Part shown: positions 1-64,000 of the stretch, one piece after another
Numbering within the stretch: the stretch's first letter is position 1
Layout: each line of letters begins with the position of its first letter
Source of the DNA: Xanthobacteraceae bacterium 501b
GTDB taxonomy: Bacteria > Pseudomonadota > Alphaproteobacteria > Rhizobiales > Xanthobacteraceae
DNA: 64,000 nt
Direction of reading: 5' to 3'
Assembly: GCA_000378025.1 (NCBI GenBank)
Contig: KB899087.1
Coordinates: forward strand, 4,211,501 to 4,275,500
The notes under the pieces: generated by a model
The model's database searches: none
The model's input: only the letters and a program-made list of their open reading frames with translations
Told to the model about the DNA's origin: nothing
Position numbers and translations under genes: made by a program

Positions 1-200
1 CCGCGCTCGCCGTCGGTTTCGCCGGCGGGCCGGGCTTTACCACCACAGGCGCGCCGCTGGCGCGGAATACGGCGCTGCTGGAGGCGGGGCTGACCGCGCA
101 GGCCGGCGACAGGCTGCATCTGGGCGTGCAGTACACCGGCCAGTTCGGCGAGGGGTGGCGCGACAATGGCGTTGAGGCCAGCGTGCGGGTCAGCTTCTGA
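1..200 (+). CDS. Autotransporter outer-membrane beta-barrel domain, C-terminal fragment (5' end outside window)
   Basis: The open frame enters from the left edge (first whole codon at base 3) and stops at TGA 198-200, giving the last 65 residues of a larger protein. The fragment contains PLARNTALLEAGL, GVQYTGQFG and a C-terminal strand ending VRVSF. A terminal aromatic residue on an alternating strand is the outer-membrane insertion signature of type V autotransporter barrels, and the alternation of hydrophobic residues with Gly/Gln/Arg fits the last barrel strands. The passenger domain and start lie outside the window, so the role (adhesin, esterase or other) cannot be told. The next gene starts 158 bases downstream. 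Confidence 0.75.
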   Translation, partial: ALAVGFAGGPGFTTTGAPLARNTALLEAGLTAQAGDRLHLGVQYTGQFGEGWRDNGVEASVRVSF

Positions 201-357
201 CCCTCGCCCGCCTCGGCCCGGCAGCGATACGCGATTGACCGCACCGGAAATCTCTCGCAGGTTCCTCGGTGGGGCACGGTAGGCGCGTGCGCCGGGGTGT
301 CCCGGCGCGCCAAGGCAAGGATCGCCCGTTTTCAAGGGCGTGTGAGTGGGGAAAACG

Positions 358-2856
358 ATGAGCACGGATGGAGATCTCACACCGCCCGGCGGCCCCGGCG
401 GCCCGGCGCGCTGGACATCAAGCGCCAAGGTGGGCGTCGGCACCGCTCGCACGGCGGCGAGCCGGCTGTGGTTCACGCTGAGCCACGGCATCCTCAACGA
501 GATCTATTACCCCCGCGTCGACACCGCCTGCACCCGCGATTTCGGCTTCCTCGTCACGGGCCCGGACGGCTATTTCGCCGAGGAGAAGCGCGACGCCGAG
601 CACGAAGTCGGCGTGCTGGAGCATGGCGTGCCGGCCTATCACCTGCTCAACACCGCCAATGACGGGCGCTGGCGCATCCAGAAGCAGATCCTCACCGATC
701 CACGCCGGGAAGTGCTGATCCAGAAGATCACCTTCGAGGCACTGATCGGCGATATCTCCGACTACCGCCTGTTCGCGCTGCTGGCGCCGCATCTCATCAA
801 TGCCGGCGCCGACAACACCGGCTGGGTCGGCGACTACAAGGGCACGCCCATGCTGTTCGCCTCCGGCCGGCATGGCCAGTCGCTGGCGCTCGCCTGCTCG
901 GTGCCGTGGAAGGCCCGCTCGGTGGGCTATGTCGGCACCTCCGATGGCTGGCAGCAGCTCGCCCGCTCCGGCGAACTGGAGGAACGCTACCAGCGCGCCG
1001 AATCCGGCAATGTGGCGCTCAGCGCCGAGATTGACCTTGCCGCCAGCAATGGCGAGATGCTGGTCGCGCTCGGCTTCGGCGCCCGGCCGGAGGAGGCGGG
1101 GTTCCGCACCGTTTCCAGCCTGCAGGAAGGCTTCGAGGAACTGCGCCGCACCTATGTGCAGGGCTGGCGCGCCTGGCAGGGCACGCTGCTGCCGCTCGAC
1201 CATCCGCAGAACCGCTCCAACATCAATGCCTACCGCGCCAGCACCATCGTGCTGGCCACCCACCAGCCGAGTTCCGTGCCGGGCGCCATCATCGCCAGCC
1301 TCTCCATTCCCTGGGGCTTCAACAAGGGCGACGAGGATCTCGGCGGCTATCACCTCGTCTGGCCGCGCGATCTGGTCGAGAACGCCGGCGGCCTGCTGGC
1401 GGCGGGGGCCTCCGACGAGGCCAAGTCGGTGCTCGGCTATCTCCGCAGCATTCAGGAAACCGACGGTCACTGGTCGCAGAATGTCTGGCTCGACGGCGTT
1501 CCCTATTGGGGCGGCGTGCAGATGGACGAGTGTGCCTTCCCCATCCTGCTTGCCGACATGATCCGCCGCGGCGGCCATTTCGCGCGCGGCGAGCTCGACG
1601 GCTACATGGACATGATCGAGCGCGCCGCGCGATTCATCGTCCTCAACGGCCCGGTGACCGGCCAGGACCGCTGGGAGGAGGATGCCGGCTATTCGCCCTT
1701 CACCCTGGCGGCGGAAATCTCCGCCCTTCTGGCCGCCGCCGAGATGATGGAGCTGTTCGGCCGCAAGGACGAGGCGCAGTATCTGCGCGAAAAGGCCGAC
1801 GCCTGGAACGACTCGATCGAGCACTGGACCTTCGCCACCGGCACCGACCTCGCGGATAAGCTCGGGGTCGAGGGCTATTATGTGCGCGTCGCCCCGCCGG
1901 AAACCGCCGACGCCGCGTCGCCGATCGACGGCTTCGTTCCGGTGAAAAACCGTCCGCCGGGTGACAGCGACCGGCCGGCGGCGCAGCTTATCTCGCCGGA
2001 CGCGCTCGCGCTGGTGCGCTTCGGGCTGCGCGCGGCGGACGACCCGCGCATCCTCGCCACCATCAAGGCGATCGATGCCATTCTCAAGGTGGAGCTGCCG
2101 CAGGGCCCGGTCTGGTACCGCTACAATGGCGACGGCTATGGCGAGCATGAGGATGGCTCGCCCTTCGACGGCACCGGCGTCGGCCGGGCCTGGCCGCTGC
2201 TCACCGGCGAGCGCGCCCATTACGAGATCGCCGCCGGCAATCTGGTGCGCGCCGGCCAGCTTCTGGTCACGCTGGAGGACTGCGCCGGCCCCGGTGGGCT
2301 GCTGCCCGAGCAGGTGTGGGACCAGGACGACATTCCCGAGCGCGAGCTGTTCAAGGGCCGCCCCTCGGGCAGCGCGATGCCGCTGGTCTGGGCGCATTCC
2401 GAGCATATCAAGCTGATGCGCTCGCTGCGTGACGGCAAGGTGTTCGACACGCCGCCGCAAACCGTGCAGCGCTATCTCGTCGACAAGGTGACCTCGCCGC
2501 GCCGGCTCTGGCACTTCAACCAGAAGCTCCGCTCGGTGCCCGCCGGCCTCGCCTTGCGGGTGGAACTGCCGGCGCCGGCGGTGATCCACTGGTCGCTCGA
2601 CGGCTGGACCACGGCGCAGGACACGCCGACGCGGCCCACCGGCTTCGGCTTTCACATCGCCGACCTGCCGACCACCGTCAAACAGCATGGCCGGCACCTG
2701 CGGTTCACCTTCTTCTGGACCGAGTCCGGAACGTGGGAGGGCGAGGATTTTGTCGTCACCGTCGATGGCGATGGCGCGCTGTTCCATGCCAGCGCCGACG
2801 AGGACGATCATGAGGTGAGCCGGCGGGTGGCCGAGCCGGCGCAGGCGTCGAAGTGA
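358..2856 (+). CDS. Glucoamylase / glucan 1,4-alpha-glucosidase, GH15
   Basis: 832 residues. It should release beta-D-glucose from non-reducing ends of alpha-glucans. An N-terminal beta-sandwich of about 270 residues is followed by the (alpha/alpha)6 catalytic barrel (about 290-690) and a C-terminal beta domain. GH15 landmarks are visible: PWGFNKGDED and WPRDLVE at the barrel start, WEED around Glu440-441 (likely general acid) and PEQVWD with Glu651 (likely general base). No signal peptide is seen, so a cytoplasmic enzyme acting on stored or imported glucan is likely. ATG 358 follows a GTGGGGAAA stretch; GTG 346 would add four residues. A ROK sugar kinase starts 13 bases after the stop, so glucose release and phosphorylation look coupled in one operon. 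Confidence 0.9.
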   Translation: MSTDGDLTPPGGPGGPARWTSSAKVGVGTARTAASRLWFTLSHGILNEIYYPRVDTACTRDFGFLVTGPDGYFAEEKRDAEHEVGVLEHGVPAYHLLNTANDGRWRIQKQILTDPRREVLIQKITFEALIGDISDYRLFALLAPHLINAGADNTGWVGDYKGTPMLFASGRHGQSLALACSVPWKARSVGYVGTSDGWQQLARSGELEERYQRAESGNVALSAEIDLAASNGEMLVALGFGARPEEAGFRTVSSLQEGFEELRRTYVQGWRAWQGTLLPLDHPQNRSNINAYRASTIVLATHQPSSVPGAIIASLSIPWGFNKGDEDLGGYHLVWPRDLVENAGGLLAAGASDEAKSVLGYLRSIQETDGHWSQNVWLDGVPYWGGVQMDECAFPILLADMIRRGGHFARGELDGYMDMIERAARFIVLNGPVTGQDRWEEDAGYSPFTLAAEISALLAAAEMMELFGRKDEAQYLREKADAWNDSIEHWTFATGTDLADKLGVEGYYVRVAPPETADAASPIDGFVPVKNRPPGDSDRPAAQLISPDALALVRFGLRAADDPRILATIKAIDAILKVELPQGPVWYRYNGDGYGEHEDGSPFDGTGVGRAWPLLTGERAHYEIAAGNLVRAGQLLVTLEDCAGPGGLLPEQVWDQDDIPERELFKGRPSGSAMPLVWAHSEHIKLMRSLRDGKVFDTPPQTVQRYLVDKVTSPRRLWHFNQKLRSVPAGLALRVELPAPAVIHWSLDGWTTAQDTPTRPTGFGFHIADLPTTVKQHGRHLRFTFFWTESGTWEGEDFVVTVDGDGALFHASADEDDHEVSRRVAEPAQASK

Positions 2857-2869
2857 GAGGATGAACCCT

Positions 2870-3592
2870 ATGACAGATACGACGGCCGCCACCGGCGCGG
2901 CGGGCATTCTCGCGGTCGATATTGGCGGCACCGGTCTGAAATGCGCCGTCATCGACGACCATGGCACCATGATCTCCGAGCGCGAGCGGGTGGACACGCC
3001 CCATCCCTGCCATCCGGAGGCGCTGCTCGACGCCTATGCCGGCATGGCGGCCAAGCACCCGGCCTTCGACCGCATCGCCATCGGCTTCCCCGGCGTGGTG
3101 CGCGAGGGCAAGGTGCTGACCGCGCCCAATCTCGGCACCGAGCTCTGGGCCGGCTTCGCGCTGGCCGACGCGATGGCGGCGCGCCTCAAGGCCCCCGCCC
3201 GGCTGATCAACGATGCCGAGATGCAGGGCTATGGCATCGTCTCCGGCAAGGGGCTGGAAATGGTGATGACGCTCGGCACCGGCTGCGGCACGGCGCTGTT
3301 CCGCGATGGCGAGCTGATGCCGCATATGGAGCTGGCGCACCATCCCGTGCACGACAACCTGACCTATGACGAATATCTCGGCGTCGCCGCCTATGAGGCG
3401 CACGGCAAGAAGCACTGGAACCACCATGTGAAGCGGGTGATCGAGCTGCTCTACGTGCTGCTGCATTACGACCATCTCTATCTCGGCGGCGGCAATGCCA
3501 AGCATGTCGAGATCGAGCTGCCGGCCAATGTCAGCCTGGCCTCAAACGATGCCGGACTCACCGGCGGCGCCGCGCTCTGGCGCAAGGGCTGA
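2870..3592 (+). CDS. ROK-family sugar kinase, polyphosphate glucokinase-like
   Basis: 240 residues. It has the ATP/phosphate-binding DIGGTGLK motif from Asp17, a sugar-binding segment NDAEMQGYG with the expected catalytic Asp115, and a LGTGCGTAL phosphate loop. It lacks the CxCGxxGCxE zinc motif of many ROK regulators and kinases and is short, like polyphosphate glucokinases, so polyphosphate as donor is possible but not proven. The likely reaction is glucose to glucose-6-phosphate, using the product of the glucoamylase immediately upstream. ATG 2870 has GAGAGG nine bases upstream. ATG 2861 touches the same SD with no spacing and is less likely. Confidence 0.8.
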   Translation: MTDTTAATGAAGILAVDIGGTGLKCAVIDDHGTMISERERVDTPHPCHPEALLDAYAGMAAKHPAFDRIAIGFPGVVREGKVLTAPNLGTELWAGFALADAMAARLKAPARLINDAEMQGYGIVSGKGLEMVMTLGTGCGTALFRDGELMPHMELAHHPVHDNLTYDEYLGVAAYEAHGKKHWNHHVKRVIELLYVLLHYDHLYLGGGNAKHVEIELPANVSLASNDAGLTGGAALWRKG

Positions 3593-3610
3593 GCGCCCAC
3601 CAGTCCGCAC

Positions 3611-3730
3611 ACCCTCATCCCCGGGCTTGACCCGGGGATCCAACCTTTCCGCACATGCGCGGCGGATCGCAGAACCCTTGCCTCGGCAGGCCCGGCCGCT
3701 GGGTGCCCGGGTCAAGCCCGGGCCTGAGGG
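3611..3730. repeat. Intergenic palindromic repeat, copy 1 (between convergent genes)
   Basis: Two roughly 30-base arms built around CCCGGGCTTGACCCGGG (3620-3636) and its near-complement CCCGGGTCAAGCCCGGG (3706-3722), separated by about 65 bases. The same arms recur at 46769-46851. The element fills the gap between the kinase and the hydrolase on the opposite strand, where the folded RNA could end transcription from both sides. Such elements are common between genes in Rhizobiales genomes. Confidence 0.75.
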
Positions 3731-3736
3731 GAACGT

Positions 3737-4987
3737 CTACTCCACCACCTCGGCCGCCTGCAGCACGGCCTGCAGCAGCACATCGGTGCCGGCGCCGGCC
3801 CATTGCGGGGTGATCTCCTCCGCCTCATTGTGGCTGAGCCCGTCGACGCAGGGGCAGAAGATCATGGCGGAGGGCATGGTCTTCGCCACCCAGCACGCAT
3901 CGTGCCCGGCGCCCGACACCATGTCGCGGTGCGAATAGCCCAGCCGCTCCGCCGCCCCGCGCAGTCCCGCCAGCAGATCCTCGTCGAAGGTGGTGGGGTC
4001 GAAGGCGCCGACTTCCTCGATCGCGATGCCGATGCCGAGATCGGCCGCCACCTCGCGCGCCGCCTGCTTCACCTGCTCCGCCATGGAGTTGAGCGCCGCC
4101 AGATCGGGATGGCGCAGATCGGCGGTGAATACCACCGTGCCGGGCAGGATGTTGCGCGAGTTCGGCGCGAAGACCAGCTGCCCCACCGCGCCGACTGCCC
4201 TCTCGCCATGGGCGCGGGTGATCGCCTCGATGCGGTCGATGATGCGGGCGGCGCCGAGGCTGGCGTTCAGCCGCCGGTCCATCGGCGTGGTGCCGGTGTG
4301 GGCCGCGCGCCCGGTCAGCGTCACCTCTACCCAGCGCAGCCCCTGGCCATGGGTGACGATGCCGATGTCGACCCCTTCCTCCTCCAGGATCGGCCCCTGC
4401 TCGATATGCAGCTCGAAATAGGCGTGGCCCTTGCGCTGGCCCACCGGCTCCTCGCCCTTGAAGCCGATGCGCTCCAGCTCGTCGCCGAAGCGCAGGCCCG
4501 CCGCGTCGGTGCGGCCATAGGCCCAATCGAGCGTGTGCACGCCGGCATAGACGCCGGAGGCGATCATGGCGGGGGGAAAGCGCGAGCCTTCCTCATTGGT
4601 CCAGTTCACCACCTCCACCGGCCGGCGGGTGCGGATGCCGAGATCGTTCAGGGTGCGCACCACTTCCAGCGCCGCCAGCACGCCGAGCACGCCATCATAT
4701 TTGCCCCCCGTCGGCTGGGTGTCGAGATGCGAGCCGATGAGGATCGGCAGCGCGTCGGCCTCGGTCCCCTCGCGGCGGGCGAACATCGAGCCCATGGCGT
4801 CGACGCCGACGGTGAGGCCGGCGTCCTCGCACCAGCGCTGGAACAGCAGGCGCCCCTCGCGGTCGGCATCGGTCAGCGCCTGCCGGTTATTGCCGCCGGC
4901 AATGCCGGGACCGATCTGCGCCATCGCCATCAGGCTGCCCCATAGCCGCCCGCCATCGACGCGCATATTGCCGGTCTGCTGGTTCAT
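3737..4987 (-). CDS. Zn-dependent M20-fold hydrolase: N-carbamoyl-L-amino-acid hydrolase / allantoate amidohydrolase family
   Basis: 416 residues, full length for the HyuC/AmaB/AllC family, which removes carbamoyl or ureido nitrogen from N-carbamoyl amino acids, allantoate or ureidoglycine. Dimetal-site residues are visible: GSHLDT (His87, Asp89), KYDGV (Asp98), NEEGSRF (Glu132-133) and HIEQGP near residue 193. Dimer-domain RAAHTGTTPMD and C-terminal GAGHDA and DGLSHNEAE complete the family pattern. The substrate cannot be chosen from sequence; no allantoinase or hydantoinase is adjacent. It is divergent from the argE-like gene across a 216-base intergenic region and convergent with the kinase. 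Confidence 0.88.
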   Translation of the reverse strand: MNQQTGNMRVDGGRLWGSLMAMAQIGPGIAGGNNRQALTDADREGRLLFQRWCEDAGLTVGVDAMGSMFARREGTEADALPILIGSHLDTQPTGGKYDGVLGVLAALEVVRTLNDLGIRTRRPVEVVNWTNEEGSRFPPAMIASGVYAGVHTLDWAYGRTDAAGLRFGDELERIGFKGEEPVGQRKGHAYFELHIEQGPILEEEGVDIGIVTHGQGLRWVEVTLTGRAAHTGTTPMDRRLNASLGAARIIDRIEAITRAHGERAVGAVGQLVFAPNSRNILPGTVVFTADLRHPDLAALNSMAEQVKQAAREVAADLGIGIAIEEVGAFDPTTFDEDLLAGLRGAAERLGYSHRDMVSGAGHDACWVAKTMPSAMIFCPCVDGLSHNEAEEITPQWAGAGTDVLLQAVLQAAEVVE

Positions 4988-5203
4988 CCGCTCGCTCTCC
5001 GTCAGGTCCCTTTGGGCGGCGCATGTTAGGGGCGCGGCGTCGCTCCACCAAGCAGCGGTGGCTAGAATTTTTGCGTGCCCGTTTTCGCGACGGTTGTGCC
5101 GCCAACCTCAGTTTTTCCGATCCAGACCATGCCAAATTAATGGTTTGCCAATGCGCCCCGGCCGGTCATCCTGCCGCCCCGTTCTCCCCCTGCCGGCCCG
5201 CTT

Positions 5204-6358
5204 ATGACCGCTTCCCGCCCGATCGAGATCCTGGAACGGCTGATCGCCTTTCCCACCATCAGCCGCGAGTCCAATCTCACGCTCATCGATTATATCAGCG
5301 CGCTGCTGGCGCCGCTCGGCGCCCGGCTGACGCTGGTGCACAACGCGGCCGGCACCAAGGCCAATCTCCACGCCGTGCTCGGCCCAACGGGTGCCGGCGG
5401 GGTGCTGCTGTCCGGCCATACCGATGTGGTCCCCGTCGAGGGGCAGGCGTGGAGCACCGACCCGTTCCGCCTCACCGAGCGCGGCGACCATCTGCTCGGG
5501 CGCGGCAGCTGCGACATGAAGGGCTTTCTCGCCTGCGTGCTGGCGGCGGCGGAGGCGGCAGCGACACGCCGGCTCACCCGGCCGCTGCACCTGGCCTTCA
5601 GCTATGACGAGGAGATCGGCTGCGTCGGCGTGCGCGGGCTGATCGAACGCCTCATCGGCGCGGACGACCTGCCGGCGCTGTGCATCATCGGCGAGCCGAC
5701 GATGCTGGAGACCGTGGTCGCGCATAAGGGCAAGCTCGCCGCCCGCCTCACCTGCCGGGGGCAGGAATGCCATTCCAGCCATGCGCCGGAAGGGCTGAAC
5801 GCCATCCACCTCGCCGCCGACATGGTGGGCGAGATGCGGGCGCTGCAGGACGAACTTGCGGCCGGCCCGCAGGACGCGGCTTACGCCGTGCCCTTCACCA
5901 CCGTGCATGCCGGCACCATCCAGGGCGGCACCGCGCTCAACATCGTGCCGAATGCCTGCACGGTGGATTTCGAGATCCGCAATTTGCCGACTGACGATCC
6001 CGCTTTTCTGATGGACCGGCTGTTCGACAGGGCGGCGGCGCTGACGCGGGCGGCGCAGGCCCGCTTTGCCGGCACCGGCGTTTCCATCGACATCGTCAAC
6101 GCCTATCCCGGGCTGGAGACGCCGCCGGAGGCCGAGGTGGTGGCGCTGCTGCGCCGGCTCAACGGCCCCGGCCCGCTGCGCAAGATCGCCTTCGGCACCG
6201 AGGGCGGGCTGTTCCGGGAAAAGCTCGGCATTCCCACCGTGGTGTGCGGGCCCGGCGACATACGCGACGCCCACAAGCCGGACGAATATGTCAGCCGCGA
6301 CCAGCTCGCCCGCTGCGAGGTGATGCTGGCGCGGCTGGTGGACGAGATCAGCGCCTGA
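5204..6358 (+). CDS. argE: Acetylornithine deacetylase
   Basis: 384 residues, usual length for proteobacterial ArgE, M20 metallopeptidase family. It removes the acetyl group from N-acetyl-L-ornithine to give ornithine for arginine synthesis. Metal and catalytic positions are visible: SGHTDVVP (His72, Asp74), GRGSCDMKG (Asp104), SYDEEIGC (Glu136-137) and GEPT. CHSSHAPEG begins the dimerisation domain, and GTEGG plus a C-terminal AHKPDE close the active site. No other arg genes are near. Because a carbamoyl-amino-acid hydrolase sits divergently, a role in N-acyl amino acid catabolism is an alternative. Confidence 0.85.
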   Translation: MTASRPIEILERLIAFPTISRESNLTLIDYISALLAPLGARLTLVHNAAGTKANLHAVLGPTGAGGVLLSGHTDVVPVEGQAWSTDPFRLTERGDHLLGRGSCDMKGFLACVLAAAEAAATRRLTRPLHLAFSYDEEIGCVGVRGLIERLIGADDLPALCIIGEPTMLETVVAHKGKLAARLTCRGQECHSSHAPEGLNAIHLAADMVGEMRALQDELAAGPQDAAYAVPFTTVHAGTIQGGTALNIVPNACTVDFEIRNLPTDDPAFLMDRLFDRAAALTRAAQARFAGTGVSIDIVNAYPGLETPPEAEVVALLRRLNGPGPLRKIAFGTEGGLFREKLGIPTVVCGPGDIRDAHKPDEYVSRDQLARCEVMLARLVDEISA

Positions 6359-6374
6359 GCGACGCGCCTGACGC

Positions 6375-7898
6375 CTACCGCACCCGCGTCAGCCGGGTGC
6401 GGGCGACGATCAGCGCCAGCACGGCCGAGGCGACGCAGGCCAGCGCCGCGAGGTCGATCGCATGGGAGAAGGCGCCATGGGCCGCCTGCAGCAGCGGCGT
6501 GGCCAGCGCCTCGGGCAGTTTGGCGGCGGCGGTGACGGCGCCGTCCAGCGTGCGCTGCGCCGGCTCCAGCAGCGTGGCCGGGATGCCGGCGGGCAGGGCG
6601 GCGCCTTCCATGCTCAGCCGGTAGCTTCCCGCCACCAGGCTGCCAAGCGAGGCGATGCCGATGGCGCCGCCGAACTCGAAGCTGGTCTCGGAAATGCCGG
6701 AGGCGGCGCCGGCGCGCTCGGGCGGCGCGAGGCGCATCACCAGATCGGTGGTGATGGTGCCGGCCGGCGACAGGCCGAGGCACATCAGCACGATGGCGCC
6801 CATCAGCACCGGCAGCGAGGCTTCCGCCCGTAGCTGTGTCAGCAGCAGGAATCCGAATATCGCTGCGACGAGCCCGACCGACAGCACGTCCACCGCCCGC
6901 CAGCGGCGCACCAGGCGCGGCGTCGCCATTGAGCCGATGGCGAAGCACACGCCGGAAGGCGCGGTCCACAGCCCCGCCTCCAGCGGGCTCATGCCGAGCA
7001 CCAGCTGGAGATATTGCGAGATGAACACGAAGATGCCCATCACCCCCATCATCGCCAGCACGTTGATCGCGAGCGCCGCGCCGATGCCGGGATGGGCGAA
7101 CAAAGCAAGGTCGATCATCGGGTCGGCGAGGCGCTTCTGCCGGGCGACAAAGAAGCCGATCACGACAAGCCCCAGCGCCAGCGCCGCGCCGGCCTCCAGG
7201 TCGGGTCCATGCTCGGCGATGCGCTTCATGCCATAGACCAGCGCCAGCACGGCGGTGACGGACTGCAGCGCGCTCACAATGTCGAGCCGGCCGGCTTTCT
7301 CGTCGCGGAACTCCGGCAGCAGCAACGGCCCGGCAATGAGCAGGAGGAGCATGACAGGCACGGCGGCAAGGAACACCGCGCCCCACCAGAAATAGGTGAG
7401 GATCACCCCGCCGACCAGCGGGCCGAGCGCCGCGCCTGACGAGAAGCAGGCGATCCACACGCCAATCGCGAAGGTGCGCTCGCGATCGTCGAGAAAGATG
7501 TTGCGGATCAGCGAGAGCGTCGAGGGCGCCAGCGTCGCCCCGGCAAGGCCGAGCAAGGCGCGGGCGAGAATGAGCTGTTCGGCGCTGCGCGCCATCGCCG
7601 CCAGCACCGAGGCGACCGCAAAGGCCGCCGCGCCGATCAGCAGCAGCTTGCGCCGGCCGATGCGGTCGCCCAGCGTGCCCATCAGCATCAGCGCGCCGGC
7701 GACCATGAAGCCGTAAATGTCGATGATCCACAAAAGCTGCGCCGCCGAGGGCGCGAGGTCGAGCGCCAGATGCGGCACGGCGAGATTGAGCACCGTCAGG
7801 TCCATCGCATAGACGAGGCACGGCACCGCGATGACGGCGAGCGCCAGCCAGTCGCGCGGGCTGGCCCGGTGTGTGGCGGGGGATGTGGCGGCGTACAT
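6375..7898 (-). CDS. MFS drug exporter, DHA2 (EmrB/QacA/SmvA) family, 14 TM
   Basis: 507 residues with hydrophobic segments compatible with 14 TM helices. Motif A-like LGDRIGRRK follows TM2, and an Asp in the first helix (MDLTVLNLAVPHL) is typical of the DHA2 H+-driven exporters of quaternary ammonium compounds, dyes and drugs. It ends 16 bases from the convergent argE stop. No TetR- or MarR-type repressor is adjacent. It lies 114 bases beyond the TauE-like gene on the same strand and may be the last gene of that operon or a separate unit. Confidence 0.85.
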   Translation of the reverse strand: MYAATSPATHRASPRDWLALAVIAVPCLVYAMDLTVLNLAVPHLALDLAPSAAQLLWIIDIYGFMVAGALMLMGTLGDRIGRRKLLLIGAAAFAVASVLAAMARSAEQLILARALLGLAGATLAPSTLSLIRNIFLDDRERTFAIGVWIACFSSGAALGPLVGGVILTYFWWGAVFLAAVPVMLLLLIAGPLLLPEFRDEKAGRLDIVSALQSVTAVLALVYGMKRIAEHGPDLEAGAALALGLVVIGFFVARQKRLADPMIDLALFAHPGIGAALAINVLAMMGVMGIFVFISQYLQLVLGMSPLEAGLWTAPSGVCFAIGSMATPRLVRRWRAVDVLSVGLVAAIFGFLLLTQLRAEASLPVLMGAIVLMCLGLSPAGTITTDLVMRLAPPERAGAASGISETSFEFGGAIGIASLGSLVAGSYRLSMEGAALPAGIPATLLEPAQRTLDGAVTAAAKLPEALATPLLQAAHGAFSHAIDLAALACVASAVLALIVARTRLTRVR

Positions 7899-8012
7899 GT
7901 CGTGTTTCCTGCCCGGCGACGACGGCGGCCTGTTGCCACCGGCGGCGCGGCCGGCCTGATTAGCCGATTGCGGGCCGGTCGGCCAGTTCGCCTGTTGGCG
8001 GCGGGCGGGACA

Positions 8013-8768
8013 TCACATCATCAGCGCGCGCAGCCCCTGAAGGATGAGCACCAGCCCGCCGATCACCACCACGCCGTCGAGAACGCGGATATGGGCGCCC
8101 TCGGACAGGGTGCCGACCAGCCGCCGGGCCAAGAACACGCCCGGCGTCGCCGCCAGCCCAATCAGCACCGCCATCACCCAGGAGGCGAGGGGGAGCGCGC
8201 CGGCCGCCTGGAACACCCCCACTTTCACCACGCCGAGCACCAGCGAGATGCCGGCATCGGTGGCGATAACAGCCGCGCCGTTCAGCCCCGCCGCCAGCAG
8301 GATGGAGAGCAGCACCACGCCGGTGCCGGCGGTGCCGCCCATCAGCAGCCCGAAGCCGGCGCCGGCCGCCATCAGCCCCGGCCCGTCGAGATGACCTTTG
8401 AGCCGGGCCAGCCCGTGGCGGACGGGGATGGCCAGCATCAGCACCGCCCCGATCACTATCGACACACCAGCCCCCGACAGGCTTGTATAGCCATAGGCCC
8501 CCAGCGCCGAGGTCGGCAGCGCCACGGCAACAATGAGCATGGCCCGGCGCGGATCGAAAGCGCGGCGGAAGGCATAGAGCCGGCTGGCATTGGACAGCAT
8601 GGCGGAGACGGCGATGACAGGCACCACCGCCTGCGCGCCGATGATCGGCAACAGGATGGGCGGCATCAGCAGGCCGGGCCCATAGCCGGTGACCCCGCCG
8701 GCGACACCGGCGAGGAAGGCGACGCCGGCCACCAGCACGTAGTGCCACAGGCTCACATCACCGAACAT
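8013..8768 (-). CDS. TauE/SafE-family membrane exporter (DUF81)
   Basis: 251 residues, almost entirely hydrophobic, with about eight predicted TM helices and the duplicated TauE/SafE architecture (GVAGGVTGYGPGLLMPP near the N-terminus; GLLMGGTAGTGVVLLSILL in the second half). Family members move sulfite, sulfoacetate, sulfonates or other organic anions. The frame stays open upstream through the SDR gene, but ATG 8768 gives the family N-terminus and lies 38 bases past the SDR stop. The operon position after the Tct transporter and MmgE/PrpD suggests export of an anion formed in that pathway (inference). Confidence 0.82.
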   Translation of the reverse strand: MFGDVSLWHYVLVAGVAFLAGVAGGVTGYGPGLLMPPILLPIIGAQAVVPVIAVSAMLSNASRLYAFRRAFDPRRAMLIVAVALPTSALGAYGYTSLSGAGVSIVIGAVLMLAIPVRHGLARLKGHLDGPGLMAAGAGFGLLMGGTAGTGVVLLSILLAAGLNGAAVIATDAGISLVLGVVKVGVFQAAGALPLASWVMAVLIGLAATPGVFLARRLVGTLSEGAHIRVLDGVVVIGGLVLILQGLRALMM

Positions 8769-8806
8769 GGCGGCTCCCGTCTTCTGGGTAGGAGGAGGCC
8801 TTCCCG

Positions 8807-9574
8807 CTAGGGCAAAAACGCGCCGCCATTGACGTGGACGGTCTGGCCGGTGAGGAAGCGGGCGGCCGGGCCGGCGAGATAGGCGACCATCGCCGCGACT
8901 TCCTCCGCCGTGCCCTCCCGCCCCAGCAGGGTCTGGTTGCGGGCATGGTGGGCCGGGTTCTTCTCGGCCGAGGCGTGGCTGCGGTCGGTGCCGATGCGGC
9001 CGGGCGAGACGAGATTCACCGTGATGCCGCGCGGCGCCAGCTCCACCGCCAGCGCCTTGGTCAGCCCGTCCAGCCCCGCCTTGGCGGCGACCACATGGGC
9101 GCGGTTCGGGGCGCCGGTATAGGCGGTGAGGCCGCCAATATTGATGATGGCGCCGGCCGGCGATTCCGCCAGATGCGGGATCGCGGCGCGGCAGAGCAGG
9201 AAGGCGCCGTCGAGGCAGATGCCGGTGATCTCCCGCCATTCCGCCAGACTCATCGCCTCCACCGGCTTCTCGCGGCGGATGGCGGCGTTGTTGACGAGCA
9301 CATCGAGCCGGCCGAAGCGCTCCAGCGCATGGGCGACGATGAGATCGGCGGAGGCTTCGCGGGAGACATCGGCCAGCACCGACGTCGCCGGCGTGCCCAG
9401 CGCTTCCAACTCATGCACCACCTGTTCTGCGGCGTCGCGGTCCGAGCGGGCGACGATGACCACCGCCATGCCCGCCGCCCCCAGCGCATGGGCAATGGCG
9501 CGGCCGATATTGCGCGAGCCGCCGGTGACGATGGCCACGGGGCGTGAGGGGCTGTCCGTATGGGGTGTGTTCAT
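8807..9574 (-). CDS. SDR-family oxidoreductase with atypical catalytic residues
   Basis: 255 residues, classical SDR length. A cofactor-binding TGGSRNIG lies at residues 17-24, with LVNNAAIRR further on, so the Rossmann fold is intact. The usual active site is not: the Ser-bearing INISS segment reads INIGG, and at the YxxxK position the sequence is HVVAAK, so the residue four before Lys is Val, with His one further back. It may be a divergent SDR subfamily with other catalytic groups, or have lost dehydrogenase activity. Its ATG overlaps the MmgE/PrpD stop (ATGA), showing translational coupling in the Tct operon. The C-terminus ends HVNGGAFLP, which is normal for the fold. Confidence 0.85.
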   Translation of the reverse strand: MNTPHTDSPSRPVAIVTGGSRNIGRAIAHALGAAGMAVVIVARSDRDAAEQVVHELEALGTPATSVLADVSREASADLIVAHALERFGRLDVLVNNAAIRREKPVEAMSLAEWREITGICLDGAFLLCRAAIPHLAESPAGAIINIGGLTAYTGAPNRAHVVAAKAGLDGLTKALAVELAPRGITVNLVSPGRIGTDRSHASAEKNPAHHARNQTLLGREGTAEEVAAMVAYLAGPAARFLTGQTVHVNGGAFLP

Positions 9575-10941
9575 GCGCTCTCTCCCAGCGCTACCTTCCC
9601 GCCGGCGGCGATCGCGTCGATCGCCGCAAAGAGCGCTTCCGCCGTTGCCGCGTCGCCGCCGCCAAAGGCCACATTGGCGTTGAACTTGGCCACCAGCTCG
9701 GCATCGGAAAGCGGCTCGCGCGCGCCTCCGCGCATATGCGGCTGGCGGATTTCGATCACCGAGCCGTCGGTCAGCGTCGCCCGCAGATGGCCGGTGAAGT
9801 TGCTTGGATACTCATCCGCTGGGTCGATCTCATAGGAAATCTTCGCCGCGAAGGCCCGCACATCCGGACGCCGTGTCTGCGCGTCGGTGAACTGCACCAG
9901 CCCGGCCGCCCCGTCGAGAAAGCCGACCGCCATGCAGAAGGGGGTGGAGAATTTGCCGGCATAGCCGTTCGGCACCGCCTGCTTGGCGGCGAGCGGCTCC
10001 CACAGCCGGTGCACTGTGCCCTCGCCCGCCTTGCAGGTGAGGCTGACGATCTCCTCGGCGCGCACGCCCTGCCGGGCCAGCGCGATGGCGCAGTCGATGA
10101 AGGGCTGGGTCATGGTTCCGCAGGCATAGGGCTTGAAGGCGATGGTCGGCATGATCCAGTCCTCGCCCAGCCCGTCCAGCAGCGGGGCGAAATTCGCCGT
10201 CTTCGAGGGGGCGAAGGCGCGGAAGAAGCCGTGGTCGCCCTCGAAAACGCTGGCCGGCCCGACAAAGCCGCCCTCCGCCAGCAGCGCCGCGCGCAGCCCC
10301 GCCTGCGCCGCTGCGCCGGGGTGCAGCCGCTTGGTCCAGGAGCCGTCGGCGAGATATTCGATGATGCCGGAAGCGAGGCTGCCGGCGATCCCCAGCGCGT
10401 TGGCGAGCCGGGCGCGGTCGAGCCCGATGGTGGTGCCTGCGGCGGCGGCCGCCGCCATGGAGCCGATCACCGCCGTCGGGTGGAAGCCGGCCTTGTGGAT
10501 CGCCTGCGGCGCGACGAGGCTGAGCCGGCTCATCAATTCCGCGCCGATGGCGATGGCGCGCATGACAGCCGCGCCGTCGAGCCCGCGATGCTGGGCGAGG
10601 GCGAGCGCGGCCGGCACCACCACCACGCCGGCATGCACCGGCCCGCCCTCGAAGGTGTCGTCATAATCCTCGCCATGCGCCGCCGTGCCGTTGACCAGCG
10701 CGGCGTCGTAGAGGTTCAGCCCGTGGGCATGGCCAATGGCGGTGCAGGGCCCCGTGCCGGCGGCGCTGGCGAGCGCGGCGCTGGTATAGGGCTCGTGCCG
10801 GGCGGCGAAGGCGAGGCCGCAAATGTCGAGCAGCAGGCGCCGGCTCACCGCCTCGGCGGCCGGCGGGGGCGCGGCGCTGGCGGCAAAGCTGGCCAGCCGG
10901 CCGGCGACGGTTTCCTCTGAGATCGCGCGGTGCTGGTTCAC
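9571..10941 (-). CDS. MmgE/PrpD family protein
   Basis: 456 residues. The family includes 2-methylcitrate dehydratase PrpD, cis-aconitate decarboxylase and other lyases or isomerases of tricarboxylic-type acids. Visible landmarks are GTAAHGEDYDDTF, GFHPTAVIGSMAAAAAAG, and AFKPYACGT in the second half. The frame is open far upstream, but GTG 10941 overlaps the tctA stop as GTGA and gives the family N-terminus (VNQHRAISEE, translated with Met). Tight coupling to a tricarboxylate-type transporter suggests it acts on the imported carboxylate (inference). No prpB or prpC is adjacent, so methylcitrate cycling is not supported. Confidence 0.88.
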   Translation of the reverse strand: MNQHRAISEETVAGRLASFAASAAPPPAAEAVSRRLLLDICGLAFAARHEPYTSAALASAAGTGPCTAIGHAHGLNLYDAALVNGTAAHGEDYDDTFEGGPVHAGVVVVPAALALAQHRGLDGAAVMRAIAIGAELMSRLSLVAPQAIHKAGFHPTAVIGSMAAAAAAGTTIGLDRARLANALGIAGSLASGIIEYLADGSWTKRLHPGAAAQAGLRAALLAEGGFVGPASVFEGDHGFFRAFAPSKTANFAPLLDGLGEDWIMPTIAFKPYACGTMTQPFIDCAIALARQGVRAEEIVSLTCKAGEGTVHRLWEPLAAKQAVPNGYAGKFSTPFCMAVGFLDGAAGLVQFTDAQTRRPDVRAFAAKISYEIDPADEYPSNFTGHLRATLTDGSVIEIRQPHMRGGAREPLSDAELVAKFNANVAFGGGDAATAEALFAAIDAIAAGGKVALGESA

Positions 10942-12443
10942 AAATGGGTTTCCTGCATCTGGGTCCGGCGCGCGTCGCGGTATTCGCGGGCCAGCGAGAA
11001 GACGATGAAGAACAAGGCGGCGCCGAGCAGGCCGACGGCGATCGGGTCCTCGACGAAGATGTGGAAGTCGCCGCCCGAGAGCACCAGCGAGCGGCGATAG
11101 CTCGATTCCACCATGTGGCCGAGCACGACGCCGAGGATCATCGGCAGCACCGGGAAGCGGGCCAGCCGCATCAGATAGCCCATCAGCCCAAGCGCCAGAG
11201 CGAGGCCGAGATCGAACGGGCTGTTGTTGAGGGTGAACAGGCCCGACAGGATCAGCGCGAGAATGAACCCGGCGCGGTAGGGGCGCGGCCGGTTCACCAG
11301 CCACACGCAGGCCGGCAGGATCAGCACGCCGACGCCGATCTGGGCGATGATGGCGATGAGCGAGCCGACATAGAGGCTGTCGATCACCTGCGGGTTCTGC
11401 TCGAACAGGCGCGGGCCCGGCAGCAGCCCGTGCATCAGCAGGCCGCCCAGCAGCACGGCGGTGGAGTTGGAACTCGGAATGCCGAAGCTCAGCAGCGGGA
11501 TCAGCGCGGTGGAGGCCACGGTGTTGTTGGCGGCCTCGGGCGCGGCGATGCCCTCTTCCGAGCCCTTGCCGAATTTTTCCGGCGTCTTCGACCAGCGCCG
11601 CGCCTCATTATAGGACATGAAGGCGGCGACCGAGCCGCCCCCGCCCGGCGTCAGCCCCTCGAACAGGCCGAGGAAGCAGCCGATCGCCTGCGAGCGCCGC
11701 AGCTTGCGCATCATCGCCCAGCCCGGCAGGCGGATGCGGATCGAGCCGCCGAGCTGGGTAACGGTGGTGGAGCCGGACTGGCTCATCAGCTCGGTCAGCG
11801 CGAACAGGCCGACCATCACCACCACAGGCTCGACGCCGCTGAGCAGGTCCGCGACGTCGAAGGTGAAGCGGGTGACGCCGGAGATTGGGTCGGTGCCGAC
11901 GGTGGCGATCATCAGCCCGACCACCGCCGAGGCGAGGCCCTTGAGCAGCGAATCCCCGCCCATCGAGGCGATGACGCTGAGGCCGAGTATGCCGAGGGCG
12001 AAATAGGAGGTCGGCCGGAACGCCAGCGCCAGCCAGGACAGCGGCTCGGTCAGCAGCGCCAGCATGGCGAGGCCGAACAGGCTGCCCACCACGCCCGACA
12101 TCAGCGAGATGCCGAGCGCCTCGCCGGCCCGCCCCTGGCGGTTCAGCTCATAGCCGTCAATGACGGTCGCGGCGGAGGAATTGGTGCCGGGGGTGCGGAT
12201 CAGAATGGCGGGGATCGAGCCGCCATATTCCGCGCCGATATAGACGCAGGCGAGCAGCGCGATCGCCATCGCCGGGTCCATCGTGTAGGTGAAGGGCAGC
12301 ACCAGCGCCATGGTGATCGAGGCCGAGATGCCCGGCAGCGCGCCACCGAGAATGCCCCAGGTCAGCCCCATGATGGCGACCGGCACCAGCGGCGTGGCGG
12401 TGAGAAGATGCAGGATGTCCCAGAACGTGGTCACGAGAGCCAT
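10938..12443 (-). CDS. tctA: Tripartite tricarboxylate transporter large permease TctA
   Basis: 501 residues, full length. It is the 12-TM-class large membrane subunit of the TctABC secondary transporter and carries the family segments TWGILGGALPGISASITMAL near the N-terminus and GLFEGLTPGGGGSVAAF in the middle. It works with TctB and the periplasmic binding protein TctC. The gene overlaps tctB by 13 bases and the MmgE/PrpD gene by 4 bases, so the membrane subunits and the putative enzyme are translationally coupled. The substrate is a carboxylate, not identifiable here. Confidence 0.95.
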   Translation of the reverse strand: MALVTTFWDILHLLTATPLVPVAIMGLTWGILGGALPGISASITMALVLPFTYTMDPAMAIALLACVYIGAEYGGSIPAILIRTPGTNSSAATVIDGYELNRQGRAGEALGISLMSGVVGSLFGLAMLALLTEPLSWLALAFRPTSYFALGILGLSVIASMGGDSLLKGLASAVVGLMIATVGTDPISGVTRFTFDVADLLSGVEPVVVMVGLFALTELMSQSGSTTVTQLGGSIRIRLPGWAMMRKLRRSQAIGCFLGLFEGLTPGGGGSVAAFMSYNEARRWSKTPEKFGKGSEEGIAAPEAANNTVASTALIPLLSFGIPSSNSTAVLLGGLLMHGLLPGPRLFEQNPQVIDSLYVGSLIAIIAQIGVGVLILPACVWLVNRPRPYRAGFILALILSGLFTLNNSPFDLGLALALGLMGYLMRLARFPVLPMILGVVLGHMVESSYRRSLVLSGGDFHIFVEDPIAVGLLGAALFFIVFSLAREYRDARRTQMQETHL

Positions 12444-12919
12444 CCCTGAAAGAGGGAGCCGGCCGGCTGGTGCACGCCGAGCAGCTTGACGAAGATCGCC
12501 CAGTAGAGCGTCGCCCCGCCCAGCGCGGCGGTCGGCAACACCCAGCTGCGGGCGGCGCCCTCATAGAGCGCCACGCCGGCGATCAGCAAAGCGACGGCGA
12601 GGAAGTAGCCGATGAAGGGCAGCAGCACGACATAGGCGCCGCCGATCAGCAGCAGGCCGATGGCGCGCGGCAGCGGCGCGCCTTCCTCTTCGTCTGCCGC
12701 GGCCTGCGGGACGTTGGCGCGGCGGGCGGCGAGGGCGACAAAGGCGGTGCGAGCGATCAGCGCCAGTCCGATGAAGGCGAGCAGCATGGCCAGCAGCCGG
12801 GGCAGGCCGGTGGCGCCGATCTCGTCCGACAGCGTGCTCTCGGCGATCGAGCCGGTGGCGATGTAATAGGCGGCGGCGAGGGCGATGAGCACGCCGCCGC
12901 TCAGGAAATCCCGTTTCAT
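12431..12919 (-). CDS. tctB: Tripartite tricarboxylate transporter small permease TctB
   Basis: 162 residues with four hydrophobic segments, typical of the small TctB subunit. A charged cytoplasmic loop (ADEEEGAPLPRA) sits between TM2 and TM3. It begins MKRDFLSGGVLIALAAAYY and lies between tctC (145 bases upstream) and tctA (13-base overlap), the standard tctCBA order. Sequence conservation in TctB is low, so the call rests on size, topology and gene order. Confidence 0.9.
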   Translation of the reverse strand: MKRDFLSGGVLIALAAAYYIATGSIAESTLSDEIGATGLPRLLAMLLAFIGLALIARTAFVALAARRANVPQAAADEEEGAPLPRAIGLLLIGGAYVVLLPFIGYFLAVALLIAGVALYEGAARSWVLPTAALGGATLYWAIFVKLLGVHQPAGSLFQGWLS

Positions 12920-13064
12920 GGTGCGTTCCTCGGGGGCGGAGGGGGCACGGCGCCGGCCCGCGCGAGGTGCGGGGCGGGCGTTGCGGCAAGGGGTGACGCC
13001 GGCGCGGCTTCCCGGTCACGGCGCCGGGGGCTTCGCCGGCGCCGCAGGGGAGGGCGGCGGTCGG

Positions 13065-14021
13065 TTACTTCACCGCGCCGGTTTCCTTCAGGAACGCCTC
13101 TGTCGTGTCGGCGAAATTGGTGATGAAGGCCTGGTACTGCGCGTGCGGGATGTAGTTCGGCACCAGCACTTCTTCGGTGTAGCGCTTCTGATAGTCGGGG
13201 TCGGCGAGCACGTTCTTGATCGCCTCGTCCCACACCTTGGTGACATTGTCCGGCAGCCCCTTGGGGCCGGCGAGGCCGCGGAACTTCACCAGCGTCACGT
13301 CGAAGCCGCTTTCCTTGACGGTGGGAACCTCGGGCTTCTCGGGGATGCGCTCGGGATTGAAGGTGGCGAGCAGGCGGATCTTGCCGGCGGCAAGCTGCGA
13401 GCGCAGTTCCTGGATTTCGCCGATGCCGATGTCGAGCGTGCCGTTCATCACGTTGAGCATCATGTCGCCGCCGCCCTCATGGGTGACGATGGCGGCGTTG
13501 ACGCCGGCGGCGCGCTTGAGCTGTTCGGCGGCCTGCCGCTCCAGCGAGGCCGGGTTGGCGGCGCCCCAGCGGCCGCGCTCCTTCTTGGCCTTGTCGATCA
13601 CGTCCTGCAGCGTGTTGAACGGGCCGTCGGTGCGGGTGTAGATCACCTCGCTGTCGGCGAACAGATTCACCAGCGGCTCCAGGTCCTTGTAGGTGGCGGA
13701 GGGCTTGGAGAGCAGCGAGGTATAGATGTAGGTCGGGGTGGTGGCGTAGAACACGCTGCCATCGGCCGGCGCGGCGGCCACGCGCGCCACCGCCTTGGCA
13801 CCGCTGCCGCCCTGCACATTCTCGACGATGAAGGTCGCGCCGATATATTTGCCGAGATATTTGGTCAGCTCGCGCAGGAACACGTCGCTGCCGCCACCGG
13901 GGCTGGAATGGGTGACGAGGGTGACGACCTTGTGCGGGTAGGCGAGCGGTTCGGCGTTGAGGCTCAGCGTGCCGAGTCCCAGGGCGAGTACGGCCAGAAG
14001 GCCGGTCAGGGTCTTTCGCAT
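13065..14021 (-). CDS. tctC: Tripartite tricarboxylate transporter substrate-binding protein TctC (Bug family)
   Basis: 318 residues with an N-terminal signal peptide (RKTLTGLLAVLALGLGTLSL, cleavage near residue 23). The mature part begins EPLAYPHKVVTLVTHSSPGGGSDVFLR, the conserved Bug-family ligand-loop region, and includes TFIVENVQGGSGAKAVARVA. It should capture a carboxylate in the periplasm and deliver it to TctBA. Bug proteins are highly paralogous, so the ligand cannot be named. It is the first structural gene after the GntR-family regulator, 113 bases downstream of it. Confidence 0.93.
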   Translation of the reverse strand: MRKTLTGLLAVLALGLGTLSLNAEPLAYPHKVVTLVTHSSPGGGSDVFLRELTKYLGKYIGATFIVENVQGGSGAKAVARVAAAPADGSVFYATTPTYIYTSLLSKPSATYKDLEPLVNLFADSEVIYTRTDGPFNTLQDVIDKAKKERGRWGAANPASLERQAAEQLKRAAGVNAAIVTHEGGGDMMLNVMNGTLDIGIGEIQELRSQLAAGKIRLLATFNPERIPEKPEVPTVKESGFDVTLVKFRGLAGPKGLPDNVTKVWDEAIKNVLADPDYQKRYTEEVLVPNYIPHAQYQAFITNFADTTEAFLKETGAVK

Positions 14022-14134
14022 GGACTTCCTCCTAGGGTGCGGGGCCGCCTCTGCCGGGCGGTCTCCCGATGAGTGTGTGACGGTCTGGCGGCACGCGGCG
14101 TCCCCTTGGCGCGGGAGCGGCGCGTCGCCGGCTC

Positions 14135-14839
14135 TCAGGCGCGGCGTTCCTCGGCCCGGGCGAGCGACACGGAGCGGGCCAGAAGCCGCTCCTTGCCGCG
14201 CTCGACATGGTCGAAGCTGGTCTGGTAGGCGGCTATGGGGTCGCGTTGCTCGATCGCCGCGACGATGCGGGCATGCTCCTCGTTCGAAAGCTCCAGCGTG
14301 TTGCCGGTCATCAAATTGCCGGCACGGTAGAGCCGCAGCTGCTTCACCAGCCCGCGATATTGCGCGGTGAGCACGCCATTGCCGGCCTGCTCGACGATGA
14401 AGTCGTGAAAGGCGAAGTTGAGCGGGTAGTAGCGGTCGAAATCATGCGCCTGCGCCGCTTGCGTCATCTCGTCGAGCAGGGTGCGCAGCCGGGCGAGCTC
14501 GCCGGCATCCGAGCGGCTGGCGAGAAGCTGCGCGGCATAGCCGAACAAAGCCGCGCGCACGCCATACATCTCGACCACCTGCGCGATATCCAGGCTGCGG
14601 ATGAACACGCCGCGATTGGGCAGCAGCTCGACAAGGCCCAGCGCCTCCAGCGAGCGCAGCGCCTCGCGCACCGGGCCCCGGCTGACGCCGAAGGTGGCGG
14701 CGAGCTGGTTCTCGTTGATCCGGCCGCCAATGCTGAGCCGGCCATCGAGAATCATGCTCTCGATCTCGCGCTCCAGCAGCATGGGCAGCGAGGTGAGGCG
14801 GAGGAAGCTGACATCATGGGCGGCGGAGGAGGAGGACAT
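14135..14839 (-). CDS. GntR-family transcriptional regulator, FCD (FadR-type) ligand domain
   Basis: 234 residues. A winged HTH occupies about residues 15-80 (NENQLAATFGVSRGPVREALRSLEALGLVEL), followed by an all-helical FCD domain (about 90-215), in which a metal-dependent carboxylate pocket is usual. It is the promoter-proximal gene of the minus-strand Tct cluster and is probably its repressor, responding to the transported acid or a metabolite of it. ATG 14839 is preceded by a possible TTGACA/TAGTCT promoter. The last residues (RAEERRA) end 113 bases before tctC. Confidence 0.9.
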   Translation of the reverse strand: MSSSSAAHDVSFLRLTSLPMLLEREIESMILDGRLSIGGRINENQLAATFGVSRGPVREALRSLEALGLVELLPNRGVFIRSLDIAQVVEMYGVRAALFGYAAQLLASRSDAGELARLRTLLDEMTQAAQAHDFDRYYPLNFAFHDFIVEQAGNGVLTAQYRGLVKQLRLYRAGNLMTGNTLELSNEEHARIVAAIEQRDPIAAYQTSFDHVERGKERLLARSVSLARAEERRA

Positions 14840-14845
14840 AGCGAG

Positions 14846-14874
14846 AGACTACGCCGCGAGTGTAAAGTGTCAAC
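14846..14874 (-). promoter_or_regulatory. Candidate sigma-70 promoter of the Tct operon
   Basis: On the minus strand TTGACA (near 14874-14868) is followed after about 16 bases by TAGTCT (14851-14846), six bases before the GntR-family ATG. If used, the transcript would be nearly leaderless. The -35 is perfect but the -10 matches weakly. The surrounding pocket (about 14851-14900) is visibly AT-richer than the genes. Confidence 0.35.
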
Positions 14875-14929
14875 AATTTAATGTCGTCATAGTGCATTCG
14901 ACAGGACGCTGCCCGGCGGCCGGGCCGGC

Positions 14930-14962
14930 AAAGAAAAACCCCGGCTCGGGGGAGCCGGGGTT
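14930..14962 (-). terminator. Rho-independent terminator of ribA
   Basis: A ten-base stem ACCCCGGCTC/GAGCCGGGGT (14938-14961) with a four-base loop is followed, reading the minus strand, by TTTTTCTTT. This is a strong intrinsic terminator 60 bases beyond the ribA stop. It also insulates ribA from the Tct operon promoter region. Confidence 0.85.
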
Positions 14963-15021
14963 GAGGCGGGCCTTCGAGGCATGAAGGCCTGGGGAACGCG
15001 AAGCAAAGCGAGGGCGGCGCT

Positions 15022-16176
15022 TCAGCCGCAGGAGGGCGGCGCGTGGTGGTCGAGCGCGTCGAGATCGAGGAAATGGCCGGCCCGGTCGCGCTTGGCGGCG
15101 AGGTAGCGGATATTGTCGGCCCCGCGCCGGCCATGGGCGCGCTCGACGCCGGAGACCTGCAGCCCCGCGCGGGTGAGCGCGGCGATCTTTTCCGGGTTGT
15201 TGGTCATCAGGATCACCCTGGTGTAGCCGAGCTGGCGCAGCATGGCGGCGGCGAAGTCGAAGCGGCGGCCGTCCAGATCGAAGCCGAGCGTCTCGTCCGC
15301 CTCATAGGTGTCGAGCCCGTCGCTCTGCAGGCGATAGGCGCGCATCTTGTTGGCGATGCCGTTGCCCCGCCCTTCCTGGTCGAGATAGAGCAGCACCCCG
15401 CCGCCGGCCTTCGCCATCGAGGCGAGGGTGGAGCGCAGCTGGTCGCCGCAGTCGCAGCGCAGCGAGCCGAACAGGTCGCCGGTCAGGCAGGCCGAATGCA
15501 GCCGCACCAGCACCGGCCGCGCCGGATCGGGCGTGCCGACGATGACGGCCACCTGTTCGCGCATGCCCTCGCCGCCGCGAAACACCACGAACTCGCAATT
15601 GCGCGCGGTGAGCAGCGGCACCGGGGCGCGCGAGACGATTTCCACCCGCGTCGCGCGGTCCTCGCCAAAGCCGGTGATCGCCTCGGCCCGCACGGTCAGC
15701 GCCGGCAGGGTCAGCCCCGCCGGGGCGAGCGGGCCCATCAGCACGGCGGGCAGCATCAAGGCGAGGGTGGCGAGCTGCAGCGCCGCCGCGGCCGCCAGGT
15801 CGGGTTCGACCAGCGCCTCGCGCAGCTCCATTCCCGCCTGCACGCTCACATCCTGCGCGATCAGCGCCTGCACCCGTTCGCTGCCGAGGCTCGAGGCCGG
15901 GATCGCCATGGGCTGCGCCCATTCCGGCCGGCCGAGGGCGCGCAGGCGCGCCGGCGTCAGCACCAGCTGCAGCGCGCCGCCGGCCAGTGCATCCAGCGCC
16001 GCCAGCCGCCCGGCATCGGCGAATTCGGCGCTGGCCACCAGGAAAAGGCGGCCCGCCTGCGCGAGAATGACCGGCCGCCCGGCGCGCATCTCGGCGATAG
16101 CGCGCTCCGCCTCGGTGAGGGAGGCATCGCCGAAGAGGCTCGCAATCGTGCCTTCGCCCGCCGCGCTAGTGATCAT
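15022..16176 (-). CDS. ribA: GTP cyclohydrolase II with degenerate N-terminal DHBP-synthase-like domain
   Basis: 384 residues from ATG 16176, which has AAGAGG seven bases upstream. Longer in-frame starts (16200, 16293) are possible, but the last would overlap the divergent gene. The C-terminal half is a complete GTP cyclohydrolase II: zinc site CLTGDLFGSLRCDCG, YLDQEGRGNGIANK, DTYEADETLGF and TNNPEKIAAL. It opens GTP to 2,5-diamino-6-ribosylamino-pyrimidinone phosphate. The N-terminal part (AIAEMRAGRPVILAQ, LVLTPARLRALGRP) aligns by eye with RibB but lacks its acidic DDEDRE metal/substrate motif, as in other alphaproteobacterial RibA proteins, so ribulose-phosphate conversion is unlikely. No ribE or ribH is near; a RibD-reductase-domain gene is divergent. 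Confidence 0.92.
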   Translation of the reverse strand: MITSAAGEGTIASLFGDASLTEAERAIAEMRAGRPVILAQAGRLFLVASAEFADAGRLAALDALAGGALQLVLTPARLRALGRPEWAQPMAIPASSLGSERVQALIAQDVSVQAGMELREALVEPDLAAAAALQLATLALMLPAVLMGPLAPAGLTLPALTVRAEAITGFGEDRATRVEIVSRAPVPLLTARNCEFVVFRGGEGMREQVAVIVGTPDPARPVLVRLHSACLTGDLFGSLRCDCGDQLRSTLASMAKAGGGVLLYLDQEGRGNGIANKMRAYRLQSDGLDTYEADETLGFDLDGRRFDFAAAMLRQLGYTRVILMTNNPEKIAALTRAGLQVSGVERAHGRRGADNIRYLAAKRDRAGHFLDLDALDHHAPPSCG

Positions 16177-16285
16177 TTGAAGCCTCTTCCGCTGCACCAT
16201 TTCCGCATCTCGCACGTAGTGGTTACGGATGTAGGGCGCGCACGGACCAATGCCGCCAGTGCCCTCGCGCCGAACGAGAGTGACC

Positions 16286-17035
16286 ATGTCCAAGCTGCGG
16301 AGGGCTTCCTTGAATCGTCGCGAAACACCGATCGATCCGCTGGCCGCGCTTTATGAACCGATCCTTCGGCCGCGCACGGCGCCCTTCATCGTCGCCCAGA
16401 TCGGCCAGTCGCTGGATGGGCGGATCGCGACACCGACCGGAAAATCTCGCGATATCAATGGCCTGTGCGGCCTCGACCATTTGCACCGGCTGCGCGCGCT
16501 GGCCGATGTCGTGGTGGTCGGTGTCGGCACGGTGGTGGCGGACGACCCCCGGCTTACCACCCGCCGCGTTCCCGGCCGCAGCCCGGCGCGCGCCGTGATC
16601 GACCGCACCGGCCGCTCGCCGCGCGACGCCAAATGGCTGGAGGCCGATGGCTGTCACAGGATTGTGTTCACCCGCGATGGCGCTGGATGGCCCGACGAAG
16701 TCGATTGTATCGGCCCCGAGGGCGAGGCCGATATCTTCGAGCCGTCTAGGCTCATCGCCGCGCTGGTCGCGCGCGGCCACCGCACCATCCTCATCGAGGG
16801 CGGGGCGTCGACGGTCTCGCGCTTCATCGATGCCGGGCTGGTCGACCGGCTGCATGTCTGCGTGGCGCCGATCATTCTCGGTTCCGGCCGCCCCGGCCTC
16901 GCGCTCAAGCCGATCGACGGGCTGGAAGGCGCGCTGCGTCCGCGCGTCGATACCTATCTGCTCGACGACGGAAATATTCTCTGCGACTGTGACCTGCGCC
17001 GGACCGGCGGGGGAGGGACGCATGTCGGCTTCTGA
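16286..17035 (+). CDS. Stand-alone RibD C-terminal (reductase) domain protein
   Basis: 249 residues. It resembles the RibD C-terminal/dihydrofolate-reductase-like fold: VAQIGQSLDGRIATPTGKS, VGVGTVVADDPRLTTR, and ILIEGGASTVSRFIDAGLVDRL. The N-terminal zinc deaminase domain of bifunctional RibD is absent. Related stand-alone reductases in fungi and archaea reduce the ribosyl side chain of the RibA-type product. ATG 16286 follows CGAGAG; ATG 16250 would add 12 residues. It is divergent from ribA across about 109 bases and overlaps the cytochrome b561 gene by 14 bases. It could serve riboflavin synthesis or a separate pterin/pyrimidine product of this neighbourhood (inference). Confidence 0.85.
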   Translation: MSKLRRASLNRRETPIDPLAALYEPILRPRTAPFIVAQIGQSLDGRIATPTGKSRDINGLCGLDHLHRLRALADVVVVGVGTVVADDPRLTTRRVPGRSPARAVIDRTGRSPRDAKWLEADGCHRIVFTRDGAGWPDEVDCIGPEGEADIFEPSRLIAALVARGHRTILIEGGASTVSRFIDAGLVDRLHVCVAPIILGSGRPGLALKPIDGLEGALRPRVDTYLLDDGNILCDCDLRRTGGGGTHVGF

Positions 17036-17588
17036 TCGGAACGTGCCGCCCGCGCCCGCCCGTTACGGCCACACCGCCCGCGCCCTGCACTGGCTGGTGG
17101 CGCTCGTCGTGCTCGGCCTCATTCCGCTCGGGCTCTATATGGTGTCGCGCGGCGAGGCGACCGGCTTCGACGCGCTGACCGGCGCGCTCTACAGCCTGCA
17201 CAAATTCGTCGGCTTCCTCGCGCTGTGGCTGATCGTGCTGCGGATGCTGGTGCGGCTGCGCGGCGCCCCGCCGCCAGCGGCGACGCTCACCCGGTTCGAG
17301 CGCGTGGCCTCCGTCACCGTGCATGCCGCGCTCTATGCGCTGCTGCTGGTCGTGCCGCTGCTCGGCTGGGCCGGGGTCTCGGCCTATCCCGCGCTCAACG
17401 TGTTCGGCCTGTTCGATCTTCCGGCGCTGCTATCGCCGGACGAGGCACTGGCCAAGCGCCTTCTCGGCCTGCACGGGCTGCTGGCGCAGATTCTCGGCGT
17501 GCTGGCGCTCGTGCACATCGCCGCCGCGCTCTACCACCGCTTCCTCAAGCGCGACGGGGTGATGGCGCGGATGTGGCCGCCCTTCTGA
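17022..17588 (+). CDS. Cytochrome b561-family membrane protein
   Basis: 188 residues with four TM helices. Histidines suited to bind two b hemes are seen in ALHWLVAL (TM1), LHKFVGFLAL (TM2), HAALYALLL (TM3) and VHIAAALYHRFLKRDG (TM4), the pattern of bacterial CybB-type cytochromes that oxidise ubiquinol or accept electrons from a periplasmic partner. ATG 17022 has GGGAGGGA upstream and overlaps the previous gene, indicating coupling to the RibD-like reductase. The same frame is open for longer upstream, but that stretch lies inside the reductase gene. It is convergent with the methyltransferase, 20 bases apart. Confidence 0.87.
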   Translation: MSASDRNVPPAPARYGHTARALHWLVALVVLGLIPLGLYMVSRGEATGFDALTGALYSLHKFVGFLALWLIVLRMLVRLRGAPPPAATLTRFERVASVTVHAALYALLLVVPLLGWAGVSAYPALNVFGLFDLPALLSPDEALAKRLLGLHGLLAQILGVLALVHIAAALYHRFLKRDGVMARMWPPF

Positions 17589-17608
17589 GGCGCCGCGATC
17601 CACGCGGC

Positions 17609-18445
17609 TCAGGCATGGCCGAAAATGTCGCGATGGCCAATTCTCACCCGCTCCGCCGCCGCCCGCACCCGCGCCCAGCTGGCGAATTCCGCCTGCCGCG
17701 CCGGCTCGATCTGCCCGGCCGCCTGCGCGAAGCCGTCGGTCAGCGCGCCGATGAGGGCGGCATGGGCCGGGCCCAGCACCCACGGGCTGGTGCCGGCGCC
17801 GTATTTATAGCCGTGCTGGCGCAGTAACTGCGCCAGGGCCTCGCTTGAGGCCGGGCCCAGCGCCGGCCCGAATCCCTTGTCGCCGCGCTGGTGGCGGTTG
17901 AAGGCGGCGATCACCCGCCCGTCCAGCGGCTCGGCGGGCTGCCACTCGGCCTCGCCATCATAGTTCAGCACCGCATAGAGCGGCAGTTTTCGCGTCGCCA
18001 ACCGGGCGACGAGGCGCTCCAGCCAGTCCTCGGAGACGAGGTCGAACAGCGCGGCGGCGGTCACGAGTTCCGCCCCGACATCGCTGAAATCGAGGTCGCG
18101 CACGGTGAGGTCGGCCTGCTCGAAGCTCACCTCGATCACCCGCCCGTCCCGGTGCAGCTCAAGACCATCGCCGCGTGGCCGCGCCGTCTCGGCCCAGGCG
18201 GCGAGGTCGATGTGGGCGCGCTCCAGCAGCGCCGGGTCGCCATCGATCAGGTGCCAATGCTGGCGGGGCGGCAGGTCGCCGGCGAGGCCGCGCAGATTCG
18301 AGCCGGTGCCGCAGCCGAGATCGACGATGGTGAGCGTGTCGCGGCCGGCGAAATGCGCCCGCATCCGCGCCGCCTGCACGGGGTTGCGGGAAGCGTGGTC
18401 CACCGGCTCGCGCAGGGCGAGCCAGTCGGCGGCAAAACCGCTCAT
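17609..18445 (-). CDS. Class I SAM-dependent methyltransferase
   Basis: 278 residues. The SAM-binding motif I is IVDLGCGTGSN (about residues 40-50), followed by an acidic HLIDGDPALLERA at motif II. The rest is not close to any methyltransferase whose substrate I recognise. ATG 18445 has AAGGAG upstream and overlaps the glycosyltransferase stop (ATGA). It is the last gene of a four-gene minus-strand operon: dehydrogenase, PTPS-like protein, glycosyltransferase, methyltransferase. This order suggests tailoring of a small pterin- or sugar-containing metabolite (inference). Confidence 0.83.
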   Translation of the reverse strand: MSGFAADWLALREPVDHASRNPVQAARMRAHFAGRDTLTIVDLGCGTGSNLRGLAGDLPPRQHWHLIDGDPALLERAHIDLAAWAETARPRGDGLELHRDGRVIEVSFEQADLTVRDLDFSDVGAELVTAAALFDLVSEDWLERLVARLATRKLPLYAVLNYDGEAEWQPAEPLDGRVIAAFNRHQRGDKGFGPALGPASSEALAQLLRQHGYKYGAGTSPWVLGPAHAALIGALTDGFAQAAGQIEPARQAEFASWARVRAAAERVRIGHRDIFGHA

Positions 18446-19488
18446 CGGGGCATCTCCTTCAGGGCGGCGAGAAGCGTCGCCGCAGTCTGCGTCCATGTTG
18501 GCAGGGATTGACCATAGTGCCACGCCGCGTCCGCCAGACGACAGCGTTGTTCCGGTGCGTCAAGCAGCCGTCGCAGCGCGGCGGCGAGGCTCAAAGCGTC
18601 GCCCGGCTCCGCCAGCAGCGCGGCCTCAGCCGGCACGGTGTCGGGAATCGCCCCGGCGCGGGTGGCGACAACAGGCAGGCCGTGCGCCAGCGCCTCGGTC
18701 AGCCCCATGCCATAGCCCTCGAACAGCGAGGCGGTGACGAAGAGGTCGGCGGCGGCGAATTCGCCGGCCAGGCGTTCGGGCGACAGCGCGCCGGAGAGGC
18801 GGATGCGCGCGTCCAGCCCATGGGCGGCGATGCGCGCCTCGACCCGCGCGGTCTCGCCGGGGTCGCGATCGGTGGCGCCGACGATGTGGCAGGTCCAGTC
18901 CTGGGCGCGCAGTTCGGCCAGCGCGTCGACCAGCACGCCATGCGCCTTGCGCGGGATCACCGACCCCACGGCGAGCAGCCGCAGCGGCCGGCCGGTGCCG
19001 GTGGCGCGCGGGCAGGGGTCGGTGCCGGGCAAAGCGACGCTCAGCCGCGCGGCGGGCACGCCATAGTCCTGCGCCAGCAGCCGGGCGGTGGCGGGGCTGG
19101 TAGCGATCACCGCCGCCACTTCCGCCAGCGCCGCCGTCTCGCTGGCGAAAAGCTGCGCCCGCTGGGCCTCATTCAGCCCGCTCTCCAGCGCCAGCGGGTG
19201 ATGCACCAGCGCCGCCAGCGGCCGCTCCAGCCCGCGCAGCAGCGGCGCCGGCAGCGCGCCGAGCGCGAGCCCGTCGATCAGCACCGTCTGGCCGGGCGGC
19301 CGCGCGTGCAAGATCGCCGCGCTCGCCTCCAGCTCCGCCGGGGAGGGGAAGGGGAAGCCGGCGGGCAGCGCGACATGTCTGAGCCTGCCACCGGCGCGCG
19401 GCGCCTCCTCGATCACCCGGCGGTCATAGGCATAGCCGCCGGTGGGGAGGCCGATGTCGCCGGGAATGGCGAAGGCGAAGTCGGTCAC
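18442..19488 (-). CDS. Glycosyltransferase, GT4-type (GT-B fold)
   Basis: 348 residues from GTG 19488, which has GAGGA upstream and lies 10 bases past the previous stop; the open frame extends further but only into the PTPS-like gene. The C-terminal nucleotide-sugar domain shows LLAVGSVIPRKAHGVLVDAL and the EX7E element EGYGMGLTE (near residue 275) followed by ALAHGLPVVAT. The N-terminal domain has FAIPGDIGLPTGGYAYDRR. It transfers a sugar from a nucleotide donor; the acceptor is unknown. It is sandwiched between the PTPS-like and methyltransferase genes. Confidence 0.87.
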   Translation of the reverse strand: MTDFAFAIPGDIGLPTGGYAYDRRVIEEAPRAGGRLRHVALPAGFPFPSPAELEASAAILHARPPGQTVLIDGLALGALPAPLLRGLERPLAALVHHPLALESGLNEAQRAQLFASETAALAEVAAVIATSPATARLLAQDYGVPAARLSVALPGTDPCPRATGTGRPLRLLAVGSVIPRKAHGVLVDALAELRAQDWTCHIVGATDRDPGETARVEARIAAHGLDARIRLSGALSPERLAGEFAAADLFVTASLFEGYGMGLTEALAHGLPVVATRAGAIPDTVPAEAALLAEPGDALSLAAALRRLLDAPEQRCRLADAAWHYGQSLPTWTQTAATLLAALKEMPR

Positions 19489-19498
19489 GCAGCCATCC

Positions 19499-19900
19499 TC
19501 AGCCGAGGCCGGATTCGAAGCTGGCGCGGGCGAGATCGGTCTCGTGCAGGGTGACGCGGATTTTCGACAGGCCATGCCCGTCCGCGCCCAGCGCCCCCGC
19601 CTTGGCGGCTGCCGCCATCGCGTCGAAAATATGCTTGGCGAGAAATTCGGTGGTGGTGAGCGTGCCCGCGAATTCCGGCAGCGTGTCGAGATTCTGGTAG
19701 GCGAGCGGCGCCAGCGTCTGCTTCAGCACGTCGAGCGCGGCGCCAATGTCGACCACGACGTTCTGGGCGGTCAGCGCTTCGCGGAAGAACGCGACATCGA
19801 CCACGAACGTGGCGCCGTGCAGCCCCTGCGCCGGGCCAAAGAACGGGTCGGGCAGCGAGTGGGCGATCATGATGCGGTCGCGGACTTCGACAGAATACAT
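19499..19900 (-). CDS. 6-pyruvoyl-tetrahydropterin synthase / QueD family homologue lacking key residues
   Basis: 133 residues from ATG 19900 (GAGGA five bases upstream); ATG 19912, overlapping the dehydrogenase stop as ATGA, is possible and adds four residues. Size and ends (YSVEVRDRIMIAHSL, IRVTLHETD) match the tunnelling-fold PTPS/QueD family, which turns dihydroneopterin triphosphate into 6-pyruvoyl- or 6-carboxy-tetrahydropterin. One zinc His is present (AHSL), but the usual C-x2-LHGH segment reads AQGLHGAT, so the catalytic Cys is Ala and one zinc-binding His is Ala. C-terminal Glu (HETD) is kept. It is therefore probably not a standard QueD, and may bind or convert a related pterin or pyrimidine. 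Confidence 0.8.
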   Translation of the reverse strand: MYSVEVRDRIMIAHSLPDPFFGPAQGLHGATFVVDVAFFREALTAQNVVVDIGAALDVLKQTLAPLAYQNLDTLPEFAGTLTTTEFLAKHIFDAMAAAAKAGALGADGHGLSKIRVTLHETDLARASFESGLG

Positions 19901-19908
19901 GGCATTCC

Positions 19909-20892
19909 TCATCGGTAATCGAGCAGGATCGCCAGCGCGTCCTCGCCCCCGGTCAGAAGTGGCGGCAGCCGTTCCGGCGCCGTATCAAAAGCGACGACAT
20001 GCGTGACCAATGGGTCGAGCCGCGCATCGTCGAGCAGAGCCAGCGCCTTGGCGAGCCGGCGCGCATGCGGCCAGCGTGGCCGACGCGACGGAGATACGGA
20101 ACCCACCTGCGAGCCGATCAGTTGCAGCCGCCGGCTGTGAAAACTCTGACCGAGGGGAATCGTCGGAGCATGGTCGCCATACCAGCTCACCTCGACCACC
20201 TTGGCCTCGAACGCCGCCGCCGCCAGCGCGGTCGCCAGCCCGGCGGCGCTGGCGCTGGTGTGGAACACGAGGTCGGCATCATCGCGGATTTCGCCCGGCT
20301 GCGCGAATCCGGCGCCGAACGCGCGCGCCAGCGCGGCCCGCGCCGGGTTCACATCCACCAGCGTCACCTCGGCACCGGGAAGCCGGGCGGCGAGGGCGGT
20401 CAGCAGGAGGCCGATCACCCCGCCGCCGACAATGGTGATGCGGTCCCCCGGCCCGGCGCCGGAATCCCACAGCGCGTTGAGCGCGGTTTCCATGTTCGCC
20501 GCCAGCGTGGCGCGCTCCGGCGGCAGAGCCTCGGGCACCGCCATCGCCGACGCGACGGGGAGGAAATAGCGGTCCTGATGCGGATAAAGCGCGAAGATGG
20601 TGCGTCCCAGCCATTCCGGCGGGCCTTGTTCCACCACCCCGACGCTCTGGTAGCCATACTGGACGGGAAAGGGAAAATCGCCGTTCTGGAAAGGCGCGCG
20701 CATGCGCTGGTGCTCGCTCGCCGGCACCGCGCCCTCCAGCACGAGGCGCTCCGTGCCCCGGCTCACCGCCGAGACGAGGGCGCGCACGGTGAGCATGGCC
20801 GCGCCACGGGGGCCCAGCGGCGCGCGACGCAGCTCATAGCGCCCCGGCGTCACACACCAGAGCTGCGTGGCGGTATCAGACCTGTCGTCCAT
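19909..20892 (-). CDS. Medium-chain dehydrogenase, BchC-like, without canonical zinc cysteine
   Basis: 327 residues from ATG 20892; GTG 20904 is an alternative. It has the MDR fold with a Rossmann motif IVGGGVIGLLLTALAARL and a following acidic position (LVDVNPAR), so NAD(H) is the likely cofactor. The N-terminal GroES-like part reads ALVSAVSRGTERLV where zinc alcohol dehydrogenases have the catalytic Cys, resembling BchC-type (bacteriochlorophyllide dehydrogenase) proteins; QYGYQSVGVVEQG follows. No other bacteriochlorophyll genes are present, so it is a relative rather than BchC. It is first in the minus-strand operon with the PTPS-like, glycosyltransferase and methyltransferase genes. Confidence 0.82.
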   Translation of the reverse strand: MDDRSDTATQLWCVTPGRYELRRAPLGPRGAAMLTVRALVSAVSRGTERLVLEGAVPASEHQRMRAPFQNGDFPFPVQYGYQSVGVVEQGPPEWLGRTIFALYPHQDRYFLPVASAMAVPEALPPERATLAANMETALNALWDSGAGPGDRITIVGGGVIGLLLTALAARLPGAEVTLVDVNPARAALARAFGAGFAQPGEIRDDADLVFHTSASAAGLATALAAAAFEAKVVEVSWYGDHAPTIPLGQSFHSRRLQLIGSQVGSVSPSRRPRWPHARRLAKALALLDDARLDPLVTHVVAFDTAPERLPPLLTGGEDALAILLDYR

Positions 20893-21043
20893 TACTGATG
20901 GCACTCCCCTGCCGCATTCGCGTGCATAACAGCATCACGGTGCGGTTAGATCCCCAAAACCGCGTGAACCGTCCGCGCCGGGCTGCGTACAAACCCGGTG
21001 ATGTGCCGTAGGGGCAGTTCGCGTGTGTCGAACAGAGGGCCGC

Positions 21044-22858
21044 ATGAGTCTGGATGAGAAGGTCGCCGAAGGGCGTTTCATTCCCGCCGAGCGTTCGGAA
21101 GGCCGGACGCCGACCGGCGTGCAGTCGCTGCGGCAGCTGTTCCGCAGGCGGGCGCTGGTGTTCACGCTGATCGGCGCCACCTATGCCGGGCTCGTCGCCC
21201 TGTTCGCCCATCTGCTCGGCCATGGCGGCTTCACCGTGCTGGACGGTTTCCTGCTGCTGGCCTTCTGCCTTTCCACGCCCTGGACCATTCTCGGCTTCTG
21301 GAACGCGTTGATCGGCCTGTGGCTGGTGCACGGCCCGGGCGATGCGCGGCGTTCGGTCTATCCCTATGCCGGGCGGGCCAGTGAGGACGCGCCGATCACC
21401 TCGCGCGTCGCCATGGTGATGACGCTGCGCAACGAGGACCCCGCCCGCGCCTTCGCCCGGCTGCGCGCCATGGAAGGCGAGATCGCCGCCAGCGGCGCCG
21501 GCGCAAACTTCGCCTGGTTCGTGCTCTCCGACACCACCCAGCCGGCCATCGCCGCCGAGGAAGAGGCGCTGTTCGCCGCCTGGCAGGCCGAGCGCGGCGC
21601 CGGGGCGGGGCTGCACTATCGCCGCCGCAGCGAGAACAGCGGCTTCAAGGCCGGCAATATCCGCGATTTCCTCGACCGCTGGGGCGATGAGCACGAGCTG
21701 ATGCTGGTGCTGGATGCCGACAGTTTCCTCGGCGCCTCCGCCACGCTGCGCCTCATCCGCATCATGCAGGCCAATCCGCGCCTCGGCATCTTGCAGAGCC
21801 TGGTGGTCGGCCTGCCCTCGCCCTCGCCCTTCGCCCGCATCTTCCAGTTCGGCATGCGCCACGGCATGCGCTCCTACACGATGGGCGCGTCCTGGTGGGC
21901 GGGCGATTGCGGGCCCTATTGGGGGCACAATGCGGTCATCCGCATCGCCCCGTTCAGGGCGCATTGCCACCTGCCCGTCCTGCCGGGCACCGGGCCGCTT
22001 TCCGGCCACATCCTCTCGCACGACCAGATCGAGGCGGTGCTGATGCGTCGCGCCGGCTATGAGGTGCGGGTGCTGCCGGAGGAGATGGACAGTTTCGAGG
22101 AGAACCCGCCCCACCTCACCGAATTCACCCGCCGCGATTTGCGCTGGTGCCAGGGCAATATGCAGTATTGGCGGCTGATCGCGCTGCCGGGGCTCCGGCC
22201 GATGAGCCGGTTCCAGATCGCCTGGGCGATGCTGATGTATGTCGGCGCGGTGGCCTGGATGGCCTTCATCGCCCTCGCCGCGCTGAAAGTGTTCGATATC
22301 GAGCGGGCGGACGAGCCGTTCCCCGCCACGCTGGGCCTCACCCTGTTCGCCACCATGTTCGCGATGAGCCTCGCCCCCAAGGTCGCCGGCCTCCTGGACA
22401 TCGTGCTGCGGGCCGGCGAACGGGCCCGCTATGGCGGCACGGGAAGGCTGGTCGGCGGGGCGCTGTCGGAATTCGTCTTCTCGGTGCTGCTGGGGCCGGT
22501 GGTGGCCTTCCGCATCGCGCTGTTCATGGTCGGCCTTCTGTTCGGGCGCACCGTCACCTGGGAGGCGCAGTCGCGCGATGCCGAGCGCCTGTCCTGGCGC
22601 ACCGCCATGGCCGGGCTGTGGCCGCAATTCCTGTTCGGCGGGCTGCTCGCCGGGCTGCTCACCGCCTTCGCGCCGGGAACGCTGCCCTGGGCGCTGCCGG
22701 TGCTGGTCGCCCTGCTGGGCGCCGTGCCCTTCGCGGTGCTGACCGCCGAGCCGGCGCTCGGGCGCTGGCTGAGCCGGCGCGGCCTGTGCGCCACCCCGGA
22801 GGAGGTTTCGCCCACGGTGAGCCTCGTGGCGCTGGAAGCCGCGCAGCGGGCGGCCTGA
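21044..22858 (+). CDS. mdoH: Glucans biosynthesis glucosyltransferase H
   Basis: 604 residues from ATG 21044 (AGAGGG upstream). GT2 inner-membrane enzyme that polymerises UDP-glucose into the backbone of osmoregulated periplasmic glucans. TM segments lie near residues 40-65 and 70-100. The cytoplasmic GT domain follows, with the UDP-binding MTLRNEDPARAFARL, LDADSFLGA (DxD-like) and RRDLRWCQGN, a QxxRW variant. Several C-terminal TM helices (about 380-570) form the translocation channel. It is shorter than E. coli OpgH, as in alphaproteobacteria. No mdoG is adjacent in the window. Confidence 0.9.
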   Translation: MSLDEKVAEGRFIPAERSEGRTPTGVQSLRQLFRRRALVFTLIGATYAGLVALFAHLLGHGGFTVLDGFLLLAFCLSTPWTILGFWNALIGLWLVHGPGDARRSVYPYAGRASEDAPITSRVAMVMTLRNEDPARAFARLRAMEGEIAASGAGANFAWFVLSDTTQPAIAAEEEALFAAWQAERGAGAGLHYRRRSENSGFKAGNIRDFLDRWGDEHELMLVLDADSFLGASATLRLIRIMQANPRLGILQSLVVGLPSPSPFARIFQFGMRHGMRSYTMGASWWAGDCGPYWGHNAVIRIAPFRAHCHLPVLPGTGPLSGHILSHDQIEAVLMRRAGYEVRVLPEEMDSFEENPPHLTEFTRRDLRWCQGNMQYWRLIALPGLRPMSRFQIAWAMLMYVGAVAWMAFIALAALKVFDIERADEPFPATLGLTLFATMFAMSLAPKVAGLLDIVLRAGERARYGGTGRLVGGALSEFVFSVLLGPVVAFRIALFMVGLLFGRTVTWEAQSRDAERLSWRTAMAGLWPQFLFGGLLAGLLTAFAPGTLPWALPVLVALLGAVPFAVLTAEPALGRWLSRRGLCATPEEVSPTVSLVALEAAQRAA

Positions 22859-22907
22859 CGGCGCGCGCCCTCTAGCCATCCGGCAACGGGGCGCCGATAA
22901 CGAGAAA

Positions 22908-23501
22908 ATGGAGATCCCCGCCCCGCCCCCCGCGCCCGTCGATGCCTCCATCGAAGCCCCCATCGGCCCGCATCCCCGGCCGCGCACGGCCCGCCGCGCG
23001 CGTTTCCGGGAGCGCCCGGTGCGGTGGACGCTGGGCTTCCTGTTCCGGCTGCTGTGCGCGCCGCTGATCCTGCTCGACGAGCTGGTGCGCCCGCTCTACC
23101 GCCCGCTTATCGCCCGCCTCGCGGCGCTGAAGATTATGCACGCCTTCGAGCGCTGGATCGCCGCCCGCTCGGTCTGGACCATTCTGGTGCTGCTGGCGGT
23201 TCCCTATGCCACCATCGAGCCGCTGAAATTCGTCGCGCTGCTGTGGATCGCCGGCGGCTGGCCCAAGGCGGGCACGGCGCTGTTCCTCATCGCCTATCTC
23301 CTCAGCTTCGTGATCATCGAGCGGATCTATTCCGCCGGCCGGGCCAAGCTGATGACCCTGCCCTGGATGGCCTGGGTGATCCTCACCCTCGCCACGCTGC
23401 GCGACCGGGTGGTGGCGGCGCTGCGGCTCGATCGCCTCAAAGCCAGCCTGCGCCGCGCGGCGCGCGATCTCCGGCGCCGGCTGGCCTTGTTGTTTCGCTG
23501 A
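22908..23501 (+). CDS. Hypothetical inner-membrane protein
   Basis: 197 residues, no family recognised. The N-terminus is rich in Pro and Ala, followed by a basic stretch (PRPRTARRARFRERP). Three or four hydrophobic segments follow (about residues 40-60, 88-108, 110-135 and 145-165), with a strongly basic C-terminal tail (LRRAARDLRRRLALLFR) that probably lies in the cytoplasm. It sits 49 bases after mdoH on the same strand, so a link to glucan export or the envelope is possible but unproven. Confidence 0.7.
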   Translation: MEIPAPPPAPVDASIEAPIGPHPRPRTARRARFRERPVRWTLGFLFRLLCAPLILLDELVRPLYRPLIARLAALKIMHAFERWIAARSVWTILVLLAVPYATIEPLKFVALLWIAGGWPKAGTALFLIAYLLSFVIIERIYSAGRAKLMTLPWMAWVILTLATLRDRVVAALRLDRLKASLRRAARDLRRRLALLFR

Positions 23502-23561
23502 GGTGCGGGGGACGCGCGCGCCCTTATACTTGCCGGCGAATCGAGGGGCCGGGGGCGAGGA

Positions 23562-24476
23562 ATGAGCGAAAACGCGCCGCGCGAGGTGAGCATCGCCTGC
23601 CGGGATGGCGTGGACCTCGGCGGCCATGTCTGGCCCGCCTCAGTGCCCGGGCAGGTCCATGGCGCGGTGGTCATCACCCCCGCCACCGGCGTCGCCGCGC
23701 GCTATTATCATCGCTATGCCCGCTTCCTCGCCGGCCACGGCTTCGATGTGCTGACCTTCGACTATCGCGGCATCGGCCTGTCGCGGCCGGCCCGGCTGCG
23801 CGGCTCACCCATTCGTTGGCGCGACTGGGGCGAGCGGGATGTCGACGCGGCGCTGCGCTTCATGGCGGCGCGCTCAGCCGCCCCGCTCATGCTAGTCGGC
23901 CATTCCATCGGCGGTTTCCTGCCCGGCCTTGCCGAAAGCGGCGCCACCGTCACCCGCATGCTGACCATGGGTGCGCAATATGCCTGGTGGGGTGACTATG
24001 CCCCGCGTGAGCGCGCCGGCCTGTTGCTGAAATGGCATGTCGCCATGCCGGCTCTCACCGCGCTGTTCGGCTATTTCCCCGGCAAGCGGCTGGGCTGGCT
24101 GGAAGACCTGCCCGCCGGCGTCGCCCATGAATGGAGCTTTCGCGGCCCCCGCTTCGAGACCAGCCATCCCCGCGCCGAGCGCGAGGCGGCGCGGGCACGC
24201 ATGGCCATGGTGCGCGCCGACATCCTCGCCGTGGCGATGAGCGACGATCCGCTCGGCACGGTGCCTGCGCTTAGCCGCACGCTGGCCTATTACACCGGTG
24301 CCCGGCGCACGCTGGTGCACCTTTCCCCCGCCGATTACGGCCGGCAGGCGATCGGCCATTTCAGCCTGTTCCACGACAGCCACGCGGAAGGCTTCTGGCG
24401 CGACACGCTGGTGTTCCTGCGCGAGGGGAGGAACCCCTGGCCCGGCCATGTGGTGGAGTTGGCGGCGGGCGGCTAG
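23562..24476 (+). CDS. Alpha/beta hydrolase
   Basis: 304 residues. Nucleophile elbow LVGHSIGGFLPG places the catalytic Ser near residue 112. An oxyanion-hole-like stretch VVITPATGVAARYYHRYA and the FDYRGIGLSR segment are typical of serine hydrolases in this fold. A likely catalytic His lies near the C-terminus (GHFSLFHDSH). Esterase, lipase or thioesterase activity cannot be separated from sequence. It ends in front of a repeat hairpin and is convergent with the phosphomannomutase gene. Confidence 0.85.
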   Translation: MSENAPREVSIACRDGVDLGGHVWPASVPGQVHGAVVITPATGVAARYYHRYARFLAGHGFDVLTFDYRGIGLSRPARLRGSPIRWRDWGERDVDAALRFMAARSAAPLMLVGHSIGGFLPGLAESGATVTRMLTMGAQYAWWGDYAPRERAGLLLKWHVAMPALTALFGYFPGKRLGWLEDLPAGVAHEWSFRGPRFETSHPRAEREAARARMAMVRADILAVAMSDDPLGTVPALSRTLAYYTGARRTLVHLSPADYGRQAIGHFSLFHDSHAEGFWRDTLVFLREGRNPWPGHVVELAAGG

Positions 24477-24477
24477 A

Positions 24478-24521
24478 GCGTTTTCGAGCGAAGTGGATAC
24501 CGGTTCGCGTGAAGAAAACGC
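24478..24521. repeat. Rhizobiales-type intergenic palindromic repeat between convergent genes
   Basis: The element starts GCGTTTTC (24478-24485), ends GAAAACGC (24514-24521) and contains the core GAAGTGGATACCGGTTCG. Sequences of this type are widespread between genes in Rhizobiales (recalled, not searched). It fills the gap between two converging genes and can form a hairpin followed by an A/T-rich stretch, so it may act as a bidirectional terminator. Confidence 0.65.
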
Positions 24522-24539
24522 GACAAAACAAAACCCGCC

Positions 24540-25904
24540 TCAGCCCTCCGCGCCGATCAGCGCGGTGATCTCCTTGACCCGTTGCGCCACCGTTTCCGGC
24601 GCGCCCTTGGCCTCCACGTTCAGCCGCAGCAGCGGCTCGGTGTTGGAACGGCGCAGATTGAGCCGCCAGTCGCCGAAATCCAGTGACAGGCCGTCGGTCT
24701 CGTCGCGCGCGGGGTTCAGCCCGGCAAAGGCCGCCTCCACCCGCGCCACCGCGGCGGCGGGGTCGGTGAGGCGGAAATTGATCTCGCCGGAGGAGGGGAA
24801 GGCCGCCATCCGCGCCGACACCAGCTCGCTCAGCGACTTGCCGCTGCGCCCCATCAGCTCCGCCACCAAGAGCCACGGGATCATGCCGGAATCGCAGCAC
24901 ATGAAGTCGCGGAAATAATGGTGCGCCGACATCTCGCCGCCATAGACCGCGCCGGTGTCGCGCAGCGCCTGCTTGAGGAAGGCATGGCCGGTGCGCGCCT
25001 GCACCGCCCGCCCGCCGGCGCGGGCGACCTGGTCCTGCGTGTTCCAGATCACGCGCGGGTCATGGACGATGGTGGCGCCCTTTTCCTTGGCGAGGAACAC
25101 CTGCGCCAGCAGGCCGACGATATATTCGCCGGCAATGAATCGCCCGGTTTCGTCGAACAGGAAGCAGCGGTCGAAATCGCCGTCCCAGGCGATGCCCATG
25201 TCGGCGCCCGCCGCGAGCACCGCCTGTGACGTTACCGGCTGGTTCTCGGGCAGCAGCGGGTTGGGAATGCCGTTGGGAAAGCGCCCGTCCGGCGCATGGT
25301 GCAGCCGCACGAAGGTGAGCGGCGCCCCGCGCGCCTCCAGCTCGCCGGCCAGCGCGTCGAAGGTTGGCCCCGCCGCGCCATTGCCGGCATTGACCAGCAG
25401 GGTCAGCGGGCGCAGCGCGCCGGTGTCGACGAAGGAGAGCACACGCTGGACATAGGCGGCGCGGGCGCCATCCGCCGGCTTCACCCGCCCGCCGGGCACG
25501 TCAGGCAGGTCGGGCCCTTCCGCCAGCGCCTGGATCGCCGCCAGCCCGGTCGCGGTGTCGAGCGGGGCGGAGCCGGCGCGCACCAGCTTCATGCCGTTAT
25601 AGTCCATCGGGTTATGCGAGGCCGTCACCTCGATGCCGCCATCGGCGGCAAAGTCGGTCACGGCGGCATACATTTCCTCGGTGCCGCACAGGCCGAGGTC
25701 GAGCACCTCGACCCCGCCGGCCACGAGCCCCTCGATACAGGCCGCCGCCAGCGAGGCGGAGGAGGCGCGGCAGTCGCGCCCGATCACCACCCTTTTCGCC
25801 CCCAGCCCTTCGACGAAGGCCCGGCCGATGCGGCGGGCGATCGCCTCGTTCAGCTCCTCGCCGAGCCGTCCGCGAATGTCATAGGCCTTGAAGCAGGTGA
25901 GCAT
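24540..25904 (-). CDS. manB: Phosphomannomutase / phosphoglucomutase
   Basis: 454 residues from ATG 25904, with AAAGG upstream; the open frame beyond it is intergenic. It interconverts mannose-6-P/mannose-1-P and/or glucose-6-P/glucose-1-P. Motifs: FKAYDIRG at the N-terminus, catalytic phosphoserine loop VTASHNPMDYNG (Ser near 96), metal loop WDGDFDRC, sugar-binding GGEMSAHHYF and phosphate-binding RRSNTEPLLRLNVE. It is divergent from manC, the next enzyme on the way to GDP-mannose, so a phosphomannomutase role is favoured. Convergent with the alpha/beta hydrolase gene. Confidence 0.9.
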   Translation of the reverse strand: MLTCFKAYDIRGRLGEELNEAIARRIGRAFVEGLGAKRVVIGRDCRASSASLAAACIEGLVAGGVEVLDLGLCGTEEMYAAVTDFAADGGIEVTASHNPMDYNGMKLVRAGSAPLDTATGLAAIQALAEGPDLPDVPGGRVKPADGARAAYVQRVLSFVDTGALRPLTLLVNAGNGAAGPTFDALAGELEARGAPLTFVRLHHAPDGRFPNGIPNPLLPENQPVTSQAVLAAGADMGIAWDGDFDRCFLFDETGRFIAGEYIVGLLAQVFLAKEKGATIVHDPRVIWNTQDQVARAGGRAVQARTGHAFLKQALRDTGAVYGGEMSAHHYFRDFMCCDSGMIPWLLVAELMGRSGKSLSELVSARMAAFPSSGEINFRLTDPAAAVARVEAAFAGLNPARDETDGLSLDFGDWRLNLRRSNTEPLLRLNVEAKGAPETVAQRVKEITALIGAEG

Positions 25905-26059
25905 GGCCGGGCCTTTCCGTGCGCCGGCGCGGGGGGAGCCCGGCGCGCCGGCATGGGCGATACGGATTCCACGAGGCGAGATCAAGCTGATTGATCCACC
26001 TTGCCTTTCGCCCCCGCCCCGCCCACACTTCCCGCATTGGCCCACGGCTGACTGCGACC

Positions 26060-26123
26060 CCCAAGGCCCCACCTACGCCCAAGGCCCCACCTACCCCCAA
26101 GGCTCAGCTACCCCTAAGGCTTC
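26060..26123. repeat. Short tandem repeat (about 18 bp, four imperfect copies) before manC
   Basis: Units CCCAAGGCCCCACCTACG (26060-26077) and CCCAAGGCCCCACCTACC (26078-26095) are followed by a diverged 17-base copy (26096-26112) and a partial one ending just before the manC ATG at 26124. The AAGG of the last copy lies four bases from the ATG and is the only visible ribosome-binding sequence. Confidence 0.8.
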
Positions 26124-27566
26124 ATGGCACATCTCTATCCCGTTCTTCTCTGCGGCGGCTCCGGCACGCGCCTGTGGCCGCTCTCGCGCAAGAGTTTTCC
26201 CAAGCAGTTCGTGAAGCTCGGCGAGGGCGAGACGCTGTTCCAGGCGGCGGCGCGGCGGCTCTCCGGCCCGGATGTGAGCCCGCCTCTCATTGTCACCAAT
26301 GCCGATTTCCGCTTCATCGTCACCGAGCAGCTCGGCGAGGCCGGCATTCCGCCCGCCGCGGTGCTGATCGAACCCAGCGCCCGCAACACCGCCCCCGCCA
26401 TCCTCGCCGCCGTGCACTATCTGGCGGCACGCGACCCGAAGGCGCTGCTGCTGGTGATGCCCTCCGACCAGGTGGTGCCCGACAGCGCGGCGTTTTCCGC
26501 TGCCGTGCGCGCCGGCCTGCCCGCCGCGCAGGCCGGGCGCATCGTCACCTTCGGCATCCGCCCGACCCGGCCGGAAACCGGCTATGGCTGGCTGGAGCTT
26601 TCCCATGCGCCGGAGGGCGAGGCCCTTGCCCCGGTGCCGCTGCGCCGCTTCGTCGAGAAGCCGGACGCCGAGCGCGCGAACGCCATGCTGGCGGACGGGC
26701 ATTATCTCTGGAATGCCGGCATCTTCCTGTTCACGGTGGAAACCGCGCTGAAGGCGTTCGCCGCCCATGCCCCTGACATGCTCGCCCCGGTGCGGCAGGC
26801 GGTGGAAGAGGCGGCCAGCGACCTCGATTTCCTGCGCCTCGCCCCCGAGCCGTGGCAGCGGGCGCAGGATATTTCCATCGACTACGCCATCATGGAGCGC
26901 TCGGACAATCTCGACGTGGTGCCGTTTGCCGGCGATTGGTCGGATCTTGGCGACTGGGCCTCGGTGATGCGCGAGGGCACGGCGGATGCCGCCAATGTCG
27001 TCGCCCATGGCCCCGTCACCGCCGTTGACTGCACCGATTCACTGCTGCGCTCGGAGGCAGAGGGGCTGGAACTGGTCGGCATCGGCCTCACCAACATGCT
27101 GGTCGTCGCCATGCCGGACGCGGTGCTGGTGGCGGACCGTTCCCGCTCGCAGGAGGTGAAGCAGGCCGTGACCGCGCTGAAGGCGCGCGGCGCCCGGCAG
27201 GCCGAGCATTTCCCCAGGGACCACCGGCCCTGGGGCTGGTTCGAGACCCTGGCGCTCGGCGAGCGCTTCCAGGTCAAGCGCATCGTCGTCCATCCCGGCG
27301 CGTCGCTGTCGCTGCAGAGCCATTATCACCGCTCCGAGCACTGGATCGTGGTCTCTGGCACGGCGCGCGTCATCATTGACGGCGAACCGCGCCTGCTCAC
27401 CGAGAACCAGTCGGTCTATATCCCGCTCGGCGCGGTCCACCGCATGGAAAACCCCGGCAAGGTGCCGATGGTGCTGATCGAGGTGCAGACCGGCACCTAT
27501 CTCGGCGAGGACGACATCATCCGCTACGAGGATGTCTACGCCCGCGGGCAGGGTGCCAAAGGGTAA
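26124..27566 (+). CDS. manC: Mannose-1-phosphate guanylyltransferase / mannose-6-phosphate isomerase (bifunctional)
   Basis: 480 residues, full length for type II PMI/GMP (AlgA/ManC/XanB). The N-terminal nucleotidyltransferase begins LYPVLLCGGSGTRLWPLSRKSFPKQF (GTP/Mg signature), with VMPSDQVV and FVEKPD further on. The C-terminal cupin isomerase (about 345-475) contains RPWGWFETL, KRIVVHPGASLSLQSHYHR with metal His residues, and EHWIVVSGTA. It makes GDP-mannose for envelope polysaccharide together with the divergent mutase. The ATG is preceded by the 18-base tandem repeat. No glycosyltransferase using GDP-mannose is adjacent. Confidence 0.93.
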   Translation: MAHLYPVLLCGGSGTRLWPLSRKSFPKQFVKLGEGETLFQAAARRLSGPDVSPPLIVTNADFRFIVTEQLGEAGIPPAAVLIEPSARNTAPAILAAVHYLAARDPKALLLVMPSDQVVPDSAAFSAAVRAGLPAAQAGRIVTFGIRPTRPETGYGWLELSHAPEGEALAPVPLRRFVEKPDAERANAMLADGHYLWNAGIFLFTVETALKAFAAHAPDMLAPVRQAVEEAASDLDFLRLAPEPWQRAQDISIDYAIMERSDNLDVVPFAGDWSDLGDWASVMREGTADAANVVAHGPVTAVDCTDSLLRSEAEGLELVGIGLTNMLVVAMPDAVLVADRSRSQEVKQAVTALKARGARQAEHFPRDHRPWGWFETLALGERFQVKRIVVHPGASLSLQSHYHRSEHWIVVSGTARVIIDGEPRLLTENQSVYIPLGAVHRMENPGKVPMVLIEVQTGTYLGEDDIIRYEDVYARGQGAKG

Positions 27567-27603
27567 CGGCGCCAAGGGCTAGCGCCACAAGGGGGCGCCG
27601 CGC

Positions 27604-29385
27604 CTAGTCTTGCGCCAGCGCCGCCCGCCAGCCGCCGCTGGCGGTGATGTCGCGTGCGCCGCTGAGGCCGTGCGGCTCGCACAGAAAGCCCTTCACCACG
27701 CCGCCATCCTCCAGCTCCACCGTGCCGATGGCGAGCGGGGAGGGAATGCCGGCGAGGAAATCGCCGAAGGCGGCGCGCGGCAGCGCCCAGACCTCCAGCG
27801 CGATGGAGGCGCCGGTGCCGTCGCTGCTGCGCACCAGCCCCGGCCGGGCCGGCGGCCCGCCGGGCAGGGCGAAGAGCTGATAGGCCGCGCAGGTGCGGGA
27901 CTCGCGCAGAAAGCGCCCGCCGCGCCGGGTGAGTTCGCCATTCAGCGGCAGGCCGGCCATGTGGGCACCGCAGACGGCAATTCCGATTTCGTCTTCCGCG
28001 ATTTCGTCTTCCGTCTGTCGGCTGGGCGGGGAGGCGGCCGCCCCGCCGCGCTCGACCCACAGAGCGAGGGCCGCCGCGCGAGAATCCTCGCCCCTGCGCG
28101 CCAGCACGGTGAGGCTGCCCGGGCGCCCGTCCGGGCGCGGCCCGGTCGGTACAGCGATGCCGCACATATCCAGCAGGTTGACGAAATTGGTGTAGGTGCC
28201 GAGCCGGCTGTTGGGTCCGAACGGGTCGGCCGCCACCTCCTCCAGCGTGACGAAGCAGGGAATGGTCGGCACGCAGAGGAAATCGACGCCGTCCAGCGCC
28301 AGCGCGCAGGCCCTGCGCAGTTCCTCCAGCCGGTACAGCCCCTTGAAGGCGTCGACGGCGGAGAATTTGAGCCCCGGCGCGAGGATCGCCCGCGTCGTCG
28401 CGTGCAGCGTCTCCGGCGCCTCGGTAAGCCGGTCGCCCACCGCCGCCACCCGCTCGGCCACCCAGGGGCCGGCATAGAGCAGCTCCGCCACGGCGTAGAA
28501 CGGCGCGAGATCGATCGGGCGAAGGCTCGCCCCGCCCTCGCGCAGCCGTTCCACCGTGGCGCGGAAATGGCTCGCCTGCGCGGTGTCGCCGAAGGTGCGC
28601 AGGCTCGCCTCATCAGGCACCGCGACCGTCACCGACGGCGGCAGCGGCGCGAGCTGCTGGCGGGGCGAGGGCGCGGGCATCCGGCGCGACCAGGGATCGG
28701 CGGCATCGAAGCCGGCGGTCAGCGCGAACAGCTCCCACGCCTCCGCGACGCTCTGGGCGAAGAGCGAGATCGTGTCGAGCGTGCGGCAGGCCGGCACCAT
28801 GCCGGTGGAGGACAGCGCTCCCAGGCTCGGCTTCAGCCCGACAATGTCGTTGAACGCCGCCGGCACCCGGCCGGAGCCGGCGGTATCGGTGCCGAGGCTG
28901 AACGCCACCAGCCCGCGCGCCACCGCCACCGCCGAGCCGGAGGAGGAGCCGCCGGGCACCAGCGTCGGATCGATCGCGTTGCGCGGCACCGGATAGGGCG
29001 TGCGCACCCCCACCAGTCCGGTGGCGAACTGGTCGAGATTGGTCTTGCCGAGGCAGATCGCGCCCAGAGCCCGCAGCCGCGCCACCACGAAGGCATCCGC
29101 CCCGGCGACATGGACGAAGCCGGGGCAGGCGGCGGTGGTCGGCATGCCGGCCACGTCGATATTGTCCTTTACCGCATAGGGAATGCCCCAGAGCGGGCGC
29201 CCATCCGGGCTGCCGAGCGCGCGCGCCTCGGCCAGCGCGACGCTGCGCGCCTGGTGCAGGAAGATGCCGGGGTCGTTAAGCGCGTCGAGCCGGGCGAAGG
29301 CCTCCTCCACCACCGCTTCCGGCCGCAGCCCCCCGGCATAGGCGGCCCGCAGCGCGTCGAGGGTGAAGGTGAGATCGCGCGGCAT
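27604..29385 (-). CDS. atzF: Allophanate hydrolase
   Basis: 593 residues from ATG 29385 (AAGGGT upstream), the length of AtzF/DUR1-type allophanate hydrolases. It converts allophanate to CO2 and ammonia, the last step of urea-amidolyase or cyanuric acid pathways. The amidase-signature domain (about 1-440) shows the Lys of YAVKDNID, the cis-Ser/Ser pair in VPGGSSSGSAVAVARG and GTDTAGSGRVPAAF. The C-terminal domain (about 480-593) has AGLPLNGEL and ends FLCEPHGLSGARDIT, as in AtzF. No urea carboxylase is adjacent. It lies 134 bases downstream of the flavin reductase on the same strand and may belong to that sigma-54 transcript. Confidence 0.92.
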   Translation of the reverse strand: MPRDLTFTLDALRAAYAGGLRPEAVVEEAFARLDALNDPGIFLHQARSVALAEARALGSPDGRPLWGIPYAVKDNIDVAGMPTTAACPGFVHVAGADAFVVARLRALGAICLGKTNLDQFATGLVGVRTPYPVPRNAIDPTLVPGGSSSGSAVAVARGLVAFSLGTDTAGSGRVPAAFNDIVGLKPSLGALSSTGMVPACRTLDTISLFAQSVAEAWELFALTAGFDAADPWSRRMPAPSPRQQLAPLPPSVTVAVPDEASLRTFGDTAQASHFRATVERLREGGASLRPIDLAPFYAVAELLYAGPWVAERVAAVGDRLTEAPETLHATTRAILAPGLKFSAVDAFKGLYRLEELRRACALALDGVDFLCVPTIPCFVTLEEVAADPFGPNSRLGTYTNFVNLLDMCGIAVPTGPRPDGRPGSLTVLARRGEDSRAAALALWVERGGAAASPPSRQTEDEIAEDEIGIAVCGAHMAGLPLNGELTRRGGRFLRESRTCAAYQLFALPGGPPARPGLVRSSDGTGASIALEVWALPRAAFGDFLAGIPSPLAIGTVELEDGGVVKGFLCEPHGLSGARDITASGGWRAALAQD

Positions 29386-29519
29386 CGGCAAGACCCTTGG
29401 CAAATGGCTGGGGAAAGGGTGGCGAGAAAAAGGGCGGCGGACAGCGCATTGTATGCATCGTTGCAGCCCTTCGCCATGCGCCATCTTGCGCCCGGCACAG
29501 CCTGTGGACGCCGCAGTGT

Positions 29520-30020
29520 CTAAAGCGCCCGGGCGCGCGAGCCCAGCGTGTCGAACTGCCCGCCAGCATAGATCAGCGGGTGAAGCGGCCCCTCCGGCAA
29601 ATGGAGCGCGACCACCCGGCCGAGGAAGATGCTGTGGCTGTGCACGCTCACTGTTTCCGCGAGCTCGCAGTCGAAGCTCGCCAGCGCGCCCATCAGCGCC
29701 GGCGCCCCGGTGGCCAGCGCCCGCCATTCATGGGTGCTGAAGCGCAGATGCCGGTGGGCGGAGGAGGAGAACGCCTTGGCCAGTTCCAGCTCCGGCTCGG
29801 CCAGCAGGTTGACGCAGAAGCTGCGCGAGGCGCCGATCACGTCGTGGCAGGAGACGTTGCGGTTGACGCAGACCAGCAGCGTCGGCGTCGGCTCGGCGGC
29901 CACCGAGGTGACGGAAGTCGCGACAAAGCCGTGCGGCTGCCCGTTCTCCATCGTGGTGATGACGGACACGCCGGCGGCGAGGCGCCGCATGCCCTGCTTG
30001 AAATCTGTCGGGTCGATCAT
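29520..30020 (-). CDS. Flavin reductase-like protein (FMN-binding split barrel)
   Basis: 166 residues from ATG 30020, with GGAG seven bases upstream. It belongs to the HpaC/RutF/DIM6-NTAB family, which reduces FMN or FAD with NAD(P)H for a partner monooxygenase. Landmarks are FKQGMRRLAAGVSVITT, GFVATSVTSVAAEPTPTLLVCVN and SFCVNLLA, with a GQFDTL end. Its own sigma-54 promoter (30068-30082) and the shared motif upstream place it in the same putative regulon as the LLM monooxygenase at 35.7 kb, its likely partner. Longer in-frame starts exist but run into the regulatory region. Confidence 0.88.
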   Translation of the reverse strand: MIDPTDFKQGMRRLAAGVSVITTMENGQPHGFVATSVTSVAAEPTPTLLVCVNRNVSCHDVIGASRSFCVNLLAEPELELAKAFSSSAHRHLRFSTHEWRALATGAPALMGALASFDCELAETVSVHSHSIFLGRVVALHLPEGPLHPLIYAGGQFDTLGSRARAL

Positions 30021-30067
30021 GGCAAACTCCACCTTGCGGCGCGCATGGCCGCGTCGGGGAGGCAACC

Positions 30068-30082
30068 GCAAGCGGCGTGCCA
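30068..30082 (-). promoter_or_regulatory. Sigma-54 promoter of the flavin reductase gene
   Basis: Minus strand reads TGGCACGCCGCTTGC, a full match to the -24/-12 consensus TGGCACG-N4-TTGC, 48 bases before the ATG at 30020. It forms a divergent pair with the sigma-54 promoter at 30316. Confidence 0.8.
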
Positions 30083-30158
30083 GCCGTGCCGCGGCCGCGC
30101 GTGCCCTGCCTTTGCCGGCAAAATCTCCCGTCGCCGCCCGCCCGTCTCGCCCCGCGCT

Positions 30159-30184
30159 GCGACAGATGTCGCTGATCTGAGACG
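30159..30184. promoter_or_regulatory. Candidate activator site between divergent sigma-54 promoters
   Basis: TGTCGC-TGATCT-GAGACG (30167-30184) fits the motif TGTCKC-N6-GMGACA with one mismatch and overlaps a second palindrome GCGACA-GA-TGTCGC (30159-30172). It lies about 90 bases from the flavin reductase promoter and 140 from the aldehyde dehydrogenase promoter, usual distances for an enhancer bound by a sigma-54 activator. Confidence 0.6.
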
Positions 30185-30315
30185 GCGCTTCCCGGCCTGA
30201 CGCCGGCTGGAGAGATCGCCGCCACCGCCGGAAACCAGCGCCGGCAGGGCTTTGCCCGCCCCAGCCCGTCCGCCACCCCTCGCGCCCCGCGCGCGTCGCT
30301 GCCGCCGGCCGGCGC

Positions 30316-30330
30316 TGGCACGGGGCTTGC
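30316..30330 (+). promoter_or_regulatory. Sigma-54 promoter of the aldehyde dehydrogenase gene
   Basis: TGGCACGGGGCTTGC matches the -24/-12 consensus fully and ends 40 bases before the ATG at 30371. Confidence 0.82.
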
Positions 30331-30370
30331 GGCATCGCCCGCATCCCTGATCGTTGCCGAAAGCCCTGAC

Positions 30371-31858
30371 ATGACCCTCTCCGTGAACCCCATCGCCGAC
30401 ATCATCGCCCCGCTGCCCAAGGGGCTGCTGATCGACGGCCAGTTCGTCCCGGCGCTGTCGGGCAAGACCTTCAAGACCTTCAACCCCGCCACCGGCGAGG
30501 TGCTGGCCGAGGTCGCCGAGGGCGACGCCGGCGATATCGACCTCGCCGTCGCCGCCGCGCGCCGCGCCTTCGCCGGGCCGTGGAGCCGCTTCACCCCGTT
30601 CCAGCGCCAGCAGTGCCTGCTGCGCTTCGCCGATCTGGTGGAGAAGCACTTCGACACGCTGGCGCTGATCGACGTGCTTGATATGGGCGCGCCGATCACC
30701 GCCATGCAGGCCCGCCGCCAGCGGGCGCTCGGCCTGCCGCGCTTCTATGCCGGCATGTGCACGGTCATCAGTGGCGGCACCCTGCCCAATTCCCTGCCGG
30801 GCGAGGTGTTCACCTACACGTTGAAGGAACCGGTCGGCGTGGTCGGCGCCATCACCCCGTGGAACGCGCCGCTGACCTCGACCCTGTGGAAGATGGGCCC
30901 GGTGCTCGCCACCGGCTGCACCATGGTGCTCAAGCCCGCCGAGGACGCCCCGCTCACTGCGCTGCGGCTCGGCGAGCTGCTGCTGGAAGCCGGCGTGCCG
31001 GCCGGCGTGGTCAACATCGTGCCCGGCTTCGGCGCCACCGCCGGCGATGCGCTTGCCCGGCACGGCGATGTCGACAAGGTCGCCTTCACCGGCTCGGACC
31101 TCACCGGCCGCAAGATCGTCGAGGCCTCGAAGACCAATCTCAAGCGGGTGACGCTGGAACTGGGCGGCAAGTCGCCGGACATCATCTTCGCCGATTGCGA
31201 CATGGAGGCCGCCGTGGCCGGGGCCGCCATGGGCGTGTTCGCCAATAGCGGGCAGATCTGCGTCGCCGGAACCCGCCTGCTGGTCGAGCGCCCGATCTAT
31301 GAGGAATTTGTCGCCCGCGTCTCCGCCTTTGCCCGCGCGCTCAAGGTCGGCAACGGGCTCGATCCGGCGACGCAGATCGGCCCGATCGTCAACGCACGGC
31401 AGCTGGAGCGCATCACCTCCTATATGGAGATCGGCCTGGGTGAGGGCGTCACCGCCGCCGCCGGCGGCAAGCGCCTCACCGAGGGCGCGCTGAAGGACGG
31501 CTATTTCTTCGAGCCGACGGTGCTCTCAGGCGTCACCAACGCCATGCGGATCGCCCAGGAGGAGATCTTCGGGCCGGTCGCCGCCGCCATCCCCTTCGAC
31601 ACGCCGGAGGAGGCCGCCGCCCTTGCCAATGACACGCCCTTCGGCCTCGGCGGCGGGGTGTGGACCACCAACCTGTCCACCGCCCACCGCATGGCGAAGG
31701 CGATCCGCGCCGGCACGGTCTGGGTCAACACCTATGGCGGGCTCGATCCCGTGGTGCCGTTCGGCGGCTACAAGACCAGCGGCTATGGCCGCGAATCCGG
31801 CACCGAGCACCTCGACGCCTATCTCGAGACCAAATCCGTGGTGATGAAGCTGGCCTGA
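30371..31858 (+). CDS. NAD(P)-dependent aldehyde dehydrogenase
   Basis: 495 residues, full ALDH superfamily length. It oxidises an aldehyde to the acid. Cofactor segment TPWNAPLTSTLWKMGPVLATG, FTGSDLTGRKI, catalytic Glu in LELGGKSPD (near residue 263) and catalytic Cys in NSGQICVAGTRLL (near 297) are all present, as is the EEIFGPV motif. It resembles broad betaine/amino-aldehyde dehydrogenases. Transcription from its sigma-54 promoter links it to the AcoR-like regulator, so it may oxidise an aldehyde released by the LLM, RidA or DadA-like enzymes of the same region (inference). Confidence 0.92.
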   Translation: MTLSVNPIADIIAPLPKGLLIDGQFVPALSGKTFKTFNPATGEVLAEVAEGDAGDIDLAVAAARRAFAGPWSRFTPFQRQQCLLRFADLVEKHFDTLALIDVLDMGAPITAMQARRQRALGLPRFYAGMCTVISGGTLPNSLPGEVFTYTLKEPVGVVGAITPWNAPLTSTLWKMGPVLATGCTMVLKPAEDAPLTALRLGELLLEAGVPAGVVNIVPGFGATAGDALARHGDVDKVAFTGSDLTGRKIVEASKTNLKRVTLELGGKSPDIIFADCDMEAAVAGAAMGVFANSGQICVAGTRLLVERPIYEEFVARVSAFARALKVGNGLDPATQIGPIVNARQLERITSYMEIGLGEGVTAAAGGKRLTEGALKDGYFFEPTVLSGVTNAMRIAQEEIFGPVAAAIPFDTPEEAAALANDTPFGLGGGVWTTNLSTAHRMAKAIRAGTVWVNTYGGLDPVVPFGGYKTSGYGRESGTEHLDAYLETKSVVMKLA

Positions 31859-31865
31859 GGCCAAA

Positions 31866-31883
31866 GCCCGGCGAGCGCCGGGC
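31866..31883. terminator. Hairpin between convergent aldehyde dehydrogenase and MFS genes
   Basis: GCCCGGCG-AG-CGCCGGGC is a perfect eight-base stem in the 30-base gap between the two stop codons. There is no T-run, so termination is only suggested by position and stem strength. Confidence 0.5.
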
Positions 31884-31888
31884 CGGCT

Positions 31889-33067
31889 TCAGTGGCGCAG
31901 GGCGCGGGGAATGACCGCGCGCACCGCCACGACGATCACCAGCGCACCGACCGTCAGCATCAGGAAGGCGGCGCGCAGGTCCAGCGCGTGGGCGACAAAG
32001 CCGATCAGCGGCGGGCCGAACAGCCCGCCGCCATAGGCGATCGTCACCGTCATGGCGATGCCGGCATTGGGTGGGATTCCCGGCATGCGCCCGCTCAGCG
32101 AGAACAGGATCGGCACCAGATTGGCGATGCCGAGCCCGGCAATGGCGAAGCCCGGCAGCGCCGCCAGCGTGGTCGGCGCGAACACGATCAGCGCCACGCC
32201 GGCAAAGGCGATGGCGGCGGAAATCTGGATCGTCGTCACCGCCCCCAGCGCGCGGGTGATGCGGTCGCCCAGCAGCCGGCCGGTGGTCATCGCCACCGAG
32301 AAGGCGGCGACGCCGGATGCCGCCTGCGCCGGGGCGGAGCCCATCGCCTGCACCAGATAGAGCGCGCCCCAGTCGATCAGCGCCAGTTCGATGACGAAGG
32401 CCAGCACGGTCAGCACGCCGATCCCCGCCATGGTGCGGTTGGGCAGGCGGAACACCGAGGTGTCGGCCGCCTCGCGCACATGGTGTTCCGGCAGCCAGAG
32501 CCAGGGCATCGCCGCCAGCGCCAGCGCCACCAGCCCCGCGCTGGCGAGGCCCATGCCGAGCGGCGGGTCGAAGCCGAAGCCGATCAGCGTGCCCCCGGCC
32601 AGAGCCCCGGCGACGGTGCCGAGGCTGAAGAAGGCGTGCGCCGAGGACATGATCGGCCGCCCGACCTCGCGCTCCAGCGCCGAGGCGTGCGAGTTCATGC
32701 ACACATCGAGAAAGCCGAAGCACAGGCCGAATAGGGCCGCCGACAGGGCGAGCAGCGGCAGGGTGACGCCCAGCGCCGGGCCGAAGCTGGCGGCCGCGAA
32801 GGCGATGCCGGCCAGCGCGCCGGCGCGCAGCGGGCCAAGCTTCGGCCGCAGCAACCCCGCCGCCGGCATGCCGCACAGGCAGCCGAGCGAGACGCACATC
32901 AGCACCAGCCCGATCTGCGCATCATCCAGCCCGGCGCGGGCCTTGAGGATGGGGATATAGGTCGCCCACAGCGTCAGCCCGCAGCCGCCGACGAAGAAAA
33001 TGGCACTCACGGCCATGCGCGAGGCGAACAGCGCACGCCGCTCAGCCGCGACCGACAACTCACTCAT
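31889..33067 (-). CDS. MFS transporter (12 TM)
   Basis: 392 residues from ATG 33067 (GGGAAG upstream), with about 12 TM segments. Early sequence is AVSAIFFVGGCGLTLWATYIP; there is a DVCMNSHASALERE loop and a repeated half at PNRTMAGIGVLTVLAFVIE. It resembles the YbjJ/FucP-like MFS group, whose substrates are sugars or small metabolites. A sigma-54 promoter candidate at 33161-33175 on the minus strand, divergent from ridA, suggests co-regulation with the catabolic genes, so uptake of a substrate or efflux of an intermediate is possible. Confidence 0.86.
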   Translation of the reverse strand: MSELSVAAERRALFASRMAVSAIFFVGGCGLTLWATYIPILKARAGLDDAQIGLVLMCVSLGCLCGMPAAGLLRPKLGPLRAGALAGIAFAAASFGPALGVTLPLLALSAALFGLCFGFLDVCMNSHASALEREVGRPIMSSAHAFFSLGTVAGALAGGTLIGFGFDPPLGMGLASAGLVALALAAMPWLWLPEHHVREAADTSVFRLPNRTMAGIGVLTVLAFVIELALIDWGALYLVQAMGSAPAQAASGVAAFSVAMTTGRLLGDRITRALGAVTTIQISAAIAFAGVALIVFAPTTLAALPGFAIAGLGIANLVPILFSLSGRMPGIPPNAGIAMTVTIAYGGGLFGPPLIGFVAHALDLRAAFLMLTVGALVIVVAVRAVIPRALRH

Positions 33068-33160
33068 GCGTCTTCCCAGTCTCACTTCCGGCCAAGACGG
33101 CCGCCCTGGCCGGCGCGCTGTGGCGCGTCTTCCCTGGCGGGTCTTTCTGCCGGGCCTTGG

Positions 33161-33175
33161 GCAGGATGCGTGCCA
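33161..33175 (-). promoter_or_regulatory. Sigma-54 promoter candidate of the MFS gene
   Basis: Minus strand reads TGGCACGCATCCTGC: the -24 box is perfect and the -12 box is CTGC instead of TTGC, with correct GG-N10-GC spacing. It lies 94 bases before the ATG at 33067 and is divergent from the ridA promoter at 33445. Confidence 0.6.
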
Positions 33176-33277
33176 GCGCGCCCGCCTTGGGGCGTGTCAT
33201 GGCCCGGCAGGCCTGCGGGAGCAAGGGGCAAGGGGTGCCGGATAAGGTGGCTGCGACCGCCGGCGGTATCGGGTGCG

Positions 33278-33357
33278 GTCTCAGCCCCGCTGTCTCGCGC
33301 GAGATGTCTCACGCCGGCTGTCTCAGCCGCGCGCCGGTCTCACCGCCGGCCCGTCTC
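33278..33357. promoter_or_regulatory. Cluster of GTCTCA half-sites between divergent sigma-54 promoters
   Basis: Within 80 bases there are six GTCTC half-sites on the plus strand, five of them GTCTCA, for example TGTCTCA at 33305-33311 and 33320-33326, plus a TCTCGCGCGAGA palindrome at 33293-33304. No complete TGTCKC-N6-GMGACA site is seen here. The cluster is about 100 bases from each of the two divergent promoters, so it could serve both. Confidence 0.5.
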
Positions 33358-33444
33358 ATCCCGCTTTACCGGCGCGGCGCGCCTTGGGCGGAAAGGCGGG
33401 CCGCGCGGCGATTCCCGGCCTTGGCGCGACCTTTCGCGCCACCC

Positions 33445-33459
33445 TGGCACACCCCTTGC
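33445..33459 (+). promoter_or_regulatory. Sigma-54 promoter of the ridA-like gene
   Basis: TGGCACACCCCTTGC matches the -24/-12 consensus with invariant GG and GC correctly spaced; it lies 61 bases before the ATG at 33521. Confidence 0.78.
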
Positions 33460-33520
33460 GCAGGGTGGGCGCGGCGGCTGCGCCCGCCACCTCTCCCTCC
33501 CCACCCGCGTCAGGATTGCC

Positions 33521-33883
33521 ATGCCGCCCGATTCCTCCCTCCAGCGCCTGTCCTCCAATGGCCGGCTCTCCCGCGCCGTCGTGCATGCCGGCACGGTCTA
33601 TCTCGCCGGCGTCGTCGCGCGGGAAAAGACGCCCGATGTCGCCGCCCAGACCGCCGACGTGCTCGCCCAGATCGACGCGCTGCTCAAAGAGGCCGGCACC
33701 GACAGGAGCCGGCTGTTGCGCGTCACCATCTGGCTGCACGACATCGGCGATTTCGCCGCCATGAACGCGGTGTGGGACGGCTGGGTCGACGCCGCCAACG
33801 CCCCGGCGCGCGCCACGGTGGAATCCCGCCTCGCCGGAGACGGCGCCAACCTTGTGGAGATGATGGCCACCGCCGCGCTGTGA
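33521..33883 (+). CDS. RidA/YjgF/RutC family protein
   Basis: 120 residues from ATG 33521; the frame is open upstream through the promoter region, but this start gives the family length. RidA proteins hydrolyse reactive enamines/imines such as 2-aminoacrylate; RutC acts on 3-aminoacrylate. The conserved Arg is in PARATVES, and VYLAGVVAREKTPDVAAQTADVL and LKEAGTDRSRLLRVTIWLHD are typical. A sigma-54 promoter precedes it. In this context it would remove an enamine formed by the DadA-like oxidase or by ring cleavage (inference). Confidence 0.9.
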   Translation: MPPDSSLQRLSSNGRLSRAVVHAGTVYLAGVVAREKTPDVAAQTADVLAQIDALLKEAGTDRSRLLRVTIWLHDIGDFAAMNAVWDGWVDAANAPARATVESRLAGDGANLVEMMATAAL

Positions 33884-34066
33884 ACCACCAGCGACCCGTA
33901 GCCGTATACCCTCATGCGCGCCCGAAACGGGCGCCATCCGGGCTGTCGGTGGCGTCGCTAGCGCCTCTCCGACGGTGGCGCCAGCGAGGGGAGCTCCCAC
34001 CCCGGTCCCGCCCCTCGCTGGCGCTCTTCGGCCCGAACCGCGTCCGCCCAAGGTCGCGCGCAGCAC

Positions 34067-34106
34067 TTTCTCACGCCTGAGACGTTGCTGTCTCAGCTTT
34101 GAGAAA
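34067..34106. promoter_or_regulatory. Two tandem activator-type inverted repeats, centres 22 bp apart
   Basis: TTTCTC-ACGCCT-GAGACG (34067-34084) and TGTCTC-AGCTTT-GAGAAA (34089-34106) both contain TCTCA-N4-TGAGA. The 22-base period places the two copies on the same helix face. They lie about 190-230 bases before the DadA-like gene. Confidence 0.6.
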
Positions 34107-34140
34107 AGACCGAAGTCTATTTTCCATCTATACTTAAAAC

Positions 34141-34153
34141 CATCAAGCTTTTA
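34141..34153 (+). promoter_or_regulatory. IHF-like site in an AT-rich pocket
   Basis: CATCAAGCTTTTA fits the IHF consensus WATCAA-N4-TTR except at the first base. It lies in the AT-rich stretch 34100-34190, just after the tandem activator repeats, the usual enhancer-IHF arrangement of sigma-54 promoters. In the remaining 140 bases to the ATG I saw no convincing -24/-12 box. The rest of the gap from 33884 shows nothing recognisable. Confidence 0.35.
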
Positions 34154-34295
34154 TCTAGTCATTGTCGTATCCGTTTTTCATTGCGTGGCTCGGCGTAGAT
34201 GTCAGCGCGCGTCGCGGGCCGCCTCAGGGCGGTTTCCGCGCGCGCTTCATCACCCCCGGCGAATGCCGCGCCGGTTCATCAAGGCGGCCTGAACC

Positions 34296-35570
34296 ATGAC
34301 ATCTTACCTGAAGCCCGGCAGCGCGCGCACCATTGCCGTCATCGGCGGCGGCGCGGTCGGTGTCGCCACCGCCAGCTTCCTCCTGCGCGAGGGGCACGAC
34401 GTGGTGCTGGTCGAGCGCGGCGGCATCGGCGAGGGCGCCTCCTTCGGCAATGCCGGCGTGCTCGCGCCTTCCTCGGTGGTGCCGATGTCGATGCCGGGCA
34501 CGCTGATGAAGGTGCCCGGCTATCTCCTCGATCCGCTCGGGCCGCTCTCCATCCGCTGGCGCTATCTACCCACGCTGGCGCCCTGGCTCGCCCGCTTCGT
34601 AAAGTCGGGCACGCGGGAGCGCGTTCAGGCGCAGGCGCGGGCGCTGAAGCCGCTGCTCGACGATTCCTTCAGCGCCTGGCTGCCGCTGGTGCGCCATGCC
34701 GGCAATGAGGCGCTGATCCGGCGCGAGGGCTTCCTCGCCGTCTATCGCAGCGAGGCCGATTTCGCCGGCGACGCGCTGGGCTACCAGCTGCGCCGCGCCA
34801 ACGACATCCCGTTCGAGGTGCTGCGCGGGCCGGAGCTGTGGGCGTTCGAGCCGGCGATCTCCCGCGACTACACGATCGGCGTGCTGTTCCGCCAGTGCGG
34901 CCATACGATCAACCCCAACCGGCTGGTGCGGACTGTCGCCAACGCCTTCCAGCGCGATGGCGGGCGCCTGATCCAAGCCCGCGCGCTCGGCTTCGCCGTG
35001 GAGGGCGGGCGGCTCAGGGGCATAGAGACCGATGCCGGCCTCGTCCCCGCCCAGGCGGCGGTGGTGGCCTGCGGCGCCCATTCCCGCCCGCTCGCCGCCG
35101 GCCTCGGCGATAACGTGCCGCTCGACACCGAGCGCGGCTATCACGTGCTGATCGCCGATCCCGAGGCGCTGCCGGCGCGGCCGATCCTCGACGCCAGCGC
35201 CAAATTCGTCTCGACGCCGATGGAGACCGGGCTGCGCATGGCCGGCACGGTCGAGTTCGCCGGGCTGGAGGCGCCGCCGGACTGGAAGCGGGCGGCGCGT
35301 CTGCTCACCCTCGGCCGGCGGCTGTTTCCCGGCCTCGCCCCGCATCATCCGGAAGCGCGGGTGTCGCGCTGGATGGGCTTCCGGCCGAGCATGCCGGATT
35401 CGCTGCCCGTCATCGGCCGGGCCAGCGCCTGCGCGGAGGTGGTCTATGCCTTCGGCCATGGCCATGTCGGCCTCGCCTCCGCCGCCCGCACCGGCATGGC
35501 GGTGGCCGACCTCATCGCCGGGCGCCCGCCCGCCCTCGACCTCGCCCCCTTCGCCGCCGCGCGGTTCTGA
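34296..35570 (+). CDS. FAD-dependent D-amino-acid dehydrogenase-like oxidoreductase (DadA family)
   Basis: 424 residues. The FAD-binding Rossmann motif IAVIGGGAVGVATASFLLREG starts near residue 10, with VLVERGGIGEGASFGNAGVL typical of DadA. GFRPSMPDSLPVIGRAS and the C-terminal FGHGHVGLASAARTG form the second FAD-contact segment. It should oxidise a D-amino acid or N-substituted glycine-type amine to the imine/keto acid, passing electrons to quinones. The imine product suits the RidA protein upstream. It begins 412 bases after ridA; tandem activator sites lie in that gap. Confidence 0.88.
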   Translation: MTSYLKPGSARTIAVIGGGAVGVATASFLLREGHDVVLVERGGIGEGASFGNAGVLAPSSVVPMSMPGTLMKVPGYLLDPLGPLSIRWRYLPTLAPWLARFVKSGTRERVQAQARALKPLLDDSFSAWLPLVRHAGNEALIRREGFLAVYRSEADFAGDALGYQLRRANDIPFEVLRGPELWAFEPAISRDYTIGVLFRQCGHTINPNRLVRTVANAFQRDGGRLIQARALGFAVEGGRLRGIETDAGLVPAQAAVVACGAHSRPLAAGLGDNVPLDTERGYHVLIADPEALPARPILDASAKFVSTPMETGLRMAGTVEFAGLEAPPDWKRAARLLTLGRRLFPGLAPHHPEARVSRWMGFRPSMPDSLPVIGRASACAEVVYAFGHGHVGLASAARTGMAVADLIAGRPPALDLAPFAAARF

Positions 35571-35598
35571 GAGCGGGGATTCGCAGCCGCGCGCCGGC

Positions 35599-35616
35599 TT
35601 TCTCCGCAATGAGACA
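35599..35616. promoter_or_regulatory. Activator-type inverted repeat upstream of the LLM gene
   Basis: TTTCTC-CGCAAT-GAGACA fits TGTCKC-N6-GMGACA with one mismatch in the left arm and lies about 70 bases from the sigma-54 promoter at 35679. Confidence 0.55.
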
Positions 35617-35678
35617 GGCCGGCGCCGGGGTGGCGGGCTCATCGTGAAGAATATTGTTAAATCAGAGGGTTAAGTCTC

Positions 35679-35693
35679 TGGCACGGGCCTTGC
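35679..35693 (+). promoter_or_regulatory. Sigma-54 promoter of the LLM monooxygenase operon
   Basis: TGGCACGGGCCTTGC is a full -24/-12 match, 50 bases before the GTG start at 35744. It rules out the longer ATG-like starts upstream, which would lie before or inside the promoter. Confidence 0.82.
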
Positions 35694-35743
35694 CGAAGGG
35701 TGCTTTGCCGGCACGTTGCCGGTCGCAGTCAAGGGAGACCGTC

Positions 35744-36868
35744 GTGCTGCTTTCCTTCTTCATGATGCCGCTTCATTCGGTCAACAGGCATTATCCCACT
35801 GCCCTGGCCGAGGATATCGAGGCCTTCAAGCTGGCGGACGAGCTGGGCTTCGAGGAAGCGTGGATCGGCGAGCACTATTCGGCGGAGATCGAGCAGATTT
35901 CCTCGCCGCTGATGTTCCTGGCGCATATGGCGCCGCAGACCAAGCGCATCAAGCTCGGCACCGGCGTGCTGCCGCTGCCGCTCTATCATCCTGTGATGGC
36001 CGCCTCGCATGTCGCGCTGCTGGACCATCTCGCGCCCGGCCGCCTCTTGCTGGGCATCGGCACTGGCGGCCTCGGCTCGGATTTCGAGGTGTTCGGCATG
36101 GAGGACGCGGATCGCACCGCGATGATGCTCGATTCCATCGCCATCATGAAGAAGATCTGGGCCTCCGATCCGCCCTATGACATCGAGGGCAGGTTCTGGA
36201 ACGTGAAGCTCTCCAAGAGCTACTGGCCGGACCTTGGCGTCGGCATCCTGCCGAAGACCCTAACCAAGCCGCACCCGCCGCTGGCGGTGTCGGTGTCGAG
36301 CCCCTATTCCGGCTCCATGCGCGTCGCCGCGCGCAACGACTTCATGCCGATCTCGGCCAATTTCGTCGCCTCCTGGGTGGTGAAGACCCATTGGGAAACC
36401 TATTGCGATGAACTCGCCAAGCTCGGCAAGACGCCGGACGGTACCAAGTGGCGCGTCGCCCGCTCCATCCATGTCGCCGACACCGACGAGGAAGCCGAGC
36501 GCGTGGTGAAGAAGGCCGGCGGCGCCTATGACTGGTACTACGACTACATGTTCCAGGTGTATCAGCGCATGGGCGCGGCGGCGCTGCTCGCCCCCTTCCG
36601 CGACACCGATCCCGCCAGCATCACGCCGCAGATGGTGCGCGACCATTTCGTCATCTATGGCAGCCCGGAAACGGTGGCGCGCAAGATCCTCGCCTTGCGC
36701 GAGGAGGTCGGCCCGTTCGGCACGCTGATGATGACCTCGCATGAATGGGAGGACAAACCCGCCATGCGCCGCTCGATGGAACTGCTTGCCAGGCGGGTGA
36801 TGCCCATCGTCAATGCGGCGCTGGGCGAAGAAGCACTGGACGAGAACCTGCCGGCGATCGCCGTCTGA
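35744..36868 (+). CDS. LLM-class flavin-dependent monooxygenase
   Basis: 374 residues from GTG 35744, chosen because AAGGGAG lies six bases upstream and a sigma-54 promoter sits just before it. Bacterial luciferase-like (LLM) fold: LLSFFMMPLHSVNRHYPTAL, ADELGFEEAWIGEHY, IKLGTGVLPLPLYHP and GRLLLGIGTGGLGSDFEVFG. It uses reduced FMN and O2 to oxygenate an organic substrate; relatives include limonene monooxygenase, RutA and nitrilotriacetate/EDTA monooxygenases. The flavin reductase at 29.5 kb is the probable partner. It is followed after 19 bases by a lactone-oxidase-like flavoprotein in the same operon. Confidence 0.9.
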   Translation: MLLSFFMMPLHSVNRHYPTALAEDIEAFKLADELGFEEAWIGEHYSAEIEQISSPLMFLAHMAPQTKRIKLGTGVLPLPLYHPVMAASHVALLDHLAPGRLLLGIGTGGLGSDFEVFGMEDADRTAMMLDSIAIMKKIWASDPPYDIEGRFWNVKLSKSYWPDLGVGILPKTLTKPHPPLAVSVSSPYSGSMRVAARNDFMPISANFVASWVVKTHWETYCDELAKLGKTPDGTKWRVARSIHVADTDEEAERVVKKAGGAYDWYYDYMFQVYQRMGAAALLAPFRDTDPASITPQMVRDHFVIYGSPETVARKILALREEVGPFGTLMMTSHEWEDKPAMRRSMELLARRVMPIVNAALGEEALDENLPAIAV

Positions 36869-36887
36869 ACCGCTGGAGAGAACGAAG

Positions 36888-38156
36888 ATGTCGAGCGCCG
36901 ACACGGCCGGGCTGCTGCAGCCCGGAAAGCTCTGGTGGAACTGGTTTGGCGAGCAGTATTTCGTGCCGCGCTACACCGCCCGTCCGACCCGCGAGGAGGA
37001 GGTCTGCGCCATCGTGCGCGAGGCGCGCAGGCTCGGCCTGCCGGTCCGCGCCAGCGGTGCCGGCCATTCCAACCCCGCCATCGTGCCCACCCCGGGGGTG
37101 CATATCGACTTCGACGCCTTCAATCAGGTGGTCGCGGTCGACAAGGAGAAGCTGCAGGTCACGGTGCGGCCGGGCCTGCGCATCAGCGCGCTGACCAAAT
37201 ACCTGCGCGAGCGCGGCATGTCGCTCAACAACCAGGGCGACATTGACCGGCAGGCGGTGATCGGCGCGATGATGACTGGCACCCATGGCGCCGGCAAGAC
37301 GCTGGCCTGCCTCTCCACCCACCTCGTCAGCGCCCGCATCGTTACCGCGGAGGGCGAGCTGCGCGACCTCTCGGCGGCCGATGGCGAGCTGTTCAAGGCG
37401 TTCCGCACCTCCATCGGCATGTTCGGCCTGGTGGTGTCGCTCACCCTGCAGGCGGTGCCGTCCTACAACATCCACAAACGCTCATGGAACACCGACACCG
37501 AGGACTGCCTTAGTAACCTACATGAGCTTTTGGAGGCCAACCGCACCTTCTGGTTCTTCTGGCTGCCGCGCAAGGAATCGGCCGATCTCTATGAGCTGCC
37601 CGGCGGCGCTGTGCCCTCGAAGACGACGCGCGACTTCGATTTCTGCCACATGCGGACCTATAACGCCGTGCCGGTGGCCGAGCCGGCGCCGACGCTGGGG
37701 CCGGGGGAGGAGTTCGACCATTCCTCCATCATCTACCCCAACGACTATGTGCCCAACTTCCGCGAGATCGAATACGCCGTGCCGTTCGGCCGCTTCGAGG
37801 AGTGTTTCGCCGAAGTGCGGCACATGTTCCAGACGAAGTACCCGCAGGCCATCTACCCCGTCGAATGCCGGGCGGTGAAGGGCGACGACACCTATCTCTC
37901 CGCCTATTCCGAGCGCGACGGCTATGCGCTGTCCATTTCCGGCCCGCTGGAGGAGGCGAGCTGGGCCATGCTGCGCGACGCCGATGCCATTCTCGACCGC
38001 TATGACGGGCGTCCGCATTGGGGCAAGCACCATTTCATGACGCCGGAGCGGCTGGAGCGGCTCTACCCGAAATACGACGCCTTCAAGCGCCTGCGCCGGG
38101 AGATGGACCCCGACGGGGTGTTCCTCAACGACCATCTGCGCATGCTGTTCGCCTGA
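36888..38156 (+). CDS. FAD-linked oxidase, D-arabinono-1,4-lactone oxidase-like
   Basis: 422 residues from ATG 36888 (GGAGAG upstream). The N-terminal PCMH-type FAD domain (about 20-190) has YTARPTREEEVCAIV, ASGAGHSNPAIVPT and a TGTHGAGKTLACLS FAD-binding segment. The C-terminal ALO-type substrate domain (about 200-420) ends DPDGVFLNDHLRMLF. Relatives oxidise sugar lactones or alditols with O2 or a carrier. His in the covalent-FAD position cannot be judged by eye. It is co-transcribed with the LLM monooxygenase, which suggests it oxidises a product of that enzyme (inference), and is followed by a strong terminator. Confidence 0.87.
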   Translation: MSSADTAGLLQPGKLWWNWFGEQYFVPRYTARPTREEEVCAIVREARRLGLPVRASGAGHSNPAIVPTPGVHIDFDAFNQVVAVDKEKLQVTVRPGLRISALTKYLRERGMSLNNQGDIDRQAVIGAMMTGTHGAGKTLACLSTHLVSARIVTAEGELRDLSAADGELFKAFRTSIGMFGLVVSLTLQAVPSYNIHKRSWNTDTEDCLSNLHELLEANRTFWFFWLPRKESADLYELPGGAVPSKTTRDFDFCHMRTYNAVPVAEPAPTLGPGEEFDHSSIIYPNDYVPNFREIEYAVPFGRFEECFAEVRHMFQTKYPQAIYPVECRAVKGDDTYLSAYSERDGYALSISGPLEEASWAMLRDADAILDRYDGRPHWGKHHFMTPERLERLYPKYDAFKRLRREMDPDGVFLNDHLRMLFA

Positions 38157-38160
38157 ACGA

Positions 38161-38187
38161 AGGGGCCGGCACTGCTGGCCCCTTTTT
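38161..38187 (+). terminator. Rho-independent terminator after the LLM operon
   Basis: AGGGGCC/GGCCCCT stem (seven pairs, nine-base loop) is followed by TTTT, directly after the stop of the lactone-oxidase-like gene. It separates the LLM operon from the regulator gene. Confidence 0.88.
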
Positions 38188-38217
38188 CGTTTCCGCGCCG
38201 AGCGAGGAGGAAGCGGG

Positions 38218-38247
38218 TTGACGATTAAACTTTGTGCTGCGCACAAT
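38218..38247 (+). promoter_or_regulatory. Candidate sigma-70 promoter and operator of the AcoR-like regulator
   Basis: TTGACG (38218-38223) and CACAAT (38242-38247) with 18-base spacing form a plausible promoter. The perfect inverted repeat TTGTGC-TGC-GCACAA (38232-38246) overlaps the -10. It differs from the TGTCKC-N6-GMGACA motif, so a different protein may bind here. Confidence 0.45.
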
Positions 38248-38277
38248 TTAAGCGTTGGGGCGGAACCGGAGACCGCG

Positions 38278-40347
<2,070 letters not shown>

Positions 40348-40384
40348 ACCTCCCCCGCTCGCGCGCCCGCTGTCGCGCCCCCTC

Positions 40385-40402
40385 TGTCGCGCCTCTGCGA
40401 CA
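40385..40402. promoter_or_regulatory. Perfect activator-type inverted repeat upstream of the polyamine-type ABC operon
   Basis: TGTCGC-GCCTCT-GCGACA is a perfect match to TGTCKC-N6-GMGACA, extended by C and G on the outside. It lies about 210 bases before the sigma-54 promoter at 40610. Confidence 0.7.
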
Positions 40403-40445
40403 GCGGCCGGCTCATCCTTGAAACAGCGTCGCCGTCGCGCGATCC

Positions 40446-40492
40446 TGTCTCACGGCTGCGCCGCGATGCGACACTGTCGCACGAGTGAGTGG
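40446..40492. promoter_or_regulatory. Further activator half-sites upstream of the ABC operon
   Basis: TGTCTC-ACGGCT-GCGCCG (40446-40463) and TGTCGC-ACGAGT-GAGTGG (40475-40492) are partial matches to the motif, and TGCGACA-C-TGTCGCA (40467-40481) is a perfect palindrome. They sit between the strong site at 40385 and the promoter at 40610. The rest of this 320-base gap, up to the promoter, is AT-richer and shows nothing else clear. Confidence 0.5.
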
Positions 40493-40609
40493 TATTTCGT
40501 CCCGAAAAGCCAGCAACACGCGCGAGGACGCCTGATTTAAGCTTCAAATCATCCGTCAAAGACCACAAGAAGTGTTGAAATCATCTTTCAATATCGGGAC
40601 AAATCCGGA

Positions 40610-40624
40610 TGGCACGAGAGTTGC
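40610..40624 (+). promoter_or_regulatory. Sigma-54 promoter of the first polyamine-type ABC operon
   Basis: TGGCACGAGAGTTGC is a full -24/-12 match, 43 bases before the ATG at 40668. Confidence 0.83.
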
Positions 40625-40667
40625 CGAACCGGGTGTCGGCCGGAAAGGCCGAACACAGGGGAAAAAA

Positions 40668-41771
40668 ATGACCTTCCATACTGGAGATTGGGCGCCCTCG
40701 CGGCGCGGCGTCCTGAAGGGCATGGGCGCGGCCGCCGCCACGCTCGCCGCCCCCGGCGTTCTCAGCCGGGCCTATGCGCAGGAGCCGATCGTGCTGCTGA
40801 CCTGGGAGACCTATCACGACCCCGCCTGGTGCAAGGAATGGGGCGAGGCCAATGGCGTCGAGGTGAAGCCGGTCGTCATCGGCTCGGTCGACGAGCTGTT
40901 CTCGCAGCCCTTCTCCGGCGCGGTGCAGCCGGACGTGATGTATATCGAAACCGGCTCACTGCCGCGCTTCAAGGAAGCCGGGCTGATCGTGCCGTTCGAC
41001 ACCGCCAAGGTGCCGAACATCAAGAACATCACCCCCAATCTCGACTGGAAGAAATACACCGATGTCGGCGGCGAGGTGGTCGCCGTGCCCTACAACTGGG
41101 GCACCCAGCCGCTGATGTACAATGCCGACGCCATGCCCGCGCCGGACAGCTGGAAGGCGCTGTGGGACCCGAAATATCGCGGCAAGGTCAACATCTTCGA
41201 CGATTGCACCATCTGCTTTCCGATGATCGCGCTCGCGGTTGGCGCCAAGGACCCGTTCAACCTGACCGACGCCGATTTCGCCGCCTGCGAGGAGGCGCTG
41301 CGCACGCTGCGGCCGCAGATCCGCACCATCGCCCGCGGCTTCGACGATGCCGTCACCATCTATGCCGCCGGCGAGGCGCTGCTCGGCTATTGCCAGAACA
41401 TCGCGGTCGTCACCTCGCTGCAGGACAAGGGCAAGAACTTCGCCTATGCGCTGCCGAAGGAAGGCACGCCCACCTGGATCGACTGCACCGGCGTCTCGAA
41501 GAAGGGCGACCGCGACATCGTCTACAAGTTCATCAACGACAATCTCTCCACCAAGTGGCAGGCGCGCTTCATCGAGGCCTCGACCAATAATGGCGTGCTG
41601 GATCTCAGCGAGGCCAAGGCCGGCGGCGTGAGCGAAGCGACGCTCAAGCGCACCAACATTCCCGATTCGCAGGCCGGCGATTTCTGGGAAAAGCTGGTCA
41701 TCCTGCAGAAGCCGGAAGATTTCGAGCGGCGGCTGCAGATCTGGAACGACTTCAAGGCCGGCACGCTCTGA
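40668..41771 (+). CDS. ABC transporter substrate-binding protein, PotD/PotF-like, Tat signal
   Basis: 367 residues from ATG 40668, with AGGGGA upstream; the sigma-54 promoter excludes the longer frame. A twin-arginine signal (SRRGVLKGMGAAAATLA) ends near AYAQE, so the protein is probably exported folded. The mature part resembles spermidine/putrescine-binding PotD: LLTWETYHDPAWCKEWGE, DVMYIETGSLPRFKEAGLIVPF and VVAVPYNWGTQPLMYN. The ligand may be a polyamine or another cationic or amide compound. It is first in an operon with ATPase and fused permease genes under AcoR-type control. Confidence 0.88.
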   Translation: MTFHTGDWAPSRRGVLKGMGAAAATLAAPGVLSRAYAQEPIVLLTWETYHDPAWCKEWGEANGVEVKPVVIGSVDELFSQPFSGAVQPDVMYIETGSLPRFKEAGLIVPFDTAKVPNIKNITPNLDWKKYTDVGGEVVAVPYNWGTQPLMYNADAMPAPDSWKALWDPKYRGKVNIFDDCTICFPMIALAVGAKDPFNLTDADFAACEEALRTLRPQIRTIARGFDDAVTIYAAGEALLGYCQNIAVVTSLQDKGKNFAYALPKEGTPTWIDCTGVSKKGDRDIVYKFINDNLSTKWQARFIEASTNNGVLDLSEAKAGGVSEATLKRTNIPDSQAGDFWEKLVILQKPEDFERRLQIWNDFKAGTL

Positions 41772-41808
41772 CGCGCACCTGCTGACCCCGCAACGCGGAG
41801 CACGAGAG

Positions 41809-42900
41809 ATGGCGAAGACTTCGCAGGCGATCCTGACGCTCGCCGGCATCGACAAGACCTATGACGGGGCGGCCCGGCCGGCGCTCGACCGGATTTCCTT
41901 CACCGTGGCGCCGGGCGAGTTCTTCTCCATCCTCGGGCCGAGCGGCTCGGGAAAAACCACGCTGCTGCGCATGATCGCCGGCTTTGAGCGCCCCGATATC
42001 GGGCGCGTGCTGATGGACGGGGCCGACATCACCGATGTGCCGCCCTTCCGGCGCGATGTGCGCACCGTGTTCCAGTCCTATGCGCTGTTCCCGCATATGA
42101 GCGTGCTGGAAAACGTCGCCTATCCCCTGCGCATGGCCGGGGCGCGAAAGGCCGAGCGCCTTGCCAAGGCGCGCGACTGCCTTGCCCTCGTCAGCATGGG
42201 CGATTTCACTACCCGGCTGCCGCACCAGCTCTCCGGCGGCCAGCGCCAGCGGGTGGCGCTGGCCCGCGCCATTGTCTGCCGTCCGCGCGTGCTGCTGCTC
42301 GACGAGCCGCTGGGCGCGCTCGACCTGCGCCTGCGCCAGCAGATGCAGCACATGCTGGTTTCTCTGCAGCGCGAGCTCGGCATCGCCTTTGTCTATGTCA
42401 CCCACGACCAGGGCGAGGCGCTGTCCATGTCCGACCGGGTGGCTGTGATGAGCGAGGGGCGCATTGCCCAGCTCGGCACGCCGCGCGAGATCTATTTCGA
42501 CCCGGCCTCCGAATTCGTCGCCCAGTTCGTCGGCCGTTCCAATTTGCTGCCGATCGAGGCGGCGCCGCATGAGGGCAGCCTCACCGCCCTGCTCGGCGGG
42601 CGGGCGCTGAAGGGGGTAATGGTGCCGCGCTCCGGCCCGGCGCGGATGGCGATCCGGTTTGAATGCGTGCGGCTCGCCGATGCCGGCACCCCCGCGGGCC
42701 ATCCCGCCGACGAGGCCTGCGCCATCGAGGGCGTGGTCGAGGACGTGCTGTTCCTCGGCAATGCGCTGGAGGTGAATGTGCGCTGCGGCGACCACAACAT
42801 CATCGCCGCCGTGCCCACTCTGGGCGGCGAGGGCTATCGTCCCGGCCGCCCGGTGCGGGTGATGTTCGACCCCGGCCAGGCAACGGTGTTCCATGGCTGA
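41809..42900 (+). CDS. ABC transporter ATP-binding protein, PotA-like
   Basis: 363 residues. Walker [16 protein letters not shown]-loop [16 protein letters not shown], signature [15 protein letters not shown], Walker [13 protein letters not shown] and the H-loop YVTHDQ are all intact. A C-terminal TOBE-type region (about 270-363) follows. It powers import through the fused permease encoded next, whose start overlaps this stop by eight bases. The gene begins 37 bases after the binding protein gene. Confidence 0.93.
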   Translation: MAKTSQAILTLAGIDKTYDGAARPALDRISFTVAPGEFFSILGPSGSGKTTLLRMIAGFERPDIGRVLMDGADITDVPPFRRDVRTVFQSYALFPHMSVLENVAYPLRMAGARKAERLAKARDCLALVSMGDFTTRLPHQLSGGQRQRVALARAIVCRPRVLLLDEPLGALDLRLRQQMQHMLVSLQRELGIAFVYVTHDQGEALSMSDRVAVMSEGRIAQLGTPREIYFDPASEFVAQFVGRSNLLPIEAAPHEGSLTALLGGRALKGVMVPRSGPARMAIRFECVRLADAGTPAGHPADEACAIEGVVEDVLFLGNALEVNVRCGDHNIIAAVPTLGGEGYRPGRPVRVMFDPGQATVFHG

Positions 42901-44623
42901 TCTCGCCTCCGACATGTCGCTTGCCCCCGCCCGCCCCGTGCGCTTCCACCGGATCAGCGTGCTCGGCTGGCCGGTCTATGCCTGGTTCATCGCCCTCGTG
43001 CTGGTGCCGAACCTGCTGCTGATCGGCACCAGCTTCCTGCGCACCTCCAACGGCTTCATCGTCTTCGACCCTTCCTTTGCCAGCTATCTGAGGCTTTGGA
43101 AGTCGGCGAGCTTCCAGTTCCTGCTGGTGAAGACCCTGGCCACCAGCTTCGGCGCGGCCGCCCTCGGCTGCCTCATCGCCTATCCCATGGCTTATTACGC
43201 CGCCCGCGTGGTGCAGAAGAACCGCTCGGTGCTGGTGCTGCTGGTCATCATCCCGCTGTGGATCAGCCTGTTGATGCGGGTCTTCGCCTGGCGGATGATT
43301 CTGGGCCAGAACGGCATATTGAACTCGGCGCTGGTCGGCAGCGGCCTGCTCGACCAGCCGAGCGAGGCGTTTCTCTATACCGGCTTCTCGGTGCTGCTCA
43401 CCTACACCTACATCTCGATCCCGTTCTGCTTCATCGCCATCTTCACCGCGCTGGAGAAGATTCCGCACGCGCTGATCGAGGCCTCGCAGGACAGCGGCGC
43501 CTCCGCCTGGCAGACCTTCCGCCATGTGGTGTGGCCGCTCTCGCGGCCCAGCGTCGCCATCGGCTTTTCGCTCGCCTTCCTGATGACGGTCGGCGACTAC
43601 GTCACCCCCTCCATGGTCGGCGGCATTGATGGCACCATGATCGGCATGGTGATCGCCTCGCAGTTCGGCATCGCCAATAACTGGCCCTATGGCGCGGCGA
43701 TCGCGGTGTGCCTGATGCTCAGCGTCGGCCTCATCCTGGCGCTGGTGCTGTGGGCGGGGCAGACGCGCGGCGTGCTGACCGGCGACGAGGGCGCCCGTCC
43801 CCCGGTGGCGTCGCGCCGGCTCACCTCCGGCCAGCGCCTGCGGCGGGCGGGGGGAAGGATGCTGTTCGCGCTGCCCTATCTCTTCCTCTATGCCCCGCTC
43901 GCCATCATGGTGCTGATGTCGTTCAACGATTCCACCGTGCAGGCCTTTCCGCTCAGCGGGGCGACGCTGCGCTGGTATGCCGAGCTGGCGGGCAACCAGC
44001 CGATGCTGGAGGCGGTGCGGCGCAGCCTCATGGTCGGCTTCCTTGTCGTGCTGGTCTCGGGCGTGGCGGCGACCGGCTTCGCCTTCGCGCTGCATTATGG
44101 AAGGGTGCGGCGGGCGCGCTTCTTCGAGTTCGCGCTGGCGGTGCCGGTGGCGATTCCCGGCGTGGTGCTCGGCATCGTCATGGTGCTGGCGACGCAGCTG
44201 GCGCAGATTCCCTCCGGCGTCGGGCGCATCGTCATCGGCCAGGCGAGCTTCGTCATGCCTGTGATGCTGATGATCATCCTCGCCCGGCTGCGCCGGCTGG
44301 ACGGGGCGCTCCTGGAAGCCTCGATGGATTCGGGCGCCAATCACTGGCAGAGCTTCGTCCATGTGCTGTTCCCCTCGATCAGGGGCGCGATCATCGGCGG
44401 GGCGCTGCTCGGCTTCACTCTGTCGGCCGACGATGTGATGGTGACGCTGTTTCTCGCCGGCACCTCGCCCACCCTGCCGATCTGGGTGTGGAACCAGATG
44501 CGCTTCGGCTTCACCCCCTCGGTCAACGCCATCTTCACCTTAGTGGGCGTCGGCTCGCTGCTGGCGATCCTGGTGTGCAACCGGCTTATCTTCCACGCGA
44601 AGGCGCGCGGTCGCGAGGGCTAG
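42893..44623 (+). CDS. Fused ABC transporter permease (PotB-PotC in one chain)
   Basis: 576 residues, twice the length of a single polyamine permease. The first half (about 1-285) is PotB-like, with EAA loop LIEASQDSGASAWQTFRHVVWPL; the second half (about 315-570) is PotC-like, with EAA loop LLEASMDSGANHWQSFVHVLFPS. About 12 TM helices result, joined by a linker near 285-315 (TGDEGARPPVASRR). No stop or frameshift is seen at the junction, so this is a real fusion. It should form the whole membrane part of the importer with one PotA dimer. Elsewhere in the window (55-57 kb) the same functions are two genes. Confidence 0.9.
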   Translation: MADLASDMSLAPARPVRFHRISVLGWPVYAWFIALVLVPNLLLIGTSFLRTSNGFIVFDPSFASYLRLWKSASFQFLLVKTLATSFGAAALGCLIAYPMAYYAARVVQKNRSVLVLLVIIPLWISLLMRVFAWRMILGQNGILNSALVGSGLLDQPSEAFLYTGFSVLLTYTYISIPFCFIAIFTALEKIPHALIEASQDSGASAWQTFRHVVWPLSRPSVAIGFSLAFLMTVGDYVTPSMVGGIDGTMIGMVIASQFGIANNWPYGAAIAVCLMLSVGLILALVLWAGQTRGVLTGDEGARPPVASRRLTSGQRLRRAGGRMLFALPYLFLYAPLAIMVLMSFNDSTVQAFPLSGATLRWYAELAGNQPMLEAVRRSLMVGFLVVLVSGVAATGFAFALHYGRVRRARFFEFALAVPVAIPGVVLGIVMVLATQLAQIPSGVGRIVIGQASFVMPVMLMIILARLRRLDGALLEASMDSGANHWQSFVHVLFPSIRGAIIGGALLGFTLSADDVMVTLFLAGTSPTLPIWVWNQMRFGFTPSVNAIFTLVGVGSLLAILVCNRLIFHAKARGREG

Positions 44624-44639
44624 CGCGGATGCGGCGCGT

Positions 44640-45005
44640 TCAGCGCGTTACCCGCACCGAGGCGAAGCGGCCGACCACGGCGCCGCCGCAGCGCTCCGCC
44701 GCCAGTGCCGAGGCGCGGGCCGGCTGCAGGCGCGCGTCTCCGGGATAGCCGGCCTCGCCGCCGGCGGCGGGGCGCTGCTGGCGCGACAGGCCGGCCAGCA
44801 GCGATTTCAGCCGGCGGTTCTCCGCCTGCAATTCCTTCATCTGCGCCACCGCCGCCTGGTCCAGCCCGCCGAAGCGCCGCCGCCAGCGGTAGAAGGTGCG
44901 CAGCGACACCTGCGCGGTGCGGCAGATCTCGGGGATCGACACGCCGGCATCGGCCTCGCGGATGAGGTGGAGGATCTCGTTGTCGGTGAACTGCGAACGT
45001 CGCAT
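44640..45005 (-). CDS. Orphan IS3-type transposase OrfA-like HTH protein
   Basis: 121 residues from ATG 45005. The first 80 residues match IS3-family OrfA: MRRSQFTDNEILHLIREADAG, EICRTAQVSLRTFYRWRRRFGG and the coiled-coil MKELQAENRRLKSLLAG. The remaining Ala/Gly/Arg-rich tail is not like OrfA and may come from loss of the frame. No OrfB with the DDE catalytic domain follows within the window. It is either an IS remnant or a small domesticated DNA-binding protein. It is convergent with the fused permease gene and divergent from urtA. Confidence 0.7.
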   Translation of the reverse strand: MRRSQFTDNEILHLIREADAGVSIPEICRTAQVSLRTFYRWRRRFGGLDQAAVAQMKELQAENRRLKSLLAGLSRQQRPAAGGEAGYPGDARLQPARASALAAERCGGAVVGRFASVRVTR

Positions 45006-45445
45006 CGGCTCGTCCTCAGGGTTCGGACACGGATAGATCGTCGCGATCAGCTGACGCGCGCCGGACCCCCCGCCCCTGCGGCCCGCGTCAGTTGGCGCAC
45101 ATAATTTCAGCGTGCGCTTCTCGTGAGCAGCACTATAGACCCACGACCCGCCGAGGTGAATGCACTTTCTTGAGCGTCTCCGCCGGGCCGGCGCCGCACC
45201 TTGCCGCGCCCGCCCGCCAAGCCCGCCCGCCAAGCCCGCCCGGGGCGCCGGCCCGTTCGGTCCCGCGCGGCGTCCGCCGGGCCCCGGCTCCACTGGTGCG
45301 CGGTATTTCTGGCAATCCTGCCAGAAAGCCGCGTCAGGGCCGTGCTCTGGCGCCGCTTTGGGCAGGGCTGAACATTATATGAAGTTGCGCCCGCGCCCGG
45401 CCTCAACACAATCCGCCCACCTTCCGAACCGTTGAGGTGTGGTCC
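45006..45445. other. 440-base intergenic region before urtA
   Basis: It contains a 13-base tandem repeat CCCGCCCGCCAAG (45209-45234, two full copies plus a partial to 45242) and a palindrome at 45306. No convincing open gene, NtrC site or -24/-12 box was found. Frames that cross the region have no family likeness. Confidence 0.5.
45306..45327. promoter_or_regulatory. Perfect palindrome upstream of urtA
   Basis: TTTCTGGCA-ATCC-TGCCAGAAA, nine-base arms with a four-base centre, lies about 120 bases before the urtA ATG. It may be an operator or a short hairpin in the leader. Confidence 0.45.
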
Positions 45446-46699
45446 ATGGTCAATATCACGCGGCGTTCTCTCCTCCAGGCCAGCGGCCTTGCCGCCGTCG
45501 GGCTGGCCTCCCCGCTCAGTGCCCCCGCCTTCCTGCGCAACGCGCAGGCGCAGTCCGGCCCGGTCAAGCTCGGCTGCCTGTTCTCCTCCTCCGGCACCAT
45601 GGCCAATCTCGAAGGCCGGCTGAACTATGTGGTCAAGATGGCCGCCGACGAGATCAACGCCAAGGGCGGCGTGAACGGGCGCACCATCGACGTGCTGGTT
45701 TCCGATCCCGCCTCCGACTGGCCGCTCTATGCCCAGTCCGCCAAGCAGATGCTGCAGCAGGAGAAGGTCTCCGCTTTGTTCGGCTGCTGGACCTCGGTGT
45801 CGCGCAAGACCGTGCTGCCGGTCGTCGAGCAGGAGAACGGCCTGCTGTACTACCCCCTGCATTTCGAGGGCGACGAGAACTCGAAGAACGTCGTCTATGT
45901 GAACTCGCCCCCGGCCAGCTCGGTGCTGCCGGCGGTGGATTATCTGATGGGCGAGGAAGGCGTCTCGGCCAAGCGCTTCTTCATGCTCGGCTCGGACTAT
46001 GTGTGGCCGCGCACCATCAACAAGCAGCTCAAGGGCTACTTCAAATCCAAGGGCATCAAGGAGAGCGCCTGGAAGGAGGAGTATGTCCCCTTCGGCTTCA
46101 CCAACTTCCAGACCCTGGTTAACCAGATCCGCGCCTTCGCCGACGAGGGCGGCGGCCAGCCAGTGGTCATCCTCACCGTGGTCGGCAATTCGATCCCGGA
46201 TTTCATGCGCGAATTCGCCAATCAGGGCATTCTCGCCACCGATATTCCGGTGCTCGGCCTCGACATGGTGGAGGCCGACCTTGAAGGCCTCGACACCGCC
46301 AAGCTGGTCGGCCACCTCAATTGCTGGGCCTATCTGCAGAACGCCAAGGGCCCGGCAAACGAGGCGTTCCTGAAGAACTGGGCCGCCTATGTGAAGGCCA
46401 AGAACGTGCCGTTCTCCGGCACGGTGTCGATCGACCCGATGGTGTCGGCCTATGACTCGGTGCATCTGTGGGCGATGGCGGCGGCGAAGGCCGGTTCCTT
46501 CGACGTGCCGGAAGTGTCCAAGGCCTTTGCCGGCCTCACCTTCGATTGCCCGTCGGGTTACAAGATCTCGATGACCGGCGAAAACAACTATGTCGCCCGC
46601 GGCGTGTTCATCGGCTCGGTCAACGACAAACAGGGCTTCGACATTCTCTGGCAGTCCAAGGATACGCCCAAGCCCGTGCCCTTCAGCCCCTATGGCTGA
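45446..46699 (+). CDS. urtA: Urea/short-chain amide ABC transporter substrate-binding protein
   Basis: 417 residues from ATG 45446 (GAGGT upstream). A Tat-like signal peptide RRSLLQASGLAAVGLASPLS ends at AQAQ. The mature part is of the UrtA/FmdD type: VKLGCLFSSSGTMANLEGRL, GWTSVSRKTVLPVVE in variant form (LFGCWTSVSRK) and YYPLHFEGDENSKNVVY. UrtA captures urea; the close relative FmdD serves formamide and other short amides. An acetamidase/formamidase gene ends the operon, so amides are as likely as urea. The operon urtABCDE is complete. Confidence 0.9.
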   Translation: MVNITRRSLLQASGLAAVGLASPLSAPAFLRNAQAQSGPVKLGCLFSSSGTMANLEGRLNYVVKMAADEINAKGGVNGRTIDVLVSDPASDWPLYAQSAKQMLQQEKVSALFGCWTSVSRKTVLPVVEQENGLLYYPLHFEGDENSKNVVYVNSPPASSVLPAVDYLMGEEGVSAKRFFMLGSDYVWPRTINKQLKGYFKSKGIKESAWKEEYVPFGFTNFQTLVNQIRAFADEGGGQPVVILTVVGNSIPDFMREFANQGILATDIPVLGLDMVEADLEGLDTAKLVGHLNCWAYLQNAKGPANEAFLKNWAAYVKAKNVPFSGTVSIDPMVSAYDSVHLWAMAAAKAGSFDVPEVSKAFAGLTFDCPSGYKISMTGENNYVARGVFIGSVNDKQGFDILWQSKDTPKPVPFSPYG

Positions 46700-46768
46700 G
46701 CGGGCGGGCTGATGACGGCGCGGCGTTCCGTAATCCGCCGCCCCGTCATCGCCGGCCTGTTGTCACCA

Positions 46769-46851
46769 CGTCATCCCCGGGCTTGACCCGGGGATCCACG
46801 ACTTCTCTTTGCCGCAAAACGTGGATGCCCGGGCCAAGCCCGGGCATGACG
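46769..46851. repeat. Intergenic palindromic repeat, copy 2 (between urtA and urtB)
   Basis: Left arm 46769-46800 and right arm 46820-46851 are 32 bases each, nearly complementary, with a 19-base loop. Arms share CCCGGGCTTGACCCGGGGATCC with copy 1 at 3611. Here it lies between two genes read in the same direction, where a stable hairpin could protect or attenuate the urtA message. Confidence 0.75.
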
Positions 46852-46933
46852 GTCTTCTTAGCCCCACGACCGCCACTCCTCTTTCACCCGCCGCGCATGG
46901 CCTTCCACCGCCCTGTGCCGCCTTGAGTGCCCG

Positions 46934-48550
46934 ATGAATCTGACACGTCTCACCGTCGTTGTTGCTGGCTTGCTGGCCGCGCTGTTGGCCGCCCCCACGG
47001 CGCGGGCGCAGGGGCTCGACCGCGCCGGCCTCATCGCCAATCTGTGCGGCAATGCCGGCGCGATGGGCGAGGCGGCTGCCGTGCTCACCGGCCTCGCCAT
47101 GTCCGGCGATGCGGCCGACCGCGCCTTCGCCGTGCCGCTCGCCCGCGCGGTGATCGACCGCAAGCTCGCCTGCGACGACGCCGGCGCGGTGCTGACCGAG
47201 AGCGGTCTCGATGCTGTCACCCGCGCCCCGCGCGCGGCGGCGGGGGAGCCGCGCACCCCGGTTCTCAGCCTGAAGAACCGTGCCACCTATGAACAGGTCG
47301 ACGCGGCGCTGGCCCTGCGCGCGGCCCCCGAAGCCGCCCAGCGCGCGGCGGCGCTGAAGACGCTGGAGCGCCGCCCGGCGCTGATTCCGGAAGGGCTGCT
47401 CGACGCCGCCGCCGCCTCGGAGCCCGATGCCGGGCTGAAGGCTGACATCGAGACCCTCGCCCAGACCGCCGCGCTCACTGCCGCCGACCCGGCTGCCCGC
47501 ATAAGGGCGCTGGCGCGCATCGCCGACAATCCGAGCCGGCGCGCGCTGACGCAGGTTTCCGCCCTCACCGCCGATCCCGCCTATGCCGCCAGCCCGGAAT
47601 TCCGCGCGGCGGTGGATGAGGCCACCGCACGCATCGGGCGCGGCATCGCCGTCGGCGACGTGCTGGCGACGGCCTATAACGGGCTGAGCTTCGCCTCCAT
47701 CCTGTTCATGGCGGCGATCGGGCTGGCCATCATCTTCGGGCTGATGGGCGTCATCAATCTCGCCCAGGGCGAGCTGATCATGATCGGCGCCTATGTCACC
47801 TGGCTGGTGCAGCAGGGGCTGCGCGTCGTCGCCCCCTCGCTGCTCGACTGGTATCTGGTGCTCGCCATCCCCATCGCCTTCGTTGTGACCGCCGCCATCG
47901 GCATCGCGCTGGAAGCGAGCCTGTTGCGCCACCTCTACAAGCGCCCGCTGATGAGCCTGCTCGCCACCTGGGCGGTGAGCCTGTTTCTGATGAACCTGGT
48001 GCGCGTGGTGTTCGGCACCCAGAATCTGCAGTTCGAGACGCCGTTCTATGTCACCGGCGGCGTGCCTGTTATCGGCGACTTCATCTTCACCTGGAACCGC
48101 ATGTTCGCCATTGCCTTCGCCGTGGTGACGCTGGCGCTGACCTGGGGGCTGGTGCGGCGCACCCCGTTCGGGCTCAACATCCGCGCGGTGACGCAGAATC
48201 GCGACATGGCCGCCTGCATCGGCATCCCGACACGGCGGGTGGACATGATGGCGTTCGGCCTCGGCTCTGGGCTGGCCGGGCTGGCCGGGCTGGCGCTGTC
48301 GCCGATCTATTCGGTGAACCCGCAAATGGGCCAGAACTTCATCATCGACGCCTTCATGGTGGTGGTGCTCGGCGGGGTCGGCACCATTGCCGGCACGGTG
48401 GTGGCCGCCTTGGGCATCGGCCAGATCAATGTGCTGATCGAGCCGCTCTGGGGCGCGGTGGCGGCGAAGGTGATCGTGCTGTTGATGATCATCGCCTTCC
48501 TGCAATGGCGGCCCGAGGGCCTGTTCGCCGTGAAGGGGCGCCGCAAATGA
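46934..48550 (+). CDS. urtB: Urea/amide ABC transporter permease UrtB, with periplasmic N-terminal extension
   Basis: 538 residues. A signal peptide (LLAALLAAPTARAQG) and an Ala-rich helical extension of about 225 residues precede the LivH-type permease domain (about 235-535), as in many UrtB proteins. The domain contains GLAIIFGLMGVINLAQGELIMIGAY, the typical early signature, and FGLGSGLAGLAGLALSPIYSV near the EAA-like region. It forms the channel with UrtC, whose ATG overlaps this stop (ATGA). It lies 234 bases after urtA, with the palindromic repeat in the gap. Confidence 0.92.
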   Translation: MNLTRLTVVVAGLLAALLAAPTARAQGLDRAGLIANLCGNAGAMGEAAAVLTGLAMSGDAADRAFAVPLARAVIDRKLACDDAGAVLTESGLDAVTRAPRAAAGEPRTPVLSLKNRATYEQVDAALALRAAPEAAQRAAALKTLERRPALIPEGLLDAAAASEPDAGLKADIETLAQTAALTAADPAARIRALARIADNPSRRALTQVSALTADPAYAASPEFRAAVDEATARIGRGIAVGDVLATAYNGLSFASILFMAAIGLAIIFGLMGVINLAQGELIMIGAYVTWLVQQGLRVVAPSLLDWYLVLAIPIAFVVTAAIGIALEASLLRHLYKRPLMSLLATWAVSLFLMNLVRVVFGTQNLQFETPFYVTGGVPVIGDFIFTWNRMFAIAFAVVTLALTWGLVRRTPFGLNIRAVTQNRDMAACIGIPTRRVDMMAFGLGSGLAGLAGLALSPIYSVNPQMGQNFIIDAFMVVVLGGVGTIAGTVVAALGIGQINVLIEPLWGAVAAKVIVLLMIIAFLQWRPEGLFAVKGRRK

Positions 48551-49653
48551 ACCGCTTCGGCCGGATTACCCACACTGCACCGATCGTCCACCTCATTGCA
48601 CTCATCGTCCTCGCCGCTCTGCTCATGGCGGGACTGGCCGGAACCGAGTTCGCGCTGTCGCGCTACCTCGCCAACGCCATCGGCCAGCTCGCCGCCTTCG
48701 CCGTTCTGGCGATTTCGCTCGACCTGATCTGGGGCTATCTCGGCATCTTGTCGCTCGGCCACGGGCTGTTCTTCGCACTCGGTGGCTACCTCATGGCGAT
48801 GTATCTGCTCAAGCATTCCTTTGAAATCACCGGTACGGTGCCGGATTTCCTGCAGTTCATGGGCTGGAAGGAGTTCCCGTTTTATTGGGACGGATTCGAG
48901 TTCTTCCCCTATGCACTGGCCGCCGCCGTGGTGATAACCACGCTGATCTCCGGGCTTTTCGGCTACGTCTCCTTCCGCTCGCGGGTCGGCGGCGTGTATT
49001 TCGCCATCATCACCCAGGCGCTGGTCTATGTCGCCATGCTGCTGATGTTCCGCAACGACACCGGCTTCGGCGGCAATAATGGCATGACCGGATTCACGGT
49101 CCTGTTCGGCTGGCCAATGGGCACGTCAGGCATGATCACCGCCCTGGCCGTCGCCTCGCTGCTGGTGCTGGCGGGGGTATTGGCCGGCTGCAACTGGCTG
49201 GTGAGGAGCCGTTTCGGCGCGCTGATGCTGGCGACGCGCGACGACGAAACGCGCTTGCGAACAATGGGTTACGAGACGCTGCGGCTCAAGCTCATCGTCT
49301 GGTGCCTCTCCGCTCTCATCGCCATGCTGGCGGGCATGCTCTATGTGCCGCAGGTTGGCATCATCAATCCGCGCGTGCTCTCGCCCGAATTGTCGCTGGA
49401 AATCGCGGTGTGGGTGGCGATCGGCGGGCGCGGCCATCTGGTGGGGGCGGTGATCGGCGCGCTGCTGGTCAATGCGGTGAAGTTCTGGCTGTCCTTCGCC
49501 GCGCCTGAGATCTGGCCGTTCATCCTCTCCGGGCTGATCGTGCTGGTGGTGCTGGTCTTCCCCAACGGCTTGATGGACCTCGCGAAATTCAAGCTGGTGC
49601 GCCCGATGGGGGCGAAGCGCCTGGCCGCCGACATGGGCGAGGCGCGGCCATGA
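48547..49653 (+). CDS. urtC: Urea/amide ABC transporter permease UrtC
   Basis: 368 residues from ATG 48547, which overlaps the urtB stop. LivM-type permease with about ten TM segments; ISLDLIWGYLGILSLGHGLFFALGGYLMAMYLL is the family signature. A loop (VPDFLQFMGWKEFPFYWDGFE) typical of UrtC lies between TM3 and TM4. It pairs with UrtB. The stop overlaps the urtD start by four bases. Confidence 0.92.
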   Translation: MNRFGRITHTAPIVHLIALIVLAALLMAGLAGTEFALSRYLANAIGQLAAFAVLAISLDLIWGYLGILSLGHGLFFALGGYLMAMYLLKHSFEITGTVPDFLQFMGWKEFPFYWDGFEFFPYALAAAVVITTLISGLFGYVSFRSRVGGVYFAIITQALVYVAMLLMFRNDTGFGGNNGMTGFTVLFGWPMGTSGMITALAVASLLVLAGVLAGCNWLVRSRFGALMLATRDDETRLRTMGYETLRLKLIVWCLSALIAMLAGMLYVPQVGIINPRVLSPELSLEIAVWVAIGGRGHLVGAVIGALLVNAVKFWLSFAAPEIWPFILSGLIVLVVLVFPNGLMDLAKFKLVRPMGAKRLAADMGEARP

Positions 49654-50378
49654 GCCTGACCGCGCTTCTGGTCGACGGCCTCACCGTCCGCTTCGGCAGC
49701 TTCCGCGCCCTCGACGACCTCTCGCTCGCGATCGATTATGGCGAGGTGCGCGCCATCATCGGCCCGAACGGTGCCGGCAAGACCACGCTGCTCGACGTCA
49801 TCTCCGGCATCACCCGGCCGAAGCAGGGGCGGGTGCTGTTCGATGGCGCCATTGATCTCACGGGCCTCAGCGAAGCCGCCATCGCCCGCGCCGGCCTGCG
49901 GCGTAAGTTCCAAAAGCCGAGCGTTTTCGAGGGGTTGAGCGTGCGTCAGCATATCGCCATCGGCGCCGATGTCGGCTTCCGCGCCCGGCTCGACGCCCCC
50001 GCGCTGGAGGACCGCATTGGCGAGGTGCTGGAGACGGTGGGTCTCGTTGACCAGTCCCACCGCCTCGCCGGCGAACTCAGCCATGGCCAGAAGCAATGGC
50101 TTGAGATCGGCATGGTGCTGGCCTCCGACCCCAAGGTGCTGATGCTGGACGAGCCCGTTGCCGGCCTCACCGATGAGGAAACCGAGCGCACGGCGGCGCT
50201 GGTGCGTGCGCTCAAGCGGCCGGACCGCGCCATTGTGGTGGTCGAGCACGACATGGACTTCGTCGAGCGCATCGCCGATCGCGTCACGGTGCTGCATGAA
50301 GGCCGCACACTGTTCGAGGGCTCGATGGCCCATGTTCGCGCCGACGCGGCGGTGGTCGAGGTCTATTTGGGGCGATGA
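49650..50378 (+). CDS. urtD: Urea/amide ABC transporter ATP-binding protein UrtD
   Basis: 242 residues, LivG-type ATPase. Walker A IGPNGAGKTTLLDV, Q-loop KFQKPSVFEGLSVRQH, signature-equivalent ELSHGQKQWLEIGMVLASDP (SHGQ instead of SGGQ, usual for UrtD), Walker B VLMLDEPVAGL and H-loop VVVEHDMDFV. Starts ATGA with urtC and ends with a four-base overlap with urtE. Confidence 0.93.
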   Translation: MSLTALLVDGLTVRFGSFRALDDLSLAIDYGEVRAIIGPNGAGKTTLLDVISGITRPKQGRVLFDGAIDLTGLSEAAIARAGLRRKFQKPSVFEGLSVRQHIAIGADVGFRARLDAPALEDRIGEVLETVGLVDQSHRLAGELSHGQKQWLEIGMVLASDPKVLMLDEPVAGLTDEETERTAALVRALKRPDRAIVVVEHDMDFVERIADRVTVLHEGRTLFEGSMAHVRADAAVVEVYLGR

Positions 50379-51073
50379 GCATGCAGTTTGCCGTGGAAGG
50401 CCTCGATCAGCATTACGGCTCGGCGCAGGTGCTGCGCCACATTGGCTTCGAGATCGCGCCGGGCGAATGCCTCGCCGTGCTCGGCCGCAACGGGGCGGGG
50501 AAGTCGACGCTGCTCAAATGCCTGATGGGTCTGCTGGCCCCGAGCGGGGGGCGGGTGATGATTGACGGGGCCGATGCTTCCGGCTGGTCGCCGCACCGGC
50601 GCTCCCGCGCCGGCCTCGCCTATGTGCCGCAGGGGCGCGAGATCTTCTCCGAACTGACGGTGGGCGAGAATGTCGAGGCCGCCGCCCGCGCGCACGGCAC
50701 CTATGGCACGCCGGCGATGGACGAGGCGGTCGAGCTGTTCCCGGTGCTGCGCGAGATGTGGAAGCGGCCCGGCGGCGCGCTTTCGGGCGGGCAGCAGCAG
50801 CAGCTGGCGCTGGCCCGCGCGCTCGTCACCCAGCCCCGGCTGCTGATCCTCGACGAGCCGACGGAAGGCATCCAGCCCAACATCGTCGCCCTGATCGGCG
50901 AGGTACTGCGGGCGCTGAAGGGGCGGCTGTCGATCCTGCTGGTCGAGCAATATCTCGACTTCGCCATCGACACCGCCGACGCTTTCATCATCCTCTCGCG
51001 CGGCACGGTGGTCGAGGCCGGCCGTGCCGAGACGATGACGCGCGACCACCTCTCCCGCTTCATCGCCGTCTGA
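50375..51073 (+). CDS. urtE: Urea/amide ABC transporter ATP-binding protein UrtE
   Basis: 232 residues, LivF-type ATPase. Walker A LGRNGAGKSTLLKC, signature LSGGQQQQLALARALV, Walker B LLILDEPTEGIQPNIV (the TEGIQPNI form is typical of UrtE) and H-loop LVEQYLDFA. It forms the ATPase heterodimer with UrtD. The acetamidase/formamidase gene begins 33 bases downstream. Confidence 0.93.
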   Translation: MSMQFAVEGLDQHYGSAQVLRHIGFEIAPGECLAVLGRNGAGKSTLLKCLMGLLAPSGGRVMIDGADASGWSPHRRSRAGLAYVPQGREIFSELTVGENVEAAARAHGTYGTPAMDEAVELFPVLREMWKRPGGALSGGQQQQLALARALVTQPRLLILDEPTEGIQPNIVALIGEVLRALKGRLSILLVEQYLDFAIDTADAFIILSRGTVVEAGRAETMTRDHLSRFIAV

Positions 51074-51106
51074 ACCCCTATCCCAGCCGATTCCCAGGAG
51101 CTTCCC

Positions 51107-52042
51107 ATGTCGCGCCGCTTCGAAATCCCCGCCACGCCGGAAAACATGGTGTTGGGCTATCTCGACAGCACCACGCCCCCGGTGCTGGAGGTGGCCTCCG
51201 GCGATGTGGTGACGCTGCACTCCTTCCCCGCCGGCGGCAAGGAGACGCTGCCGGACAATTTGCCGGTTCCGGCCGACTACATGGCCGCGCTCGACGCGCT
51301 GCCGCCCGGGCCGGGGCCGCATTTCATCACCGGCCCGGTCTATGTGCAGGGCGCGCAGCCCGGCGACACGCTGCAGGTCGACATTCTCGACGTGAAGGTG
51401 CGCCAGGACTGGGGCTTCGTCTCCATCCTGCCGCTGCTCGGCACGCTGCCGGACGAGTTCACCGATTACGAGACCATCCATCCCGTGGTCGATCACGCCA
51501 AGAATGTCTGCGTGATGCCGTGGGGCACGGAAATTCCGCTCGACCCGTTCTTCGGCATCATCGCCACCGCGCCGCCGCCGGCCTGGGGCCGCTGCGGCTC
51601 GCCGGTGCCGCGCGCCTTCGGCGGCAACATGGACAATAAGGAACTGCGCGCCGGCACCACGCTGTATCTGCCTGTTTTCAACGAGGGCGCGCTGTTCTTC
51701 GCCGGCGACGGGCATGGCGTGCAGGGCGATGGCGAGGTGTGCATCACCGCGCTGGAAACCGGCGTCACCGGCACGTTCCGCCTCACCCTGCGCAAGGACA
51801 TGCGGCTCGACTGGCCCTTCGCCGAGAGCGCCACGCATCTGATGTCGATCGGCCTCGACGAGGATCTGGACGACGCCGCCAAGCAGGCGACGCGCGAAAT
51901 GGTCAAGCATGTGTGCGAGCGCACCAATCTCTCGCGCAACCAGGCCTATATGCTGTGCTCGCTGGCCGGAAACCTGCGCGTGACGCAGATGGTGGACGGC
52001 AATAAGGGCGTCCACATGCTGCTCGCCAAATCGCTGCTCTGA
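51107..52042 (+). CDS. Acetamidase/formamidase family amidohydrolase
   Basis: 311 residues, FmdA/AmdA family. It hydrolyses formamide or other short amides to ammonia and the acid. Family segments: GPVYVQGAQPGDTLQVDILDV, PFFGIIATAPP, FGGNMDNKELRAGTTLYLPVFNEGALFFAGDGHGVQGDGEV, in which Asp/His residues likely bind metal. As the last gene of the urt-like operon it should use the imported compound, pointing to amides as well as urea. A strong terminator follows. SD AGGAG lies upstream of ATG 51107. Confidence 0.9.
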   Translation: MSRRFEIPATPENMVLGYLDSTTPPVLEVASGDVVTLHSFPAGGKETLPDNLPVPADYMAALDALPPGPGPHFITGPVYVQGAQPGDTLQVDILDVKVRQDWGFVSILPLLGTLPDEFTDYETIHPVVDHAKNVCVMPWGTEIPLDPFFGIIATAPPPAWGRCGSPVPRAFGGNMDNKELRAGTTLYLPVFNEGALFFAGDGHGVQGDGEVCITALETGVTGTFRLTLRKDMRLDWPFAESATHLMSIGLDEDLDDAAKQATREMVKHVCERTNLSRNQAYMLCSLAGNLRVTQMVDGNKGVHMLLAKSLL

Positions 52043-52070
52043 GCCGCCGCCGCAAACCGCCGCCGTCGCC

Positions 52071-52110
52071 ACGGCCCGACCGCGCCTGCGGTCGGGCCGT
52101 TTGCGTTTGC
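52071..52110 (+). terminator. Rho-independent terminator of the urt-amidase operon
   Basis: A perfect 13-base stem ACGGCCCGACCGC/GCGGTCGGGCCGT with loop GCCT is followed by TTTGCGTTTGC, 28 bases after the amidase stop. Confidence 0.88.
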
Positions 52111-52549
52111 GCGTCCACCTTCTGCGATGAGCCGGGGGGCGCATCGAAATGGGTCATTCTTCCTGGCCGCCGCCGCCGGCTTAGGCGATCGTCGCGTGCA
52201 TTCAGCGGGAATGACGGTTCAAGCATGTCCCCTGGCGCATCGTCTCCGACCCTGGCGGCGGAACGCGCTTTCCGTCGAGCGCGGGGAGGTGGCTGAAATG
52301 GTGCGCCCGTGCGGTATCTTCCTGCCGAAAGCTTCCGAAACGGGCGCGCCTACTTATTGATCAGTGCCGGCGGCCGGCGCCCGCTGGTGGGCCAGACCCA
52401 CCCCGGCCCGCGCGCCGCCGTCGCCGCGCTTTCGTGCCTGCGCGCGGGGTTTGCTCTCCCGCAATAAGCCGAAATCAGAAGATCAACTCATTGAAATAAA
52501 AAGATTTTCCAAAGGTCTGGGCTGGTCGGGCGGCACGCTTGGCGCGGCT
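52111..52549. other. Intergenic region without recognisable gene
   Basis: About 440 bases between the terminator and the sigma-54 promoter. One short open frame (52127-52360) has no family likeness or SD. An AT-rich stretch (52460-52510) with an IHF-like site is the only structure I see; no TGTCKC-N6-GMGACA site was found. Confidence 0.5.
52481..52493 (+). promoter_or_regulatory. IHF-like site before the second ABC operon
   Basis: GATCAACTCATTG matches WATCAA-N4-TTR except at the first base. It is 57 bases before the -24 box at 52550, a usual place for IHF. Confidence 0.4.
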
Positions 52550-52564
52550 TGGCATGCGGTTTGC
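52550..52564 (+). promoter_or_regulatory. Sigma-54 promoter of the second polyamine-type ABC operon
   Basis: TGGCATGCGGTTTGC matches -24/-12 with one change (C to T in the -24 box) and correct GG-N10-GC spacing, 82 bases before the ATG at 52647. Confidence 0.72.
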
Positions 52565-52646
52565 GGAAGCGAGGGGGCGGAAAGCCGCGGGATGTGGCGG
52601 GACGTCGTCGTCCCCGGCCCATCCCCGGCATGTCTGAGGAGGAAAC

Positions 52647-53750
52647 ATGAAGCTTCCGGTAAGTGCCAGCGAGAGTTTCGTCGAGTTCGCCGGCGTGCAG
52701 AAGAGCTATGACGGCGAGGTTCTGGTCGTGAAGGACCTCAGCCTGCGCATCCGCCGCGGCGAGTTCCTCACCATGCTGGGCCCCTCCGGCTCGGGCAAGA
52801 CCACGACGCTGATGATGCTCGCCGGCTTCGAGACGCCGACCTCGGGCGACATCATGCTCGACGGCGCCCGCATCGACTCCCTGCCGCCCGAGAAGCGCAA
52901 TATCGGCATGGTGTTCCAGAATTACGCGCTGTTTCCGCATATGAGCGTGGCGCAGAATGTCGGCTATCCCCTGAAGGTGCGGGGTCTGCCGAAGGCAGAG
53001 ATCGCTGAACGCGTCGCCAAGGCGCTCGACATGGTGCATCTGGGCAGCTTCGCCGCGCGCATGCCGGGCCAGCTCTCCGGCGGCCAGCAGCAGCGCGTCG
53101 CCCTCGCCCGGGCGCTGGTGTTCGAGCCGAAGCTGGTGCTGATGGACGAGCCGCTCGGCGCGCTCGACAAGCAGCTGCGCGAGCACATGCAGATGGAGAT
53201 CCGCCATCTGCATGAGCGCCTGGGGATCACCGTGGTCTATGTCACCCACGACCAGAGCGAGGCGCTGACCATGTCGGACCGCGTCGCCGTGTTCAATGCC
53301 GGCATCATCCAGCAGGTCGCCCCGCCGGCCGAGCTGTATGAAAGCCCGGCCAATTCCTTCGTCGCCCAGTTCATCGGCGAGAATAACCGCCTGCCCGGCC
53401 GCATCGAGGCGGCGAACGGCACGCTGTGCTCGGTGGTGCTCGCCAATGGCGATGTCGTCACCGCCACCCTCACCGATGCGGCGCGGGTGGGCGAGGACTG
53501 CCTGCTCTCCATCCGTCCAGAGCGGGTCAAGATCGCCCCGCCCGGGGGCCCGCTCGACAACCATTTCGAGGCCGTGGTCGCCGAGATGATCTACCTCGGC
53601 GACCATGTGCGCGTGCGCTGCGTGCTCGACAGCGGCGCCGATGTGGTCGTGAAGGTCGGCAATGTCGAGGACCGGCCGGTCTTCGCTGTCGGCTCCCGCA
53701 TACCGCTGGGATGGCGCGCGCAGGACTGCCGCGCCCTCGACGCGGCCTGA
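52647..53750 (+). CDS. ABC transporter ATP-binding protein, PotA-like
   Basis: 367 residues. Walker [16 protein letters not shown]-loop [16 protein letters not shown], signature [16 protein letters not shown], Walker [13 protein letters not shown] and H-loop YVTHDQ are intact, with a C-terminal TOBE domain (about 270-360). SD GAGGA precedes ATG 52647. It leads an operon with binding protein and two permeases, in the order ATPase, binding protein, permease, permease. Confidence 0.93.
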
Positions 53751-53826
53751 CGCCTGCTCCCCCGACCCTGCTCCCCCGACGCCTGCTCCCCGACGCCTCC
53801 CGCCAACCGATCCAAAGGGAATGACT

Positions 53827-54873
53827 ATGCAGATGAAGTCGCTGAAGATGACCCTTTCCGCGCTCGCCCTTTCGGCGACCTGCGGCGCCGCCGTCGCGGC
53901 GGACAGCCTCACCATCACCTCCTGGGGCGGCGCCTACCAGACCAGCCAGGACGAGGCCTATTACAAGCCCTACACCGCCAAGACCGGCACCAAGATCGTC
54001 CAGGAAGAGTATAACGGCGAAGCCGCGCGCATCCGCGCCATGGTCGAATCCGGCAACACCACCTGGGACGCCGTCGATGTCGATGCCGCCACCGCCCAGC
54101 AGGGCTGTGACGAGGGCTTCCTCACCCCGATCGACTATTCCAAGTTCGGTGGCGAGGCCGCCTTCGTGAAGGGGTCGACCTTCGAGTGCGGCATCCCGAC
54201 CATCATCTATTCGACCATCTACGCCTATGACGCCGACAAGATTAAGGATGGCCCGACCACCATCGCCGGCCTGTTCGACACCAAGAAGTGGCCGGGCAAG
54301 CGCTCGCTGCAGAAGACGCCCTTCGGCAATCTCGAATTCGCGCTGATGGCCGACGGCGTGCCCGCCGACAAGGTCTATGAGACGCTGAAGACCAAGGAAG
54401 GCGTCGATCGCGCCTTCAAGAAGCTCGACACCATCAAGAAGGACATCGTGTGGTGGGAGGCCGGCGCCCAGCCGCCGCAGCTGCTCGCCTCCGGCGAAGT
54501 GGTGATGGCCACCGCCTGGAACGGGCGCATCTTCAACGCCAACAAGGTGGACAAGAAGAACTTCAAGATCGTCTGGGACGGCCAGCTGATGGACTATGAC
54601 CTGTGGTCGATCCCGAAGGGGGTGAAGGACCTCGACGCGGTCTACAAGTTCATCGAATTCGCCTCCAGCCCCGAGGCTCAGGCGGCGCAGACCAAGTACA
54701 TCTCCTATGGACCGGCGCTGCTCGCCGCCACCCCGCTGGTCTCGCCCGACATCCTCAAGGACCTGCCGACGGCGCCCGCGAACGCCAAGACCGCGCTCGC
54801 CAACGATCCCGTCTTCTGGGGCGACAACAAGGAAGAGCTGCTGAAGCGCTTCAACACCTGGATCGCCCAGTGA
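53827..54873 (+). CDS. ABC transporter substrate-binding protein, PotD-like
   Basis: 348 residues from ATG 53827, six bases after AAAGGGA; ATG 53821 and 53833 are also in frame. Sec signal peptide MKMTLSALALSATCGAAVAA, mature start DSLTITSWGGAYQTSQDEAY. The ITSWGG opening and NGEAARIRAMVESGNTTWD are typical of the polyamine/opine/amine binding group (PotD/YdcS/AgtB-like). It is not closely similar by eye to the Tat-exported PotD at 40.7 kb, so the two systems probably differ in ligand. Confidence 0.88.
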   Translation: MQMKSLKMTLSALALSATCGAAVAADSLTITSWGGAYQTSQDEAYYKPYTAKTGTKIVQEEYNGEAARIRAMVESGNTTWDAVDVDAATAQQGCDEGFLTPIDYSKFGGEAAFVKGSTFECGIPTIIYSTIYAYDADKIKDGPTTIAGLFDTKKWPGKRSLQKTPFGNLEFALMADGVPADKVYETLKTKEGVDRAFKKLDTIKKDIVWWEAGAQPPQLLASGEVVMATAWNGRIFNANKVDKKNFKIVWDGQLMDYDLWSIPKGVKDLDAVYKFIEFASSPEAQAAQTKYISYGPALLAATPLVSPDILKDLPTAPANAKTALANDPVFWGDNKEELLKRFNTWIAQ

Positions 54874-54920
54874 TCCCACGCGCTCCGGGGAAACCATCCC
54901 GGCGCGCCAGGGTGTGACGA

Positions 54921-54947
54921 CCGGCCGGCCCTCAAGGGGGCGGCCGG
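54921..54947 (+). terminator. Hairpin between binding-protein and permease genes
   Basis: CCGGCCG/CGGCCGG seven-base stem with a 13-base loop, no T-run, in the 171-base gap after the binding protein gene. It may protect the upstream message or reduce permease expression, giving excess binding protein. Confidence 0.4.
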
Positions 54948-55044
54948 AAAGAGCGGCCGGGGCTCTCGGTGTCCCGGCCGGAAACCGATCGCGCCGCCAT
55001 CTCCAGAGGCGGACGGCGCGGCACCAGCCGAGGGGGATTTCATC

Positions 55045-56301
55045 ATGGCCGTGGCCGCCCTGCCGGGCGAGGCCGGACCCGACGTGGACCGCACCTCGCT
55101 CAAGACCAAGCTCAGGCGCGCCGAGCGCGTCAATCGCGCGCGCTCCTTCTCGCTCGTCGCCCCGCTGCTGCTGTTCGTGCTGGCGGTGTTCGCCCTGCCG
55201 ATCGGGCTGATGCTGGTGCGCGCGGTGGAGAATACCGAGGTGCGCGAGACGATGCCCCGCACCATCGCGGCGTTGGACGGATGGGACGGCCAGGCGACCC
55301 CGGGCGAGGACGTGTTCGCGGCCTTCGCCGACGAGCTGGTGCAGACGCAGAAGGACCGCACCACCGCGCTGGTCGGCAAGCGGATCAATTACGAGGTGCC
55401 CGGCGCCCGCTCGCGCTTTCTGAAAGCCGGCCGGCTGGTCGACGCCGGCGGCGGCGGGCCGTGGCGGGAGAAGTTCCTCGCCGCCGATCCCGAATGGGGC
55501 TCGGTGGAGTTCTGGGCGATCATGAAGCGGGCCGGGGCGACGTTCACGCCCTATTACCTCCTCACCTCGCTCGATCTGCGCCAGGACGCGCAAGGCGCGG
55601 TGGGCCGCAATTTCGCCGACCAGTCGATCTTCGTCGACATCTTCTTCCGCACCATCTGGATCAGCCTGCTGGTGACGCTGGCCACGCTGGTGCTCGGCTA
55701 TCCCGTGGCGCATCTGCTGGCGATCCTGCCCCCTCGCCACGCCAATGTGCTGATGATCCTGGTGCTGCTGCCCTTCACCACCTCGATCCTGGTGCGGACC
55801 ACGGCGTGGATCGTGCTGTTGCAGAGCAATGGCGTGCTCAACGACATACTGCTGGCGCTGAACCTGACCACGGAACGGGTGCAGCTGATCTTCAACCGTT
55901 TCGGCACGGTGCTGGCGATGACGCATATCCAGCTGCCCTTCACCATCCTGCCGATCTATTCGGTGATGAAGTCGATTCCGCCCTCGCATCTGCGGGCGGC
56001 GCGCTCGCTGGGGGCCGGGCCGCTGACCGCCTTCGTCTCGGTCTACATGCCGCAGACCCTGCCCGGCGTCGGCGCCGGCTGCCTGCTCACCTTCATCCTG
56101 TCGCTGGGCTACTACATCACCCCGGCGCTGGTCGGCGGGCCGCAGGACCAGATGGTCAGCTATTTCGTCGCGCTCTACACCAATCGCGAAATGAACTGGG
56201 GGCAGGCCTCGGCGCTCGGCGCCATCCTGCTGCTGATCACGCTGGCGCTCTACGCGCTGTTCAACCGCCTTGTCGGGATCGACAAGGTCAAGCTGGGCTG
56301 A
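55045..56301 (+). CDS. ABC transporter permease, PotB-like, with large periplasmic insert
   Basis: 418 residues from ATG 55045, preceded by GGGGG. TM1 (about 35-60) is followed by about 115 periplasmic residues before TM2 (about 195-220), an insert typical of some PotB/YdcU-type permeases. The EAA loop is LRAARSLGAGPLTAFVSVYMPQ near residue 315. It pairs with the PotC-like permease encoded five bases after its stop. Confidence 0.9.
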   Translation: MAVAALPGEAGPDVDRTSLKTKLRRAERVNRARSFSLVAPLLLFVLAVFALPIGLMLVRAVENTEVRETMPRTIAALDGWDGQATPGEDVFAAFADELVQTQKDRTTALVGKRINYEVPGARSRFLKAGRLVDAGGGGPWREKFLAADPEWGSVEFWAIMKRAGATFTPYYLLTSLDLRQDAQGAVGRNFADQSIFVDIFFRTIWISLLVTLATLVLGYPVAHLLAILPPRHANVLMILVLLPFTTSILVRTTAWIVLLQSNGVLNDILLALNLTTERVQLIFNRFGTVLAMTHIQLPFTILPIYSVMKSIPPSHLRAARSLGAGPLTAFVSVYMPQTLPGVGAGCLLTFILSLGYYITPALVGGPQDQMVSYFVALYTNREMNWGQASALGAILLLITLALYALFNRLVGIDKVKLG

Positions 56302-56306
56302 TCGAC

Positions 56307-57134
56307 ATGCTGGCACCCTCCTATGCGACCCCGCGCGAGAAGCTGTCCTATTTCGTCTTCGCGCTGTTCTGCGCCCTGGTGTTCCTGTTCCTGATCGGCC
56401 CGATCCTGGTGATCATGCCGCTCTCCTTCTCCAGCGAACCCTGGTTCACCTATCCGCTGCCGGGGCTGAGCCTGCGCTGGTACATCGATTTCTTCACCGA
56501 TGAGCGCTGGCGTATCGCGCTGCAGAACAGCGGCATCGTCGCGCTCTTCGCCACGCTGATCGCCACCGGGCTCGGCACGCTCGCCGCGCTCGGCCTGTCG
56601 CGCGGCAACGTGCCCTTTGCCGGGCTGATCCTGTCGATCCTGATCTCGCCGATGATCGTGCCTGTCGTGATCGTGGCGGTGGCGATGTTCTTCGGCTTCG
56701 CGGCGGTGGGGCTGAACAACACCTATCTCGGCCTCATCCTCGCCCATGCGATTCTCGGCACACCCTTCGTCGTCATCACCGTGACGGCGACGCTGACCGG
56801 CTTCGACCGCACGCTGACCCGGGCCGCCGCCTCGCTCGGCGCCTCGCCCTGGACGGCGTTCCGCACCATCACCCTGCCGCTGATCGCCCCGGGCGTCACC
56901 TCAGGCGCGCTGTTCGCCTTCGTCACCTCCTGGGACGAGGTCGTGGTGGCGCTGTTCCTCGCCAGCCCGGACCAGCGCACCCTGCCGCGGCAGATGTTCT
57001 CCGGCATTCGCGAGCAGATCTCACCGACGATCACCGCCGCCGCCACGCTGCTGGTCTTCTTCGCCGCGCTGTTGATGCTGACGCTGGAACTGCTGCGCCG
57101 CCGCTCGGAGCGCTTGCGCGGCACCGGGGGCTGA
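56307..57134 (+). CDS. ABC transporter permease, PotC-like
   Basis: 275 residues from ATG 56307; the same frame is open further upstream but lies inside the PotB-like gene. Six TM segments, with an EAA loop LTRAAASLGASPWTAFRTITLPLI near residue 180 and LSFSSEPWFTYPLPGLSLRWY in the first periplasmic loop. It completes the importer. The stop lies in front of a hairpin shared with the convergent oxidoreductase gene. Confidence 0.9.
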   Translation: MLAPSYATPREKLSYFVFALFCALVFLFLIGPILVIMPLSFSSEPWFTYPLPGLSLRWYIDFFTDERWRIALQNSGIVALFATLIATGLGTLAALGLSRGNVPFAGLILSILISPMIVPVVIVAVAMFFGFAAVGLNNTYLGLILAHAILGTPFVVITVTATLTGFDRTLTRAAASLGASPWTAFRTITLPLIAPGVTSGALFAFVTSWDEVVVALFLASPDQRTLPRQMFSGIREQISPTITAAATLLVFFAALLMLTLELLRRRSERLRGTGG

Positions 57135-57151
57135 CGGCGGAGCGCCGTCAG
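57131..57151. terminator. Hairpin between convergent genes
   Basis: CTGACGGCG-GAG-CGCCGTCAG, a perfect nine-base stem with a three-base loop, overlaps the PotC-like stop codon and lies 12 bases from the convergent stop. No T-run is present. Confidence 0.5.
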
Positions 57152-57163
57152 CGGTCAAAGGCT

Positions 57164-58459
57164 TCAGCGGTCGAAGGTCTCGCGCGCTCGGTCCCATTTC
57201 AGCCGCGCCTTCACCGCCAGCGGCCAGGCGGCATGGCCGAGGATCGGGTTGATGCGGGTAACGGGGAGGTCGAGCGCCTCCCGCCCGCCGCCGGCGGCGT
57301 GGCGGGCGAGCATGCGGCCCGTCGCGGTGGCCATGGCGACGCCCCGGCCATTATAGCCGAGCCCGATGGTCAGCCCCGCCTCCGGCTCGTGCAGATGCGG
57401 CAGCTGATCCCAGGTGACGGCGACCTGCCCATTCCAGCGATGCGTCCATTCCACTGACCTGAGCACCGGGAACAGCCGGGTGGCGTGATCGACAAGCGTG
57501 CGAAAATCCTGCCGAGCGCTGGCCGGCCGCAGCACGCTGCGCCCGCCCATGACAAAGCGGCCGGCGTCATCCAGCCGGTAATAGGCATAGGAGGCCGACA
57601 TCTCGTAGAGCACGACGCCGTTCGACAGGATCGGCGCCGCGAGGTCGGGCGGCAGCGGTTCGGTGGCGGTGATCGAGGAATAGACCGGGATGACGCTGCG
57701 CCGCAGGCCGGGCCAGAGGTCGTCGCTATAGCCATTGGTGGCGAGGATCACCCGCTCGGCGCGCACGAGGCCGTTCGGCGTCGTGATCTCCCAGCCGCCG
57801 GCGACGCGCGCCAGCCGCGTGGCCGGGGTGTCGGTGAACAGGCGGGCGCCGGCCGCCATCGCCGCGCCGGCGAGGCCCCGGCAATAGGCGAGCGGATTCA
57901 CCTGGCCGCCGCGCCGGTCATGGGCGCCGAGGGGATAGAAGCCGGTGCCGGTGAGGCGCGCCATCTCCTTGCCCTCGCTGATCACCACATCGGCGCCGCG
58001 CGCCGCCCATTGGCGCTGGAACTCGCGCACCCCCTTGGCGGCGCGCTCCGAGATGGCGGCGCGCAGCGTGCCGCCGCGCCGGGGGGCGCAGTCGATGCGG
58101 TGACGGGCGATGAGGTCGAAGACAAGGCCGGGCGCCTCATCGCCGAGCCGCACCATCCTCCCGCCGAGATCGGCGCCGAAGGCCTGCTCCAGCTGGTCCG
58201 GCTCCCATTTCAGCCCGGGATTGACCTGCCCGCCATTGCGGCCGGAAGCCCCCCAGCCGATCTGGCTCGCCTCCAGCACCAGCGCATCGGCGCCCGCCTC
58301 GGCGAGGTGCAGCGCGGCGGAAAGGCCGGTGAATCCGGCGCCGACGATGACGACTTTCGCCGTGGTGTCGCCGGCGAGCGCGGCGGTCTCTGGCGCGGGC
58401 GGCGCGGTTTCCCGGTAGAGCGAGCGCGGCATGGGGCGGCGGGCAAGGGTCTCGACCAT
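57164..58459 (-). CDS. FAD-dependent amine oxidoreductase, PuuB / DAO family
   Basis: 431 residues. FAD motif VVIVGAGFTGLSAALHLAEAG near residue 33, followed by EASQIGWGASGRNGGQVNPGLK, the GRNGGQ pattern of gamma-glutamylputrescine oxidase PuuB and related enzymes. The C-terminal part has IGLGYNGRGVAMATATGRM. It should oxidise a primary or secondary amine to aldehyde plus ammonia. It lies beside polyamine-type ABC genes, a second DAO-family enzyme and a gamma-glutamyltransferase. No PuuA glutamate-putrescine ligase is seen, so a complete Puu pathway is not shown. Confidence 0.88.
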   Translation of the reverse strand: MVETLARRPMPRSLYRETAPPAPETAALAGDTTAKVVIVGAGFTGLSAALHLAEAGADALVLEASQIGWGASGRNGGQVNPGLKWEPDQLEQAFGADLGGRMVRLGDEAPGLVFDLIARHRIDCAPRRGGTLRAAISERAAKGVREFQRQWAARGADVVISEGKEMARLTGTGFYPLGAHDRRGGQVNPLAYCRGLAGAAMAAGARLFTDTPATRLARVAGGWEITTPNGLVRAERVILATNGYSDDLWPGLRRSVIPVYSSITATEPLPPDLAAPILSNGVVLYEMSASYAYYRLDDAGRFVMGGRSVLRPASARQDFRTLVDHATRLFPVLRSVEWTHRWNGQVAVTWDQLPHLHEPEAGLTIGLGYNGRGVAMATATGRMLARHAAGGGREALDLPVTRINPILGHAAWPLAVKARLKWDRARETFDR

Positions 58460-58486
58460 TTCAGGTCTCCGCTCGGGCTGGTGGGC

Positions 58487-59833
58487 TCACAGTCCCGCCA
58501 TTGGGCGCGGGCGCGAACCGTCGAAGAAGCGCGACAGGCGATAGGGCGCGGGGTCGGCGATCGGCGTGGCGCCGGTGACGAGATCGGCGACCAGATGGCC
58601 GGCGCCCGGGCCGATGCCGAAGCCATGGCCGGAAAAGCCGGTCGCCACGATGAGGCCGGACACCGTGTCGACAGGGGAGATCACCGGCACCGCGTCGGGC
58701 GTCGCATCGATGAAGCCGGCCCAGCTCTGCACGATCCGCGCCCCGGCAAAGACCGGAAAGCGCCGCTGCAGCGCGGCGAAGGCCTGCCGGAGATAGCCAT
58801 TGTCCGGCGCGGGGTCGAGCGCCCGGGCTGCCTCATAGACCGAAGGCTCGTCAAAGGCGCGCCGCGCGCTCTCCCGCCATTCGGTGACAAAGCGCGGGCC
58901 GAGGCGCAGCCGCAGCGAGGCGAATTCCATCTGCAGCGCGGGGAGGAAGGGCAAGGCGAAGCGGAAACTGTCCGGCACGATCGGCACCACGTTCACATGC
59001 CCATTGGCGAGTGTGTAGCCGCCATCCTCCCGGCGCCGAAAGGCGAAATCATGGTCCCACAGCGCCGGTGCCGGGCCGTTCGGCACCGGCGAGGTGCGCA
59101 GCACGCTGGCCCGCACCTTCAGCTGCGGCAGGTCGATGCCGACATCGGCGAGGATGCGCCGCGTCCACGCCCCGCCGGCGACCACGACATTCGACGTCGT
59201 GATGCGCCCGCGCTCGGTGATGGCGGCGATCACCCGTCCGCCGCCGGTCTCGACGCCGCGCACCGCACAATCGGTGAGGATGATGGCACCGCGCTTGCGC
59301 GCCGCCTCGGCGATTGCCGGCGCCGCCCGCTGCGGTTCGGCGCGTCCGTCGGAGGCGCACCAGAGCGCGGCCGGCGGCGGCTTGGTATCGCCGGGCATAT
59401 GCCGGGCCAACGCGGCGCGAGAGAGCATCTCGGCATGAATGCCGGCGCCGGCGGCGTCCCTTACCCAATCGGCGAAGGAGGCTTCCTTCTTCGCGTCATT
59501 GGCGGCGAACAGGATGCCCGTCGTGGTGAAGCCGGTGGAGGCGCCGATATGGACGTCCATGCCGCGCCACAGCCGCAGCGCCTCGCGGATCAGCTCGAAT
59601 TCGCGCGGGTCGCGCTTGGCCTGCCGGCACCAGCCCCAGTTGCGGCTGGATTGCTCGCCGGCGATGTGGCCCTTCTCGCAGAGAACCACTTTGAGGCCGC
59701 GCTCGGCGAGATAGAGCGCGCTTGTTGTGCCGATGATGCCGCCGCCGACGATGACGACATCGGCGTCGGGCGGGCAGGTGGGGTCGGAAGCGACGGGTAC
59801 GACTTGGGGTCCCATGATGGCCTGTTCGAGCAT
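58487..59833 (-). CDS. FAD-dependent oxidoreductase, DAO family (opine/D-amino-acid oxidase-like)
   Basis: 448 residues from ATG 59833; ATG 59815 is an alternative, and the open frame beyond has no family likeness. FAD motif VVIVGGGIIGTTSALYLAERG is followed by EKGHIAGEQSSRNWGWCRQ, the SRNWGW pattern of a DAO subgroup that includes opine and hydroxyproline-type oxidases. SGHGFGIGPGAGHLVADLV is the C-terminal FAD contact. The substrate is probably an N-alkyl or D-amino acid. It is between the PuuB-like gene (27 bases) and the gamma-glutamyltransferase gene on the same strand. Confidence 0.86.
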   Translation of the reverse strand: MLEQAIMGPQVVPVASDPTCPPDADVVIVGGGIIGTTSALYLAERGLKVVLCEKGHIAGEQSSRNWGWCRQAKRDPREFELIREALRLWRGMDVHIGASTGFTTTGILFAANDAKKEASFADWVRDAAGAGIHAEMLSRAALARHMPGDTKPPPAALWCASDGRAEPQRAAPAIAEAARKRGAIILTDCAVRGVETGGGRVIAAITERGRITTSNVVVAGGAWTRRILADVGIDLPQLKVRASVLRTSPVPNGPAPALWDHDFAFRRREDGGYTLANGHVNVVPIVPDSFRFALPFLPALQMEFASLRLRLGPRFVTEWRESARRAFDEPSVYEAARALDPAPDNGYLRQAFAALQRRFPVFAGARIVQSWAGFIDATPDAVPVISPVDTVSGLIVATGFSGHGFGIGPGAGHLVADLVTGATPIADPAPYRLSRFFDGSRPRPMAGL

Positions 59834-59954
59834 GGAAGTGGCGTGCGGCCCTTCATGCGCGTGGCCGGACGCCGAAGCTAGCAAAAGCGATGCCAGCGGC
59901 GATCGCTCTTTCTCGCCTCGTCCACAAGCGGTGCCGCAGTGGCGCCCTCGCGCA

Positions 59955-61544
59955 TCAGAACCCCATCGCCGCGCCGTCGCTGCGCGGGTCGGTCGCTCCC
60001 TCCAGCCGGCCGTCGGGCTGGCGGACGATGGCGCCGGCATGACCCATCATGGCGTCGAAGGGCGCCACGGTCTCCACCTCGTGCCCGGCCGACCGCAGGG
60101 CGGCAACGAGTTCCGGCGGGAAGCGGTCCTCCAGCTTCAGCGTCACCGTCTCCGCCCCCCAGGTGCGGCCCAGCAGCCAGCGCGGGGCGGTGATGGCGGC
60201 CTGCACCTCCTGCCCGAACAGGGCGTAGCGCGAGAACAGCGCGGCCTGCGTCTGCGGCTGGCCCTCCCCACCCATGGTGCCATAGACCATGTGGCGGCCA
60301 TCCTCGAATTGCGCCATGGCCGGATTGAGGGTGTGGAAGGGCTTGCGGCCGGGGGCCAGAAGGCGCGGGCCGTCGCCGGCAAGGGCGAAGCTGGAGCCGC
60401 GATTCTGCCAGACGATGCCGGTCTGCGGCAGCACGATGCCGGAGCCGAACTCGAAATAGATGCTCTGGATGAAGCTGGCCGCCAGCCCGTTGCCGTCGAT
60501 GGCGCCGAGCCAGACCGTGTCGCCGGCCGAGGGCGGCGCCGGCCAGGGCAGGGCGCGCGCCGGGTCGATGCGGGCGGCAAGCCGGTCGAGCGCCGCGTCG
60601 GTCAGCCAGTCGCGCGGGTCGCCGGTCATGGAATCGGGATCGCCGACAAGCCGGTCGCGCACGAGGAAGGCCTGCTTGGTCGCCTCCACCAGCCCGTGCA
60701 GATGGGCGAAGCCCTCGGCCTCGCTCACGCCGAGCCGGCTGAACAGGGCAAGGATCATCAGCGAGGCCAGCCCCTGCGTCGGCGGGGGAAAGTTGAAGAG
60801 CGTGAGGCCCGGCAGCTTCACCGATAGCGGCGCAACGCGGCTCGCGCGGCAGGCGGCGAGGTCGTCCAGTGTCACCGGCGTGCCCGCAGTGGCGAGATCC
60901 TGCGCGATTTCGCGCGCCAGGGCACCGCGATAGAAGCTCTCCGTGCCCTCGACGCCGAGCCGGTGCAGGGTCTCGCCCAGCGCCGGCAGCTTCATCGTGG
61001 AGCCGGTCGCCGGCGCGGCGCCGTCCACCAGGAAGCTGTCGGCGAAGCCGGAGACATGGCCGAGTTCCGGCAGTTTCTGCGTGGTCAGTTCGCTCTGGCT
61101 GGCGGTGACGGCGAAGCCGTTGCGCGCGTGCCAGACCGCGTCCTCCACCAGCCGCGCCAGCGGCAGCGTGCCGCCGCGCTCCACGCTCAGCGCCAGCGCC
61201 TCGCCCCAGCCGCCAATGGTGCCGGCGGTGGTGTTGGCGGCGAGCGGCCCGCGCTGGGGAATCGCCTCCAGCCCGGCGCGGAAATACAGCTCCGGCGTCG
61301 CCGCCGCCGCCGCCCGGCTGCAGGCGTCGATCGCCACCGGTTCCTCGCCCGGCGCGCCGACCAGCCAGAAGCCGTCGCCGCCGATCGCGGTCATGTGCGG
61401 GTAGACGACGGCCAGCGCCGCCGCCATGGCGATGGTCGCTTCCACCGCATTGCCGCCTTCGCGCAGCACCCGCAGCCCCGCCTCGCTGGCGAGATGATGC
61501 GGCGATGTCACCATGCCGCGACGGGCACGAACGGTATTCAGCAT
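59955..61544 (-). CDS. Gamma-glutamyltransferase family protein (Ntn hydrolase)
   Basis: 529 residues, the size of the cytoplasmic GGT-like group. It self-cleaves at a Thr; the likely one is in GDTVWLGAIDGNG (near residue 345), where many GGTs have TTHFSVVD. Other family segments are EGGNAVEATIAMAAALAVVYPHMTAIGGDGFWLV and GTMGGEGQPQTQAALFSRY. No signal peptide is visible, so it likely acts in the cytoplasm, perhaps hydrolysing gamma-glutamylated amines rather than glutathione. It lies 16 bases after the TRAP large permease in the opposite order, i.e. downstream of the TRAP genes on the same strand. Confidence 0.88.
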   Translation of the reverse strand: MLNTVRARRGMVTSPHHLASEAGLRVLREGGNAVEATIAMAAALAVVYPHMTAIGGDGFWLVGAPGEEPVAIDACSRAAAAATPELYFRAGLEAIPQRGPLAANTTAGTIGGWGEALALSVERGGTLPLARLVEDAVWHARNGFAVTASQSELTTQKLPELGHVSGFADSFLVDGAAPATGSTMKLPALGETLHRLGVEGTESFYRGALAREIAQDLATAGTPVTLDDLAACRASRVAPLSVKLPGLTLFNFPPPTQGLASLMILALFSRLGVSEAEGFAHLHGLVEATKQAFLVRDRLVGDPDSMTGDPRDWLTDAALDRLAARIDPARALPWPAPPSAGDTVWLGAIDGNGLAASFIQSIYFEFGSGIVLPQTGIVWQNRGSSFALAGDGPRLLAPGRKPFHTLNPAMAQFEDGRHMVYGTMGGEGQPQTQAALFSRYALFGQEVQAAITAPRWLLGRTWGAETVTLKLEDRFPPELVAALRSAGHEVETVAPFDAMMGHAGAIVRQPDGRLEGATDPRSDGAAMGF

Positions 61545-61560
61545 GTCACGTAAACTCCGG

Positions 61561-62886
61561 CTACCAGCCGATCGCCTTCGGCAGCCAGGTCGCTACCGCA
61601 GGGAAGGTGAAGACCAGCGCCACGGCGCAGATCTGAAGCCCGATAAAGGGAAGGACGCCGCGATAGATGTCGCCGGTCGTCACTTCAGGCGGCGCCACGC
61701 CGCGCAGGTAGAACAGCGCCCAGCCAAAGGGCGGCGTGAGGAAGGAGGTCTGCAGCACCGTGGCGATCAGCGCCGCCGCCCAGACCAGGTCGACCCCGGC
61801 CGCGTTCAGCAATGGCAGGAACATCGGCACCACGATGTAGCTGATCTCGATCCACTCGATGAAGAAGCCGAGCACGAAGATGATCAGCAGCATGAAGATG
61901 AGGATGCCGTCCGTGCCGCCGGGCACCAGCGCGAAGGCGTCATGCACCAGCCGCTCGCCGCCGAGGCCACGGAAGGCCAGCGCGAACACCTGCGAGCAGA
62001 TCAGCACGAAGAACATCATCGCGGTGATGCGGGCCGTGGTCTGCACCGTGTCGATCAGCGTCCGCAGGGTGAAGCGCCCGGCGAAGGCGGCGACGAGGAT
62101 GGAGCCGAGCGCGCCCATGCTGGCCGCTTCCGTCGGCGCGGCAATGCCGCCAATGATCGAGCCGAGCACGGCCAGCACGAGGCCGATCGGCGGCAGGCCA
62201 ACCTTCAGCGCGCTCAGCCAGAGCTGCCGGCGCGGCATCGCCTGGCGCTCGGCGAGCGGAATGGCCGGCACTTTTTCCGGCCAGATGACGCCGACGAGCA
62301 GCATGTAGACGCAGAAAATGCCGGTGAGCAGCAGCCCCGGCATCAGGGCGGCGGCGAACAGCGTGCCGACGGATTCGCCGAGAATGTCGGCGAGCAGGAT
62401 CAGGATGGTGGAGGGTGGGATGAGCTGGCCGAGCGTGCCGGAGGCGCAGATGGCGCCGCAGGACAGGCTGCGGTCATAGCCGCGCCGCAGCAGGGTCGGC
62501 AGGGTCAGCAGGCCGAGCGTGACGATGGTGGCGCCGACAATGCCCGTCGTCGCGCCCATCAGCATGCCGACGAGCACGATGCCCAGCCCCATGCCGCCGC
62601 GCAGGCCGCCGGAGAGATGGCCGATCACCTCCATCAGCTCGTCGGCGAGCCGCGACTTCTCCAGCATCACGCCCATGAACACGAAGAGCGGGATGGCGAT
62701 CAGCGTGTAATTGGCGGTGACGCCATAGATGCGCGCCGGCAGCAGCCCGAACAGGCTGGAGCCGAAGCCGAGCCAGCCGAAGAAGAAGCCGCTGATCGCC
62801 AGCGTGAGCGCCACCGGCACGCCGATGAGCAGCATGACGAAGAAGGAGGCGATGCAGGCGATCGCCAGAATTTCATTGACGGGCAT
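61561..62886 (-). CDS. TRAP transporter large permease (DctM family)
   Basis: 441 residues from ATG 62886, overlapping the small permease stop by 14 bases. About 12-13 TM segments with the TRAP-M signatures GVMLEKSRLADELMEVIGHLSGG and GATTGIVGATIVTLGLLTLPTLLRRGYDRSLSCGAICASGTLGQLIPPST. It imports an organic anion, driven by a Na+ gradient, with the binding protein encoded upstream. The gamma-glutamyltransferase gene follows after 16 bases, so co-transcription is likely. Confidence 0.93.
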   Translation of the reverse strand: MPVNEILAIACIASFFVMLLIGVPVALTLAISGFFFGWLGFGSSLFGLLPARIYGVTANYTLIAIPLFVFMGVMLEKSRLADELMEVIGHLSGGLRGGMGLGIVLVGMLMGATTGIVGATIVTLGLLTLPTLLRRGYDRSLSCGAICASGTLGQLIPPSTILILLADILGESVGTLFAAALMPGLLLTGIFCVYMLLVGVIWPEKVPAIPLAERQAMPRRQLWLSALKVGLPPIGLVLAVLGSIIGGIAAPTEAASMGALGSILVAAFAGRFTLRTLIDTVQTTARITAMMFFVLICSQVFALAFRGLGGERLVHDAFALVPGGTDGILIFMLLIIFVLGFFIEWIEISYIVVPMFLPLLNAAGVDLVWAAALIATVLQTSFLTPPFGWALFYLRGVAPPEVTTGDIYRGVLPFIGLQICAVALVFTFPAVATWLPKAIGW

Positions 62887-63421
62887 TGGCAGGCACCTGC
62901 GCGGGAGGAGAGGCCTCGCCGCCGAGGAAGGGGATGAGGGCGCGCAGGCTGGCGGCAAGGCTCTGGAGGAGCAGCAGCACGAAGCCGGCCGGGATCATCG
63001 CCTTGATGATGAAGCGATAGGGCAGCCCGCCGGGATCGGGCGAGCCTTCGCCGATGCGGTAGGACTGCATCACATAGCGCCAGGACAGGATGATGATGAT
63101 GACCGACAGCGCCACCACGCTCAGCGCCGAGAACAGGTCGATCGCCTGCCGCACGCGCAGGGGCAGGCGGGCATAGAGGATGTCCACCCGCACATGGCCT
63201 TCATGCTTGATCGTGTAGGCGATGCACAGCAGCGTCAGCGGCGCCATCAGGTGCCATTCCAGCTCCTGCATCGCCACCGAGCCGGTGCTGAAGACGTAGC
63301 GCATCAGCACATTGCCGGCCATGACGAGGACGAGCGCGAAGCCCGTCCACGCCGCGACCCAGCCGCAGGCCTCGACGATCACGTCGAGGCCGCGGGCGAT
63401 TTTTTCGAGAGTGCCGCTCAT
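62873..63421 (-). CDS. TRAP transporter small permease (DctQ family)
   Basis: 182 residues from ATG 63421, which overlaps the DctP stop as ATGA. Four TM segments; the conserved loop ALTLLCIAYTIKHEGHVRVDILYARLP in variant form (APLTLLCIAYTIKHEGHVRVD) is typical of the TakQ/mannitol-type small subunits. It bridges the binding protein and the large permease. Confidence 0.92.
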   Translation of the reverse strand: MSGTLEKIARGLDVIVEACGWVAAWTGFALVLVMAGNVLMRYVFSTGSVAMQELEWHLMAPLTLLCIAYTIKHEGHVRVDILYARLPLRVRQAIDLFSALSVVALSVIIIILSWRYVMQSYRIGEGSPDPGGLPYRFIIKAMIPAGFVLLLLQSLAASLRALIPFLGGEASPPAQVPANARQ

Positions 63422-64000
63422 GAGCCCCTGCGGATCTGGGTCTGGTACACCGCCTCGGAAAGGCCGGCCCACTGGCTGTGCTTGGCGGCGAAGGCCGTGA
63501 AGCTGTCATAGACCTTCTTGATCTTCGGGTCGGAATCGGCGAGCTGCTGCAGCGTGGTGGCGGAGACCTCGCGCAGCTTGTCGACCACAGGCGCCGGGTA
63601 GGGGCCGGCGATCACGCCCTGGTTCTGCACGAGATCGGCCATCGCCTCGCCATTGGTCGCCTCGCACCAGGTGTGGCTGAGCACGTTGCAGGCCATGGCG
63701 GCGGCGCGGACGATTTCCTTGAGATCGTCCGGCAGCGAGTTCCAGGCGGTCTTGTTGACGATCAGCTCGGTAACGTTGTTCGGCTCGTGCCAGCCGGTGG
63801 TGTAATAGTATTTCGCCGCCTTCTGCAGGCCGAGGCGCCGGTCCTGATAGGGGCCGACGAATTCGGCCGCGTCGATCACGCCGCGCTCCAGCGCCGGGAA
63901 GATCTCGCCGCCGGGCAGCAGCTTCACGTCGACGCCGAGCTGGGCATAGACCTTTCCGGCGAGGCCCGGGATGCGCATCTTCAGGCCCTTGAAGTCCTCG
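63418..64000 (-). CDS. TRAP transporter substrate-binding protein DctP/TakP-like (5' end outside window)
   Basis: The C-terminal 193 residues; the frame runs through the right edge (EDFKGLKMRIPGLAG is the first visible part). MRIPGLAGKVYAQLG is the DctP ligand-pocket Arg segment and LLPGGEIFPALERGVIDAAEFVGPYQD is characteristic of the TakP (2-oxoacid) subgroup. GWHEPNNVTELIVNK and the C-terminal KKVYDSFTAF agree. Ligand is probably a keto acid or similar organic acid. The signal peptide is not in the window. Confidence 0.9.
   Translation of the reverse strand, partial: EDFKGLKMRIPGLAGKVYAQLGVDVKLLPGGEIFPALERGVIDAAEFVGPYQDRRLGLQKAAKYYYTTGWHEPNNVTELIVNKTAWNSLPDDLKEIVRAAAMACNVLSHTWCEATNGEAMADLVQNQGVIAGPYPAPVVDKLREVSATTLQQLADSDPKIKKVYDSFTAFAAKHSQWAGLSEAVYQTQIRRGS

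What the first reader, a model, noticed from the sequence alone, without database searches (positions are those of the whole stretch)
30068..52564. Seven sigma-54 promoters and one AcoR-type activator form a putative regulon
Full or near matches to TGGCACG-N4-TTGC occur at 30068 (-), 30316 (+), 33161 (-), 33445 (+), 35679 (+), 40610 (+) and 52550 (+), each 40-95 bases before a start codon and in the right direction. Two are divergent pairs. In the middle sits an activator with intact GAFTGA. Finding so many -24/-12 boxes in 23 kb, nearly all in front of catabolic or transport genes, is far above chance by eye.
Basis: partly seen in the sequence, partly recalled or inferred. Interest (0 to 1): 0.85.

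Follow-up and report, generated by a model that had tools for sequence, protein, structure and literature searches.

The report
Sigma-54 regulon for a monooxygenase pathway
Six of the seven proposed switch sites in this stretch of a soil-bacterium chromosome look like conserved sigma-54 promoters with a shared activator-binding motif, so they probably turn on one unidentified nutrient-breakdown pathway together; the seventh looks real too but probably answers to something else.

Summary
Four of the genome's ten exact TGGCACG-N4-TTGC sites lie within 10.6 kb here; 0 of 20,000 random placements gave that. In 19 of 19 close orthologous loci (Ancylobacter to Mesorhizobium and Acidisoma) a box with at most one mismatch precedes the monooxygenase gene despite rearranged gene order; more distant homologues have one in 1 of 61 and 0 of 15. 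It is the probable activator site. It is missing at 52550, whose box is nevertheless conserved in 3 of 3 orthologues. Conclusion: a GAF-type activator very likely drives six sigma-54 promoters for uptake and oxidation of an unknown, probably nitrogen-containing compound by a two-component flavin monooxygenase. New member of a known kind. No expression or binding data were available.

The parts
27604..29385 (-). allophanate hydrolase, behind the flavin reductase gene
   Evidence: NCBIfam TIGR02713 733.9 bits, cut-off 511; start inferred
29520..30020 (-). flavin reductase
   Evidence: PF01613 on its first part; start ATG read
30068..30082 (-). sigma-54 box of flavin reductase, exact
   Evidence: recurs in L061-L063 and L065, L160 and L161
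30168..30183 (.). exact palindrome GTCGC-N6-GAGAC, probable activator site shared by the first divergent pair
30316..30330 (+). sigma-54 box of aldehyde dehydrogenase, exact
   Evidence: recurs in L061-L063 and L065, L160 and L161
30371..31858 (+). aldehyde dehydrogenase
   Evidence: PF00171
31889..33067 (-). MFS transporter
   Evidence: PF07690
33161..33175 (-). sigma-54 box of MFS gene, one mismatch
   Evidence: recurs in L061-L063, L158, L161; not within one mismatch in L155, L156, L157, L159, L160
33278..33358 (.). cluster of GTCTC half-sites, with a one-mismatch palindrome at 33320-33335, between the second divergent pair
33445..33459 (+). sigma-54 box of RidA gene, one mismatch
   Evidence: recurs in L061-L063
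33521..33883 (+). RidA-family protein
   Evidence: PF01042
34296..35570 (+). DAO-family (D-amino-acid-dehydrogenase-like) flavoprotein
   Evidence: PF01266; PRK00711 below its cut-off
35600..35615 (.). palindrome, one mismatch
35679..35693 (+). sigma-54 box of monooxygenase, exact
   Evidence: box in 19 of 19 close loci
35744..36868 (+). luciferase-like (LLM) monooxygenase
   Evidence: PF00296; nearest PDB 3,6-diketocamphane 1,6-monooxygenase
36888..38156 (+). FAD-linked oxidoreductase of the sugar-lactone-oxidase family (ALO)
   Evidence: PF04030; TIGR01679 302.6 bits, cut-off 292.25
38278..40347 (+). sigma-54 activator: GAF, AAA+ with GAFTGA, HTH_8
40386..40401 (.). exact palindrome GTCGC-N6-GCGAC
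   Evidence: further one-mismatch copies at 40428 and 40447
40610..40624 (+). sigma-54 box of ABC importer, exact
   Evidence: box in 17 of 17 loci with the gene
40668..44623 (+). polyamine-type ABC importer: binding protein, ATPase, double permease
52550..52564 (+). sigma-54 box of a second polyamine-type ABC operon, one mismatch; probably a different activator
   Evidence: conserved in 3 of 3 orthologues; no palindrome

Best explanation
A catabolic island in an Ancylobacter-like alphaproteobacterium is controlled by one local sigma-54 activator. The activator has an N-terminal GAF domain and no recognisable receiver domain, so it is probably switched by a small molecule (substrate or product). 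It binds GTCKC-N6-GMGAC palindromes about 60-210 bp upstream of six -24/-12 promoters and opens them through its GAFTGA AAA+ domain. The promoters drive: flavin reductase plus allophanate hydrolase; aldehyde dehydrogenase; an MFS transporter; a RidA protein (perhaps reading into a DAO-family dehydrogenase); the monooxygenase plus FAD-linked oxidoreductase; and a polyamine-type ABC importer. Together they would import a probably nitrogen-containing compound and oxidise it with a reduced-flavin two-component monooxygenase. Shown: boxes, palindromes, their conservation, gene families. Inferred: binding, activation, co-regulation, ligand, operon extents, pathway order and substrate class.
For: Clustering of boxes. 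Box before the monooxygenase in 19 of 19 and before the importer in 17 of 17 close loci with rearranged gene order, against 1 of 61 and 0 of 15 more distant homologues. Palindrome exact in 20 and within one mismatch in 36 of 38 promoters against 0.2-0.8% and 6.5-7.0% of background stretches. Activator gene beside the targets with GAF, AAA+ and HTH_8; helix residues RATLYRK in the window's activator and 18 of 18 orthologues examined, not in three other activators of this genome. One rpoN gene. IHF-like sites enriched before the boxes.
Against: No expression or binding data. The palindrome was picked by eye on the same loci, so its counts are partly circular. L077 lacks it at both promoters (two mismatches), and in L071 and L072 the hit before the monooxygenase may be chance. 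For MFS and RidA it has one mismatch, and the MFS box is absent within one mismatch in 5 of the 10 loci with that gene that I scanned (L061-L063, L155-L161). The palindrome has 33 copies in the genome, fewer than its reversed control with 102. Weaker peaks appear for other spacers at one mismatch (spacer 8: 17 of 38; spacer 4: 11 of 38) and for the opposite arrangement. The window's own importer promoter has no IHF-like site.
Confidence: 0.75

Rival explanations
1. The boxes are real sigma-54 promoters, but the palindrome is bound by, and the genes answer to, another sigma-54 activator or global nitrogen control rather than the neighbouring activator.
For: The genome has five other strong activator matches, and the gene set looks nitrogen-related.
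Against: The activator gene travels with the cluster: it is found in 18 of 19 close loci, the exception being a locus cut short at the contig end (L072). Exact palindromes near a box occur in this genome only in this cluster (compared by eye), which does not suit a global regulator.
Confidence: 0.12
2. The activator controls only the core promoters (monooxygenase, importer, flavin reductase/aldehyde dehydrogenase); MFS and RidA have separate control.
For: Palindrome only within one mismatch at those two; MFS box missing in 5 of 10 loci scanned.
Against: A dense run of GTCTC half-sites lies between the two boxes, and both boxes recur in L061-L063.
Confidence: 0.12
3. The boxes are chance matches in a 69% G+C sequence.
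For: The window as a whole has no excess at up to two mismatches (28 against 33.0); genome-wide the pattern is not above its reversed control.
Against: Clustering, 19 of 19 conservation, 1 of 61 and 0 of 15 in more distant homologues.
Confidence: 0.01

Closest known systems
Local sigma-54 activator (EBP) regulons as reconstructed in Clostridiales (PMC6615313; section 6 and some passages read)
   Same: Activator gene beside its targets, Fis-type HTH, palindromic site upstream of each sigma-54 box (they report mostly 100-250 bp; here 63-208 bp in the window)
   Different: They report 65% of activators with one operon and the rest with two to six; six promoters here is at the top of that range. 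Different phylum, genes and motif. Their TGT-N10-12-ACA class is similar, but the full TGT-N12-ACA holds in only 8 of 38 sites here
AcoR and DhaR, activators of acetoin and dihydroxyacetone use
   Same: GAF, sigma-54 AAA+ domain, HTH_8 order; DhaR among the top NCBIfam hits (253.3 bits)
   Different: Far below the DhaR cut-off of 551; target genes differ
Rut pyrimidine pathway (membership of RutA, RutC, RutF recalled)
   Same: Luciferase-like monooxygenase, RutF-like flavin reductase and a RidA protein together
   Different: RutC 25.5 bits against cut-off 169.1; the flavin reductase of relative L069 scores 125.9 against RutF cut-off 254.75
3,6-diketocamphane 1,6-monooxygenase (class name type II Baeyer-Villiger monooxygenase recalled)
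   Same: Closest solved relative of the monooxygenase (E 2.6e-41)
   Different: Distant; neighbours include a polyamine-type importer and allophanate hydrolase

Membership tests
Sigma-54 promoter | -24 GG and -12 GC elements of TGGCACG-N4-TTGC, correctly placed before genes and conserved | tested here: met
   conservation was not examined for every site in every locus
Sigma-54 promoter | Transcription depends on rpoN | not testable with these tools
   no expression data; one rpoN gene present
GAF-type sigma-54 activator (AcoR/DhaR-like) | GAF domain, AAA+ domain with GAFTGA, Fis-type HTH, no receiver domain | tested here: met
   (GAF 31.3 bits, cut-off 22.4)
AcoR proper | Controls acetoin dehydrogenase genes | tested here: not met
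   none among the genes identified around it; not every ORF was annotated
Activator site of the TGT-N10-12-ACA class | TGT and ACA 10-12 bases apart | tested here: inconclusive
   core GTCKC-N6-GMGAC exact in 20 of 38, but full TGT-N12-ACA in 8 of 38, all importer promoters of the window, Ancylobacter, L065 and Bosea loci
Rut pathway | RutC and RutF equivalogs | tested here: not met
   both below curated cut-offs; RutA not among the 25 of 31 families shown for the monooxygenase; the RutF test was on relative L069
Trigonelline (Tgn) pathway | Orthology of monooxygenase, reductase and dehydrogenase to TgnA, TgnB, TgnC | not tested
   recalled lead only; two paper searches listed no paper on it

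The most novel reading that the evidence does not exclude
The island is an undescribed catabolic pathway of alphaproteobacteria, built on a two-component luciferase-like monooxygenase and commanded by one GAF-type sigma-54 activator through six promoters. In sister species a second, paralogous module with its own activator, monooxygenase and importer sits inside it with two further sigma-54 boxes, making a modular sigma-54 island of eight or more promoters.
Probability: 0.4. Interest if true: 0.5.

Novelty: new member of a known kind. Interest (0 to 1): 0.4.

Why it matters
It gives a predicted binding motif and six target promoters to an uncharacterised activator, and ties together a conserved set of genes that match only generic oxidoreductase and transporter families. 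Motif and box let the regulon, and so the pathway, be traced in other alphaproteobacteria, and offer a direct way to find its substrate: screen for the compound that switches on a reporter.

Tried and rejected
Chance in G+C-rich sequence: rejected on conservation and clustering, although the raw count in the window is not above chance. Palindrome TGAGAC-N6-GTCTCA (the opposite arrangement, exact once at 34078): no excess in the window; the opposite arrangement shows only smaller peaks (spacer 3: 4 exact of 18; spacer 4: 3 exact of 20). Rut pathway: rejected on cut-offs. Trigonelline pathway: untested. Substrate from solved relatives: the importer protein is nearest to polyamine binders, the monooxygenase to diketocamphane monooxygenase, the FAD-linked oxidoreductase to galactonolactone dehydrogenase variants, the DAO protein had no PDB match at 1e-15, the activator's N-terminal part only a weak DhaR-regulator match (E 0.074); no substrate follows. 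Literature: the listings showed no paper on this cluster or motif (listings only; one search counted 265 papers and listed 15). I read section 6 of PMC6615313 and passages found by term in it and in PMC4641369; no other paper was opened. In one search the rows L032-L045 (3 of 14 with a box) are not a valid test, because the query used for them began upstream of the start codon and covers the box; I dropped them from the control. IHF-like sites: suggestive only.
Full report
Observation. The seven boxes are present at the stated coordinates: four exact (30068-, 30316+, 35679+, 40610+) and three with one mismatch (33161-, 33445+, 52550+). Each precedes a start codon by 40-93 bases (47 for the flavin reductase, whose ATG I place at 30020). 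An eighth one-mismatch match, at 59284, lies inside a DAO-family gene on the other strand (58487-60040) and was set aside. Over the whole window the pattern at two mismatches is not enriched (28 against a shuffled mean of 33.0), and over the genome the one-mismatch pattern is not above its reversed control (101 against 129). What is unusual is concentration: 4 of the 10 exact sites in 5.1 Mb lie within 10.6 kb, which 0 of 20,000 random placements reached (2 of 20,000 for a 22.5 kb width); 7 sites with at most one mismatch in 22.5 kb were reached in 2 of 5,000 (100 of 101 sites used). Of the six other exact sites in the genome, five are followed by an ORF of over 250 codons starting 18-60 bases downstream (mechanical ORFs).

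Genes. Searches give: flavin reductase with allophanate hydrolase behind it; aldehyde dehydrogenase; MFS transporter; RidA protein; DAO-family dehydrogenase; luciferase-like monooxygenase with a FAD-linked oxidoreductase behind it; the activator; a polyamine-type ABC importer; then a urea- or amino-acid-type ABC cluster (45437-51073), a formamidase-like gene (51107) and a second polyamine-type ABC operon (52647 on). The activator has a GAF domain, the sigma-54 AAA+ domain and HTH_8 and GAFTGA. The genome has one match to the sigma-54 DNA-binding domain (rpoN) and six strong matches to the activator domain, this one included.

Conservation of the boxes. One scan of genome contigs with the monooxygenase gave 80 loci (96 related stretches were found, the best 80 kept). 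The 19 closest (L061-L079, 68-97% identity) are from Ancylobacter, Bosea sp. 117, Methylopila, Hansschlegelia, Mesorhizobium, Mangrovicella, Acidisoma and others, and carry DAO, monooxygenase, ALO, aldehyde dehydrogenase, activator and importer genes in varied order (not every locus shows every gene, partly because contigs or the 10 kb flanks end). In 19 of 19 a box stands before the monooxygenase gene (12 exact, 7 with one mismatch); in 17 of 17 loci where the importer's binding protein is seen a box stands before it (16 exact, one with two mismatches, L073). The other 61 loci (27-43% identity) have a box within one mismatch in 1 case, and 15 homologues of 41-45% identity in none. The boxes before flavin reductase and aldehyde dehydrogenase recur in L061-L063, L065, L160 and L161; that before RidA in L061-L063; that before MFS in L061-L063, L158 and L161 but not in L155, L156, L157, L159 and L160.

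A shared upstream palindrome. Looking upstream of the boxes I saw TGTCKC-N6-GMGACA. Counted over the 38 monooxygenase and importer promoters of the window and the 19 loci, the core GTCKC-N6-GMGAC is exact in 20 and within one mismatch in 36; random 270-base stretches of the same loci (600 per group) give 0.2-0.8% and 6.5-7.0%. No other spacer from 0 to 15 gave more than one exact match in either group; at one mismatch, spacers 8 (17 of 38) and 4 (11 of 38) also rise above background. It holds in the window with its Ancylobacter and L065 relatives (9 exact, 18 within one mismatch, of 18) and in the other loci (11 and 18 of 20). The hits before the monooxygenase in L071 and L072 may be chance, and L077 has two mismatches at both promoters. 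In the window it is exact at 30168 (between the first divergent pair) and 40386, with one mismatch at 33320, 34090, 35600, 40428, 40447 and 52065 (only the listed intergenic stretches were scanned). At 52550 the best match in the 270 bases upstream has three mismatches. The motif was found on these data, so the counts are partly circular; the spacer control is the best guard I had. The exact palindrome occurs 33 times in the genome, fewer than its reversed control (102); comparing the lists by eye, only the two copies in this cluster lie within 300 bp of a listed box. The helix residues RATLYRK are shared by the window's activator and the 18 orthologues examined (SRATLYRK in all but L073), read RATLYRR in the five paralogues, and differ in the three other activators of this genome that I looked at. 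IHF-like sites are enriched in the 120 bases before the boxes (6 exact and 15 within one mismatch of 38; shuffled means 0.10 and 1.91; reversed control 0 and 1), but three of the six exact ones are related Mesorhizobium sequences and the window's own importer promoter has none.

The seventh site. The 52550 box is kept, inside a conserved island of a diverged region, in the three loci that have the downstream gene at over 98% identity (L141-L143, of 11 loci L141-L151 examined). It is probably a real sigma-54 promoter for another activator; which one was not tested.

A second module. The exact palindrome lies within 300 bp upstream of such a box only in L159 (in L155 about 390 bp upstream); one-mismatch copies were not scanned.

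How it probably works. A small molecule acts on the GAF domain; the activator, bound at the palindromes, loops to sigma-54 polymerase and opens six promoters. A terminator-like hairpin of 12 pairs at 38159-38185 and a weak sigma-70-like match at 38218 (neither class above chance in number) would fit a separate promoter for the activator. The importer brings in a substrate; the monooxygenase with the flavin reductase oxidises it; DAO, RidA and aldehyde dehydrogenase would deal with amine, imine and aldehyde products; allophanate hydrolase would release ammonia in those species that have it here (seen beside the cluster in the window and L061-L063). The regulatory anatomy is well supported; the chemistry is inference from families.

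Compared with what is known. Section 6 of PMC6615313 reports that fifteen groups of such activators use TGT-N10-12-ACA sites, that sites are mostly 100-250 bp upstream, that 65% control one operon and the rest two to six, and that activator genes usually sit beside their targets. This system fits that description (63-208 bp in the window, six promoters), though the full TGT-N12-ACA holds in only 8 of 38 sites. It is therefore a new member of a known kind.

Noticed in passing
L005 and L154 (own genome C1:3590668-3591748): An exact sigma-54 box stands just beyond another sigma-54 activator gene and 39 bases before a 446-codon ORF whose start looks like a secreted protein: a likely second local activator-promoter pair.
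   Followed up: no
L155-L160: A second module with its own activator, monooxygenase, importer and two sigma-54 boxes sits inside the cluster in six of eight related stretches.
   Followed up: partly
34078-34095: A perfect inverted repeat TGAGAC-N6-GTCTCA upstream of the DAO gene, overlapping a one-mismatch palindrome at 34090, with no sigma-54 box within two mismatches nearby.
   Followed up: partly
38159-38185: Terminator-like hairpin (12 pairs) between the FAD-linked oxidoreductase and the activator gene.
   Followed up: no
44640-45293: Transposase-like HTH (PF01527) on the minus strand between the importer and the urea-type ABC cluster.
   Followed up: no
45437-52042: Urea- or amide-type ABC cluster with a formamidase-like gene; relative L069 also has weak matches to both near its cluster.
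   Followed up: no
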